DNA of 64,000 bases from Capitulum mitella (lineage: Eukaryota > Arthropoda > Thecostraca > Pollicipedomorpha > Pollicipedidae), in the NCBI GenBank assembly GCA_030062745.1, contig CP099842.1:11630095-11694094 (forward strand), given 5' to 3'. Positions 1 to 64,000 of the stretch are shown one piece after another. The notes beneath the pieces are model-generated. The model was not told where the DNA came from. It ran no database searches and saw only the letters and a program-made list of their open reading frames with translations. A program made the position numbers and the translations under genes. Position 1 is the stretch's first letter. Each line of letters starts with the position of its first letter.

Positions 1-320
1 TCGTCGTCGGTCACTCGATGGGTGACGGGCGGCGCGTTCGTGCTGTGGCCGATCCAGCTGGATAAGGAGCCATAGTTCGCCAACGGACCGACGCCGTTCA
101 TAATGGCCAGACGGCGGTTTAGTTTCACGGCCGTCGGCTGTTGTTGATTGTGGAATGGCTCGTATTCTGGCCGTTAGGCGATAAGGTGGAAATTTCCAAC
201 ACCACGGAACATGTCAGATATTTCATGCAAGTTGGGGATCGGTAATTTAAATGGGTGGAACACGAATATAAAATTCCACCTTTGAAGAGATTTCGGGGTA
301 GTTAAGGAGTCCGTGGTTGA
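1..320. other. Unassigned sequence, GC-rich at the left edge
   Basis: The first 150 or so bases are CpG-rich and then give way to ordinary composition. I see no recognisable reading frame, repeat or RNA gene here. The GC-rich stretch may be the edge of an island that continues outside the window. Confidence 0.3.
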
Positions 321-354
321 TGAAAATAAACGCCCGGCAGGGCGTTTATTTTCA
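321..354. repeat. Perfect 15-bp inverted repeat (hairpin)
   Basis: The arms TGAAAATAAACGCCC (321-335) and their exact reverse complement (340-354) flank a four-base GGCA loop. The pairing is perfect over all 15 positions, with a GC-rich top and an AT-rich base. It would form a very stable hairpin as DNA or RNA. Nothing nearby shows that it is transcribed, and it is not a histone-type stem-loop. Confidence 0.9.
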
Positions 355-1520
355 GGGCACTGTTTTGTAACTTGCTTAGACTCTACAAGCAAGCACACTT
401 TCATCTCGTGGAAACATGAACGCATTTGTTTATTCTGAATGGAAGAACATGAAGTTTGAAAACCAGACTGAGATTTAACTTTCAGCAGCATGGTAAATGG
501 GATAAAATGCCAATGAAGTCATTTTCTTGGTCAGAGGGCACCAATGAAATGAACTTCCGTCTTGACAAAGGTATAATTCTTTCTCACGTCAGCTCTGCGA
601 GCATCAGGAGTGTTCGAAAGATAGGAGTGTGATTACTCCGTCAAGGAGAGCCCTCGTCGCAACAAAATGTCAACGTATTTCATTAACCAGAATGGGAACA
701 TGGGAGCAGGGAAAGTAATGGGCGTCCTCTGCCAATGAACCAAACTTTGGTTCCTATTCACAGGTCGAGTCCGTAATAGCAACTACACATCATGAGTCCG
801 TAATGATTTTTCTTTTACTCAATTGGTCAGTAAAAGAAGTGCTGAAAAAAGTGATCACAGGCATTTTTCGGACAATCTAAACCGACGAAAGTGCAAAGTT
901 CCCTTTGGCATATCTAGGTGAAACACAGTAGATGTGGTCCACGAGACTGGACCAACAAAAGCATTAATCTAAATATTATCTAAGCATCTGACTGAAAAGC
1001 TTTTGTCAGACGTTAAAAATGGAACATCGCGTGACCCGCGCGGTCAGCGTTTCCCAACTCCGATTCCACCAGAGCTCGATGGGGTTTGTGCTGAAATGTA
1101 CCAGCGGCATTCTTCCAGCAGATACATCACGCTGAAGGGAGAGCCCCGGCGACGGAGGTGAGAAATACTGCGCACGCCAAGAAACTGAAAGATCCTTTTA
1201 AGAGAAAAAATCGAATTCGCTAGAGAGGGGCTGTCCGAAAAACAAGATTCACAGAGACTTCGTACAGAATATTTATACTTCCTGCACTTGGCTTAACAAG
1301 TGTTTCACAAGATTCGTCACCTTTCAATGTCATGTTAGCATATGCGAGGTTTTCGCTATAATGATTATGTGGTAGAAATATGTCATGTCGCGAGTGGCGA
1401 TTCAGAGAGAGAGGGCATGCAAGAACCTTTGGCGATTCGGAGCTTTTCATGCAACACTGCAAAGTTACCAGTGGACTTTATAATATGCTACATATATGCA
1501 CTACAAAGTGTTATCGGTTT
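355..1520. other. No recognisable feature
   Basis: This stretch has ordinary base composition and only short open frames (at most about 80 codons, overlapping on both strands). I find no repeat shared with the rest of the window and no RNA gene. Confidence 0.3.
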
Positions 1521-1676
1521 CCGGGGCGTAGCCAGGATTTCCTTAAGGGGGGGGGGCTCGCAGCTCAGTGTGAACTGAAGTCATACGAAAACCGCCTACC
1601 AGGAAGACGGTATGCAATGGTTTTCACAAAAAATGCGGGCCTTAGGGGGGTAAGGAAGCCGCCTCGGCTGTGCCTG
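1521..1676 (+). mobile_element. Short hAT-like non-autonomous element (tentative)
   Basis: The left edge reads GGGGCGTAGCCAGGATT and is followed by a long G run. The right edge reads CCTCGGCTGTGCCTG. The pair resembles the GGCGTAGCCAG-type inverted ends seen on many short hAT-type elements, but the right end has diverged and I cannot see a clean 8-bp target duplication. At about 155 bp it cannot encode a transposase. The identification rests only on end similarity. Confidence 0.4.
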
Positions 1677-1710
1677 TGATCGATTTTCCTTTTTTTGTCG
1701 AGGGGCATGT

Positions 1711-1737
1711 GCCGACGTAGTGCTCCGCTACGTCGGC
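1711..1737. repeat. Perfect 10-bp inverted repeat (hairpin)
   Basis: The arms GCCGACGTAG and CTACGTCGGC flank the seven-base loop TGCTCCG. The pairing is exact and GC-rich. An AT-rich low-complexity tract follows immediately. It may be an end of a decayed mobile element, but no partner end was found. Confidence 0.85.
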
Positions 1738-1850
1738 TAATAAAATATTTAAATATATAAATATATGCTATATAATATATATGCTATATGCTAATATAAA
1801 ATATATAAATATATAAAATAATAAGTTAATATTTAATATTGAAATCCTGC
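1738..1850. repeat. AT-rich low-complexity tract
   Basis: The sequence consists of imperfect repeats of TATAAATATA, ATATGCTATA and similar units. It has no coding potential. Confidence 0.8.
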
Positions 1851-2069
1851 CGTAGTGCTGCGCCAATCCCTCCCATTCGTATCCACTTCCGTCATTTCTG
1901 AGCTCATTTCATCATTGTTATTCGGTTATCATTTTCCTCGTTTCATTCCATTCATCACCATTTCTCATTAACCCATCTCCCAGTCCTTGATATTCCTCCG
2001 TAGAATAGGTACACTATGAGTTGCTCCCAAAGGCTTACCCACGCTCTCCCGGATGTGCGAATCGCCCTT

Positions 2070-3115
2070 CACTTAGCCGGGAGAGGTGGTTTCCAGACCC
2101 CCATGATCTCGAGAACTAAAAATGAGAGTAACACAAATACAAAGCTTGTCTAATTTTATGGGAAACGTACACATATTTGTTGACTATGAGTTAATTGTTT
2201 AGGGTCAAGAGATCAAAGACGGCCATGTCATGACGGCAAAAATCTGTGGGCATAAAATCAAATAGGACAGTCGAATACACTGGTCTTGAATACTGTGCAG
2301 TCCAAAAACGGCCAAAAACGTTTTTCATTATCAAAAAGTAGTTTGCTACTCGTCAGGTCATGTCAAATCAGGTCAAAAGTAATTGCAATATAACAATAAT
2401 TTACCTCAAAACTGGCGCTTAAGTTAGCTTATTTCAAGCATGCGTTTTAGATTTACCATTACGACTGTTTGGCAAAACACGGCAGACTTCATCATAAAAA
2501 TATTTATATAGGTCAACCAGGCCTATCAGGTCATATCAGGTCTAGTAAGGTCAGATCTTAAAGCTTTCGTGTCTCGTGATTGCGTAAAGGTACGGATGTC
2601 AAACAAACTCCATTTGACCGCTTACCGCTTCCTTATTACCGCTTATATCACGCTTATCTGTTCTTGAATGACATGAAGGCCAAAGACAGGTCACATCAGG
2701 GCATGTCAAGGACGATTACAAGCAAAATGTGACTCTCTTTCGAAAAAATCACGATGCCGCGGAACAAAACGAAGCATTGAGACACCTCTGAAATCATAAA
2801 AACAGCTGAAGTCATTAAAACAAGAACATCTAGTCATGCAATGTCAACCCAGATGAAATGAATAATGGTTTGCACCAGAAGTAAATAAAGGTAAACATTT
2901 CCAAACAACTCTACATTGCCTTAAAACATTTGATCAGTTTCTACAACGTCCCAAGTGGCAAATGACCTTTACAATGATATCATGCCATGTCAGGTCACAT
3001 AAGGTCATGGCATTTCAAAGCCTTTACGAGCACAAGCTGAAATGTACACCTGTCATGCCTCACGCTAGGTGAATACTCAAGATTCAATCCAGTGACAATA
3101 AGGCCGACGACGCGT
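2070..3115 (+). mobile_element. Decayed AGGTCA-rich element (TTAA-superfamily relative, F)
   Basis: At about 2078-2120 the sequence shows the same order seen at the left ends of families A to D: a G-run, a short spacer, a C-run, then GATCTCGAGAACT. The following kilobase contains many AGGTCA hexamers in both orientations (for example near 2355-2385, 2510-2560, 2690-2710 and 2985-3005). No right terminus or intact TTAA was found. The element is therefore an old and possibly truncated member, and its limits are approximate. Confidence 0.4.
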
Positions 3116-4020
3116 CTGCTTCAGATCGTCAAAATCCGCGAAATCCCAGATGTCCTATGTAATCAAACTATTTAAACTGGAAATCTGCTCTCTATTCCCA
3201 AATTGCCCATTTAGCCAGGATTTCAGCACGCCTATTTCCAGAATGTAACTTCAAAGTCCCAAGGGAAACCAGTAAGAATGACTAGCAAAGAGCAACCAAA
3301 AATAAGACCTGATTTGGGTTTCCGTGGAGACTGAGAACTGGTCACAGGTAACCACTAAATAAAGCGTTCTCAAACTATTTTCATCGTATATTATCGGCTG
3401 TGACACAGAATCACGAGCGGACAAAGGCCAATGGACATCAGCAGGAAACTCGAAAGCATTATCACCGGTGAAGGACGTCAGGATATAGTTTCTGACAGCT
3501 GACATTGCGTGATGTAATAAATGATGAAAACGCGATCAGCGGTATTTTCAGACCAGCCAGATCTATCTGCTTCTGGAAACCCAACCAAGTCGAAATATAA
3601 CCCTTAAATTTACGTAAAACAATTTAAATTTAAAAACAATCGAACTTAATACATATAATAATATAATAATAATACAAAATAAGTAAAGCGAAATAATATA
3701 AAATAAAACAATAACAATAATAAAAACAATCAAATTTACATAAAACAAAACAAAACACCCATTTGCTGGATCGAAAAAAGCTACGAAATTTCGTTCAAAA
3801 CATTCACCATGATCATCGAGATCATTTCCACCACACATACAACAAAGCAAATGCAAATTTAATTTGCACGAAACTTATTCATTTTCTGAAAGATCATCAG
3901 TCATTTCTGGAACATTAAAAGCGATGGGTGAATTCCCTACAGTATCACAGTTTCATTACAGGAGCAGATGCCCGTACCCCAGATACGGCAGCGACAATAA
4001 CAATGTTAGATACTTGTAAG
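3116..4020. other. No recognisable feature; A-rich low complexity at 3600-3760
   Basis: Between 3600 and 3760 the plus strand is almost all A with scattered T and C (AATAATAATA-like units), which makes a spurious hydrophobic frame on the minus strand. I see no genes or shared repeats. Confidence 0.4.
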
Positions 4021-4110
4021 CTGGGGCGGCGGAGCAGGGGGGTGGCGAAACATACTTTTGCCACCTCCGCCAGCAGGCAGGGGTGGCAAAGGTTTCTGCC
4101 CCCCCCCCCT
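4021..4110. repeat. Short inverted and direct GGTGGC repeats
   Basis: GGTGGCGAAA (about 4041) and TTTTGCCACC (about 4056) form a short imperfect hairpin. A second GGTGGCAAAGG follows at about 4082 and ends in a long C run. This may be the remains of a mobile element end. Confidence 0.45.
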
Positions 4111-4249
4111 CTCGAAGATTTGGGAAGCCTTTTTTAACCAAACCGAAAATATTGTAGTCACACATGTTATCAAAATTCAGATCAAGGAAGTCCCTACAAC
4201 TGAGGACAGGCCCCAAATATTCAAGATCCCCACGTGGTCCTTAATCGGG

Positions 4250-4730
4250 TTCAGGAGGCGCTTTTCGGCATCAAGATGCACTTTTTCTTGATCAGGGGTC
4301 TCCTTTACGGATTAAGTAGCCCTGTTCTGAATCACGAGGCCATGTTTTGTGGCCACGAGGCCCCTTTGCTGGCTCAGGGGGCCCCTTTTATGCTTAAGAA
4401 GTTCCCTGTTCTAGATAAAAAGGCACTATCTATATATCAGGAGGCCCCTGTTCTGGAACAGGAGACCCCTTTTACGTATCAGGAGGCCCCTGTTCCGGAT
4501 CAGGAGGTCCTATGTGCGATAAGGAGGCCCTTTGGTGGATTGGGAAGCCCCCTTCGCAAATCAGGAGGCTCCTGTTCTGGATTAGGAGGCCCCCTCTATC
4601 TATCAGGAGGCCCCTGCTGTGGAACAGGAGGCCCTTTTGGGATAAGGCCATTTGCTGGACTGGGAATCCCGTTTGAATCAGGAGGTCCCTGCGCGGAGGC
4701 CCCATTTTGGCTTGGAGGCCCCCCCCCCCA
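4250..4730 (+). repeat. 21-bp minisatellite, about 22 degenerate units
   Basis: Units resemble CAGGAGGCCCCTGTTCTGGA plus one base and recur every 21 bp, with a few shorter units near the right end. Because 21 is a multiple of three, a plus-strand frame of 186 codons (4234-4794) stays open through the array, reading as seven-residue repeats such as QEAPVLE. The minus strand is open over much of it too. That is what a tandem repeat of this period does without selection, so I annotate a minisatellite and not a gene. Confidence 0.85.
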
Positions 4731-4884
4731 GAAAATCCTGCCTCCCAACTCAAAGTCCGCGGCGCTGCCCCTGCTTGTTAAATACTCCCGATGATGCTGC
4801 CTGAAAACAAATTACCTCAAACTGGTTGTAGCCCTGCATTCTTCAGATACCTTCCTGGTTCCATGATCCACATCGCCACGACAT

Positions 4885-5360
4885 ACACGACGCGCGAGCT
4901 TGAGCGAATTTTACCATTTCAGTTCACCTCCTCTCCCCATACCTGTTGTTTGCGTCGACGTCGGGCGTCGTTCCAGTTCGCCTGCGAGACAGCGACGCGT
5001 GTTACTGTTACAACGCACTGTTATGGCCGGTCCTGACTGGCCTGCTCTCCGACCGAGACCGTCAGCGCCGCTCGGTCTGATTCGGCGGCGTGTGTTTGTC
5101 GTCGGGCGGTCACGTGACCGGCACGCCGACGGCCGCTGTCTGATTGCCCTGCAGGGCGTGAGCGGCCTGTGCGAGCGACGAGCGACGGTCGCCGCCGCCC
5201 GGCGGGCCTTATGATTCCTGGTGACGACAAACCGGCACGCCCAGAATCGCGAACGACCTCAATTGAGGGTGCCTGGTGAGAGCCGCAAGCGGCGTGGAGC
5301 CTTGACGCTCGGCTTTGACGCTGGTGACCGAGTGAGTGATGAACATGACTACCCCAACAT
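4885..5360. other. CpG-rich island
   Basis: CpG dinucleotides are dense from about 4950 to 5340, and both strands hold overlapping open frames of 80-115 codons. Neither frame resembles a known domain. The island could be a promoter, a GC-rich exon or a remnant. No start, splice or poly(A) signal decides between them. Confidence 0.5.
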
Positions 5361-5514
5361 TTCATCCCGTTATTTGATGAATAACCGAAAATAATTCACT
5401 GGCAACAACCTAAATGCTGTCTGCCGCGTTCGACGATGCAGTTTTTACTCCAGTGACAATACGAAATGAACGATCGTTGCCAAAATAGGGCTTGTCTATT
5501 AGTACCTGGTTTTG

Positions 5515-6842
5515 TTAACCCTATTCCTTTATTCCCACAGCGCTAGGGTGCAATCCTCTAAGGAGGGCGGGGCAGATCCCCTACCTGATATCTCGGGAAC
5601 TATTCGTCTGATCTCACCACAACAAACGACAATGGATTCATGACATAAAGTATATTTCTCTGTAGCGAAAAAGGTTTAAAAATACTGAAAGGGGGGATAC
5701 AGGGAGATAAACAAGTCAGAAGGGGGACTTTTTCTACTCGTTATTTTACTCGCTGTTACTGTAACGATTTCGATGCAGCTGGCATGCATCGACAGCTAAT
5801 CAATGGGATTTTGGGATTTGGTTTGGGATTTTGAGAAAATCATAGGTGATCACACGGTTTGGAAGATGAGGGGAATATGTCCTTCTTTAATGAATAAACA
5901 TGAACGTTAAAAACGTTTTCAGCTTTTACTAGTCATGTATATTTAAGTACAAATCATAATACAACGTTTGTATAATGTTGGCATGAGCGACGCCAAGGAC
6001 ATGAAAAAGATGGAACTGTCCTGGTCGCATGTCCATCAGGTCAGTTTACGATCTCTGACCTTAAATGACCGCAGATAGCCCCAGAGTCGCATGGAATGGC
6101 CTTGAACTCATTTCATAACGTTCAAAAACGTCTTAATCATTTACATTGACTACATTTCTAAAAATTATGTTAATGTTTGTCGTGATAAACGGTAAGAGCA
6201 TTTTTACGGTATACGGTATACGTTAAGCACATTTTTGGTCACAGCTCAGTGACCCAACGTTATATAATCCTGAAACTTGAAACACAAGTAGAGAGCAATG
6301 TGCTGCGTCATTTTTTTTCCGGATCTCGCATTTTGAAATAAAACGCCAAAAATATTTACACAAAACTAGATTTTGAACTTATGCCTCGACTTGAAATTGT
6401 CAAGTGGCTTTAGATTAAAAATATGTGTGCGTTTTCCCGATTATTTACCTATACACTAACCTAAAACTTTAAGTTATATTTGAAAAGCTATATAAATGTA
6501 TAACATATAGTAATATGTGAAATATCAAAAATACAAAAAATATGTATCTGTAAAACATTAGAGAAATATTTTCGGTAGCAATTTTTATTTTGCCTTCAGT
6601 AATGCCCCAAAAAGTCTGAGATGTCTTCCAAAACGTTGGCCTGGCTCTGCCCCCGAGAAAAATGGAGTTATGAAAATATGGCGCGATAATTTACAAAGAT
6701 ACATAATACATAAGGACGAACAGGTAGGAAAGTCACCATGTTTCGCAAAGCTACTTCAAAAACTCTGGAAACAGGAAGCGAAAATTCGGGAGGACTTCTG
6801 CAGAGCCCCCCCCCATTCGGGAATATGATGAAAGGGCTTTAA
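5515..6842 (+). mobile_element. TTAA family B, copy B1 (piggyBac-like, non-autonomous)
   Basis: The left end is TTAACCCTATTCC at 5515, followed by a G-run/C-run block and CTGATATCTCGGGAACT. The interior aligns along its length with B2 and B3: the shared block near the GAGAAAATCATAGG site, the GACCC...ACACAAGTAGAG block, and the CTGGCTCTGCCC block near the right end. The right end contains ATTCGGGAATATG and closes at a TTAA at 6839-6842. The terminus there is degenerate, so the exact right edge is uncertain by a few bases. It has no long open frame. TTAA targets with CCC...GGG ends are characteristic of piggyBac-type elements. I infer mobilisation in trans by a transposase encoded elsewhere. 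Confidence 0.75.
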
Positions 6843-8700
6843 ACAGTGCGCAATGTTTGCAAAAGTACTGTCTCGCTCCGCTTCTTACCGATCGGATCAT
6901 CAGAAACATGATAAATGCCTTTTGTAATCTCTTCATATCGTTGGGCCACTTCTTGCACAAATTTGCCAAGAGTTGATGTATACAAGCCGCGATTAGGTTT
7001 AGGTTTAAGTTTACGCGTATAAGCGCGGCTAATACGAGGTCTGTTTGGCTGCAACGAGTCTACCAAGTTTTCCAAAACGCTGCGGATGCTAGCGATGGCG
7101 ATTCATTCATGATACGGCCGGTAGTCCTGGTTTTAAAGCACGGAGTTCAACTGGTTCTCAATGTTCAAAATCTATGTAGATCTTCACTTGTCATTTTTGT
7201 CCTAAGTTGCATAAGACGTCCACAATAGTTGTTATTCACGCCAGCCAGTGCACGGCAGATGTTAGGTTTCTTAGTGACAACCATACGTATGGGAATTATT
7301 TTCCTTCTTATATACCGCGCACATGCATTTTCGTGAGCATATGTTGGTCATTTCTAACGAAAAGCCATGGTCACCATTTTGCGTTCTGATTACTTAAAAG
7401 TACGTCCTCCTGAGTTTCAAAATGAGAAGTATACCAATATAAAATAAATGGCAAATACAAACAACTATAAAGACATGCAACTGTAATAAACTGCCAAATT
7501 CGATTACAAATATTTCGTGTCAGGGGGCCATGACTAACAGTAAACTAATGTTAAGTTGGAAACAAAATTCGGAAAGGACGATAGGTGCACGGGTTCATCT
7601 TTGGGCTCAATAATCAGAATGAAATCTATTCACAAAGTTGGTGTGAATCGATCCCATGAATTGATTTACAACTTGTGTGGTCTGAGACTACCCTAATTCT
7701 CATTTCTCTTTCCAATTTTCTGTTCACATTCCATTCTATGCATCAGTAATTTTGACTTTAACTTATCAGAAGTAGATGTAAGACACTATTTGCGGGTGAT
7801 GATGCACGTTATCATTGTTCCCTAACACTTTTCTAAAATATTTAGAGGCCTTGGGATAACGCAAGGCCCAAGATTTACTTAATGCGTTTATGACAAAAAA
7901 AATGCCAGCATGATTTTTATTTCGCATAAAACTGAATCGTGAATCCAATCGATTCCTTGTGATCTGAAGTGGTCTTTGAACTGGAATCGAAAAGATTTTC
8001 TGTTTTCCAGTGCAAATTAGAATCAGAATCAGAATTACCTTCTCCGTTTGAAAATCAGAATCAAATCGATTTCCAATTATGAAAATCGCTTACAAGTCTG
8101 GTCGTAGTTAAATTGCTTTTTTCTGCATCAGTTTCACATGTGTTTGAGGGAATGTGTTTTGAAACTTGAAAAAAGCATGTGCTGCGAAGCAGTTGTGAAA
8201 TCCATTGGATGGAAATGAAAGAAATTGCTAAAATTATGCGCAGTTTTCTGTTTCATTCATTTAGATGGGCAATGTGTTCTCCCATTAGTTGGCCAAGTTT
8301 GGGAATAATTTTTTTAGGTCAAAGTAACTGCATGATACGGCAGTGATATTCCTAAGTTATAATTAACCCTGAAATGGACAGGCTTTGTTTTTGTTTCATT
8401 TCATACCTGAAGTTTCCTGATTTTTTTTTTTACTCTAATAACTTTACTCAGTCAATGTTTGACAGAACTTGTGCTGCCAGGGCAGACCGCATTATCTCCC
8501 GTTTCCACGTGTTATTAACATTTGTCAGTCAATTTTCATCTTGGCCCATCACATCAATTTTCAACTCAGTGTTGTTCATTACTGTCTTTCAAGCATCTCG
8601 AATGTCCGAGGCATGCAGTGATAGTCATGCTTTTAAAAAACATGTCCGTTTTTTGATGGCTTCAGTTTGCATGCACGAAATACTGTTGCCTTCCAGTTAA
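6843..8700. other. No recognisable feature
   Basis: This is AT-leaning sequence with only short frames. Around 8020-8090 there is a local tract of GAATCAGAAT-like short repeats. I see no conserved domain, RNA gene or repeat shared with other parts of the window. Confidence 0.3.
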
Positions 8701-10702
8701 TTTTTATTTATCTTTTCCGTTCGGTGTAATGCGATGACTTGCCATAGCAACATGTACAGCAGTTTTTTGGCTCGACTGGTAAAACGTCGGACAAGCGGTT
8801 CAGCTGTCTGGATGCCCCCGCCACGCACTTTGTAATAACTGTTTCCAGGGATGGGTGAAATGCGGTATGAAATCAGGGTGCAGAAGAGGATATACCGTGA
8901 TCCGAATTCCGGCTACGGGGCGGCTCGGTTCGGTGAGGGACTTTTTCGTTACAATGTTCAGGCTGCCGTGCGCTGTGCTCGTCCTTTACCGAATGTGCTT
9001 TGTGTTTTACCTCTCTGCTTTGTGAGTTTAGTCGTGATACACATATATGTTTATTTCTACTGACCGTGGTTCAGCTCGATGGCGGTGGCGCCCCCTGGGG
9101 TAGCTGCCGCTTGACTAGCTACTAAACGGCTGTGATTATCGGAGTCGTTTCCGGTATTTTTTTATCTGCCCGTTTGATGTTTTTACTTTTATTTTTACAT
9201 CATTTTGATGGCATGCATACTCTCTGTCATTATGTATCATTTGTATCGTTTGTGTAATACCTTTTAATTTAGCTGTTGTAACACGTACATGCACCTAGAA
9301 AGATATCCGGTTCAATATTCGTTTGATTCTTCAGTCACTGTCATAATTTCTAACATGGGTTCTCGCGTCCTGTTTATGATTTTGCTTTCAGATGCATTTA
9401 TCTGCATTTATATCCCAGCTTTAGAACGTCTCATGTCTGCCCAACCAAAAACTTTTCTCGTGCAGCTCCAGTCAAAAGCCAAGGCATGGGATGCAGGCGA
9501 TGGTTGAAATGTCTATCCCGTAGTCCTCCATCCGCCCGCTGCACCAGCAGGCACTTCTCGACCCCGTCAGGCGTGTGCCAGGAGCGCCCACCCAGATCAA
9601 GTCTGAGTTGACATTCACATAGAAACTCCATAAGCCTTCAGAGCAGGGAACACTAACAGCGCCCGACCTTAGATACACTAAAGCCAGTGAAACGGCCCTA
9701 TGCAAGACGAATGTGGCGGGGAGGGGAACGGGGAGACGGCGTCTTTTGTTCACGGTAACATCAGGTGCCGGACGTTGCAGGTTGCCTGCGCATTGATGTG
9801 AATACTACACCGATTTTCCGGTGCGTAAATTTTCATTGTCTTGCTCATTGCGCTTTCATTCATCACGGTAACGATAAGACCGTTCACCTAAGGCGCTGAC
9901 CTGGATGCGCACCTGCATGTCACTCTGACCGTCGACGAAGCTTGTGAAGTTTTTTAAACGCGTTCCACAACATTCCAGTGGTTACCGATCGACCGGCGAG
10001 GACTTCATTGTTTTCTTGATGTGCTTCACCTGATTTGTGTGCGTTTGAGTAAATGTGAGTGGGTTTTGGGGCCGTCTATGCCTAAACTGAATAAAAACTC
10101 AGACATCTATTGGTTATATACTAATGTATGAAATATTACATTTTGATAATGAAATAGTCAAAATGCTTTAGGATTCTTTTGTGATCTCATCTGGGAAAAA
10201 TGGCTCGATCGCTCGCGCTGAAGACGTGAGGGTTGGTCCGTGAGCCACCACGTTAGGCACGCACACGCATAGGTCAAAATACCACTATGCAGAACATGGT
10301 CGGGGCCGTGATATGACAGCACAAGTATTGAATTTAAAATCCGATGTCTAAGTATGGAGTAACAGGTCAAGGTGGCCATCAAAATGCAGCAACGTCATCG
10401 GAATGAGATCAGACTCGGTCTGCTGTGATAATATGATCACGCAACTCTGGTAAAGTGATCACTTATGTGTGCTGGACCAAATCTGTGACGCCATCATTGG
10501 CCTAAAAGTAAAAATGTAAACGTCATAACATCACACGGCTCGGCGCTATCGATTACCGAATCAGCCGCATCGAGCGAATGGCTCTCGAGATAAACGCGTT
10601 AAACGACTCTCCCCCTCCCCCCAGTCACAGCAGGGTGGCGAAATACTCCAGCCAATGCTGGGTTAAGCCACGGCAGCCTTCCATTTGTTCTGCCTTATTC
10701 CC
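8701..10702. other. No recognisable feature
   Basis: Short frames only. At about 8768 a stretch resembling a tRNA A-box (GGCTCGACTGGTAAAACG) is followed by GGTTCAGCTGTC, but the arms do not fold as a tRNA. A modest GC-rich patch occurs at 9500-9780. Nothing here can be assigned a function. Confidence 0.3.
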
Positions 10703-12030
10703 TCTTCCCTATTCCCGGAGGGCTAGACGGTACGGCCGATTGCGGGCAGAGAGGGGTTCGGCCCCCCCCCCCCCCGAGATCTCGAGAACTACACATGCGA
10801 TTTCATCGTAACAAACGGCAATCGATTTGCCATTACGTAAACTGCACTTTTAAAAAAGAAGTTTTCAAAACTTTGGAAGGGGTTAATACAAGGGGCAAAA
10901 ATATGAAAATGGGGATATTTGGTCTTCTTATAACTCCGTTGTTTACGGACCGATTTCGATGAAACTGGCATGAATCAAAAGATTCATGCCAATTTGGACT
11001 TTTGCCAATGGATGGAGCTTTTACCACTGGTACACACATTTGGAATCTTGAGAAAATTCATAGGCGTTCACAGCGTTTCAAGAATAGGAAAATTAGTTTT
11101 TCAACAACTGATTAGTTTTTCAACAACACAAAACTTAAAAGTGCTTTTTGGCCTCTGCTAGTCATGTGATGCTAAAGGAGTACAAACTGTATTACTAAGT
11201 TTGCATAATGTTAGCATAGGCGGTACCAGGGACATGAAAAAAGGGGGAACTGTCATGGTCGCATGTTCTTTAGGTCAGCTTGTAACCTTTAACCTAAAAT
11301 GATCTGCGGTGACCTTGGAGTCACTTGAAATAGTCTCGTGTGCATCTAATATTATCGGGAAGCGTTTTCCATCATTTGAATTCACTCTGTTTCAAAAATT
11401 CCATTTTACTACTATTGTGATAGAGGTGTACGCGCACTGACATTTTACGTCATAGCTCCGTGACCCGACCTGATATCAAGCTGGAACTTGATACACAAGT
11501 AGAGGGCACCCTTCTACGTCATGTATATTCCGGATTGGCATTTGAAAAATGGCGCCGAAATTATTACTGTAAAACCAAATTTTTACTTCTGACCCTGGCC
11601 TGACCATGTCAAGTGACCTCAGATGAACAAAACTGTATTTGTACTATTTACCCAACTATTTACCTGTACATCCATTTTAAGTTTTAAGTTTTATCTTAAA
11701 ACACAATTTTTTATTTTTTATTTAGTGTTTTATTATTTAGTTTATCATTATTATATAACTATTTATTTATTTAATTTCACAAACCCAACGGCAGTCATTT
11801 TCCATTTAACCTCAACACGGCCAAAAATGGCCTGAGGTGCCTCCCAAAAACGTTGCCTGGCTCCGCCCATGAGTAAAACGGAATTTTGAAACTTTGTCAC
11901 GGTACGTAGAAAGAATAGCTAAGATAAGTCACCAAGTTTCGTGAAGCTGCGTCAAAAACCCTGAAATTGGCAAGCAAAAAACCCGAGGCAGGGCGGATTC
12001 AGCCTCCCCCCGCCGGAAATAGGGTTCTAA
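10703..12030 (+). mobile_element. TTAA family B, copy B2 (piggyBac-like, non-autonomous)
   Basis: The left end reads CCCTATTCCCGGAGGG after TCTT, a degenerate TTAA. The right end reads GGAAATAGGG followed by TTCTAA, so the two ends form an inverted terminal repeat of the type TTAACCCTATTCCCGG. The coordinate length equals that of B1. B2 is uninterrupted, so its interior at about 11280-11340 gives the empty-site version of the place where element A2 is inserted in B3. Several AGGTCA-type hexamers occur. A perfect GATTCATGCC-type local inverted repeat lies at about 10965-10990. The short frames inside are not conserved between copies. Confidence 0.8.
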
Positions 12031-12960
12031 TCCGGTTCACACCGCGCCCCTCCATTGTGGTCTCCGGATCCCGATCAGCTCCGCACCGCCCAAAGCAAGA
12101 ACACCACACTGTTCCTGACTACCCCCAGTCAGCTGTTGTGTGAGATGTAACCGGATGAAAATCCCGGGTACGGTGAGCACAGGCGGCGAAACGGTGGGGG
12201 GACTCGAGGGCAATGCTCCCCCCCCCCCACCAAGTGGCGAAATTTAGCATTAACCCTATGACGTTGCATGGAAAGAAACGGCTCGAAAAGAAGCCGGTGC
12301 CCCCACACCTCGCCCTTGCCGGTACACGTTCTGCCCCTAATGCCGGTGAGGTCTGGCACCGACAACGTCACGTGACGGTGGCCTCGGGGTTCGAGGTCCA
12401 TGTAGCTGTGCCGTAGGAAGGACGACTGAACGGCGAACGAGTTGCTTGCATGGAATATAAATTGACATTCCTGCCACAGCTGATGCATTTTCGTTCGGGA
12501 AAAGCTTCATGGTATCGATTCACATGGTCCCCATGGCGAACGGCGTCCGGGACCACCAGGGCGGACGGCAGCCAGCTGAATTCTGTAGTGTAGTGTAGTG
12601 GCAGTGAATGGCATATTTGCCTTCAAGCACAGCCGGACCAGTGTGACTGCGCCGGGCCGGTCATATTTCAAAAATATTTCGACGAGAATTTCCCTTTTTG
12701 GCGTGCCATTTCCCCAGATACCCTGTTTCGTTGGTTTCCATACCCAAACACTGTAATAATACTGGTCCCGTCCGAACACCTATATTTGCAACGTACAAAA
12801 AATGGTAAAACCATGCCAGGTACAATCAATAAATGATACAAATGAATGGCAGAACGGCGCGCAGTGCTCATCGCAGGCAGGACGTATGGCGGCCGCGGCC
12901 GCGAAGTGAGGGCTAGACGAGCGAGCCAGGGCGCCAGCTCATCCGGCCAGACCCCGACGT
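12031..12960. other. Moderately GC-rich segment with overlapping short frames; unassigned
   Basis: Minus-strand frames of 119, 62 and 90 codons overlap between 12129 and 12779, and a plus-strand frame overlaps them, so none is convincing. A NotI-like GCGGCCGCGGCCGCG patch sits at about 12889. I do not recognise any domain. It could include a diverged exon. Confidence 0.25.
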
Positions 12961-15037
12961 AGCCGTTACAAGAAGACCTGCTTTAAAACCTTATTTAATT
13001 AAAAGATATTTTGAAATTTGTTTATCTATTTTAACACATTTCACCTAGTACACTTTTGTGTAGGTATCTGGCCGCTAGGAGTGTTGCGTATTTGCACAGT
13101 GTCCATTAAAACGTCAATATAGCTGGTGCAATAAAGTTACAGTACACAAATAAAATACGCGGTGATTTGCTACCAGATGGTAACGTCTTTGCTCAGCAAG
13201 GAAAGAGAAACGAAGTTTTCACCAATTTTCGTCCGAAGGCAGCTTTGATTTGCAAAAATTAATTAACCTAAATAATCAGGTATCCACAGCCGATAAGTTT
13301 CTCCAGTTTTCGGCCTATATCCCAAGATCCCCAGATCCGAGCCCATTTCCCTAGAAAAGGGAAACTTGCAGTTTTGTGTTTCCTTAATCACCATGTGTTC
13401 ACAATGATCCGAACAATGACGGCCACAGCAGTTGAATTAATGTCCAAAAGTGGTATAGCACACTGACATCTTGAGAGGGTCGGACGACTCAAGTGTTAGT
13501 TTGTAGGGCATGGGACACTTAAATTAATTCAAGGTTTCATCCGTCGATAGTGTATTTTTACCCATCACACTACCTCCGCGGCATTAAACCGTTAAGTTGT
13601 GCTCTGAGCCCTCTGATGACAGTCTCCAAATTTTCTGACATCATTTCATAATGCCTGCCAAATTTCATGCAATGCAAGCCAACGGCTAAAAATTCTGAGG
13701 TCTCTGGAACCGCCCATCGGCGGTGCGAAGGAGGCTCGGGCGTCCACCATTGGGAATGTTAACTCCGTGGAGCTGTTCACTCGACCTTCTTCGAGGCTTG
13801 TGAGATCTGTAGGATCCACCAGGGAGCAGAGGGCTTATCTTCAGGCAGATCTCTCTGGGACTGGAGCCGCCCGTTGGTTACTGTACGGAGGAAGTCTCCT
13901 GCTCAGGGAGACGAACAGGCAGTGCGTTCTGGTGGAGATATGATACATGTGATCTAGGCGCGAGGCAGCCACCACGCGAGGACAAATGTATCTGTGACTT
14001 TATTGATTTGCTTGTGAGCAACGCAAGCATACTTTCGCGCCATAAACAGCACCAACTGGCGTGCATGGTCTCGTCAAAGATGGCGCCAGAATAAACCTAA
14101 CCCCGTCAAAACTGGAAACCCAGCCGATTTCGGCCAACTTATTTTGGGGTTTCAGAGCATTTTTTTTAATCTTCATGTCTGCATAAAGAGAAGTTAAATT
14201 TGCAATCCCAATGGGGCATGGCACCCTTGCTCCACCCCCCCCCCCTTGCTACGCCCTTCCTGGTATGTAATCGTGTCGTGACCTGACTCTGAATAATGAA
14301 ATACACGTACGGCGCACCAGTCATGGGCTTTCTCACGCTATAAAACAGTGTCATGGCGTGAACGTCCTTGTGACAGCTGACGAGGGATATGGTTTGATCC
14401 GCGTGATAACCAGACGTGGATAGGGAGAGGCCATGTGTGTGTCTGGTTTTACGTAAATGTTGACAGCTAAATCACCACCAGAAGCATCGTGTCGTAAACA
14501 TTGTTTTTTGTTGAGTATGAAACATAGCACTGCAATCGCACTTACACTTCGACCCAGTAGCGCGCGAAATAATTACATTAGGAGTACACACGGTGTCCAT
14601 GACTGCGTGGACCATCGATTCTGTCCAGTTTATTACACATTCCGTGTTTACTGTCTAGCCGGGCTCTTGATCCTGGCACGCCGAAGTCAAAGTCAGCTCG
14701 TTCCGTCCAGGACTTACACGAAGTTGACACGGGTCTGAGAAACTTCTCAAAATAATCAGGACAAGTTTTCGTGATAGCGCCGGAAGTGCAAAACTCAGAA
14801 TTGCAGCCGTCGAAGTTTGTTAGCTAATTACGCTCTAGGAGTCGTAGAAGAAGTCTTGCAGGGCAAAGAAGCGTTATGAAAATCGACCGCCATACCAGGA
14901 AACAACAACACCTCAGTTCTCTTCAGAATGTCACAAATATTACGTTCACAGTACGTTAATAAAACGCGAATTTTTCCACTCTCGGGTCGATCAGAGGGCG
15001 TGTAAATTAATGTGGTGGTATGCGCGAGTGACACTGC
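12961..15037. other. No recognisable feature
   Basis: Only short frames. At about 14235-14262 a C run followed by CTTGCTACGCCC resembles a single hAT-like right end, but I could not find the matching left end. No RNA genes or shared repeats were seen. Confidence 0.3.
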
Positions 15038-15105
15038 TGATTCAGTTCATGAACGAGCCAAAGGTGAAACTGAATCTTCAACCCTCGCCCAACCGCCCAG
15101 TCTGT
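15038..15105 (+). repeat. Small dispersed repeat J, unoccupied copy
   Basis: The block GATTCAGTTCATGAAC, then AGCCAAA, then CTGAATCTTCAACCCTCGCC and CAACCGCCCA recurs at 16584-16629 and 17911-17932. There it is split by element C1 at the position equivalent to TTCAA here. This copy therefore looks like the empty site for C1. The full length of the repeat and its ends are not clear. Confidence 0.55.
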
Positions 15106-16264
15106 TGTCTGACTGTGTTATCCTTCATTATCTTAATATGGGACGACAATAAATAAACATTTTCAGACGCTCCTGATTGGCAGGATCATACGTATCTCAC
15201 CCATGAATGACACACTTTACAGGACAGAGAGCCGGTGGCTCCATCAGCTTAAGATAACCTTAGCACAGCCTCTATGGCGTTACCTAGGAAGAAACTGCCT
15301 TGAAATCAACTTTAAAAACGCGTCCACCAGACGTGTGCCGGCGTCCCGATGGAACGTGTCCCGGGCCGAGTCTCGCCGATTGGCGATAGCGGGCTGGTCG
15401 TGTCGCTGACGCATACATCTGGACTGAAGTGGGCCGGAAAGCTGTCACGCTTATCACACTGATTAGATTTAGCCGCCGCTACATGAGTGAAACGAGACTT
15501 GATGGTGCAGTTCGAGTTCGCGGAACTGGGACCGAGCGGCTGGCACGATCTGAGATCTCGCCAGGGGCTCAGATCTAGGCAGGGCAAGCTTCTAGAGTCG
15601 ACTGGCAGCAAACCCCACGCTGAGGCGCTTAGAAGCAAACCTTGTTATTCAGCATGCAATCGAAGAGCTTCGATCGCAATCACAGCTCTGTGAAACGGCA
15701 ACGTCCTGTATGTCTCACAGGTCCCCCTTGAACGGCTCCAAAATGTAATTAATCCCAGTGTTCCAAGGCTGGCCGCCTTCGACAGAGGCGGCGGGAAGGC
15801 GACTTGGTAATATAGCTTGGCCATTTTAATTCAAACGGTGATCCTGCAGGTGATTTCAGAGAAGGTTGTGTTAGTGGATTCCGGTTTCCGTTTCTATTGG
15901 ATCCATCGGGCCTATAGGATCCCTTTAAGATGTTTCTGAGCGAACCCAGAACGCCTGCTGACGATGGCTAGGGACTGCATTACTGTTACCGTACAACTCG
16001 ACGCTTTCGATTTCGTTCTGATCCTCTCCAGGATGAAAAAAGGCAAAAAGTTACTGACTCAATTCGTGGTCTCTGCTTCAAATGATGTTATCCCGAGCAG
16101 CGTCCAAAGCGCGGAGGTAATTGGCACCATGACGTTGAATTATATCAGCCAAGGCGTCTGATAAGACTGCCGCACAAAACCGGTTCGCTGGTACATCATG
16201 GCATTATAATCTGAAGGTAAACAGTTACATTACGCCCGCAAACAATGAGGTTATTTAAGCTGTT
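15106..16264. other. Unassigned; CpG-rich patch at 15330-15640
   Basis: The patch at 15330-15640 is GC-rich and open on both strands (68 and 108 codons), with local repetition of GATCTGAGATCTCGCC-like bases around 15548-15580. I see no recognisable domain. The rest has no visible feature. Confidence 0.3.
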
Positions 16265-16583
16265 CTCATATAGGGGGAATGGGGTCAGAAGCCCCACACC
16301 GATTTTTCTATGCTTGTCATTTCCATGGTTTTGACGCAGCTACACGAAACTTCGTCACTTTCCCTACTAATTTTTCCCACCTATTATGCAAGTTTTTTAT
16401 AATCTCGTATTGCCCACGGTTTGAGTCCAGTCATTTTTTGGGTGCCATCCTAAGCCATTTTGGCACTGCTCAATGGAAAATAAAAATACCTTAAGACTTG
16501 ATATATAAGTATATAGATAAACGACTGATAAACAAACAAAAATATCTTTGTAGATCCGACGTTACTTCACAAGGTCAGAGCTC

Positions 16584-17932
16584 GATTCAGTTCATGAACA
16601 AGCCAAAAGTGTGTTCGTAAACTGAGTCCTTTACCCGGCACTGCCTGGCGCGTTATTGTACCCGCGACCGCCGGGGGTGTCAAAAATGACCCCCTGCTAT
16701 CTCGGGACCTAACCGTCGGATCTGAACCGGTCTATCACCAATCGATAGAGCTGAGTCTTGTCATTCAGGAACTACTACGTAAGCCTTGGTCACGCCGCTG
16801 GTGACGTCACAGGTCACATAACACGACACACGCATAACACGACGTCCGGAAAACTGACACCGGTTCGTACATCACATCATCGGCAATATCATCGGCACAG
16901 GTCTTAGACCTTTCAGCTGGGTATAAAACGAAACGCCACCCTCTTCTGCATCAGAAGCGAGCCAAAATGTAAAAAAAAAATGTTGGATCAATGCCAACCT
17001 AGGTCAGGTGAAACACTGACCTTACTTAAAATGCCATAGATTGATACTTGCAGCCGTTTTGATTCACGTGATAGAAAGGACGAAAGTGAAACCTTCTGAT
17101 GGTCACTTTTGAATTACCTCCTTTTATCCTGCCAAAATCAGTCTAAGTTAGGTCAGATAAGGTTGCATTACTCTTCCTGACACAGAGCAATAATTACCCG
17201 ATGGGATTCTTAACTGCGCCCAGTACAGAACTGAAATGACATCTCGTGATAATTAACTCTATTCTATCTGCTCTGTATTGGGTCAGGGTCAAGCCAGGTT
17301 CGGACAGAAAGTATTTTTTTCTGATGACGAACAATAATTGCTCTCTGCTGCGACTGAACTATCTCCCACAGACGACGCTGTATTTCATTTCACTTTTACA
17401 TCCACCTACGACGCGACCTGACATGACCTCGCGTTGCATTTGGTGAACCTTGCCAAGAGGCACATATAGGTTGGCTTGTCTGGCTCGAATGATTGGGAAG
17501 GCCAGCGGCAACCATTTCTATCATCCGCAATGCAAATCAGTCCAATGCTCATCATGCATGCAACCTAGCATGATCTCTAATGCCGACGTGTCACGGTTGT
17601 ACATCCTTTTGGTAACCGTGTCCTATGTAAATCCAAATAATCCACCCATCATGTTCGCAAATATATTTAAAAAACCCAAGCATGTTCACGTCATCGCCCC
17701 AGAGGCGAAAACATGCATGCAAGGGTTCACTCATGACGTCATATTTCCGTGACCTGATCTAGCATGGGAATGGTTTTGATATCAAAATATGTAATACTGA
17801 TTGGTGAAAGGTACTAAAAATTTGGTTCTGTTGGCTTTAACGGTTGACGTTATTTACGAAAAACCGAGGGGTGTCTAATCTGACACTCCCCCCAGGCGGT
17901 GCAGAGTTAACGTTCCCCCAACCACCCAATCC
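16584..17932 (+). repeat. Repeat J, second copy, split by C1
   Basis: The left part (16584-16629) and right part (17911-17932) together correspond to the uninterrupted copy at 15038-15105. The break falls at TTAA/TTTA, the C1 target. Repeat J appears itself to lie inside B4, because B-family sequence stops just before it and resumes just after it. This gives a three-layer nest. Confidence 0.5.
16630..17910 (+). mobile_element. TTAA family C, copy C1 (piggyBac-like, non-autonomous)
   Basis: The left end is TTTACCCGGCACTGCCTGG, and a second box CCCGCGACCGCCGGGGG follows within 30 bp. Next comes the hairpin GGGGGTGTC...GACCCCC and CTATCTCGGGACCT. The right end reads ACTCCCCCCAGGCGGTGC and then TTAA at 17907. 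The interior matches C2 and C3 throughout and is dense in AGGTCA and GTGACGTCAC-like motifs. It has no long open frame. The target is TTAA (left copy mutated to TTTA). Confidence 0.85.
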
Positions 17933-18757
17933 TTCGTGTACCTGATAGGTTCAGATCAAGGTCAAAGTCCAAACTTTGGTTCTATGAAAATATTTCCAGC
18001 GATAATTCCAGAAATGCAAAATACGGACAACATATGATTCAGCACAGTGTCCTCTACTTGTGCTTCAGGTTTACGCCGATACCAGATCAGGTCACGTAGA
18101 CCTAAAATCCCCAAGTTTGTAACCCCTGTCACGTCGGCAATAAACAGGACTTTCAGAAATATAGTCACTGCCATTGACTGGAAATGTGTTCAAAGGAAAT
18201 GGAATGAACTCCAGGCCATTTCATGTGACTCTAAGATCGTCTGTGGTTACTGATGCCGAATGTCTTTAGTTGATCTGACGAAGATGCGACTATTACAGTT
18301 TCTCTTTTTCATATCCATGGCGTCCCCTAGGCCAACATTATGCAAACAATTCATGCGATTTGTGTTTGTAAGTATATCATGACTAATAAAAGTCAAAACA
18401 AAATATTGCTGACTTCTTTATTAATTCATTTTCCTGAGAAAAAGCACATTCTTCTTATTTTTCAAGCACTTTACACGCCTATGAATTATCTCAGAATTCC
18501 AAATGCGTGGACCAATGGGAAAGTCCCAACGATTACCTTTCGACTCCCGCCAATTGCACAACACCGGTCCATAAACAGCGGTGTTATAAGAAATACAAAA
18601 TGACCCGTTCTGACTTTCCCCTCCCCTTGCACCACCCCTTTCGAGATTTCCAAAACTTCTTTCCGTAACAATGTGGTTTACATCATGACGAATCGATTGC
18701 AGTTTGTTGCGATGTAATCGGATGGGCCGTTCTCGAGTTCTCGGGGGGAGGGGGCAA

Positions 18758-19620
18758 GCAAGCATCCAACATTTGGTTTCATAAGAATATTTTCGACGCT
18801 CATCCGCAAAATTCAACATCCCGAACATATGTAACTCAACACAGTGTGTTCTATCGGCGTTTCAGGTTGCAGGTCTCTGTCAGGTCCAGTCACGGAGCTA
18901 TGGCCTAAATGTCCGCGTGTACCCTGTTTCATGACAGTCATAAATTCTAAAACTAAATTTTACGATTCTAAAAATACAATGCATTCAAATGCCCGGAAAC
19001 ATTTTCAAGCACTATGAGACGGACGCAAGGTCATTCGATGTTACTCTGAGATCATTTGGGGTAATTTTAAGTCAAACGTTGCAAGTTGGCCTGATGAACT
19101 TGCCACCACGACAATCCCCGTTTTTCATGTCCCTGACGCCGCAAATGATAACATTATACAAATGATGTAATACGGTTTGTACTTTTTAAGTGTAACGTTA
19201 TTAATCACAGCTGGCAAAATCAACTCTTATGTTGATTCAGCTTTCAAAAAGTGTACTTCCAATTTTACAAGCCCTGTGAAAGCCCATGAATTTTCTCAAA
19301 ACTATAAACGTATAGGTTACCGGAAAACCCCCATCCATTAGCTCTCGATTCATGCCATTTTCATCAACATCGGTTAACAAACGTCGGAGCTATAAACAGC
19401 CATAAAATCCCTGCTGACTTCCTCTCCGTACCCACTGCTTTCAAAATTTTCAAGATTTCTTTTTAGAAAAAAAAAATTGGTTAACACTATGGGGCTAAGA
19501 CTATTTAGCTAACACTATCGGCTGTTATTTGTTGCGATGAAATCGGCGTGATAGTTCCCCAGATCTCAGGGGGAGGGGGCCGAATAAGCTCCTTCCCCGC
19601 CACACTGGAATTCGCCCTAG
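18758..19620 (-). mobile_element. TTAA family B, copy B5 (partial, tandem to B4)
   Basis: From about 18772 the sequence repeats the part of B4 that begins at 17972, 800 bp earlier in the same orientation. It ends at the same left-end block (CCAGATCTCAGGGGGAGGGGGCC at about 19558-19580). It lacks the terminal third of a full B element. This is either a tandem duplication inside one B element or two adjacent copies joined by a deletion. Confidence 0.65.
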
Positions 19621-20333
19621 CGTACGGACACGGGAATAGAATTAAGGCCACAGAACTTCCTCACATGATACTGCTAAAATCTTTCGAGATTTTCGAAATT
19701 CCCACATGCGTGTATTTTACGAAATATATAAATAATAAGACGGGTTTAAACGGCGCCTTTGCAATGAACAGGTTTTGGACGTTTCTCCTTGTGCCATGAT
19801 TGTTCATCCAGGAAAAGATATTCCAGAAACATCTGCGAATTACATTAAATCAAGCTAGAAAGCAAGGATTCGGAACTCTGGTTTTCATCGATAATATAGC
19901 TGCGTTTGCTCCCTCACTCCTGAACTAGCTAGGTCATGCGCGGCAGGAAGCAGACATCGCAAGCAAATTATCGATGGTTCCATGATGTATCAATGGTCAC
20001 TCATCTCGTACCAGTAAATGTTACCACTGGAGAGTTCTGGAAGTAAATGCAAAACTACTAGTGTATATTTCATGATAAAACTGCGATATTTTTCCCGCAA
20101 ATCTGCTTTCATCAACAGTCAGCCAGCCAAATCGCCTGAGCAGAGACTGCCGCGCACAGTCGGCCGGCCGTTTGCATCGGCCCATAACGCAGAGGTAGAA
20201 ATGTTACAATAAGCCAGTGCAACGCGGCTGTTTAAACGAAAATAAGCACAATATCCAATTTCCTGTGAGCGAGTCGTCAGAAATGTTAATATGCGACTTG
20301 CGGTAAGGTCTTTTGAGATTATTAAAATGCCGT
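19621..20333. other. No recognisable feature
   Basis: Ordinary sequence with short overlapping frames. There are no shared repeats or RNA genes visible. Confidence 0.3.
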
Positions 20334-20540
20334 CATAAATTTCCGACACACGTTTCTAGTCATTTCAATATAATAGTGCCAGTTTAAACATAGCCATGCC
20401 GACATAAATTTCCGACACACGTTTCTAGTCATTTCAATATAATAGTGCCGGTTTAAACATAGCCAAGCCGACATAAATTTCCGACACACGTTTCTAGTCA
20501 TTTCAATATAACAGTGCCGGTTTAAACATAGCCGACGCAT
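20334..20540 (-). repeat. 69-bp minisatellite, three units
   Basis: The block beginning CATAAATTTCCGACACACG starts at 20334, 20403 and 20472, an exact 69-bp period, and the copies differ by only a few bases. The period is a multiple of three, so the minus strand reads as a 23-residue repeat (core IEMTRNVCRKFM) from a start codon to a stop. A three-unit array can look like a gene for this reason alone. I see no start context, domain or splice signal that supports a protein. Confidence 0.9.
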
Positions 20541-21025
20541 TGAGTAGTTTCAGACATTCCGCCGAAGGCTGAAACTGTTGATCAAAAGTTCTTAATTAAC
20601 GAGTGAATTGCATTCAAACAGGCCAGCAGCAAAAAGCAAGCGAAGCGAGCAAACAAAACTCTGGCTTTCATCGATAGCATGACTGCGTTCACTCGCTTAT
20701 TCCGTCCCAACTTTATTATGACGCTTTCCATTGTATGCGACGTAATACGTTTATTCATTTCTTTTTCTGTTTTTGTTTCTGCTAACGTTGGCTGGTCTCG
20801 ACCCGGGTGTGTCGTTATGCAGCATCTAACAATAAGACAATGATTGAGTCACGGGTGGGATTCATTGCAAATTAACTTCGTAATTCCAAAATACAGACTT
20901 CTGCACACTGTTAGTACCTTACAATTGATTTATAACACTACGTTAAAAAGTCAAGGTTGTTTGCCAAAAACGCGCCCACAAGGCACAGAAATGAACGGTG
21001 GCGAAACACGGCAGTCAGTCCTGGG
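20541..21025. other. No recognisable feature
   Basis: Short frames only. No repeat boundary is visible other than the TTAA of C2 at the right edge. Confidence 0.3.
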
Positions 21026-22274
21026 TTAACCAGGCACCCCCTAACGTGTTTTTTTTTTATGCCCGCGACCGTCTGGGGGTGTCCAGAAGGACATCCACCG
21101 GTTATCCTAGGATCATAAGTCGACAGCCCTGAGTCCTGGTTCGGAAAATACTGTGTAAGTTCTGGTCACGTGGCTGATGATGTCACAGGTCACGCAAAAC
21201 GCATAACACGACGTCGGAGAAACTGACACCGGTCCGTACATCATATCGACAGGTCTTAGAGTCTTCAGCTGGGTATCAAACGAAAGATGACGATCTCCAG
21301 CATCAGAGGCATGACCAATGTAATGAAAATGGGGGGTCGAGGTCAACCTACACCAGGTGAAATAATGATCTTACTTTATATGCCAAGATCGATACTAACT
21401 CGCAGCTGTTTTGATCCACGTGACAGAAAAGACGGGAATGAAACCTGATGATCATTCTGCATTACCTGCTTTTCATCCCGTCAAGGTCATTGTTGGTTAG
21501 GTCAGATACGGTAGCATTGCTCTTCTTGACAAAGGGTAACAGTTACTCCTTGAGATTTTTAGCTGCGTGAGCACAGAACTGAAGTGACATCATGTGGTAA
21601 TTAAATCTCTGTCTGCTCCTTGTCGTTCCAAGATAAAACCAAGTCAGGAAAGGCCGTTATTTTTATTTTTCTAACTAGGAACAATAATTGCTCTCTGCTG
21701 CTAATAAATGATCTTCCACAGACAGTGTTGTGTTTCATTCGTTTTGCCACCATCCTCTGACGTGGCCGGACATGACCTCACGTTGCATTTGATGAGCCTT
21801 TGGTGAGCCTTGCCAAGAGGTGCAGATAAATTTGCTTGTCTGGCTTGAACGATGGGGAAGGTCAGCGGCAACCACTTCTATCACACACAATGCAAATCGG
21901 TGCAACTGTCATCATGCATGTGACCCAGCATGACCTCTGATGTTCACGTGTCACGGTTGTATATCCTGTCGGGGACTGTGCACTATGTAAATCCAAGTAA
22001 TCCATGCAATATAATCTCGAACATAATTAAAAAAGCACGCATGTCCACGCAACCGCCCAAAGAGGCGAAAACAAGCATGCAAAGTTTCACTTATGACGTC
22101 GTATCTCCATGACCTGACCTGGCATGGACATGGTTTTGCAGTCAAAGTATACAGAATTGATTGATACACAGGTACTGAAAGTTTGGTTGGGCTAGCTTTA
22201 ACGGTTGAGAAATTTTTTCACGGAAAAACTGAGAGGGGTGCCCTATTTGACAACCCCAGACCGCGCCGAGTTAA
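21026..22274 (+). mobile_element. TTAA family C, copy C2 (piggyBac-like, non-autonomous)
   Basis: The left end is TTAACCAGGCACCCCCTAACG and the second box is CCCGCGACCGTCTGGGGG. The right end is CAACCCCAGACCGCGCCGAG followed by TTAA at 22271. TTAA is present on both sides. The interior follows C1 block by block (the ACATCATGTGGTAATTAA block, the CTCTCTGCTGC block, the AAGAGG...GCTTGTCTGGCT block, the AGGCGAAAACA.GCATGCAA block). It has no coding capacity. Confidence 0.85.
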
Positions 22275-25200
22275 GATGAAGTGGCCTCTGCAACCTTCGG
22301 CCGAAAAAGGGGTCGTCACCATGGCCTATAATTTTAACATGACACGCATTGTTGCATTGTGGCATGCAAAGCAGACACATTATAGCCAACAAAGCGGATC
22401 ACACCTGTTGCTTAATCTGATGGTGTAGTAAAAAAAAAGATCATGTTAAATGGAATGTCATGAGAAAGCCTGAAAAAACTATTGAAAATGGAAGATAGTT
22501 CAGTTATTCCGTGCCTGGTTTTCTCATGATACAAAATGACTTTCATTAAGAAAAACCCCGGCTCGGAACCAGGCTACCTAAATCAGCTCAGCGCGGGGGA
22601 AAGTGGAAGGCGATATAAGTATTCGAGGACATCAAAAAAACACAGGCAAAACACCCTCTGAAAACAGCCACATGTTTAGGATTTCCACCATATCATCCAG
22701 TGAGTCCACCACTGATTGGCCCTGCGCCGGAAACAGGAACTAAGCTTGTATGCCCTTTGTGCTGTTGAACGCGCCGCCGATAACCACGTCCATTGTACAT
22801 GTTGCAAGCAAAACAAAACATTCAGATGACATAGTGTTGGCCGAGCTGGGGTTCGTCCAGATATGTTCAGACGGCGGAAAACGTCACCTGGGCTGAATCG
22901 CTGCTCGCCATCTCCAGGCGACAACTTTAAAAATATGATGTTGTAGTGCGAAACGGTCATGCTTGCGTGGGAAATATTGCCGCCCTTCCGATGTCCTCAA
23001 GTAGTGTTCGCAGTTAAACCTTGCAACATGGGCAATTCCAATGTTTGTGCCTACAGCTGAAATACCCCTGCTGCCGCCCTATCCTGTCCAATTCACTCAG
23101 TGCAAATTTATTCATTAAATTCCGTCCGGACCGTTTGCTAAATTAACCTCTAAAGATAGACTTCACCGCCTAGACGGAGACGAATCCAGCTGGCTCTTTG
23201 TACCGAGGCTCGGTTGAGTGGTCCCGCTCTCTGTTCGCAAGAACCGATCCTAAATCATTCACGGTGTTCAGAATACGTCTGGAAATTGGTGTTTGTACCT
23301 GTTAAATATATTGTGAATATCATTTTCCCTGCAAAATGAGCTCGCAAGCATTTGTCCCAGTGGGACGTAGTGTGTAACCAAAAATCCAACTACATCGCGC
23401 GATAGCCTATTCCTTTCTGATTCATTTCGTCACAGTAACATGCATACAGCTCATCACAGAAATTTCGTATCTATCATCAGTTTACTATATAGCAATGCAT
23501 GGCTATTTTTGCGTTATGCGCGGTTAAAAAATCGCCAGTCTAGTTACATTCTTTGCTTGTTATCAATACTGCAATGAAACTGTACCTCATGTACAAAGTC
23601 TACCTGTGGTTTCGGAACGAGGGCAGATCATTCCCTCTAATACAAAAAAATATCACGTACTTTCGTAATATGATGATGATGATGATGATAATGAACTGAT
23701 CTTGACATCTGCGCAGCAAGGAGGCCTTCATGTAACGAATGTTGCCATTTTATATTTGATGGAACTTTTTCTTAGTTTCAGTTTCAACATAATCCAGTTT
23801 CAACATAATCCTAAATGTGTGTTCATCAGTTTCAATGACGTTTTATGTGTTACGGATACGTGCTCGTCTGACGCACCTAGTTATCAGTACGCCAAAGAAA
23901 TCCACTTGCTTTGTTGAGGTTTTCCGCGCGGAGGCATTCTTCTGCTTCTGCATGGAGAATCACCCCTTAAAATGTTCGCGGCAAGTTTTACGTTTTACGT
24001 GCCTTGCAGTACAGTCCTTTACACACCAAAAATCTTGATCTTCTCACGGCAGAGGTGAAGGGCTCGTTGGGCTGGGTTCAGGCGCAGAGCCACACGAGTT
24101 CAGGCGTCAGGTATGCGGTCCACGCCACACCCATAACTGAATGTCACAATTAAAAAAAATAATGATAAATCATAACATAAAACGTCATCGCATAGAACGC
24201 CAATGCACCTTTTCCTGAGAAAAATGGGCACACGGTTCAACCAAGGTCATGCAGTACCTACCATATCAATCACAGGTTAGTTTTAAGGATGCTTGATGTG
24301 ATTCACAAAACTCAGTAAGCTCCATGGAAATCCATTAAATAATGCCTTTAAGTACTCGAGTCTGCAACAAAAGCAAATATACGAATGAGTTTCACTGACG
24401 GTCTTACGTCGTAATTTACACTGTGTTTTGAAAATCCCAGCTATCTAAATGAAGCCTTCGAGGACCTTGTGTGTGGTCATGGTCTACGTTACCTCTCGTT
24501 GCATTATTCAACATACGGTTCATTAGCGGCCATGTTGTGTCATCACTTCATCGATTAAGATAAAAAAAAAAAAACGAAAAACGACAAAATCGCAACATAT
24601 CGTCTTTGCACTCTCCACTGAAAATGCGTAGTCCATGATACGAGTTTCAAAAAGTTCCAGAGTTGCATGTTGAAATTTAATTATAGTCATACTGCCACAG
24701 AACCTCAAAGCAGCAATTAAATATGAACAGCAGTTTCGATGCTGATCAGACACATCGAGCGGTCATCTATGTTGCCGTCATTTGCATCACTCCTGTCATA
24801 AACAGATTTTTCGGTTTGTCCCCCTACCAAACATTCGTGGCACCATTACTGACCCGAGTCACATTCACACATCTGAGATTAGCCCGGTGTAAGGACCGTT
24901 TCTGTGTAAAGCGAGTGGATTTTTCGTTCACACTAGGCCTGCAACTCAATACTTTCGGAGCTTCTCCGCCCCCACGGTTTTCCCCCGGAGTCTTCTTTGT
25001 TGTTTTCTTTTCTGCTGATTTTTGACAACATGAACTGGCCTATGCCAACGACCTTCAGCAGAAAAGGTCTGCGCACATTGCAAGGTAATGGCATATCAAC
25101 AACTCTAAATAGTTACAATCGGCTGAAAAATAGCTGTGATTTGTGATGATTCCGTCGAAACGTTATCTTTCGATAAGTATAAGAAACTTTGGGAGTAATA

Positions 25201-25284
25201 ATTTGTTGAAAGCTTTATATTCCACTGCAGAATTCAAGCGCACTTTGAGTCATCAACAAATTGGGTAAGTTTGCAAATATGTTC
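22275..25284. other. Mostly featureless; ATG/GAT microsatellite at 23671-23692
   Basis: A short TGATGATGATGATGATGATA microsatellite lies at 23671. Frames in the rest are short and overlapping. No domain, RNA gene or shared repeat was recognised in three kilobases. Confidence 0.35.
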
Positions 25285-25760
25285 TGGTGCAGTTTGATGA
25301 TGGCATTGTCAAAAAATCGCTTCCTCAGTATCCATGGCACCCATGTTCAATGCATTACAAAAAAGGCATTGAGGATTATTGAAAACAAGTCCTACTTATG
25401 TCCCTCAAATAATATGCTCATACAACATTTGTTGCTGAAATGCACAGACATTGTGAAGAAGTAAAACATTAACATTTTCGGATTTTTTTAACCATACGCT
25501 GCTTCCTTTTATGATGGGAAACTCTCGATTGCATGAAGAACCACCAGACATCAATGAACAAATCTACTTCCATTTTTCGTGTTTTCCCACATATTACAGG
25601 CTTTCCTCTACCGCTACTAGGCTCAAACACATGGAATGACATATTAGCAAAATATTTTCTAGAGTGTCTGGTAGCCAGAGAAATAAAAGATCTGCTAAAA
25701 GTGTTCTAAATAAATTCATTCTGAATAACTATAGAGTTCCGCTATAAAAGCAGCATTAGA
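25285..25760 (+). pseudogene. Degraded C-terminal end of a non-LTR retrotransposon ORF2 (Jockey/CR1-like)
   Basis: The plus frame at 25261-25464 contains ITKKALRIIENKSYL, which fits the conserved QKKALRII.N..Y segment downstream of the reverse transcriptase in many LINEs. The frame breaks at a stop after CTDIVKK. A second frame reads FRVFPHITGFPLPLLGSNTWN followed by IKDLLKVF, matching the typical tail in which a GP..WN block precedes an FK..LK block. There are at least two stops and one frame change, so it is dead. Assignment rests on recalled family patterns. A random match is possible but the two blocks are in the expected order and spacing. Confidence 0.5.
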
Positions 25761-25965
25761 GAGGGGAATCAAATTTAATGTTGTGAGTTAAGTCTCTCCG
25801 ACAAAAGTGTTCTTTTTTGTTCATTTTCGACTTCAAATTCGTCTTGTTTTGAACTAACCCAACTTTAAATTCTTCTACGGTTTTCCTCGCGTTCCGGGCG
25901 GCGTTACCAGCTTCCTACCTAACGGATCGCGAGGCACATCAGACTGGCCAGCATGGGTGGCGGGG
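25761..25965. other. No recognisable feature
   Basis: Short spacer between the retrotransposon remnant and the hAT-like element. No signals were seen. Confidence 0.3.
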
Positions 25966-26304
25966 CAGGGACGTAGCCAAAGGGTGCCGTGTAGGCCATG
26001 CCCCCTTCCCCCTGAGCCAAGCGGTCTGCACTAGATATGTAGCGATTTCGCAGAAATACGGAAAAGTGATCATACGCATGCTGCAAAAGCACGTGTATGA
26101 CGCTTTTGTATGTGTATGTGTATTTGCCTGCAAAAACAAATTTATATGTTTTCCTGTGCGCGAAATGTGAGGTAATGCTGTAATAATGTGAGGTAATGTG
26201 AGGTGCTATATCGTATAAATTTCGTCATATCCCAGTGGCATATCACAAAATTTGACATCGCCCCCCCCCCCCCCCACCTGAGGAAAATGCTTGCTACGTG
26301 CCTG
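25966..26304 (+). mobile_element. hAT-like MITE, about 339 bp
   Basis: The left end is CAGGGACGTAGCCAAAGG and the right end, read in reverse, is CAGGCACGTAGCAAGC, an imperfect inverted terminal pair of the kind found on hAT elements. The eight flanking bases (TGGCGGGG on the left and CGGCGGGA on the right) match at six positions, consistent with a decayed 8-bp target duplication. A C/G homopolymer lies just inside each end. An AATGTGAGGTAATG repeat occurs inside at about 26164-26205. It has no coding capacity. Confidence 0.6.
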
Positions 26305-26498
26305 CGGCGGGAGTATATAGAACGGGCGTCATATGACCACGTAGTCGGAACGCCCCAAAGCCCAATTACACACACGGGAGTAGATAGAAAACTGCGGGGA
26401 GTGGTGCGATCCCAAGTGCTTTCTTGAAGCAGTAAAGAAACCTTGGCACGTAACATAAATGGGTCACACGGGCATGGAAAGGCCCAACTACCCTGTGA

Positions 26499-28310
26499 TT
26501 ATCCCTCGTCCGGCGTTTTTTGGGACCGTCATTTTAGGACCCCTTGGGGTTTTTCTTAAATAACTTTTAGTGGCGAAAGATAGAGCGCTGATTTCTGTTG
26601 TAGCAGATTTTGGAACATTTGTGCACCTCGAGGCAGGTTTTCAATTTTTTTTTCATTCAATAGGTCGTGACCCGAAACTTTTTTAACCCGTCCCCGACTG
26701 GGGGGGGGCAGTTGACTGCCCCCCCTGAGGTTTTTCTGGGACTGCGAGAGAACCAACAAACACAGAGTTACGAAACTTTGTGTACCTTTTGCTCCATCAA
26801 TTTTACGTCTCGTGTCAAAATTTTGACCTCAGGTCAGGCCAGGTGCCTAACCTAGGTCAGGTCAAACAGACCTATGTCAAAAAAAGTTTAGCGCCCTCTA
26901 ACTTTTTCGCAAAACAGGATATCTCAATAATACTTTCAGGGATTAATGACCGTGATAGATGCAACAAATCTGCTATCTCAGATTTTTCGGAGTTTTCCGG
27001 GTCATTGACCTAAGGTCAAGCCCATTTTTAAGACATATCGCCGTTTTTTCGGAAATTGACGGAATATTCCATAACATTTTTGGTGTGGAGTGAAGCAGAC
27101 ATCTAATTACCGTCATTGGGCAAAATATCACTGACTTCCATTCATTGACCTGAGGTCAGGTCACGAATAACTGTAGTGGGCCAAAATGAACCGCCGTCAA
27201 AATCAGCGATGAATTACTCAGAATGGGTAGAAAATGGCAGAACTAGCTTGCACAGACGTAATTAATACGAGGAACCTCAAAAAGTTTGAAAAAGTAGCAT
27301 ATTTTGCAAATAAACAGGCTCTCGCGAATAAAGCTCCGCCAACTTTGTAGATTGGTACCTAATCAATTTTTCCAAAATTTAAGCATGAGAAACCATCACA
27401 AGAACCACAAAGATGAATAAAATTGACATAAATCGTCTTTTTTCGCGAAAATAAAGCAACGCTAAAATTAGTTCCCGTCAATTTGGTACCGCATACGGCC
27501 GCGGCGCACACTGACGGCTGACGGGAGAATTACGGTGTCTTTAACTCAACGTTTCGGCGTATATGTTGAACAAATCTGGGGAAATTAGACGTAGATCGGC
27601 ATCCGCGGACATTTACTTGTGCGTTGGTGCCTTTACCGATGCGTTATTGGTCACAGCCCTTGAGATTCAGGCCATTTTTCGGTCTCATGCAGTCGGCTAT
27701 GAGAAAACATATATCGGGCGTAAATTGGCTTACATATTATCTAAAACTAAAAATGAGACCAGTTTCGAGCTCTACTCGTCACAGGCTTTCCAACGGTATG
27801 CTTATTTTTATCGTGCGACCAACCGTTCGTGAGTTAGAGGGGGGGGCAGTCAACTGCCCCCCCCCAGTCGCCGATGTTCCGGACGGACCGACGGTCGTGC
27901 GCGGGTTAACAAAGCCATATCAGTCGTGTTTTTAAACAAATCGAACAGCGCATTTCATTTACTGGAAATCGTGCATCGCAATGTTGTGTTACATACTTCT
28001 TTTATAAATGCTGGCGTCAACGACCTGATTTTAGTGTATGAGAAGGGTCAGGTCACCAGAGGTTAAGATAGGTCAAACGTGCACATCAAACATTGGTCAA
28101 ACGCCATTGTTGTTTTGTATGCGGGATAAGTGATGCCTGCATTTGCAAGAATACTTTATTACGTCCACCACGTCAGCAACATTTTGATGAACACTGATGT
28201 CATGTGAGGTCGGTTTGTAGGTCAAGGTCTCGCTGAGTCAGAAAAATCCGAAAACTCGAGAATTCGATTGCGCCCTTGGCGGTGACCTTGAGAAACTACT
28301 GCGGCCAACA
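26499..28310 (+). mobile_element. AGGTCA-rich TTAA-superfamily relative E, interrupted by A1 (tentative)
   Basis: At 26499 TTATCCCTCGTCCGG is followed by GGGACC...GGACCCC and GGGGTTTTTCTTAAATAACT, the same layout as the left ends of A and D. The sequence runs up to the A1 target at 26683. After A1, AGGTCA-rich sequence resumes (28040-28240). I could not find a right terminus, so the right limit is arbitrary. Confidence 0.35.
26683..27909 (+). mobile_element. TTAA family A, copy A1 (piggyBac-like, non-autonomous)
   Basis: It begins TTAACCCGTCCCCGACTGGG and ends CGTGCGCGGG followed by TTAA, an intact TTAA at both edges. Just inside each end there is a near-palindrome in which a G run, CAGTTGACTG (or CAGTCAACTG) and a C run follow one another. 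On the left this is followed by TGAGGTTTTTCTGGGACTG. AGGTCA hexamers, often as TGACCTGAGGTCA, occur at about 26825-26865, 27000-27020 and 27145-27165. The whole element matches A2 closely. Its longest frame (about 100 codons near the right end) is not kept in A3. Confidence 0.9.
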
Positions 28311-28339
28311 CGATATGCTAGGATAAAGCATATGCCCAT
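28311..28339. other. Spacer
   Basis: No feature seen. Confidence 0.2.
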
Positions 28340-28532
28340 CTAACTGCACACAAAATTTAGTAGCTCTAGCTCGAGTGGTTCTCGACAGGGAGCGATTTCC
28401 GCTAGACAGCGTAAACACCCCCGGAGATGACCCTGGAAACTAAGTTGGTCACGACCCCAAACAGGCAACCGCCTCCCAGCCCGAGAGAAACTGGCGCACC
28501 AACTCTGGCATACGTGTCGTCGCTCGTTTGAC
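28340..28532 (-). CDS. Candidate internal exon preceded by a strong 3' splice site (tentative)
   Basis: On the minus strand a long pyrimidine tract ending TTTTTCTCTGTGCAG lies just upstream of 28532, a textbook acceptor. Two of the three downstream frames are open for 40-60 codons. One is cysteine-rich (VCQSWCASF and GCLRCLAEIAPC). The other is hydrophobic and glycine-rich (VSLGLGGGCLFGVV). I do not recognise either protein, and no matching donor is obvious. The acceptor could be fortuitous. There is no partner exon in view. Confidence 0.22.
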
Positions 28533-29038
28533 CTGCACAGAGAAAAACTGAGAAGGAAAAGCGTGTAAATCAAAAGTACCAAAGGGGTACTTTTAGTGCC
28601 AAAAAACACCGTTGTGCTGACTACAAGTACTCGTCTATTTAATGGTGTTCAGCTACCCCTTTCGGTGTTACGACACTCCCAAACAGCCCATCAGATGTTT
28701 CGGTTAACACAATTTTTCTTCTTCTTTCACACTAATGCTCTTCAACAACAGGCTCTTCCGGCTCAGCGTACACCAAATTCTAACTTATAATACAATGTAA
28801 CTGGTACACTGTATTTCGAATTTCTTCAAAAAGGTACCAAAAGGAAGCTTTTTCGATGTGATAGAAATACATAATGCAATTCACTCGCAATAAATTTTCG
28901 CATCGTATGTGGGGCGAGATAACTCCCTCCACTGACCGAATTGACAAATCTGACTGACTGACTAACGCTGACTTGTTGACAAATCAGGCATGCATTGCAT
29001 TCACCTGGTAAGACATAAACATAAAGAAAACGCTCATT
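28533..29038. other. No recognisable feature
   Basis: Short frames only. No shared repeat or RNA gene is visible. Confidence 0.3.
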
Positions 29039-29372
29039 CTGTATCATGTCGTTTTCCAGTTCTACCACACATTGGCCAGCTCGTGGCAAAGCTTTGCAAC
29101 AGAAGCGGGAAGCTTCGACCCATTGTCAATCCACAACACTCCTTAACTGTATGAGCATGCGACTGGCTGTAACTTACGTGACAGCCTTAAAAAAAAACGT
29201 TGATTCTGTATCACGCCATTTTCCAGTCACATGAGACAATGGCCAGCCACTGGCACAGCTTAGTAACAGAAACGGGAAGCTTCGACACGTCCTGGATCCC
29301 CAACACTAACTTTTGGATGAACATGCCGATTGGACGCAACCTATGTGAGAACCTGCGACTGAAGACACAGCG
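29039..29372 (+). repeat. Diverged 167-bp tandem duplication
   Basis: The block CTGTATCATGTCGTTTTCCAG at 29039 recurs at 29206 as CTGTATCACGCCATTTTCCAG. The copies continue to match through TTGGCCAG...GGCA.AGCTT and AACGGGAAGCTTCGAC, then GGATGAACATGC-like sequence. The copies have many mismatches, so the duplication is old. A plus-strand frame of 192 codons (29200-29778) begins in the second unit but shows no domain. Confidence 0.7.
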
Positions 29373-30080
29373 CGCCAGAGTTAGCGCCAGCAGCTCCTCG
29401 TCCTTCGCGTCTGGGACAGTGTTCGTCCCACGACGACAGTCACAAATTTGCCATCTTCTGCAAGTCGGAATCCGACCCGCCCGGTGCCGTCGTCGAGCCC
29501 TTGTCGGCCGCACAGACTACTCTCCAGCCGATCCAATGCTTCGTCTTAAACGAACGTTTACCATTACCGAGGAACCATTACTAGCGCTTTTGTGGCCTGC
29601 TTCATACTTTTTCGGTTTAATCCATTACGCTCTATTAAACCTTCGCCGGCACCTGAGGGAAGGGGAGTGGGGTGAGGGGGGGGGGGCGGGATTGAATGCA
29701 CTCTCGAGGTTGGAAAAAGGTGCCATTTTATACGCAAAAAGTTTGCTCTTGTGCCTCCATCAAGAAGCTGCGTTATAACCATGTTGACAAATTTCTATCC
29801 CTGTAAATAAAAGACTGTCTCCATTCAGTAACACGCACGTTTGAAATCATAACTGACTTACACCAAGAATGACAACTTAAACCATTATTACTATTTGCAA
29901 ATAGTTGTGCTGTAAAACAAAACTTATATTCCGACACTAAGAACAAAAAACGAATTTCAAACCTTGAACTACTTCAGGAATTTTCTAGGACAGCAGCCAA
30001 ATCATTATAGCAAACAGCCACATTTTGTACAGCTGTATTTTCACCTTTTTCACCTACCTAAGGCATAATTTTAGCACTAG
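29373..30080. other. No recognisable feature
   Basis: A mildly GC-rich patch (29370-29520) is open on both strands. A G homopolymer lies at 29675. I see no recognisable domain, repeat or RNA gene. Confidence 0.3.
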
Positions 30081-30690
30081 TGATGTTCTTTCCACAACCC
30101 ACGACATAAATGTGACCTTTCAAGGTCAACTGAGGTCGATGACCTCGTTGACCTCGGATGACCTTTTAGGCATTTTCCCTCCCCAGAGTAGCTTTTTTGA
30201 ACCAGGCTCCAACAATCAATTCATGTATTAATCATTTCCGGCTCTATCAATCATTTTGCGGACGTTTCAATGCCATAGAGTCCATGAAAAACGTGACAAA
30301 TTACTTGCAAATTAACATCGGCAACGGTTTCCTCCAAAATTGGTACGACTGGTGTTCACCTGGCCAGGGACGCGACTGGTTCACCTGGCATAGCAAAACT
30401 ATTATGCATCGTTAGAACGCCCAAGTTACTCTGACTGATGGGGTAAGTTCCGTGGTTGTCCTATCCCAAGGTTTTGATCAAAGCGTAACAAAACCCGTCT
30501 GTAATCCAAGATGTTGAAATTTTGTTGCTTAGTCTGACCTGGAAGGCAAGATTTTGACTTAAGGTCAAACTAGACAGCGTTACAGTCAGAATGTCCCAAA
30601 AAATCCGCTATCTTTGTACCGAGACTCCATCTCAGTTAGGAAGGAAACTGCTCGGGGACCCCCCAGGTGCGTTTTAAGATGGAGAAATCG
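30081..30690 (-). mobile_element. AGGTCA-rich fragment G, decayed relative of the TTAA superfamily (tentative)
   Basis: Between 30105 and 30170 there are closely packed AGGTCA/TGACCT hexamers (CAAGGTCAACTGAGGTC, TGACCTCGTTGACCTC). Read on the minus strand, 30655-30675 gives CACCTGGGGGGTCCCCGAG, similar to the G-run/C-run block of the left ends. No terminus or TTAA was located, so limits are approximate. Confidence 0.3.
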
Positions 30691-31450
30691 TAAAGTGCGG
30701 CCGAGGTTTAATGCGGGTATACAGTGATGATCGGTGATGCCTGAAGATTAGTATTTATCCCTTACTCAAAGCGATTGCCTTGCCATCTCGCGAATCCCAC
30801 ACAGCCCCAGCTTAAAAAACAGCAATGTAAATCGCTACATAAATGTGACTCATGCCATTCTGTATCATTTACTCCTCGGCTTCCGCATAGATCACGCTAA
30901 TGAAATGCTACTAAGCCTTGGTAGTGGGTATACAGGAACCAATTATGCAGGCGAAGGCGTAGCTTTTGCTCAACAGATGAAAATCGGGCTAACGGTAAGT
31001 TTCTGCTCGACGAAATCGCAAACAATCCTTTGTATAATTGCCACCAATGTAAAGAATGCATCACCCTGTTTCTAACCATACTTTCCACTACGTGATTTTC
31101 TAAAAAATAACAACAAAATCGTAACGATAACGTACCACACAGTAACACCGTGCTGCAGTCGACTGGCGGAGAACAACATTGTTCCGCGGCGGAAAATGTA
31201 GTGCCGCCAAGGTTAAGGTTATTGACATCAAGCATGTGTACACCCTGCATGCATCTTCAAGCGATTAATGACGTCATATATACGAAAATTCTATTCTGTT
31301 GCCACAAACTGAACTTGGAGGAACTGCTGAATTATTACGCCGTTATATTATTGTCCTAGATAATTGTTGGGATATCTGATATCAGTATTATTACATTATG
31401 ACATTTCATACTCGTTAGATTACATTAGATTGCTAGGTCGGGTTGTGCTG

Positions 31451-31592
31451 GGCTAGGTTAGATAAGGTTAGGTTAGGTTAGGTTAGGTTAGGTTAGGTTA
31501 GGTTAGGTTAGGTTAGGTTAGGCTAGGCTAGGCTAGGCTAGGCTAGGCTAGGTTAGGTTACGTTACGTTAGGTTACTATGTTAGGTTAGGGT
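31451..31592 (+). repeat. Interstitial TTAGG (arthropod telomere-type) pentamer array
   Basis: From 31466 there are eleven uninterrupted GGTTA units, then six GGCTA units, two GGTTA, two CGTTA and a few degenerate units. GGTTA is a rotation of TTAGG, the common arthropod telomere repeat. The variant GGCTA units are in one block, which suggests local expansion after a mutation. The short GGTTAGGTTAGG seed at the equivalent place in H2 (about 58296-58328) suggests growth from a repeat already present in the dispersed element, not a telomere insertion. Confidence 0.9.
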
Positions 31593-31739
31593 AAATTTTT
31601 ATTTGTTGTTTTATTTCACTTCCTAATATTTTCCAGTTTTGTTCCGTGATTTGTTTTTCAGATATTTTATTTCACAGCTTTTTATTTTTTTGTATTTTTC
31701 AAATTGCAACTTCACTTTTCCATCTTTGTAATATTTTTA

Positions 31740-31822
31740 CTTTTTTATTATTATTGTTGTTTGTTATTATTATTATTACGATTTTATTTTTATTGTTATT
31801 ATTATTATTATTATTATTATTA
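31740..31822 (+). repeat. TTA/TTAT microsatellite
   Basis: Runs of TTATTATTATTA, interrupted by TTGTTG and ATTTTA, extend from 31740 to 31822. Non-coding. Confidence 0.85.
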
Positions 31823-32360
31823 CGAATAACTTTTTTTATTTTAAAGATAATTTATATCGCATTAGTTATTTCCCCAACCTTTTTTATTACTCTTGATTGG
31901 ACCTTGAGTCCGACCGACGACCAATCAACGTCGAGATCTCACGTAAACAATTTAACGCAGAAACGTCAAAAATCCCTACGCAAGCGTCTGGCGGTTAGCA
32001 CACCAGTGACGACGCGATCTGTTTCGGAGGAAATAATGTGTTTCAGGTTTTTCCGGCTGAAGTCGTAAGTAGTACTTATCAATATTGCATTTGAAGCGCC
32101 ATGTAACCACTACTACGATTATTTTCCCCCGAAGTAAGCGCTCGATCAAAATCTTACTGTTGACCAAATATCGCGAATCCATCACAGTCCCAACTGAAAA
32201 AGGCACTGTTAATTACTAAATAAATGTGACTCATGCATTTCCATGTCATTTAATCCGCGGCTTCCGCACGGATCACGTTAATAAAATGCTACCATGCCTT
32301 GGTACTGGGGTTGCGCGAGCCAATTATACAGGCGAAGGCGTAGCTTTGCTCAACAGATGA

Positions 32361-33484
32361 ACCTTCAGACAAACACTAACCAACATGCCCTCTTCGCATG
32401 CGCGCTACTTTTCGGCCCCAGGCCCCCAGACTCTCTTGGGACTTCTGCAGAATATTCTCGTCTTTAGCCATCCGCGCCACCTCCTCCCAGAATTGAGGGC
32501 AACGCATTGAGCATGAAATGTTGACATCAGGACTGCCCTCCGGACAACTGTGTCTAGAAACCCCACCTTGCAAGGCACCGCTGGTACACAGCAGCAGAAA
32601 CAATCCAGTTGAACTGATATCCGATGTCTTCCCAAAGTAAACAAGTACCCAGGCGCGACACTATAATACGCATTGTAGACTCGCTCACCACATTAGCCAT
32701 AACAAGTCATCTGATTCAGATGAACAGGAACAAAGGTAAAATAACAGGAGCAGCCCATGGATTTGCAATCAAAACTTAAGGAACAGGCTTACATCGGTGT
32801 TGTCATCAAAACTGCTGAATGCACAGAGCACTCTGGATATGGGATGAATTTCAACAATGCACTAGCAAGCAAACTATTTCATGTTTTCCCAAGCCGCTAT
32901 AGATGATTCTACTGTATCGGGCGGCAGGCAATTAGGGTGAATTGACGCGTGCCTGATCATTGGGGTCACAAACACCATTCCCGGTGTTTGCAGTGCTCAC
33001 TATATCAAGGCAGAATCCAGTATTTCAATGCGTTTTTTTTTTACGATACCCACTGGAATCATGTTTCATTCGTGCCTAGGTGTACTTAGCTGGCAAACGA
33101 TTTCTTTTGTAATTGGCCCACTCCCTGCTTGAGGCACCTTAAGATACAAAAAATAAGTGGTTAGGCAGGCTCGTACCTATCTTGCACAGAAATCGGACTG
33201 CCAGTACAACTCGGCCAAAATAATTACGAATCATCTAACCTTGGTAAGTAAATACCAAACTGGTACCCCGTGGTGGCGCGAAGGACGAACAGTGCTTGTC
33301 CGTTATGGGCAGAGGACAAAAGCACTGAACTAACTTGAATCACTTAACACATGACATAATTCGCAACATGAACAGAAAAACACAGCATGCCATCTTACAG
33401 TTTTCATTCTGCTCCGCGCCCGTAATACCACATCGAAACACCAAAAACCCTCGTGCGCGCAGCACGCGTCTTCAGCGTGCTGCA
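32361..33484. other. No recognisable feature
   Basis: Minus-strand frames of 75-79 codons at 32376-32644 overlap one another and have no visible domain. No repeats are shared with the rest of the window. Confidence 0.3.
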
Positions 33485-33657
33485 ATGAGCTCCACGCAAA
33501 ATGGCTGTTTTCTAGGTACTTTTTCGACGCATCAATCGGTCTTGATCATAAGCGCCGTTGTTCTTTCGTTGACTGGAGTCGAGTGTTTTTCTTTGGCCGA
33601 AAGAGACTGGGATCCAAAAGTTAGACATTCATGGGCCCTTATGCATCGTTCGTCTTG
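33485..33657 (+). CDS. Candidate first exon with a hydrophobic N-terminal segment (tentative)
   Basis: An ATG at 33485 opens a frame with a hydrophobic core (SVLIISAVVLSLTGVECFS) at residues 18-36, followed by charged sequence (LAERDWDPKVRHSW). The frame meets GTAAGG at 33658, a reasonable splice donor. A signal peptide or single membrane anchor is plausible, though the segment before it has no basic residue. I found no following exon, because retrotransposon and TTAA-element sequence begins soon after. The protein is not recognised. Confidence 0.25.
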
Positions 33658-33714
33658 TAAGGGTGAATGATGCGCCAGATAGTTGGAGGTCTTCAGAGCT
33701 GTCAGGGAGGCATG

Positions 33715-34065
33715 TCAAACACAGAACATTTTTATCTCATCTAACAGCTGCGTTGCTCTGAGAAATATACAAATGGCGTCTAAGACAGTGGCATCTTCAT
33801 TGCCCAGCAGGTTAGGCATATCAAAATGTACATGGACAGCGACGCAGTGGTTCTTCAGATTTCTGCGTGTTTCTACCCACCGTTGGCATTCATTCACCAT
33901 ATCTAACACTGTTAAAGACAAGTTACAAGTAGAACAGAATAGTCGAGGATTCTGTTGTAACAAGAAGCTGTAAGTGAGCCTAGTGTGTCCAGTCCGTAAC
34001 CTGGCTATTGCCATTTCTTCTCGCTTCGAGACTCGGTTAGATGTTTCCCATTCTCCTGTGACAGG
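33715..34065 (-). pseudogene. Non-LTR retrotransposon, C-terminal region after RNase H (I/Outcast-like), 3' part
   Basis: The minus frame reads REEMAIARLRTGHTRLTYSF, then CSTCNLSLTVLDMVNECQRW, then LLGNEDATVLDAICIFLRAT before a stop at 33715. This is the conserved tail of RNase H-bearing LINEs: a RLR.GHT block, a CxxC..LTV.H....C zinc-like block and an FL..T block. The usual histidine after LTV is replaced here (LTVLDMV), so the motif is damaged. Upstream the frame runs to GEWETSNRVSK and is then cut by TTAA element B3 at about 34066. It resumes at 36510 on the far side. The element was transcribed right to left. Confidence 0.8.
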
Positions 34066-36509
34066 TTCAACCCCTATTCCCGGCAGGGGTGGCTGAATCC
34101 CCCCCTCGTCGCCCCCCCTCGTTTTTTTATTGCCAGTTCCAGGGTTTTTGACGCAGCTTCACGAAACTTCGTCACTTTTTTTTAGCTATTCTATCCACGT
34201 GCTGTGACAAAATTTCGTAGTTCCATTTTGCTCAGGGGCGGGGCAGGCAACGTGTTTGGGAGGCACCTCAGGCCATTTTTGGCCCTTTTGAGGGTGAAAG
34301 GAAAATGACTGCCAAAAATGGCGTTTTTAAGATAGAACTTAAAACTTTACATGGATGTATAGGTAAATACTTGGGCAACATACAAATACAATTTTGTTGG
34401 TCTGAGGTTACTTGACAAGGCCAGGTCAAGGTCAAAAAATAAAACTTGGTTTTGTAGCAATAATTTTGACGTTGCTTTTTCAACGTCAAACCCAGAATAC
34501 ATATGACGTAGAAGGGTATTTTCCGTTTCCAAGTTCCAGCTTGATATGAGGTCGAGTCATGGAGCTATGACGTAAAATGTCACTGCGCGTACCCTATATC
34601 ACAATAGCCGTAAAATGGAATTTCAGAAACAGAGTGAATTCAAATCAATGGAAACGTTTGCAGATAATATTAGATGCACACGAGATTATTCCAAGTGACT
34701 CTCAGGTCATTGGACGTCATTTAACCCTTCCCCGACTGGGGGGCAGTTAACTGACCCCCCCTGAGGTTTTTCTGGGATTGCGAGAGAACCAACAAACACA
34801 GAGTCACGAAACTTTGTGTACCTTTTGCTTCATCAATTTTGCACCTCATGTCAAAATTTTGATCTCAGGTCAGGTCAGGTGCCGGACCTAGGTCAGGTCA
34901 AACGGACCTATGTCAAAAAAGTTTAACGCCCTGTAACTTTTTCGCAAAACAAGATATCTCAATAATACTTTCGGGGATTAGTGATCGTGATAGATGCAAC
35001 AAATCCGCTATCTCAGGTTTTTCGGAATTTTCCGGGTCATTGACCTAAGGTCAAGCCCATTTTTAAGACATATCGCCGTTTTTTCGGAAATTGACGGGAT
35101 ATTCCATAACATTTTTAGTGTGGAGTGAAGCAGACATCTACTTACCGTCATTGGGCAAAGTATCAGTGACTTCCAGCCGTTGACCTGAGGTCAGGTCACG
35201 AATAACTGCAGTGGGCCAAAATGTACCACTGTCAAAATCGACAATGAATCACTCAGAATGGGTAGAAAATGGCAGAACTAGCTTGCACAGACGTAATTAA
35301 TACCAGGAACCTCAAAAAGTTTGAAAAAGTAGCATATTTTGGAAATAAACAGCCTCTCGCGAATAAAGCTCCGCCAACTTTTTAGAATGGTAACTAATCA
35401 ATTTTTCCAAAATTAAAGCATGAGAAACCATCACAAAAACCACAAAGATCAATACAATTGACATAGATCGTCTTTTTCACGAAAATAAAGGAACGTTAAA
35501 ACTAGTTCCTGTGAATTTGATACCGCATACGGCAGCGGCGCACAACCGAACAGCATTACGACGACAGAATTACGGTGTCTTTAACTCAACGTTTCGGCGT
35601 ATATATTGAACAAATCTGGGAAATTAGCCGTGTATCGGCATCCGCGGACCTTTACTTGTGCGCTGGTGCCTTTACCTATGCGTTATTAGTCACAGCCCTT
35701 GAGATTCAGGCCATTTCTCGGTCTCATGCAGTCGGCTATGAGAAAACATATATAGGGCGTAAATTGGCTTGCATATTATCTAAAACTAAAAATGAGACTA
35801 GTTCGAGCTCTACTCGTCACAGGCTTTCCAACGGTGTGCTTATTTTTATCGTGCGACCAACCGTTCTTGAGTTAGAGTGGGGCAGTCAACTGCCCCCCCC
35901 CCCCAGTCGCCCATGTTCGAAACGGACCGACGGTCGTGCGCGGGTTAAGGTCAAAGGTCAGAAGATGATCTGAAGAACACGTGACCATGACAGTTCCCCT
36001 TTTTCATGTCCTTGGCACCGCCTGTGCTAGCATTATACAAACATTGTAATACGATTTGTACTTTTTCATCATAACATGACTAGCGGAAGCCAAAAAATTG
36101 CTTTTAACTTTTTGTTAATGCAGTTTTTGAAGAAAAAAAACTTTTTCTCCTGTTTTTGAAACCCTGTGAACGCTTATGGATTTTCTCAAAATTTCAAATG
36201 TATATACCAATGGTAAGAGTTCCATCCATAATCTCTCGATTGATTCCACATTTATCCAAATCGGTCCACAAACAACAGAGTTATAAGAAGTCCAAAAATA
36301 TCCCCCATTTTGACTTTTTCTCCCCTCTGTATCCACCCCTTTTAAAATTTTGAGAACTTGTTTTGATAAAAATGTAGCTTACGTCATAGCGAATCGATTG
36401 CCGTTTGTTGCGATAAAATCGGATGTGCGGTTCTCAAGATCTCAGGGGGGCCGAATTTGCCCCCGCCGGGAATCGGCCGTACCGTCTAGCCCTCCGGGAA
36501 TAAGGTGAA
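34066..36509 (-). mobile_element. TTAA family B, copy B3, carrying nested element A2
   Basis: The left edge reads TTCAACCCCTATTCCCGG and the right edge CTCCGGGAATAAGG followed by TGAA, inverted ends of family B with degenerate TTAA sites. The interior matches B1 and B2 in reverse orientation. Removing A2 (34721-35948) restores the B sequence around CAT-TTAA-GGTCAAAGG, which aligns with B2. Net length without A2 is about 1.22 kb. B3 interrupts a LINE reading frame, which continues on both sides. It has no coding capacity of its own. Confidence 0.85.
34721..35948 (+). mobile_element. TTAA family A, copy A2, nested in B3
   Basis: It begins TTAACCCTTCCCCGACTGGG and ends CGTGCGCGGG then TTAA, a perfect 4-bp TTAA duplication. 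It is collinear with A1 along its whole length (1228 against 1227 bp by coordinates), with few differences, so the two copies are recent relatives. AGGTCA clusters lie at 34865-34905, 35038-35055 and 35180-35200. A frame of 132 codons (35575-35973) covers the right end and runs out of the element into B3. The corresponding frame in A1 is broken differently, which argues against a protein. Confidence 0.92.
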
Positions 36510-36891
36510 GGTTCATCGATGTATTGCCGGTTGTGGTGTTTCATTGAGATGCCGCATTATCTATATTATGGTTCAAGGCAAGATGTGCTTGTAAATGACG
36601 ACGGATTTCGGGAAAGCTATTGGGTAAGCGTTTGTTTAACTTTGACTTCTAGACATACTAGTGGTTTAAATGCGATGAAATATACCACACAAGGATTTTT
36701 AAAATACCACTTGTACGCCAGTTCCATTGATTCCATTTTCGTCGACCAGTAGTATTTGTGGTTAAAACTCTACGAGAAGCCGGACATATCGGAGTGAATA
36801 ATTCCCTGTCTATCGGGATATTCGATGGATCATGCGCCACTGCATCAGTACTAACGAAAGAGAATCTTCTGGACTTGATCAGTTGTAACAT
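36510..36891 (-). pseudogene. Non-LTR retrotransposon, RNase H to tail region, 5' part (same element as 33715-34065)
   Basis: Next to B3 the minus frame reads NTTTGNTSMNL. Joining it across the insertion gives QPVTGEWETSNR, the expected linker before the RLR.GHT block in this LINE class. Further upstream a frame reads DAVAHDPSNIPIDRELFTP and RRKWNQWN, resembling the ADxAA... and KW...W segments at the end of RNase H. Between these two parts is about 150 bp that does not fit, and an in-frame stop lies just before NTTTGN, so the copy is broken apart from the B3 insertion. Confidence 0.55.
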
Positions 36892-37029
36892 GCCTATTCA
36901 ACAGCTGTGTGGTAAATGCATCGCTGTCATCAAAACGTCCGAGGTGCGTTGACTGGCTCCAGCCACCTCATACTCTGTATTCGACTTCCTTGCTTGACGT
37001 AGTGAGCCCGACTTGGCTGGAAAGTTCAG
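36892..37029. other. No recognisable feature
   Basis: A plus-strand frame (36758-36952) ends here near a possible donor GTGCGT. It is not recognised, and the minus-strand LINE reading is preferred for the overlapping part. Confidence 0.2.
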
Positions 37030-37400
37030 TGGACCGCTGTCTCTTGAGACGAGGTCGGGTCTTTCGCCACGAGCCGGAGCCAGTTGGTGCGGCCGGTGGA
37101 CGGCGGGGGGGGGGGGTGTTGCCTACTGCGTACGTGGCGCTAGAAGGTGGACGCGATGGCGCTGTGCCAGGCACGCGTCGAGTTGAGTTGCGGCTCACAG
37201 TTTTTCATGCTGGTTCACATCGGGTGCGTCGTGCCCGTCGAGGATTCCGGTTGGCGTCACGCTTGTGGCATCCGCGTGTGCTGCGCCCACCACTTGGCGA
37301 AGACGTTGAACAGATGTTGTCCACGCTGATGGGGAGACAAGTTCGGCTGGCGTATTTTATGAGGCCGGTGAATGAGCCACAAACCTAGCGTCGATGCGCG
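37030..37400. other. CpG-rich island
   Basis: A GC-rich, CpG-rich stretch with a long G homopolymer at about 37107. A plus-strand frame of 159 codons (36909-37388) is open through it and partly overlaps minus-strand frames of 76 and 87 codons. None has a recognisable domain. It could be promoter or exon sequence of a gene on either strand. Confidence 0.45.
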
Positions 37401-39180
37401 GTGCATAGCACATACGGCGATAGGTTGGCGGCGCTTTAAACTGCAGTTCGTAATTAGATGGTCCTTGTCATTTCCAAAGTCGTGAAACGTTGGTAAAACC
37501 TGGCACAGCAGGTTTGTCACCAGCTAGATAAGTATTGGTAATAGTATGGTTTCGTTTGAAATGTAAGCAGACTTGCCACCACCCTCAGTACAGATTTTCT
37601 CGTGCATGTATGAGTGCAAGCAGATCCGCGTGCGTATGCCAATGTTTCCGGTCGGGGGGTGCGAATTCGAAGCTCAGTCAAAGAAGTGAACTCTGTCATG
37701 GTACAAAACCATCACAGAAGCTCAGGAATTAACAAGTGCATCATGCTTGATGGTTTTGAACTCAGTGACACAGCGCATTGTGGTCAAGGTATGATCAACG
37801 CACAGTTTAGCCAGTGTGGATTATCAAAACACAGAACAAAAGTAAATGTTTCTACGTTGAGGTACAGCTTTGTTTCTTCCCAGCACAGCAACCCATCATC
37901 CTTCACCAGTTCTTATATAAGTTTTCCCTGTATTATATGGTTGTTGGCATTTGCCATGCCAATGTCTCCTAAGAACCGTGATAACTATGATGAACTTCAT
38001 TCTTTGCTCAGAACCAGTCGATATTTTTCATGGCTGTTGGCTTGCCGATATAGGCCTGAAGTTTTCGCCATTACGTCAAGTCATTATTCATAATGGACGA
38101 TTGCTATTAGATAAATTTAGCGACTCAGTCCATATACTTACACCGGAATTCTTGGACAACAGGAACTCAGCAGGAAACTATCTTCGGCACGATCTATCTT
38201 CTTTACATTAGTCATCGTGATGACCCACTCGGGACTGGTGCGTGTGGTCCATCCGTAGCAGGCTGGAGATTTTCAGCCTCAATATGCCCCTATATATCTG
38301 ATATCAGCGTTTAACAAGTCAGGTAAATTGAAACCCGACGTCGCGTCGTAAACTTCAGCGGCCGCTAGCGTGCTGGAACTTGAGAACTAAGTGCAATAAC
38401 ACTGTCACAGTTGACCTAGAAATAAACTAAAATTCCTCGACTAGCTTCGACACGCCGTTATCAGTTCGTCACTTTCTTCCGGTATGACGTGCGGTTATAC
38501 ATCACTTGCTCAGAAGGCCGACAGTTAGCTGAATATGCAATCAGCTCTAACACGCGCCCTAGAGGGAAAGGGGACGAAAATGCCCCCTTCTGTCCCTTTT
38601 AATGAGTTTTGCAAGAGTAATTGTCAGACCGCGGAAATTGCGATGATCGTCTGCTGTATTTCTAGCGCATCTTTTGCCGTTCTGGGCGAGATGAAAATTT
38701 CAGTGCTTCCAAAAAACCGGATCAGCGTTTTCCACACTCTCTGCCTTTAGGTAACAAGCATAATGGCATCGCTTCTGGAATTTGGTAGAGGCAAAAGCCG
38801 ACTGGAAGTCGATTGCTACCATGAAGTGACGCAGGGCTAACGCTAGATTTATCCAAACAAGGTCCGCAGCCTCTCTCGGTGCCCCGTTCCATTGTGCGGC
38901 CATCACCGGATCAATGGCGCACCTCCCGCTCCGATATCGGGACGGGAGCGGAATAGGGGCCCCATCAGATCTGAGACCAGGGATAACTGAACTGCCTGGA
39001 AAGGCGTGGTCGTAATGTATTTGTATTACGCAGAAGATTTTCGAACGCAGTCATCCCTGTTGAGCTGAAAACCACAAGGGTCTGCATCCCTCCCTGTCTC
39101 CTCCCCTCCCCTAGACCAATAACAGCGCTGATTAGCAGCAGCAGTGAGGCTGAAACTACGTAAACCGAATCCAGAGCAAC
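37401..39180. other. Unassigned; several protein-like short frames
   Basis: A plus-strand frame ending at 38211 (EPVDIFHGCWLADIGLKFS ... TPEFLDNRNSAGNYLRHDL) follows a possible acceptor TTCTTTGCTCAG at about 38010. A minus-strand frame at 38700-38906 reads LVWINLALALRHFMVAIDFQ. Both have natural-looking composition but I recognise neither. They may be exons or old transposon remnants. Confidence 0.25.
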
Positions 39181-39314
39181 ACGCAGTAAGGTGGCTGTAG
39201 CTACTCAGCCGGGTCCGAAGCTCCCACCCAATCACATGTTCTCTGAGCATCTACGCTGCAGGGATCAGCACGGCCACGGGACGCCGGTCGGTTCGTCGTT
39301 TCGTCGTTGTTCAG
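39181..39314. other. Left edge of the 39.2-40.6 kb CpG-rich island
   Basis: CpG density rises sharply here and continues to about 40620. No signal beyond the 3' splice-like CGTCGTTGTTCAG at its right edge. Confidence 0.4.
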
Positions 39315-39599
39315 GCTGTGACCGTGCTGACCGTACCGGCCGTCACCGCAGGCGGGATATTTCTCCGATCGGCAAAAGCCACTCGAGAGCCATCCCACAG
39401 CCGGCCAGCCGGTGGAGTGGAATCTTTGTTTCATTCCGTCTGGCACGTACCAGCAGTCTTCGGTGGGACTCTGGCAGGAACGTCGGACGTCGTGCGTTGG
39501 CTGTTCATACCAGCAGCGCTGACAGCTTTGGCAGTTTTCGCTTCCCTCCTATCGCTTCGACGAGATCAGAAACCGCGTACTGGAGTCGAAAGTTGCTAG
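39315..39599 (+). CDS. Candidate terminal exon of a multi-pass membrane protein (tentative)
   Basis: After a pyrimidine-rich acceptor (TTCGTCGTTGTTCAG ending at 39314) an in-frame stretch of 94 codons runs to a TAG at 39597-39599. It has three hydrophobic segments: AVTVLTVPAVTAGGIFL at residues 1-17, one around VPAVFGGTLAG, and WLFIPAALTALAVFASLLSL near the end. A short basic tail follows. Just before the second segment is ESLFHSVWHV. An HSxWH motif at this position recalls the CREST group of membrane proteins (alkaline ceramidase, PGAP3, TMEM8), but I cannot align it further. The next AATAAA is far downstream at about 40745. Overlapping open frames in this GC-rich island lower confidence. 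Confidence 0.35.
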   Translation, partial: AVTVLTVPAVTAGGIFLRSAKATREPSHSRPAGGVESLFHSVWHVPAVFGGTLAGTSDVVRWLFIPAALTALAVFASLLSLRRDQKPRTGVESC

Positions 39600-40640
39600 A
39601 TTGCGGCTGGAGCTGTCACATCGGAAGATCCGGAAGACGAGGTGATTGCCTTGGTGCGCACTGTCTCCCTGCGCGGCGGCAGCCGCCTCCGCCGCGTCCC
39701 TCGCCCGACCCGGGGCGCCGCCGTCCACCGCGTGTGGACGAGACTCGCGCCCGGAGCCGGCTGTTTTCGTGGTGGCTGGTGTCTTTGGTAATCCGGGCAG
39801 CGACGCGGCGACGCCGGCTCAGAAGCCGCCCGTCGGCTGACGTTCCCGCCCGCCCCGGCAGACCGCGTCCCGGCTGCTGGCACTGCGACGGCGAATGGAG
39901 GGAGCGAGAACGCGTGGGGGTAAAAACCTCGCTCGAACTTACCAGTAGAACCCGACGGATGGCATTGACGTATTCCGCAGCATACTTCACTTGCGTTCTT
40001 TTCTTAGTACTGTGTTTTCCACCACACGTTTAACATGGCAGTTAAAACCGAACAGTTATCAGTTGACCTCGACAGACATGCCGTGGAGACGATCTGAGCG
40101 GTCTGTTATAACAGAACCCAGCGGCCTGGGCCGGTGAGGCTATGCGTCAACAAATTCGTGTCGACATTAGGAGCCGAGCTTAGTGCGAGGCTAATGGGGT
40201 CCCGGCTGAATGAGTAGTGCAACTTTTAATGCGCCCTGGACGAAATGAGCCCGGGCCAGAAGTTAATGCGCGGCGAACGAGGGCACCGTGTCGCGGTATG
40301 AGTTTCAAATCAGGCCACCGTTGTGCCGCTGCAGACCGCAGCTGGAGGACTGTCGAGCCCGGGGGAGCCGTGCTGGCACGGGAGACGGGTGTTTGCGGGT
40401 GGCCCGCTCCAGTCCGAGCTGTGACGGCGGCCACAGTGGTGGGCTGGCCGGTCCGGAGCGTCGAGTGGTCTCGTACCGCAGGCCGGGAGTGCGGCAAACG
40501 TGGGGGAATGGCCACGCCGCCAGGACGCTGGCCTGCGCCGGTGATCGAGATCAACAGACGCCCTGGTCCGTGCCAGACTGAGCCGTCGAAAACTGCGATG
40601 TGCAGAAACAGGGCCCGTGCCGCATATGGCCAGTAGCACA
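39600..40640. other. CpG-rich island
   Basis: Very CpG-dense for about one kilobase, with open frames of 95-140 codons on both strands that share no recognisable domain. The long plus-strand frame 39191-40033 ends in a hydrophobic stretch (YFTCVLFLVLCFPPHV) but is arginine- and proline-rich elsewhere, as GC-rich DNA tends to read. It may be a promoter, an untranslated exon or a GC-rich coding exon. Confidence 0.45.
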
Positions 40641-41035
40641 GCCAGGAAGGGGAGGGGCAGAAGGGTGAATTGGCCCCCTTGTCAGAGATTTAAAAAACTG
40701 ACGGTAATGACCAATGTCTTGTTTAACAAGACAAAAGTGTTTCAAGAATAAAAATATTGTGCTTTTATTTTCAAAATATCGAAGTGTCTTATTTCGTAAC
40801 GTCAATTTCGCCATGCTTGCAATGAAATGGCAAAAGTAGTATTAAGTCTTTTTTTATTTCGGCCTTGACCCCTCCTAACGAAAACCCTGGCTGCCGTGCT
40901 GCTTGTGAAGAAAATGAAACGCGACGAATACCACTCATGCAACGGCGGTATCGTGTACAAATAATGTATTTTCCGCGACCAAATTTTGCTATGAACTACC
41001 GTCAGATTTCAGATCAAAAACTTGATATACTTTGT
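40641..41035. other. No recognisable feature
   Basis: AT-leaning sequence with an AATAAA at about 40745 that could serve as a poly(A) signal on the plus strand. Nothing else is visible. Confidence 0.3.
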
Positions 41036-41320
41036 TTAACCCTCACCCGTATGGAGAGGGGTTCGGTGCAATCCCCCTGAGGTTTTCCGAGAATAACTTC
41101 CGAACGGTTTGTTTGATTCAACTGAAACTTGGTCTACCTTCTGGGAAATCCTTTCCGCATCTTATGGTAACAAATGGTTAAAAACGTTTCTTCTACGTTG
41201 CCGTGGTGACGAGTTCTGACGTCATAATGGGAACCATGTCAGCCGTTTTCGCGCGCCGACGCGTCCAGTTTACAACGATTTCAGTTTTGTCTCACTGTTA
41301 GACGGTTGGAGTGCACAAAT

Positions 41321-41368
<48 letters not shown>

Positions 41369-42363
41369 TATATATCAATCGATTCCATGATATATGTCCT
41401 ATAAGCCAATTTATAGATTTAATAGGCTTATGCTCACTGCCGGGATAATCGGGGAGTGTAAACTTAGGTCATGAACTACGGTGGCAAACACGTTACTTTT
41501 TATCTTTAGAAATATGACAGGAAATAGGTATCGCAAAACAATCTAAATACTCGGACTGTCTGAGATGTAACGAGTCGAATGATATAAATTTGGTGCAATT
41601 TATCTCTCATTTCATCCAAAGTGGGCGCAATGCAGCGAATGCCTGAATTTTGCTCCGACGGGTGGAGCGATGTTGGCCGCGAAGTGATGACTCGTCACGA
41701 ACACAGCAGGCCTAAAATTAGATGTTTTGTTGGATACCAGTTCGAAGAACGCTTTAAAGGTACCTAAGTTGCGATTTTTAGCTAATCCGAGGTCATTCTA
41801 GGTCATTAACTTCAGATTGCCTTGGCTGACCTAAGATGACCTTGGATGACCTTCGATGGCCTTCATGTACTATTCGACAACAGTGTTTGTTGACTGAGAT
41901 GCTACCTGTGGCCTCAACATCTATTTTTATCTACAAAAATGCTCCCGCAGCTCCGAGAACGCATTTAAGCCGATGACGACGCTTAACAAAGATTGACCTA
42001 GCATGACCTGGACCGGACTCCGTTGGTAAAATGAAATCATGTGGTGTACAGATAGACTTGCAATTGATTGACGAACACTATGATATCCCTTTTGTTTCAC
42101 CATCATATATTTTTGACGTTCATTTGCACTTAAACTCGAAAAAAATACCACTTTCATCCAATTTTTGACGTTTGGCCCGACCTGGAAGATCATCCGTCGA
42201 TTCAGGCCTTTAAACGAGATACCAGTCGCGAGATCCTGTCACGCGCAACACGCTAGTTCTTTCTGAGACGCTCTAGGACGCACGGTGTGGAAATGTCCGC
42301 GGGCCATACCCCCCATACCCCCCGTCTGCGTTATGCAGAATGCCCTATGCGGGCGAGGGTTAA
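41036..42363 (+). mobile_element. TTAA family D, single copy D1 (piggyBac-like, non-autonomous)
   Basis: The left end is TTAACCCTCACCCGTATGG. The right end, read in reverse, is TTAACCCTCGCCCGCATAGG, a good inverted repeat with intact TTAA on both sides. A G-run, GTTCGGTGCAA and a C-run follow the left terminus, then CTGAGGTTTTCCGAGAATAACT, linking D to the A and B left ends. A TA microsatellite sits at 41324-41366. AGGTCA/TGACCT hexamers cluster at 41785-41870 and 41990-42015. It has no long frame. No second copy is in this window. Confidence 0.85.
41324..41366. repeat. TA dinucleotide microsatellite
   Basis: About twenty TA units inside element D1, followed by ATGCATATATAT. Prone to length change and able to form cruciforms. 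Confidence 0.9.
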
Positions 42364-42511
42364 AATCGCAGCCCTTTGGAAATTCATCAGATATTAACAT
42401 AATTACTTGCTATTGGGTCGTAATTAGGAAATATATCACACGAGGGTTAGAACTTGATTATCATAACCGAAAATAACGCGTAAAACATTTGGTATTATCT
42501 CCTTGCTGCAG
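42364..42511. other. Spacer with possible 3' splice site
   Basis: The sequence ends TATTATCTCCTTGCTGCAG, a good acceptor for the candidate exon that follows. Confidence 0.3.
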
Positions 42512-42693
42512 TGCGGCCATTCTGGAAGATTTGCTGTCTACTTTCTGTTTTACTCCAGTGCGCAATGGCGCTCAACGGCAGCATCTTTTCACCAACACAT
42601 CTCAGGCCATGCACGGCCATAAATTCCCAGGAATATTTGTATAATTATGGACGGGCGTCAAACCTTGCCTGTTCGACCTTGTCGCAAACTTGG
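42512..42693 (+). CDS. Candidate exon with a signal-peptide-like segment (tentative)
   Basis: An acceptor-like TATTATCTCCTTGCTGCAG precedes an open stretch that reads RPFWKICCLLSVLLQCAMAL, then NGSIFSPTHLRPCTAINSQE, then YLYNYGRASNLACSTLSQTW, and reaches GTAATG at 42694. The basic start, hydrophobic core and small residues at the end of the core are typical of a secretory signal. The initiating ATG would lie in an upstream exon that I cannot identify. The protein is not recognised and the donor is only moderate. Confidence 0.3.
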
Positions 42694-44130
42694 GTAATGT
42701 AATTTAACATGGAATCTAATTTGAAATTTCTTCGCCAGAGTGCCGTGAGGGGCGGAGCGGAAGCGGTGGGCGCAGAACAGCGGTCGGTGTCTTCCGGGTC
42801 GTGCGGGTGACGTTGTCTCGGCGCAGTGTCGCCATGGACAGTTAAACTGGAATGCTTCCCATGCGAGAGAACGGCAACTTGGGTAGGTGCCGTGACATTT
42901 CCGTGAGTTTCGAATCCAATAAAATAGCATATGTGTAACGACCTTTTTTAACCCATGCCGATATCTGCCATTTGGCAGTTTCCGACAGTACAGGAGGTCG
43001 CTGTGGAACTGTAATTAATACGATCTCCTTCCAGCCGTTTCCGAAAGTGACGTAACAGAGCGACGAAACAAATATTAGCCTTGGATTCGCAATTCGGCTA
43101 TACGACGACACACAGTTTGATCCTTCCAAACACATGGTAAATTTACAGGTGACCTCAAAGATCATGCCAGTGTCCATATGATGTCAGTACGTCATTTATG
43201 CGTTTAGCAAGACAGTTTGGAGATGGGGATCAAATGGGTGATATGCCTTGAGAGGGCCATGTTTGGGGTGTTGTATTTTGTGCGCACGTCCAAATGGGAG
43301 CGTGAACCTATGCCTGGTGGAGTACACCAGTGAAGTGAACCAATTTGCGTATTCATAAGAAGTCTGCATACGCCGTCGCATGCATTGTATTGGTGTCGTG
43401 ACAGCGACAACTTGTTGCGAAATGTTGTCCTGGTTTTCGAAGAGATCTGGTATAACCTTCACTATGTAAATTTGCATTTGCTAGGTGATTGAAAAGCCTG
43501 CATTTGATACTGAATGTCCTGTGCGGTTGGGAGAAATTATACTTTGTATAGTTTTGTTTTCGCTTTGTTTAACAGTTATTTTACGTGTCCTAAAACTCGC
43601 TACGTATCATTAGGCTTGGCTTCCCTGCATATTCGTTTCCGATGTCGACTTGCATATTTCTCATGCGACTTCAGTAAGTTATCTTCTGCTGGGCGAGGGA
43701 AACGCAAGACTGCACTGGCAAATGGAATAGTAAATATGTAAAACGCAAGTGGTGTGAATACAGATTTAAGCAACACCCGAGAAAGAATGCTCTTCTTGTA
43801 CGTGAGGTAGCGTATAAAGGGCTTCCGCTGTCTCTGGTGTTACTTCATCTATGTTACTTTATCTATCATGAAGAAAACTGAGGCGTACCATCTTTGATAG
43901 ACTGTTCCCTCCAACATCTCTATAGAAATCAAGGCATTCCCTCGCCGCCACAAAGGTGGCAGGCTCCTCACCAAGACAATCCAGGTTCCAGAGACAAACA
44001 CCCTCTACGATATTAGCTGTAAGTGGCCGATGAATTGCCCGAGTCTCAGATCCTCCGTGGCGGCGGGACGCCCGAGGCACTCTGTTATTTCTGCGTCAGG
44101 AAAGAAAACAAAGATGCCCAGACGGCAATG
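42694..44130. other. No secure feature
   Basis: A minus-strand frame at 43859-44080 reads VEGVCLWNLDCLGEEPATF and further natural-looking sequence, but no domain is recognised and no splice signal fixes it. Otherwise short frames only. Confidence 0.25.
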
Positions 44131-45310
44131 GAATCGGTATTGATCAGCGGCCGATGGAACAAATCCCCGCGCGCGCCGCACGACACCCCGAGTCGACTGC
44201 GCCGGCGGCGACTCGGCCACGCCACCGCGCCGAGCGCGGCCAAACGACGCGCGTCGCTGCCGGCGACGTTGACACAAAGAGAGTCGGAGAGGGACGTGGT
44301 GAAAAACTGTCTCGGTCCGGCCCGGTGCGGCCTTCGGCGGCTGATGTGTGGCGGCGCGACCCGCACTGGGCTGATCAGACCCGAGGAAATAACCTGGTGT
44401 CTGGTGCAGTTGAAATCCGCCGACGATATCGAGCGTGTTGTAGCCGCAACCGGTATTCGGAGTGGAAGGTTGTTGGAGCCATTGCTGCGTTATTCGCTAC
44501 ACATAACCGTCTTTGTGGATACGTATGAGTTATAGGAAGACAAGCAGGTCTCCTGATCTGGAACCGGATATTATCGCGCAACTATCGTGTACACCGGTTG
44601 CAACCATGCAACCATGCATTTTCAGAAAGGATACATTCCCATCAATGGCGTCTCCGAAGATGCAACATTTCTACAGTCTGTCTCAATGACATTAGAATTT
44701 TCAAATCAAGTGGGCAATTACTACCATACCAATTTTAAATAACTTCCATCTTTAAAATGGAGTTCAAAAATAATTTGAATCTGATACAAAAGCCTGGCAA
44801 AATAACATCGTATTGTTACTCAATGAGAGAGACAAAAACATCCTTAATCTGAAAGAGCCACTCACACTGCGCACCATATCGCAAAGGCTCGTTTTCCTCG
44901 CGATGTTTACTTTCTTTCTGCCCCGGCTGCGAAACTTAAAAGACATCTGGACTGCAAGCAGCGTCATAAGACGGCTCGCCAAACGCCACCGCTGTCTTAT
45001 CAGGTCCCGTGGGAGGCATCAGCTGGCGGAGGGACAATCATTGCCTTCGCCCAAAGACTTTCCACCAGCACCGAAGGCAATGGTGGCGCAGTCAGAGAAA
45101 TCGAGGCTGCAAGCCGAGGGGGCGAGCGCGGGGGGGAGGGAGCGCGGGGGCGGGGGCAGGCGCTACTGTGGAGGCGCCGAGCCTCATCAGAGCCCAGCTA
45201 AACAGAAGTTCCCTCGTCCAATCAGCTTCGTTAGTCGGAACACCTGTCTAGTTGCGCGACCGCCCCGTGGCAATGGTGATTATCATCAGGCTGGCCTGAG
45301 TGGACACGCG
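44131..45310. other. CpG-rich islands (44140-44460 and 45000-45310)
   Basis: Two CpG-dense patches separated by AT-leaning DNA. Frames of 90-170 codons overlap on both strands in each patch. The second contains a G-rich run around 45118-45165. No domain is recognised. They could be promoters or first exons in a gene-containing interval. Confidence 0.45.
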
Positions 45311-46879
45311 TCCTGAATACAACACGCGCACAATGTATTTGCGTTTGCGAGAATCTTTTGTTAAACAATGAACATCATTTTCCGGTTTGATTTTTGCGTG
45401 AAGTGTATTATGCGCAGCAATGTGTGGATTTACTCTTGTGCCAATGACATCCAGATCTGAATATGAGAATCGAGTGTTTGTTTAGAATTGTATCAGTTGT
45501 ATTATGCTATTTCATCGAAGCAGAAATTGTGGTGATGATGATGCTTGATTTTCCATGATGTCATCATAGTTTGCACTGTGACTTTTTAATTCCCCACTTC
45601 CTTTATACATCTCCCAGAAAACAGCTATTTCATATATACATTCCAATTTGTCTCTTCGCTCGTCCCGTTATTCAGTTGTCATTGGCAATAAGCGCGAAAG
45701 CCATTCCACCTGACATGAAGACCACCGGCGCAGATCGGGTGCCGCTGCCAGATTTTGGCGATCTAGCGGCGCTTCAGCTTGGCGGTGTCGAGTTGAGTTC
45801 CAGTCGAGGGAAGGAACGCACATACCGTCGTCGTGTGCACGCAGTTCTTGAGACGTAATGATGGTAACTTTTCATTTCGGCACACATCTTATTCCCGTAT
45901 CTTCATTAGCATGATAAAAAGCACTGGGAATATACCAAATGTAAGGAAATGTGCTGTTGGTCTTGTGGTGCCACTTGATGAAGCACTCCATGTTAACCTA
46001 TAGTTTTCTGTGTGACCCGCCATCCCGTTGTTTGACACACGGTAGAGTTGCGAGGTAGTCCTCCCGGCTGCGCGAGTTGAGAGGCTTCCGGCGACCCTCC
46101 AGCTACCCCGAACTCAAATAGCTGCGGGGAACTGCCCGAGTTTAATTGGGCTTGGAAGCCTGAGCAGCAGAAAGACCCGCGGTCGTCATACCACCACTGA
46201 GTTAGGGCGCAGACCAGCGGGAAGTGCGGGCTGGCTCGCCGCTTTAAGATAATTGCAATCTTTGAAGCCAGTCGCTCTCGAAACATGAGCAATGGGTTAT
46301 CGTTGACGCATTGTGCTTCAAATAAACGGCGCCTGTATCCACATGCGATGGCTGCCTTTGCAAACTGCCGAAACTACCGCTTCATAACCATAGCATCTGA
46401 AGAGGTGAAGAAAAAGTGCGTTTAGACTGCGTAACGTTGCTTAGCGCAATTGGACTGAGTGAAAAAGTTGTGCTGAGGTATTTTCGCCTACCTCATGGTC
46501 TGCTTTCCTGTGTTTCACATGCTAGTGTAACCACTGCCAAAGACGGTTAAATCGGCATCTTATATGCCACGTGACACAGAAAAACAGAGGTAAAAAGCTA
46601 AGCTTGCTGTCTGAGGCATTTACTTTGTCGCATACACTTTTGGCTCGTACATAGGTCGGTATTGCTGCGCTTGAAATCATGTAGCCATTCACATGTTCCA
46701 CAGAGGATCTAGTCACTAATGTTTCGCCAAACTCCACCATTTTTTTTACTTCTACTTTTTTGCAGAATTCCACACCGAGATCACGGTGCATGAAGTGAAA
46801 AAATATTTCGAAGGCATGCTCTCAGCATGACCGTCACTCTTATTTTGCTCAACGACGTGTCAATCAAAATAGCAGCTAC
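45311..46879. other. No secure feature
   Basis: A plus-strand frame at 45571-45858 ends in moderately protein-like sequence (DMKTTGADRVPLPDFGDLAA), and a minus-strand frame lies at 45993-46292. Neither is recognised. No repeats are shared with the rest of the window. Confidence 0.25.
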
Positions 46880-47250
46880 CAGATTCGAATCGCACCCAGA
46901 AGCGCGAATCGGGCGTCTCCAGCTCGCCGCCCAGTCGCGACCGACGCCGTCGCGGGCGACGACCGGCTCCGTCGGCCTGGAGCGCCCGTCGGGGCCGACG
47001 AGCTCGCGCCGGCGTCGGCGCCGCGGCTGGCGTCGGGGCCGACGGGCGGCGACGGGCCCAGTGCGGACGGTCCGACCGGCGGGAGTGTGGTGGCTGGCGC
47101 GGACTCCGTGGTGCCCCCGTCTCGCTGTCGGCGAGGCGTCGTCAGGTGCGAGGCCCGCACGCCAGGGAAGCGGTGGACGCTTGGTGCGCGAAACGAAGCC
47201 GGGAGATTCTCCAGATATTGCAGCGTCACCGATCGTTCCGAAGTTGTTTC
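46880..47250. other. CpG-rich island, possible promoter of the 47.45 kb exon
   Basis: This is the most CpG-dense stretch of the window (repeated CGTCGGGGCCGACG-like bases). It lies 200 bp upstream of a candidate signal-peptide exon on the plus strand, an arrangement expected of a promoter or 5' untranslated region. Open frames on both strands read as arginine/proline/serine-rich low complexity and are not credible proteins. Confidence 0.45.
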
Positions 47251-47453
47251 AAACCGGATTCACCTTTAACCTGTGTTTAAGCTGCATTCAGAAACTCATT
47301 TTGTTATTCGTGTTAGTGCAGCTGTGCTCACTGGACACTTCGGAAGCACTGAAAATTTGGCATACCGGCAGAGGTTTGTGATACTGTGTTCCCGCAAACT
47401 GAGAAAGGTTCTTAGACCCGTGGAGAGGAAACTTAAAAAGCACGGACCTACGC

Positions 47454-47541
47454 ATGAAAAACACGGACATCATGACCAAGAGGATTTTTGCAGCCGGAAT
47501 TTTTTACGCCCTTCTTTTGGCACCTGAATGCCTCAGAATCG
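47454..47541 (+). CDS. Candidate first coding exon encoding a signal peptide (tentative)
   Basis: The ATG at 47454 opens a 29-codon stretch with a basic start (residues near MTKR), a hydrophobic core (IFAAGIFYALLLAP) and ECLRI, and then meets GGTAAGAAG, a strong donor, at 47542 in phase 1. Basic start, core and likely cleavage just after it are the pattern of a secretory signal. First exons that end right after a signal sequence are common in secreted and receptor genes. The CpG island upstream fits a promoter. No second exon could be identified downstream, so product and family are unknown. Confidence 0.35.
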
Positions 47542-48884
47542 GTAAGAAGTATTATGTGGTAATGTGGTACGAGTTCTTATGTCATGTGCCATCTGAGCGT
47601 GACGCAAGATATTGTCAAGTGCAACTCAGGTCATTCAGGCTCGGGTGCAAGCACACAACACGGATATTTGATAAATCTGTCATTACGTTGCATTTTTGTT
47701 TTGTTGTGCAAAAACCAACTTTCGGCCGGTGTATGGCATGCATCAAAGAATACAGTGCAGGTGTGCTTCGCTGCAGGTACTGTTTGCCGATCGCTGTCGC
47801 GCATGCCTTTGCGACTAACTGGCGCTCGCTCAAACGATAACAACTCCCTGCTTCTCACCCCTACTCTCTGTTTTGTTGTCAATCTTTTGTCGCATGCATC
47901 CATCTCCAGGCCACCGCAGAACTCGTCTGACAGCAATCTGTGCACAACTTTCCGTCACAGAGGTTTATTTACCTTGTTAAACTCTATGCCCTCACCATGG
48001 ACGGCGGTCCACCGGGGCCCTATCTGTTCACTTCGGCTCTCTCCCGCCGGGCACGCTGGCACACTTCCAGGCCAGGAGCCGCTCCGAGGGCCACTCAGGT
48101 GGCTCTGTGGTCCACCTCGACTCCGGTCAGTCCCGCCGAGCGGGCGCTCTCAGCCGAGCCCGGCTGAACTGATGGCCCGTCAGTGCGGCCCTAGAGGCAC
48201 TATTTCTGCCTTTTGTGTGTGTCCACACCGGGAAAGATTGATGATCCGGCATGGCGACGGCCGCCGGGGAGTGGTTTGTCACCAATGATGGCGATAAATG
48301 CCCTCCAGGAGCAGTGCCCCGCTTCGGTTATATATCACTTCGGTTCGACGCGAACATCGCACTGACGATTGCTGGTGATCACCTAGCCTGAATAATGATC
48401 AGCCCGTCATTAGTTGTCAATGTCCGCCGACCGCGCTCTATGTCCTTCCTTAATTTCCCTCTTTCCGCTTCACGCAGCAGAGTAAAACCAGCAAAATGTG
48501 GTTTGCACTGATTGGTCTCCCTCTGACAGTGCGGGTTTCGGTGCATTGTTACAGCATTGGAAAGATGCCGTGGGTATGGGCATCATATAAACATCGCGTT
48601 TGTGAATTTTTCTGAGATGCGAATTCCGTGATGCGTCGCTCTGGTACGTTACCCGATGGGGCCAGTTGGTGCTGGAGGATCTGTACCATGCCGACTGCCT
48701 TGCATCTCCACCGCGAGGCCGCCCTGTGACCCGCTAAACCTTTCGGTCTTGCGTCAAATACCGGTGCCTTTCTACGACTCGAATCTAGTGCCTGCCACGC
48801 ATCGAGCTCTGTTATCCGGCTCCTTGTCTGCTGGGCCTCGGCGATGGCATTAGATTGCATTTAGTTATTGTTCCATTAAACCAG
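47542..48884. other. Unassigned; GC-rich patch at 47990-48280
   Basis: If the exon at 47454 is real this would be intron. The patch at 47990-48280 is GC-rich and open for up to 234 codons on the plus strand (47584-48288), but the frame has no recognisable domain and overlaps other frames. Confidence 0.3.
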
Positions 48885-49100
48885 GGGTGTCGATTTGTAT
48901 TCTTTCGAGGGGGCCCTAGCCCGCCCAATGTTGATCCGGGCCCCTCCGATGTTGGTTTGGGCCCCTCCAATATTTTCCGACAGTTTTAAAGGGCACTGGG
49001 CAAAAATAACGAAAGAAACGGTTGCAACAGCAAAAAGGTAGGCAGAAGGTACAGAATAAGGCATTAAGTGATGCATCTATCTATCTTTCTATGTCCCAAA

Positions 49101-49132
<32 letters not shown>

Positions 49133-49375
49133 GTGTCTGTGTGTGTGTGTGTGTATGTATGTATTTATGTATGTATGTGTGTATGTATATGTATACATAT
49201 GTACCTATATACATGGGATATACGCAATTTTTTACTTCAAAAAATGCAGTAGAAACTCGAAAATTTTCATTGATCAAAATAAAGTGGGCCAAATCCATTG
49301 AGAAACACACATTTGGGGGGAGGTAAGGTTATCGGGCCCACGGCTTGGCCCACCCAATCATTTACAGAAACTGAC
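48885..49375 (-). repeat. Repeat region: 21-bp units plus TA/TG microsatellites
   Basis: At 48919-48980 a 21-bp unit (GCCCCTCCGATGTTGGTTTGG) is present nearly three times. It reads as a seven-residue repeat on the minus strand. At 49103-49200 TA, TG and TATG microsatellites follow. Matching GGGCCC and GGCCCACCCAATC-like sequences near 48915 and 49340 may be the decayed ends of a mobile element containing all of this. Confidence 0.6.
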
Positions 49376-49728
49376 ACTCCAGCGTTAAATTATTATTAAT
49401 TTTGTATTGCAAGGAAAATTAAGTATCGGTATGATTCGTAACGGGATTCGAATTAAATGCGTGTCGGTGTCACGTGTTGTGTGTCACGGTGTCCTAGAAC
49501 TTCTTGGACATCAATAAAACAGCAACAGCTCGACTTCACCTTGACGTGTTAGCTCATCATTGCCTCAAACTTCTAAACCTTGGGGAGTAATATGTGCCCT
49601 CAGTCAATGCCGTTACGCCAAATACACTGTCAGTCGGCTTAATAAGTAATTCTGACTGGGCGTTGAAACTCACCGTCTATGCTGAGATTCCTAACTTTAG
49701 TTATCCGATGACCCCAAACCATCGTGCA
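49376..49728. other. No recognisable feature
   Basis: Short frames only, no repeat seen. Confidence 0.3.
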
Positions 49729-49850
49729 TAGGCGTGTCTCGCTGCATCTCAGGAGTTACACAATGTAATGAAGTCATTTATGTCCTTACACTCTGTGTAA
49801 AATGCCAGTATGCGCTGTCGTGCACTGCCTTATGCAGGACCTGTTCTAAG
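49729..49850 (+). repeat. Dispersed repeat I, copy 1, with MPVCAVVHC-coding start
   Basis: This matches 59640-59765 in the same orientation, through GCTGCATC.CAGGA, AATGTAATGAA, TGTCCTTA and GCGCTGTCGTGCA. Both copies encode a similar short start (MPVCAVVHC at 49802 here, MSKCAVVHC in the other copy), reminiscent of the first zinc ligands of a THAP domain. The frame breaks soon after. It may be a decayed THAP-bearing transposon or gene fragment. Confidence 0.4.
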
Positions 49851-50356
49851 GAAAAATGACTGGGGAAGAGCGCAGTTCCGCAAACGAGGAGCATAGCCCG
49901 AGACCACCGTCATTTGCGTTTTCTTTGTCGAATTCTACACACTTTATTTTGCACCCTTTTAAAAGATGTCCAGAATACGAGCATATGCAATCAATACTAA
50001 GGAGAAATTACGATGATTTTCCGAGAGTGCTTTCTTATGAACTGATACCTCTTTGGGAGGAAATTATGCGTATAAAATATGGCCTCGAAACAACAGTTTT
50101 AACTACTGTCACACGAGGGCTAAATGTGGTTGGCTCATACAGTGCAGGGAAACCATTTGCGAGATTTCAGTTTTATTTTGATGAAATTTGCGATGGATTT
50201 TGTGCATTCCCAGTCCTCTGAAGTCACAGGACATTATTCCATCTATCACCTGTAAGACCTCGTTTGCCGTGGACTTGTCATCCCTGGGAGATACAGTCAT
50301 CGTGAGATGATCTAAAATGACTCCAAACACGTGTTTGTGTGTTGTGCTTCAGTTTC
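49851..50356. other. Unassigned open frame of 121 codons (49856-50221, plus)
   Basis: The frame reads naturally in places (SILRRNYDDFPRVLSYELIP, GLNVVGSYSAGKPFARFQFY) but I do not recognise it, and no splice or promoter signal supports it. It lies between repeat I and element A3. Confidence 0.22.
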
Positions 50357-51485
50357 TCAACCTGCGTCCGACTGGCGGCGAGCGCCAGTCACATCCCACT
50401 GGGGAGGGAGCAGTTGACCGGCCCCCTCTAACTCACGCACGGTTGATCGCACAATAAAAATAAGCACGCCGTTGGAAAGCCCGTGACGCTTAGAACTCGA
50501 AACTGATCTCATTTTTATCTTTGGATATCATGTAATCCATTTACACTCATATCTATTTTCTCACAGCAGACTGCATGAAACGGAGAAGCGGTCTCGATCT
50601 CAAAGGCTATGATTATTTAAGTGTAAGTAAAGGCACCAATGAACAGGTGGAAGTCCGCAGATGCGGATACACGTCTATTTTCTCTGACTTTTTAATGGAA
50701 ACTTATTTTAGCGTCTATTTTCACGATGTTAACCTTTCCATGTATCGTTGATTGATCCTGATGGTTCTTGTGATGGTTTCTCATGCTTAAATTTTGCCAA
50801 AATTCATTGTTTATTAATCTACACAACTGGCAAAACTTTATTCCCAAGAGCCCGTTTCTTTCCAAAATGTGCAATTTTTCAAACTTTTTGAACTTCCTGG
50901 TATTACTTGCAACTGTGAGAACCAATTCTGACATTTTCTACCCGTTCTGAGCAATTCATTGCTGTTTCTGACGGCGGCGCAATTTGGCTCATAACAGCTA
51001 TTCGTAACCTGACTTCAGGCCAATGGCTGGAAGTCATTGATACTTTGCCTGTTGAGAGTAACCAGATTTCCGCATCACACCACATTAAAAATGTTATGAA
51101 AGCATTTCGTCAATTTCCGAAAAAAACGATAACGTATCTCAAAAATGGGTCTGACCTTAGGCCAGTGACCCGAAAAACTGCGAAAAATCTGAGCTAGCAG
51201 ATTTTCGAACCTCTCAAGATTCCTGATCCCTGAAAGTTTTATTTTGATATCATGTTTTTCCGAAAAAGTTACAGGGCGCTAAACGTTTTTGGACATAGGT
51301 CCGCTTGACCTGGCTTAGGTCACACACGACTTGACCTGAGGTCAAAACTTTGACGCTAGTTGTAAAAATGATCAAGCAAAAGCTACACGGAGTTTCGTGG
51401 CGCTGCATTCTTTTGTTCTCTCACAATCTCGGAAAAACCTCAGGGGGTACGGTCAAACGCCCTCCCCCCAGTCGGGGTGGGTTAA
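50357..51485 (-). mobile_element. TTAA family A, copy A3 (piggyBac-like, non-autonomous)
   Basis: Read on the minus strand it begins TTAACCCACCCCGACTGGGG, then CTGAGGTTTTTCCGAGATTG. It ends in the A-type hairpin (GGGGGCCGGTCAACTGCTCC) followed by a degenerate terminus and TTGA (TCAA on the plus strand at 50357). It is shorter and more diverged than A1 and A2, with AGGTCA clusters at 51150-51175 and 51300-51345. The intact TTAA at its left terminus (51482-51485) is shared with element C3. Confidence 0.8.
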
Positions 51486-52759
51486 CCCGGCACCGCCTGG
51501 GACGGTGTCAACTTGGGCACCCCTTCGGTTTTTCGTGAAAGACTTGTGAACTGTTAGTCAGCCAACCAAATTTTCAGTGCTTGTTCGTCAATCAGTTTTA
51601 CATATTTTGACATCAAAGCCATTCCCATGGAAAGTCAGGTCATGGAGATATTACGTCATAAGTGAACCTTTGCATGCCTGTTTTCGTCTCTTCGGACCGT
51701 GGCGCGAATATGTTTCGTTTTCCAGACAGTGTTTGCGAACATAATGTATGAGTTATTTGGATGGATTTACAACGATCCCCAAAAGGATACAGGAAATGAT
51801 CCCAAAAGGATATACAACCGTGACGCGTCAACATTAGAGGTCATGCTAGGTCACGTGCACGATGGCAATTGGACTGACTTCCATTGTGGGTGATAGCAGT
51901 GGTTGCCGCTGGGTTTCCCCATCGTTCAAGCCAGACAAGCAAATCTATATGCACCTTTTAGCAAAGTTCACCAAATGCAATGCCAGGTCATGTCAGGTCA
52001 CGTCATAGGTAGGTGTCAAAACGAAATAAAATGCAACGTTGTCTGTGGAAGATCGCTCAGTAACAGGAGACACCAATTATTGCTCTTAGTAAAAAATGTC
52101 TTTCTGTCTTGACCTGGCATGCCTTTGACCCGATAAAGAACAGACAGATCAGATTTAATTATCACGAGGTGTCATTTCATGTCAGTACTCGACGCAGTTA
52201 AGAATCCCAGTGAGTAATTATTGTTCTTCGGCAGAAAGAGTAATACAGCCTTGTCTGACCTGACCTAGACTTACGTTGACCGGATGAAAAGCAGATAATT
52301 CAAAAGTGATCATCAGAAGGTTTCATTTCCGTCCCTTTTGTCACCGTCATATGGCTGCGAGTAAGTATCGACCATACGCGTGTAATTAAAACCACTATTT
52401 TACCTGACCTACGTTGACCATGACCCGACATTGTGTAACATTTTGGGATGCTTCTGATGCAGAAGATAGTGATTTTTCTTTGATACGCAGTTGAAAGCTC
52501 TAAGACCAGTATTGCCGATGTCATGATGCACAAACTGATGCCATTTTTTCCGACGCCGTGTTATGCATTCTGTTTGGCCTGTGACATCATCAGTCGCGTG
52601 ACCATTGCTAACATAGTATTTTCTGAATTGCAACACTTACGGCTATCGATTGATGGTAGACCAGCTCAGGTCCGTCCGTTAGCTCCTGAGATAGCAGGGG
52701 TGCCTTTTTACACCCCCAGGCGGTCGCGGGTACAAAAACCCCAGGCGGTGTCGGGTTAA
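51482..52759 (-). mobile_element. TTAA family C, copy C3 (piggyBac-like, non-autonomous)
   Basis: The plus strand shows TTAACCCGGCACCGCCTGGG at the left and CCCCAGGCGGTGTCGGG then TTAA at the right, the best-preserved inverted ends of family C. A second inner box CCCCCAGGCGGTCGCGGG lies 20-40 bp inside the right edge. The interior follows C1 and C2 in reverse. TTAA is intact on both sides, with the left one doubling as the A3 boundary. It has no long frame. Confidence 0.9.
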
Positions 52760-52861
52760 ACCATGCTCACGATACATACGAAACATACATTAAAGTACCC
52801 CACTGACACACTGGATCGAAAAACACTTCACATGGCCTGTTCCAAGCCATATGTCATTGGC
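52760..52861. other. Spacer
   Basis: No feature seen. Confidence 0.2.
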
Positions 52862-54030
52862 TCTATCGGCAACAGTATGGCTTAGGTGGGAATGACACTG
52901 CAGCCCATTTTGTGGCCTCAGGAATAGTGCCGACGGTGCCATCCGTCGACTTGGAGCAGGTATTGCTTTTGCCTTTCATACTTCGTGAGTTCGCTATACG
53001 CTTAGATAACAGCCACGCCTCGCTTGGCGAAGTCGTTCGCCACCGCAATCCAGCGTGAGACTTCCTTGGCGTCTTTGAAGCCAGGTGCTGTCTCCCAATC
53101 AGCGGGATCAACGGCAAGGAGTCCGTGTTGATTCCGTAGGCCTTCAGGAAAAGTAACACCAGATTTCCTTCACAATGACTCTCCTATGCGAACTACGCAA
53201 CCGCCTGACCGAGCTTCTATTGACCGTCAGTTTAGAAAAACCGTGGCCGAAGGCCGAGGCCGTCGCCGATAGGAAATGGACTGCAGAGTGATCACTAAGC
53301 TTGATCCGACCAAGTGCTGCTGCCAGACCAGGAGTGACGATGTTCTTAGCACTCTTGCAGGGCTGTTTCGAAGAAGAAGGCATGGCGAAGGGCTGCGGGT
53401 CATCCCCATTTGCCAGTTATGTGCTGTCAGTAAACGAGCATTCAAATTGGGCAGTTACCTCCTGCTTAGCCTGCTCTTCAGTCTAACGGTGGGCCCTTTC
53501 TGCGGCCTGCTTTTGTCGTTAAAAAAACTCGCTCCTCCTTCTTACAAAGAAACCTATCGACTTCAGCCATGAAACCTCGGCGGCCTGGCTTCCGTTGGGC
53601 CAGAAGGAAGTCTGTTCTCTTGGATTTTGATGATCTCAATGGCGCCGATGTGGGCAATTTCAAAGAGGTCTTTGAGGCTGCGCCTAAATTCCCCCTCCTT
53701 CTCCATTCGCGGGTTGGACTTCTCGCATTTACCTTTGAGGACAGCTCGATACTGGTCAAGCGTCCTGTTGCGTTTCTTTATCACGTTCCCTTCCGGTGCA
53801 GTGGGAATGCGAGCTTTGTTCCACACCCTCATCACTTCGCGAACGATCTGTGTTTCGACACCCCTCTGGGAAAGTTTATCCGCACCGTGGAGCTGAAAAT
53901 ATCGCTGCAGCACTCCTCCTCAGGTGGGCAGCTTGTTTCCTGGCTCTGATACGACCGGAACATCAATCATCCGAAGCTCGGCCTTTTTTCTCGTTGTGCA
54001 CGCCATTGTAGCGCAGGCTTCCTCCATAAA
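52862..54030 (-). pseudogene. Broken, internally deleted copy of an arthropod-expanded uncharacterised protein family
   Basis: Minus-strand blocks occur in family order. First, IVREVMRVWNKARIPTA with a charged helix and LKDLFEIAHIGAIEIIKIQE (53563-53913). Then, after a frame change, DFLLAQRKPGRRGFMAEVD (to about 53530). Then KQAAERA and, in the same frame, TPGLAAALGRIKLSDHSAV plus FSKLTVNRSSVRRLR (53163-53340). Finally DWETAPGFKDAKEVSRWIAV and YERQKQYLLQVDGWHRRHYS (52921-53100). I recall this block order (DLFDIAH, FLL.QR..GR.G, TP.LAA.LDR...SDR, NRSSIRR) from a large uncharacterised family in arthropods, probably transposon-derived. The central core between NRSSVRR and the C-terminal block is missing. 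At least one frameshift and about five in-frame stops are visible. Confidence 0.8.
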
Positions 54031-54759
54031 AGGCCACTTCTGCATTGACGTGGGTCGCCGCGGGCTGTCCTTAAAGCTCCCGTCGTCTTGGAACGTCTAA
54101 GGCCCATACTATCTTAAATCGTAATTAATCCGTTTCATGTGCTGAAATAATTTTTGTGAACTAGTAAAAAAACTCAAATACGCAAGCAGCACTCCTTTCA
54201 GTTTTGATCGGGCCGTATCTCCTTGACACTGGGCATCGAGTCATAGAGTTTTTTCTCGTTTTCCGCTCTCGCCAGCTGGTGCCGCTATTTCGGGTTGGCT
54301 CTGCCTGATTCTGTGGCCTCAGGCGTGGCGTGGCGCTGAATCTCTGATCAGCACCCGCCGGCTGCTCGGTGGAGCCGGCTGAAACATTGGCCAGGGCGGC
54401 GGCGCTTACCGCCAGCGGAAGGCGCGGCTGCCCCGACCTGACGGCGCCTCAGGGCCGCTTCAGCGCCACTCATCCGGGCCCGGCTCGACCGGCTTAGGAC
54501 TCTCAGCGTGAGGCCCTCCCAGCCGGCCGGCCTGTCCCTGCTCCCGCCTCGCGCCGCTGCAGCCCTGGCCAAACTCTGAGCACCTGATCAGTCCAGTGTT
54601 CTGTGAACATGTCAGTTTGGGTGGAGAGTGACAACTTACGCGCCTTTATTTTACCTCGCGAAATATCCCGGTGATGGAGTTTTCATCTCAGGAGAAAGAT
54701 AATGTTCAGAAGCGACATGCTACATTGTTAGCTGTTTTCGTGACATGTGTGAGATCCTA
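54031..54759. other. CpG-rich island at 54270-54580; rest unassigned
   Basis: The island is GC-rich with an alanine/arginine-rich minus-strand frame of 74 codons, not a credible protein. No other signal is present. Confidence 0.4.
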
Positions 54760-55909
54760 TTGCCACGTTCCCGACTGGGGGAGAGGCGGTTGACCGTTCC
54801 TCCCCCGAGGTTTTGCCGAGACCGCGAGAAAACGAACTAACACAGCGCCACGAAACTTCGTATACCCATTGCTTCATCAATTTTACATCTAGTACCAAAT
54901 TCTTTACCTCAGATCAAGTCAGGTGTTTGACATAGTTCAGATCAAATGGAGCTATGTCCAAAAACGTTTAGCGTCTGTAATGTTTTCGGGAAACATGATG
55001 TCACAATAAAACTTTCAGAGACTAGGGATTCTGATAAATGCAACAAATCTGCTTTCTCAGATTTTTGGAAATTACCGGGTCATTGGCCTGAGGCCCTTTC
55101 CAACAACTGTCCTTTTTCGGGAATTGACGGGATTTTTTAACAATCTGCTGTAGGCAGATGCAGACATCCTGTTTCCGTCACTAGTCAAAGTTTCGATGAC
55201 CTCAAATTTCTGACCTGATGTCAGGTCACGAATAACTGGTATATCAAAATTGGTGACGAATGACCCAGGTCGGGTACAAAATGGCAGAACTGGTTCGCAC
55301 AGCTGCGAAAAATACCAAGAAGTTCAAAATAGTTTCAAAAATTACATATTTTGAAAATAAACAGGCTCTTGCGAATAAAGTTTCATTAACTGTGTAAATT
55401 GATAATTACTGAATTTTTCAACATTTAGGCACGAGAAGCCATCACAACAACCATTAGAACCAAAAAACAACAATTGGCCAAAGGTTTATTTGCGAAAATA
55501 AAGGAACGCAAAAATTAGTTCTCGTTAATTTCATACCGCGTTCGGTTACGGCGCCCGCCGGCAGTCGGTGCAAAAATTACCGTGTCTTTAATTGAACGTT
55601 TCTGCGTTTATATTAAATAAATCATACTAATTAGACGTGTATCGGTATCTGCGGACTTTTGCCTGTCCGGTAGTGCCCTTACCTAGACTTTATTGGTCAC
55701 AGCCCTTGAAATCCGGGCCGTTTCTCGGTCTCAAGCAGTCGACTATGAGGAAACATATAAGTGGCGTAAATCGATTACACGTCATTCAAAAATACAAATG
55801 AGGTCAGTTCCGAACTCCACTCGTCACGAGCTTTCCAACGGTGTGCTTATTTTTATCACGCGACCAACTGTTTGTGAGTTAGGGGGTGTTTTCAACGGGT
55901 TTTGGTTAA
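54760..55909 (+). mobile_element. TTAA family A, copy A4 (piggyBac-like, non-autonomous, diverged)
   Basis: The left edge reads TTGCCACGTTCCCGACTGGGG, a mutated TTAACCCGTCCCC terminus, then the hairpin and CCGAGGTTTTGCCGAGACCG. The body matches A1 and A2 in order (CAACAAATCTGCTTTCTCAG, GACGGGATTTTTTAACAA, ATTGGTCACAGCCCTTGA). The right end is truncated before the full hairpin and stops at TTAA 55906-55909. It is the oldest-looking A copy. Confidence 0.75.
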
Positions 55910-56289
55910 CGGGTCAACTCCGCAATGACTGTCGTGTTATTTATTTATTTACTTCTTTATTTTTATACTAAGAAACTTACGAAAACCTCACAGTAAGCGT
56001 AGTCACCAAGGTGAATGATTCACACTGTTAATATATTATTTTTTTCAGTTTTCAGATCTCTTCTTTTTCAGTGTAATCTTTTTCATTGCATTTTTCCAGT
56101 TAATATAGTAAATAAAAATTGGTAAGCATAATATCTGTTATCCGGCCGGATATCCGTCATACCAACCCGGCATATCCGGTATCCGGCCGGACAGAAACCC
56201 CGATCCGGTGTATCTCAATTTATCACACAAGGACTTATCACCTCAGATGTTCCGCAGGTCGATTAAGACCTTAATACGAACAGATCGCC
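55910..56289. other. Spacer with TATCCGGCCGGATA repeats
   Basis: At 56138-56190 TATCCGGCCGGATATCCG, CATATCCGG and TATCCGGCCGGA recur. Such motifs occur in the subterminal regions of some hAT-like elements, but I cannot find ends here. Confidence 0.35.
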
Positions 56290-56620
56290 AAACTCGACTG
56301 GCGTGAGCAGAGCACTGAAGCCGCGGGCCGCCGCCGCCGCCGGCACCTGCAACATAAGCTGCTTGCGGCGCACAGAGGCGTGTTCAGCTCCAGGGGGATA
56401 CGAGAGCGGCACACCCTCTGTCTGTTATTACTATGAAGTCATTCGTTCCTACTTATCCCACTGCTCCTACCCGCTACTTTGAGGGCCACCGGTCTCCCCG
56501 AGCCCCACTCCAACTCCCAGGCCGATCACCGCCGCCGCCGCTGGCGCTTGTAATACGAATAATACGGTACTCGCGGCATACAGAGACGCGTGCAGCCCTG
56601 GGGGCAGAGGGGCACACCTC
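56290..56620. other. CpG-rich island with two similar halves
   Basis: GCCGCCGCCGCC-type sequence and GCGGC.CACAGAGGCGTG occur at about 56330-56390. Related GCCGCCGCCGCTGGCG and GCGGCATACAGAGACGCGTG occur at 56528-56590, so the two halves look like an old duplication of about 200 bp. No coding signal is visible. Confidence 0.45.
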
Positions 56621-57560
56621 ACAAATAATGCCATGAGAGATGGCCAACGTTCCCGTTGTAGTAGCAATACCATGCTACCTCCTTAGGACTTTCTTGTTTT
56701 CGGCATTAGGTCAGGTACGTGTTGAACGTGATTTGAATACATGTCAGGTTCTAAGCGGGTGTAACTTCTAAACCATGTGCCCTACGAACTTTGGCAGTGC
56801 CTGAAACTGTTTCCTTCATCGAGGGGATTCAGAAAATGTGGCTACATGATCAGTTATCCCATTCATTTAGAAGTTGCTAACTCACGTAGTTAGACCAAAA
56901 ACAAATTTTCATTGTCGATGCGCGATTCCTAAATATTGTCAGTGTTGTTAAATTTGTTCCGTGCGTCCAATGAACCCAATCATGGAAAAAGCTTTAGTCA
57001 GCTACGATTTTCAGGAAAAATAGAAAATTCGTCGCCCTACTGAGCATTGTCCCAAACTTATTAAAGAGGCACCCTAAAGGCTCTTGTGGAATGGGAAATT
57101 CTTGTCCCTATCAGTCATGGGGTTCTGCCGCTGTTAGTGGCGGCCTTAGAAGTCCACACCGAGAAAACGATTTGAGAACATCTTACAAACATTCTTATTT
57201 TAGGCTAGTTCTAAGTCTCACATTCTAGCTTTAGTTCTCTGTTAAAGCAGTTTCCCGCGCTGAATCGCAGGACTCTTCTTAAACCAGCGAACATTTCATA
57301 ATTATCATTCATAAAGGCGGTAGACGACGAGAAGGGCTGCTGGTTCCCCGGTTGCGCGTCTGGTTTATCGTGAGACAGTCACTGGTCTCAATGGAACAAG
57401 TCGCGACGCGTTTTGCCGCGCATGCAGCAGCACGAGCTAGACCTTGAATCAACGGCATTGAACGAGCCGTTTACTGTCCCTGACGGTTTTGGTGAGGTGG
57501 TCGAGCGAATTGCTCGGTTTGAGGTAGTTGTGGGATGCGGTTTGACGTGTCAGAACTAGC
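56621..57560. other. No recognisable feature
   Basis: Short frames only, no shared repeats. Confidence 0.3.
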
Positions 57561-58445
57561 TAGCTAGATAAAGGCTAAAGGTAAGTTCCCAGCCGACTAA
57601 ACTCCAATACTTCTGTTCGCCTGAATATCTCAAAAATGACAATAAAATCGTAGCTATATCGTAGCAAGCAATACTACCGTGCTGCGGTCGGCCGACGGGG
57701 AACATTATTCCACGGCGCAAAATGTAGTGCCACCAAAGTTACGGGTATTAACACCATGGATGCCTGAAGACCCTGCTGATATCTTCACAGCTGCTGAATT
57801 TTTAGATCGCTGTATTACTGTATTGGACGACTGTTGGGATATCTCATATCAGTACTATTACGTTATGGAATTTTATGCTCCGCGGCGACTAGATCTGTCC
57901 AATACGAGGATGTTGGAAACAGGGGGTGTTGAGTGGGTGTTATTATATCATGTCATTGTTATGTTATATGTATGTTATTATGTCATTGCTATGATGTCTT
58001 ATATGATGATTATTATGCTATACGATCATATTATTGCATTATGTCGTTGCAATACCTGATAGTTATTGCACGGGGTGCTCCCTGGTAAGGGGGTGTGTGG
58101 GGGGTTGTTTCGCCCTGGACGTACCTGGCAATAAAGGAAAGAAATGTTGCGCCGAAAGTACAAACCCGTGCCGCAGGTACGGTATAGGGTACTAGAGGCC
58201 GTAGGCCGATAAAGGGTGCGATCGGACTTGGCTCTTTAATGAAGAAGTCGCGCGAAGCGCGTTATTAAGTTGTATCTACTGAGGAGCCGTGTGCTGGTTA
58301 GGTGAGGTTAGGTTAGGTTGTGTTGGACTACGTTGGTATTTTAGGTTAAATGATTTTTTGTTTATTGTTCCATTTTGTTCGTTGTTTTTTCAGCTTTGTA
58401 TCGAAATTTCTCTTCCAAATATTTTACTTTACTGTTTTTAATTAT
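57561..58445 (+). repeat. Dispersed repeat H2 (relative of H1)
   Basis: This matches H1 from GGCTAAAGGTAAGTT at about 57573 through GTGCTGCGGTCG, AAAATGTAGTGCCACCAA and GATATCTCATATCAGTACTA. It matches again around a short GGTTAGGTGAGGTTAGG seed (58296-58328) and the TTTTGTTTATTGTT...TTTTCAGCTTTGT tail. Some 250 bp near 58035-58290 have no counterpart in H1. An ATGTTAT-type low-complexity patch at 57950-58020 holds an open frame open. Flanking direct repeats like those of H1 are not present. Confidence 0.6.
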
Positions 58446-59211
58446 TCTGTCCACGAATCTCTTCGAAACCAGACTTTCATCTTTCAGTATTTTTTATATT
58501 AATTAAAAATATTGCGGTGTGGGATCTCACAACAGCCAGGAAAGTAGCTGGTAAGGTGCTTGACATGAAGATGATTTTCATAAAAATGCGTTTCTCATTT
58601 TGAAGTTTTGTCGTGGCTTACTATAGGCATTACAGGAAATACGGGAAATACGGGTGATTTGACAGTTCTGTTAATAGCATTGCGAAGTGATTTGATAGTT
58701 CTGTTCACATTGTCTCAACGGTAAAGAACCCCAGAGTGCACTGCACAAGCAGGCTGGACGGAAGGTGGCGCGCTACTTAGATCTGTGAACTGGGGGCGGA
58801 TGGTTCTACGGTTCTGTTACTAGCGCGAAAACGCAGGGCGGCGATTTCTTATTTCTGGCTCCTGACATGATCCGGGCGATAATTCCTTATCTGTGTGTTC
58901 CTAACGTAACAATCCTGTTAACAGTTCTTCGTACGGCAGTAACGGTGTCATCGCTGGACGGCTGCCGATATCTCAACTTCGTTTGAGTTCAGCCTTGATT
59001 CGCGCGAATACATTGAAGTATTTTTTGTCTCATTTTCCCTTATATTATATACTTTTATTTTCGCATTATGTATTTTTATGTTATGTATTATACATTTGTA
59101 TTATGTTAAGATTTTTTTGTTTCTTAGATCACGTTTTTAAAGCAGGGTACGGAAACCTGAAGGTGGATTATTTTGAGAATGGTATTGGACAATTTGACTA
59201 GTGACCATTCT
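58446..59211. other. No recognisable feature
   Basis: Short frames; a T-rich patch at 59030-59130 encodes a spurious hydrophobic frame. Confidence 0.3.
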
Positions 59212-59559
59212 CACTGAGGAAAAACTGAGGACCATACGCGGTCTCAGAGACCGGTAGGCGTTCTCATTTCCCGTATTCAAATCAGACCACGAGTTTTCAT
59301 TACCCTGGGAGGACTCATTTGAGAACGTTTTCACTCGAGACTGGTGCTGGGTCTCATGCGAAACCATCTTTAAAAGGTTTCACGTGAGACCAGATGAAAC
59401 CAGGTGGTTTCACATCAGACCAGTTACCAGTATGGAGTGAAGCCGTTTCCAAAAGAGTCCTTCCAGGATACTGAAAAAGTGTGATCTGATTTGAACAGGG
59501 AGAATGAGAATCCCCACCGGTCTCTGAGACCAGCTACAGGTCTCACTTTTTTCTCAGTG
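59212..59559. mobile_element. Foldback MITE with 75-bp inverted ends
   Basis: The left arm (59212-59286) begins CACTGAGGAAAAACTGAGG and contains GGTCTCAGAGACCGGT. The right arm (59485-59559) is its imperfect reverse complement, ending TTTTTTCTCAGTG. The middle carries further inverted motifs (GAAACCATCTTTAAAAGG / TTTC) and repeated GAGACCAG / CTGGTCTC units, so almost the whole 348 bp could fold back. Flanks (CCATTCT and CATCT) hint at a short duplicated target but are not identical. Superfamily is not clear from the ends alone. Confidence 0.85.
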
Positions 59560-59639
59560 CATCTGACGTTGGACACTGAAAACGACCGTCTGCGTAGACT
59601 CAAAATTTTCAATACCTGATGACTTGGGACGTATTGGTG
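59560..59639. other. Spacer
   Basis: No feature seen. Confidence 0.2.
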
Positions 59640-59765
59640 AGTAGGCTTGTCTTGTTGCATCGCAGGACTTGCATAATTGTAATGAATCTCTCCTTTGTGT
59701 CCTTAGATGGGCATCCGATGTCAAAGTGCGCTGTCGTGCATTGTTTTACAAAACAGAGATGACTT
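59640..59765 (+). repeat. Dispersed repeat I, copy 2, with MSKCAVVHCF-coding start
   Basis: This matches copy 1 at 49729-49850. An acceptor-like CTCCTTTGTGTCCTTAG precedes the ATG at 59718, which opens MSKCAVVHCFTKQR before a stop. The C-x4-C start is THAP-like, but no later THAP motif is in frame. Confidence 0.4.
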
Positions 59766-60300
59766 CCACTTGCTAGGGTGTGAGAACAAGAGAAGAGAGG
59801 ACAAGATGGCTTGAAATCAAATGCTGCACCTCTAGTTGTGTGGCACTTTTTCCATCGCAATATCTACGTTAAGGTCATATTTCTGCCTCGAGCAAACTTC
59901 TTTTTAGACTTTAAATAATTACTTGCCTTGGGGTTCCAAAAACAGTGCGCTTGATTTTAATCAGCCGCAGTCCATTGGTATCTGCATTTTCATTGCATTC
60001 GTGATGGAGTTTACCTAGACTCACGCCTATCCTTTGTAAATCGTTATTTACCTTGACGTTCCAAAACAATACGGTTCAGTTTCATGAGCGGCAATTGGCA
60101 ATTGTGTTTGCAGTGCAAGCATGATGCGGTGTACTTTCATCGTGTCATGACACCAATGACCAAATGTAATCTTTGGACAAAATAACTAGAACACATGCCA
60201 TAGGTCTTAAACATTGTCCATTCATTCTTACTGAATTGCTTCCTTTCACTGAGCCACCTTGAAATTCCATCCATTGCAGCCCATGATGTGCATGAGCGAC
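59766..60300. repeat. Diverged tandem units of about 126 bp
   Basis: ACTTGCCTTGGGGTTCCAAAA at about 59920 and ATTTACCTTGACGTTCCAAAA at about 60046 begin two similar units. Both continue with CAGTTT/ATTTT, GC.GCA.T.GGCA and GTGATGG/ATGATGCG blocks. A further weak relative may start near 60256. Strongly diverged. Confidence 0.4.
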
Positions 60301-61285
60301 ATTATGCGGGCGCACAGGATGCTTTTGCATGCATCTGACTCATTGATTTTCAAATTCCGTTGGTAATTGCTACATGTTTCACAAATAATGACGTAATATC
60401 TGACGTGATAGGTTGGACGGTAAACGACCTTCGTTGTAAATTGCTTCGTCAAATTAGCCCGATAATGCGCCCGGAAACTGGAAGCTCTATTGCTTGTGAT
60501 AACCAGTTTATGGTCGCGCTCTTTTATGGGAAAACCTGTTCCAAAAGTTCGATCCGGTTCTTTGCGCCATGATCAGCACATGCAGTACCGATCGCTGGAG
60601 AATAATTTGACCATGTCTGCATCGCAAGGTTTTCGTTTCTTTTCTTACCATGAGCTTATTCCATGTTCATAAATGAAGCAGATACATATGGTTGCTGACT
60701 ACCCTGAATAACGATTTTTCTGTTTTCCTATGACAGTGTCCATGAAGCACTGGTCGACGAACAGTCAAGACATTTTTGACGCTGCATGTCCATATGTTAT
60801 CATACGATATCAAGTGTTTCTGTTGTATTGCCATAAACATGATTTGAACGAGCATTTGTTGAGCTTCAGAAATAAATTTCGTTAAAGAAAGGAACATGCC
60901 ATTCTACGTGGTATTTGGCACGTCCCATCCTGCTCGGAGCTTCGCCTACAACGAAATATCACCTTCACATGTCTGGGACAAAAATAGACCTGACTCCAGA
61001 GCCATTTAGCTCGACGTGTCATGTTGGAATGGCGTGCGTGTTAGACTGTGGAGAAGTTCACCTGCTTTTATTGCCAGTGACGTAAGAGCCATCATGCCAT
61101 GCGTCAGGACTGGCGGCCTTTGCCTTTAGACACCAGAGACATAGTTACGACGGGCAGTATGATAATTTTTGCTCAACATATACTCGCCGAAAAAAAATAT
61201 TTTCTCCGTCATCAGAAATCATTGGTGACAATCTGCAGTGCTTGGCAAGATTGCACATTAGAAGCCGTGTTTGTCTGGTAGTCTC
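60301..61285. other. No recognisable feature
   Basis: Short frames only (up to 76 codons). No shared repeats or RNA genes. Confidence 0.3.
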
Positions 61286-61605
61286 GTGATCGTGAACGCT
61301 GCCCGGCGAAGTGGCCGCGACTGTGGACCGGCGCGCGCGACTTCGGGCCAGCCGTCGCCGGGGCGGCCTCCGTCGGCCGGCGGCGACAGCGGGGACCGCG
61401 AGGCGTGCGACTCGCCGCCGGCGACCAATAACCCTGTCACCATCGATCCCCTCGAGCCGACATTCGAGGGCGGCCCTCGACATCCCAGGCCGGCCGCTCC
61501 CCGGGCGGGGAGCCCCAGCCGCTTCCCTCCCATCAGATGCGTCAGAATGGCGTTGGTCCGGCAGCGTTCTGTCGAATCCGCTCTAGCGGTTGACGTCGAA
61601 TAACC
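61286..61605. other. CpG-rich island open on both strands
   Basis: A plus-strand frame (61271-61603, 110 codons) reads as proline/glycine/serine-rich sequence with DPLEPTFEGG and PSRFPPIRCV. A minus-strand frame (61258-61533) is likewise open. Both have GC-rich third positions, so codon use does not decide. A disordered N-terminal exon of a regulatory protein is possible on either strand, but nothing identifies it. Confidence 0.35.
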
Positions 61606-63049
61606 ACGCTGGGGTTAACGGGACCCAGCCGGATTACACACGGGCTGAATCTCCTCGAGTGGGACGCGGAGGCCCAGCTCAGAGCTCGGAAGGTGGCGAC
61701 TTAGACTTGTCATTTCACTTCAAGTGGGCAACGGAGCGCACGAAAAATTGGTGAACGCGACTAATTCGTCCGCCATTCCTCCAGCGTACGTGTTATTTTA
61801 TATGGATGGCCGCAGCTTGACGAAGTGGATGACGTTGATAACACGCCCGTGATGTAAATTTGGGGTTTGCAAGTTTTCATCGTGCTAGCGGAAACAAGCT
61901 AATGTAAAACTAGAACGAAGTATGGGACACAGTGAGGCGTCGAAATTCGATTCTCGAACCGGATGAGGACTTTCCACAAATTAACTATTAACGAAACTAA
62001 TTTGAACACCAAGACTGCATGCTGAAACTTGTCCTATAATCAAGCGAAGATTTATGAAATGGAATACTGATAACACTGGAAGCAACACAATTGCATCATA
62101 CAAAGGTCTTTTTTTCAAAAGGCGTCTCGGATAATATGAGCTTGGTTTGCACCTGTATCAACATGCGTCCATATTTCAAATGCTATTACAACGCCAAAAT
62201 GCAAAAACAAACCAACAGAGACGCAAGGGTTCCCCGCCCCCCCTCCACCCCCCACCCCCTCCAAAAAAGGACGTGCGTGCAGTATTAATGATTGTCATGA
62301 TTTTTCAGTCCTTTGTGTTGCCTTACGGAGGCAACCATTTTCGTCCGCCGTGTACATTGCACGAGGACAAATAATTAACTTCCTTGACAGCAATCAGGCC
62401 TCCGCGACGTCAAATATATGCAATTTGCCGGCATCACCCAGCCATAGCGGCAAACAGTCGGCTCGCACCTGATCCCGGGGGTGGCCGTCTGACATTCCGG
62501 AACCCCGACAGCGTCGCAGTAGTGTTTTGAAAGCAACGTTATTTCGGTGGAAAGTGACACTGCGCATTTTTTTCACTTCGCGACGCATCCCGATTGTGGG
62601 GTGTTTACTTCACGATAAAGGTAATTCCCGAAGCAATATTTTACACTGTGAGCTGCTTTGGCGACATATGCGTGACTTCACTGATATAATGAGAGCAAGT
62701 TGTATTGCAGAAAAGAACAAAAGTCGTATGAAGACAAATGACTATAGCATTAACAAATATGGTAGCAATATTTGCATACATGTTCGTTACTGTCACACTT
62801 TCCCAGTTGGCAGCCGTGGAAATCGGGAGGAGGTCAAAGTCATATTCGTGAAGATTTGTACTAAAATGCAGAGGTGTATTTCGGTGCTGAAGGTAGGGCC
62901 AATGCCTCTTAATTTTTATGTAAGTTTCGGTAAAAAGGTGCTCTGTTTTCATTTTTGGCATTGTCATGAGAAGTAAAGTGATATAATGGTTCACCACTTT
63001 CACTTTGGGACTTTTTCACCCCTCTTAACATTTTGTTATGACCTCTCGA
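61606..63049. other. No secure feature
   Basis: A plus-strand frame of 149 codons (62527-62976) overlaps a minus-strand frame of 120 codons (62641-63003). Neither shows a known domain. A C-rich tract lies at 62236-62264. Confidence 0.25.
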
Positions 63050-64000
63050 CATCCTGCGGAATCTCAGTTTCAGAGCACCGCTGAGCGGGGCGACAGCGCC
63101 GACACGGCGCGGGAACGGCCCACCGCAGCCCGTCCGGGCGGACAGTCAGCTGCCTGTATTGCGAACAACCTGCCACGAGTTTCGATCGCAACAGGGCAGG
63201 CAGCGGACAGTTCATGACTTGCACCCCAGCAGGGCCTCGAATTTACAAAGAATTGACAAAGGCGCTTTTTTAAAGCAGCCAACTAGCAATAGTTAGCAAG
63301 ATGTTGTTACGAAGCGGTCGTGGCGAACGAGACATTTTATATACAAACGGTCTGACAAAAGCCTGTAAATCGTGAACGCGGGCCAGAGTCCTTGACGTTT
63401 TGGTAACTGCATTCACAACATCGATGTCAGTCGTCGCAGATTAGTACGGCCAAATGGAGCACACTACGCCGCTCACGCTGCTCTGCAATACGGCGCTTAT
63501 GACATCGTACCGACAAATGTGACGTATTCATTAACACGTTTATGATGCAGATGGGTCATAAATATATCCTTCACGTTGAAAGAGGGCGTTTAGCCACATT
63601 CATCCCCAACCACAGCAATTACCATAATGGTATTCATAGTGTGGGCGCGGGAACGTAAACACCTCAGCCCTCAGCTCGCATCCATCTCCATCCGATTGCC
63701 GCAAGACCCGGCGCCGACTTTGATACGCCCGCATACCGAATGTGGAGTCTGCTGGACAGATCGGAGCCAGCAGGTCGATCCTCTGCCGGTCCGGAGCTGA
63801 GTCGGACGGCAGAAGGCTGCGGAGCGAGCAGGGCGCGCTCTGTCCCCCCTCCCCCTGACGCCCCGCCGCCGCCGACGCGACGCCACAGCGACTCGCCCTG
63901 TGTCGGCCGACGGCACGCCAGCCGGCAGAGCGGCGGAAGCGGGGGGGGGGTCAGTCAGACGGCGAAATCGTTAGAGCGCAGTCCTGTCAGGCGGTGGGTA
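63050..64000. other. CpG-rich patches at 63050-63200 and 63660-64000
   Basis: Both patches are GC-rich with overlapping frames on the minus strand and no recognisable domain. The last one runs to the window edge and has a long G run at 63943-63950. No feature is seen between them. Confidence 0.35.

Follow-up and report, generated by a model that had tools for sequence, protein, structure and literature searches.

Four abundant non-coding families of Capitulum mitella with piggyBac-type ends, probably descended from one element

Four non-coding families, here called A to D, are very abundant in the genome of the barnacle Capitulum mitella, and we consider it highly probable that they are non-autonomous members of the piggyBac superfamily that derive from one ancestral element. 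The four different end sequences that the first-pass annotation took for separate families are present in the window (the whole 64-kb stretch of DNA analyzed here), and each belongs to a real family, scattered genome-wide. As A to D have the piggyBac end layout and look like diverged relatives, their shared architecture seems largely explained. The copies located in the window are listed in Table 1.

Table 1 Copies of families A to D in the window, with their inner modules and the TTAA sites at their tips
Copy	Description	Positions	Strand	Inner module	TTAA contact and other features
A1	Family A	26687..27905	+	26729-26794	Both tips (26683-26686, 27906-27909); short-spacer end at left
A2	Family A, 92% to A1	34725..35944	+	34765-34830	Both tips; inserted inside B2
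A3	Old degraded family A, ~75% to A1	54764..55886	+	54809-54874	Neither tip
A4	Old family A, ~79% to A1 over two aligned parts	50398..51481	-	51374-51439	One tip; TTAA 51482-51485 common to A4 and C1
C1	Family C	51486..52755	+	Starts 51527; AAATTT at offset 41 (44 in 10-copy consensus)	Both tips
C2	Family C	16634..17906	-	Starts 17865, runs leftwards (offset 42)	At 17907 only
C3	Family C, truncated	21112..22270	-		At 22271 only
D1	Family D	41040..42359	+	41081-41146	Both tips; TA repeat inside at ~41324-41375
B1	Family B	10707..12024	-	11918-11983	Neither tip, no intact TTAA; short-spacer end at 12024
B2	Family B	34072..36505	+		Neither tip, no intact TTAA; short-spacer end at 34072; halves 34072-34724 and 35945-36505 interrupted by A2
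B3	Old, B-like	5519..6836	-		One tip, TTAA adjoining left tip (5515); right TTAA (6839) two bases past the GGG

Target site, tips and subterminal palindromes

Elements of the four families measure ~1.08-1.32 kb, in line with the 1.13-1.33 kb first proposed. A TTAA target-site duplication, as in piggyBac, is found in A to D mainly, not universally. Genome-wide, TTAA directly precedes 1967 of 2213 exact A tips, and among 30 fetched copies of family A it stands on both sides in 25; another 2 have ATAT on both sides, 2 are altered on one side and the remaining copy lacks a recognised tip. For family D, TTAA was found at 26/32 ends (16 end-to-end copies among 30 fetched), while samples of 10 copies gave 18/20 ends for family B (10/10 and 8/10) and 13/20 for family C (6/10 and 7/10). 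Insertion at TTAA, which had been claimed for all copies, is thus the prevailing situation, although only 4 of the 11 copies in the window have TTAA directly at both tips, another 4 having it at one tip and 3 at neither.

The claim that the elements start with CCC holds for the two consensus ends of every family, and these three bases have been counted as conserved in the piggyBac superfamily (PMC10813416). At the fourth position, the consensuses of B and D begin with CCCT and those of A and C with CCCG, and a genome pattern with an A or C base there has 241 matches, from which no further family was named. The motif CC[C/T]T has been named a piggyBac hallmark (PMC2872659), and the departure of A and C from it weighs against the piggyBac reading; members with CCCAT and CACTA tips have been listed too (PMC10813416), so that published elements vary at the fourth base.

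Each consensus has a core word and a G-run/C-run palindrome that occur at both of its ends, 27-28 bp deeper at one of them. The hairpin noticed inside the ends by the first-pass annotation is present, and at the short-spacer end it exceeds shuffles, but it occupies two depths, one per end: the palindrome centers lie at 27.5, 26, 25.5 and 26 bp at the short-spacer end and at 55.5, 56.5, 52.5 and 54.5 bp at the long-spacer end (A, B, C and D, respectively), with core-word offsets between the ends of 27, 28, 27 and 27 bp. Single B copies have long-end centers that vary from 51.5 to 65.5. The short-end palindrome scores, which G-runs and C-runs favor, were reached by 0, 3, 3 and 5 of 2000 shuffles in the four families. 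Genome patterns for the short-end palindrome and for the two-part inner module described below have 7139 and 4373 matches, respectively, against 0 for the reversed controls. By eye, the letters of the palindrome arms differ among the consensuses, with complementarity kept.

This layout, an asymmetrically placed palindromic subterminal repeat, is that of IFP2, the piggyBac of Trichoplusia ni, and is found in all four families. IFP2, which has a TTAA target and a CCC tip, resembles A to D in both respects, in the palindromic subterminal repeat at both ends and in its asymmetric spacers, the repeat lying 28 bp deeper at one end. A to D differ from it in their long G-run/C-run palindromes and in that no transposase gene was found in them; the tip sequences differ as well. 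Published descriptions give 13-bp terminal and 19-bp subterminal repeats separated by 3-bp and 31-bp spacers for the T. ni piggyBac (PMC2532691), and minimal ends LE35/RE63 with a palindrome bound by two CRDs (PMC11707139).

Kolobok also targets TTAA, according to a study of Xenopus elements (PMC6004289), so that mobilization of A to D by another TTAA superfamily of this kind can be envisaged. We regard it as extremely improbable, as the same study has Kolobok/T2-MITE ends beginning with AGGRR or another purine pair, whereas the A to D consensuses combine CCC with the piggyBac palindrome layout. Purine tips (RR/AGGRR) after TTAA were considered as a mark of Kolobok membership, and CCC tips were found instead in 4/4 families. 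The T2-MITE/Kolobok elements of Xenopus are like A to D in their TTAA target and in having many subfamilies, some of them long-lived, and unlike them in their AGGRR or purine tips and in belonging to a different transposase superfamily (PMC6004289). The preference for piggyBac over Kolobok expressed in the first-pass annotation is upheld by the CCC tips and the palindrome layout.

The inner module and the kinship of the families

The postulated conserved inner stretch is real and, at 66 bp, larger than first described. The consensus offered for it, CTGAGRTTTYCGRGAACT, matches nothing in the window, even with 3 mismatches allowed, and seems to be a blend of A/D and B sequences. The module is restricted to the short-spacer end, where each of the four consensuses has GGTTTT and AAACTT at a spacing of 44 bp. 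In an ungapped alignment, A, C and D have 35-41 of 66 bases in common and beat 5000/5000 shuffles, while the B match is weaker, being attained by 3-9 of 5000 shuffles, or by 9-93 of 5000 when the first 8 bases are left out. B1 has the opposite orientation, and its module matches the A, C and D alignment only after turning. With exact strings, the spacing of 44 was recognized in 28/30 copies of A, 7/10 of C, 8/10 of B and 6/30 of D; two copies each of D and C and one of B have another spacing, and the spacing was unrecognised in 2/30, 22/30, 1/10 and 1/10 copies of A, D, C and B, respectively. At the long-spacer ends an inner stretch is common to B and C only (3/1000 shuffles), with no similarity found by the shuffle test in the other five family pairs.

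Profile searches over six sequences extend this similarity beyond the module. The A profile finds D (E 1.2e-6), B1 (1.8e-4) and C1 (1e-3), in which it covers about 130-157 bp inward from one tip. With the D profile, A (5.6e-6) and C1 (2.5e-5) were recovered at the same end and strand, but not B; C2 and B2 were missed at the short-spacer end. Judged by sequence similarity, these searches show that ~110-150 bp of the short-spacer end are still recognisable across the families, the resemblance being strong among A, C and D and weak for B, and the alignment of D, B1 and C1 by the A profile at one end bears out the common lineage suggested at first. Deeper in the interiors, cross-family alignment is limited to short AGGTCA-rich stretches.

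Such unalignable interiors, together with the slight likeness of B and of most long-spacer ends, would also be expected of unrelated families whose subterminal DNA had come to hold similar modules under a common constraint from the host or the transposase. This convergence appears quite improbable, as the ungapped agreement of A, C and D exceeds that expected from short-motif convergence, and no extra constraint on the module was seen within A (31/98 interior windows as good or better) or within D (90/103).

The same comparison bears on the idea of a single MITE lineage with a lasting module, whose tips were exchanged time and again to suit different piggyBac transposases. Pairwise identity among families is 50-77% for the tips and 45-62% for the module, the opposite of a conserved inner region between divergent termini as claimed from the window and as seen in the coral CMITEs discussed below; being short and C-rich, the tips do not exceed shuffles, and the comparison is not a firm one. 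No measurable excess of conservation sets the module apart from the tips or, in A and D, from the interior, and for this reason repeated re-capture is unsupported. The four families do have distinct tips and a preserved module spacing, their deeper interiors align no further than stated above, and the coral elements have a similar pattern (PMC2872659). Nevertheless, the tips do not appear to diverge further than the module does, and 4/4 families agree in their core-word offset to within one base, so we hold re-capture to be unlikely. We are just as doubtful that the 66 bp act as a portable cis-element of one transposon end, fixed in orientation, which persists in a non-autonomous lineage mobilized by several piggyBac transposases, with exchangeable tips.

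Transposases and precedents

The piggyBac transposase domain DDE_Tnp_1_7 (PF13843) has 118 matches in the genome. No autonomous element with A to D ends was found among the two transposase-bearing families, at four loci, whose ends could be read; both have different tips and no strong palindrome at bp 26 and 54, and as they match none of A to D, they lend no support to a re-capture by different transposases; that neither has A to D ends also weighs against the proposed piggyBac descent. A fifth transposase locus had no TTAA tip pair within the stretches examined. The A and D profiles detected no module below E 0.2 in the flanks of transposase-bearing piggyBac elements, tblastn with the L070 transposase found no remnants below E 1 in the A to D elements or the window, and the 9 ORFs of 150 aa or more in the window all lie clear of the A to D elements.

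The idea of one lineage re-captured by different transposases, which the first-pass annotation had not seen described, is already in print in the work on Acropora CMITEs: these are TTAA/piggyBac-type MITE families whose TIRs differ around a conserved inner region, and cross-mobilisation was suggested for them (PMC2872659). They are a direct precedent for the pattern of A to D, as both are TTAA/piggyBac-type and non-autonomous, with different TIRs and an inner region in common (PMC2872659). The CMITEs are ~100 bp long with a 75-base internal region, compared with 1.1-1.3 kb for A to D (PMC2872659), and A to D differ from them in having the module at one end only and tips that are not clearly less conserved than it. 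The 60-base CMITE consensus has no similarity to the A to D modules above shuffles (193-497 of 500 attain the score). Among the matches listed in literature searches, none was by its title on barnacle piggyBac elements or on AGGTCA in such elements, and the coral paper (PMC2872659) alone was relevant by title as an inner-module precedent.

Common descent with diverging transposases fits the data. Under this explanation, the tips and palindrome arms would have drifted alongside their transposases, symmetry and spacing being kept while the letters changed, and the 66-bp module behind the short-spacer palindrome would be DNA inherited with the left end, which may serve as an enhancer or as an accessory binding site. 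The families suggest that diverged members retain the piggyBac end geometry, in which the palindromes lie near bp 26 and bp 54, although the letters change, and these data constitute a ready test of the structural model in which the transposase dimer reads palindromes and not fixed words. As one genome holds thousands of naturally varying tips, palindromes and modules, A to D could also be used to ask whether the inner left-end module affects transposition, a question carried over from the coral CMITE work.

Copy numbers and target sites

The genome searched comprises 477 Mb in 16 contigs, with the window at C4:11630095-11694094. Its 150 scored matches to the cuticle domain PF00379, out of 627 candidates, indicate an arthropod, a group in which this domain is abundant. 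The tips of all four short non-autonomous families (A to D) are present in the window, as the first-pass annotation had held. Self-comparison and reading gave four copies of A, three of C, one of D and three of B type, in addition to shorter B-like pieces. Genome searches scored the best 40 of 6949 (A), 9961 (B), 3460 (C) and 1607 (D) first-look candidates, which are not counted copies; from these numbers, the families are large. The best-scored A copies are 95-98% identical to A1 (one more full-length match, 91%), and the other window A copies 75-92%; the best-scored matches to the window copies reach 77-81% for the main B pieces, 74-79% for C and 73-79% for D, figures that cannot serve as ages, as the scored matches are the best ones. 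Two B copies are older than the elements they contain, namely B2, which surrounds A2, and a B element at loci L111-L112 that received a transposase-bearing piggyBac from a different family.

Insertion at TTAA, claimed for all families, holds for 1967 of the 2213 genomic copies of the exact 15-base A tip (1134 + 1079), which TTAA directly precedes, and for most sampled ends of B (10/10 and 8/10), C (6/10 and 7/10) and D (26/32, in the 16 of 30 retrieved copies that run from end to end). In the window, however, TTAA adjoins both tips in only 4 of 11 copies, one tip in four and neither in three. ATAT directly precedes the A tip in 28 of the 2213 cases and, as two of the 30 A copies retrieved (L010 and L012) have it at both ends, it looks like a real minor second target of family A rather than decay. 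It is not among the non-TTAA piggyBac sites given in the available part of PMC10813416. A4 and C1 adjoin and have one TTAA in common, a hint of insertion beside the target site of a pre-existing element.

Features of the window (window positions) and transposase-bearing piggyBac families (genome loci)
Feature	Position or loci	Tips or remark
A1	26687-27905	AGGTCA-bearing example
A2	34725-35944	
A4	50398-51481	
B1	10707-12024	
B2	34072-36505	
C1	51486-52755	AGGTCA-bearing example
C2	16634-17906	
D1	41040-42359	AGGTCA-bearing example
B-like pieces	~17.9-19.6 kb	
TTAA of A4/C1	51482-51485	
Short tandem repeat	20327-20533	69-bp offset, ~97% alike
Repeats common to two or more window parts	30785-31593, 32168-32361, 57622-57880, 58296-58450	
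Transposase-bearing family 1	L069, L070	CCCATTAACGCCCAGCGGG
Transposase-bearing family 2	L111-L114	CCCATTAGTGCCC or CCTATTAGTGCCC with CCCTTTAGTGCCC

Terminal palindromes and the inner module

Each family consensus has the same tip-proximal core word and palindrome at its two ends, and they lie 27 or 28 bp further in at the long-spacer end. Palindrome centers lie at bp 27.5 (A), 26 (B), 25.5 (C) and 26 (D) at the short-spacer end and at bp 55.5, 56.5, 52.5 and 54.5, respectively, at the long-spacer end. The long-end center scatters from 51.5 to 65.5 in ten single B copies because G-run lengths vary, which makes the core-word offset the firmer measure. By eye, the arms differ in sequence between families and keep their complementarity. 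According to the available part of PMC2532691, the spacer between the 13-bp terminal repeat and the 19-bp subterminal repeat of T. ni piggyBac measures 3 bp on one side of the element and 31 bp on the opposite side, so that the palindromes span bp 17-35 and 45-63. PMC11707139 gives LE35/RE63 as its minimal ends and describes the palindrome as bound by two CRDs. The G-run/C-run hairpin reported inside the element ends is present; from this comparison, PMC11707139 and the arm complementarity, its best interpretation is as a G/C-rich version of the palindromic site known from piggyBac.

After the C-run of the short-spacer end, all four consensuses (B reoriented) carry GGTTTT and then AAACTT at offset 44, within a 66-bp inner module. 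The literal consensus first proposed for this stretch is absent from the window, and the sharing itself exceeds chance: ungapped identities over 66 bp are 41 (A-C), 40 (C-D) and 35 (A-D), each reached by 0 of 5000 shuffles, and, more weakly, 32 (B-D), 31 (B-C) and 30 (A-B), reached by 3, 6 and 9, or by 9, 93 and 72 with the first 8 bases left out. Profiles made from fetched A and D copies were searched against six sequences; that of A matched D, B1 and C1 and that of D matched A and C1, always at the same end and on the same strand, and within this set C2 and B2 were not found at the short-spacer end, nor B by the D profile. By exact strings, the spacing of 44 occurs in 28/30 A copies (2 unrecognized), 8/10 B (45 once, 1 unrecognized), 7/10 C (46 and 47 once each, 1 unrecognized) and 6/30 D (40 and 50 once each, 22 unrecognized); the window offsets are 41 in C1 and 42 in C2. 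Genome-wide, TTAACCC followed by a C-run and GGTTTT gave 7139 matches and the two-part module pattern 4373, each with 0 in the reversed control, and 48 of the 63 module matches listed in the first 9.34 Mb of contig C1 adjoin a listed TTAA end or A tip.

Over one sequence per family, AGGTCA/TGACCT, known as a nuclear-receptor half-site, is the most frequent hexamer (33 counts, strands pooled). It occurs 9 times in the A consensus, 12 in the D consensus and 9 in C1 (expected, ~0.5-0.7), often at 10-bp spacing in D and C and as TGACCT-N-AGGTCA in A, and is hardly enriched in B (3 and 4 versus shuffle maxima of 4 and 3). In the window, 72 of its 109 occurrences fall in the 15.2 kb of listed elements.

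Descent of the families and partner transposases

Divergent tips with a conserved inner module had been read as the mark of one long-lived lineage that different transposases repeatedly re-captured. Pairwise identities between families are 0.50-0.77 for tips and 0.45-0.62 for modules and give no evidence that the module outlasts the tips, which are so short and C-rich that no tip comparison clearly beats shuffles. Copies of A and copies of D do not conserve the module better than interior windows (the 30 A copies being the best matches to A1). Inner sequence at the long-spacer ends is common to B and C only (3/1000 shuffles), the other five family pairs showing no likeness there (389-871 of 1000 shuffles reach the score). 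Common descent explains this pattern of tips, module and interiors more simply than re-capture: one end would have been inherited from a common ancestor, and the interiors would have diverged past recognition.

The genome holds 118 matches to the piggyBac transposase domain PF13843. Two transposase-bearing families were examined at their ends (L111-L114 by end stretches); both lack the A-D tips and the module, and neither shows a strong palindrome at bp 26 and 54. The sequence stretches retrieved for a fifth locus (L115, L116) contained no pair of tips at TTAA.

The idea of the first-pass annotation has already been published for another animal. In the available part of PMC2872659, the coral CMITEs are TTAA piggyBac-type families that differ in their terminal inverted repeats and have in common a conserved internal stretch of 75 bases; one of these families bears the repeats of a transposase-bearing piggyBac, and cross-mobilization is proposed. 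The CMITE internal consensus given there is unlike the A-D modules, element size differs, and the A-D module lies at one end.

We consider it likely that A to D are non-autonomous piggyBac-superfamily families from one ancestral element, our confidence being slightly lowered by the profile misses and by the CC[C/T]T tip motif, which B and D show (CCCT) and A and C lack (CCCG). The role, if any, of the one-sided module is one loose end in an otherwise ordinary, well-documented case.
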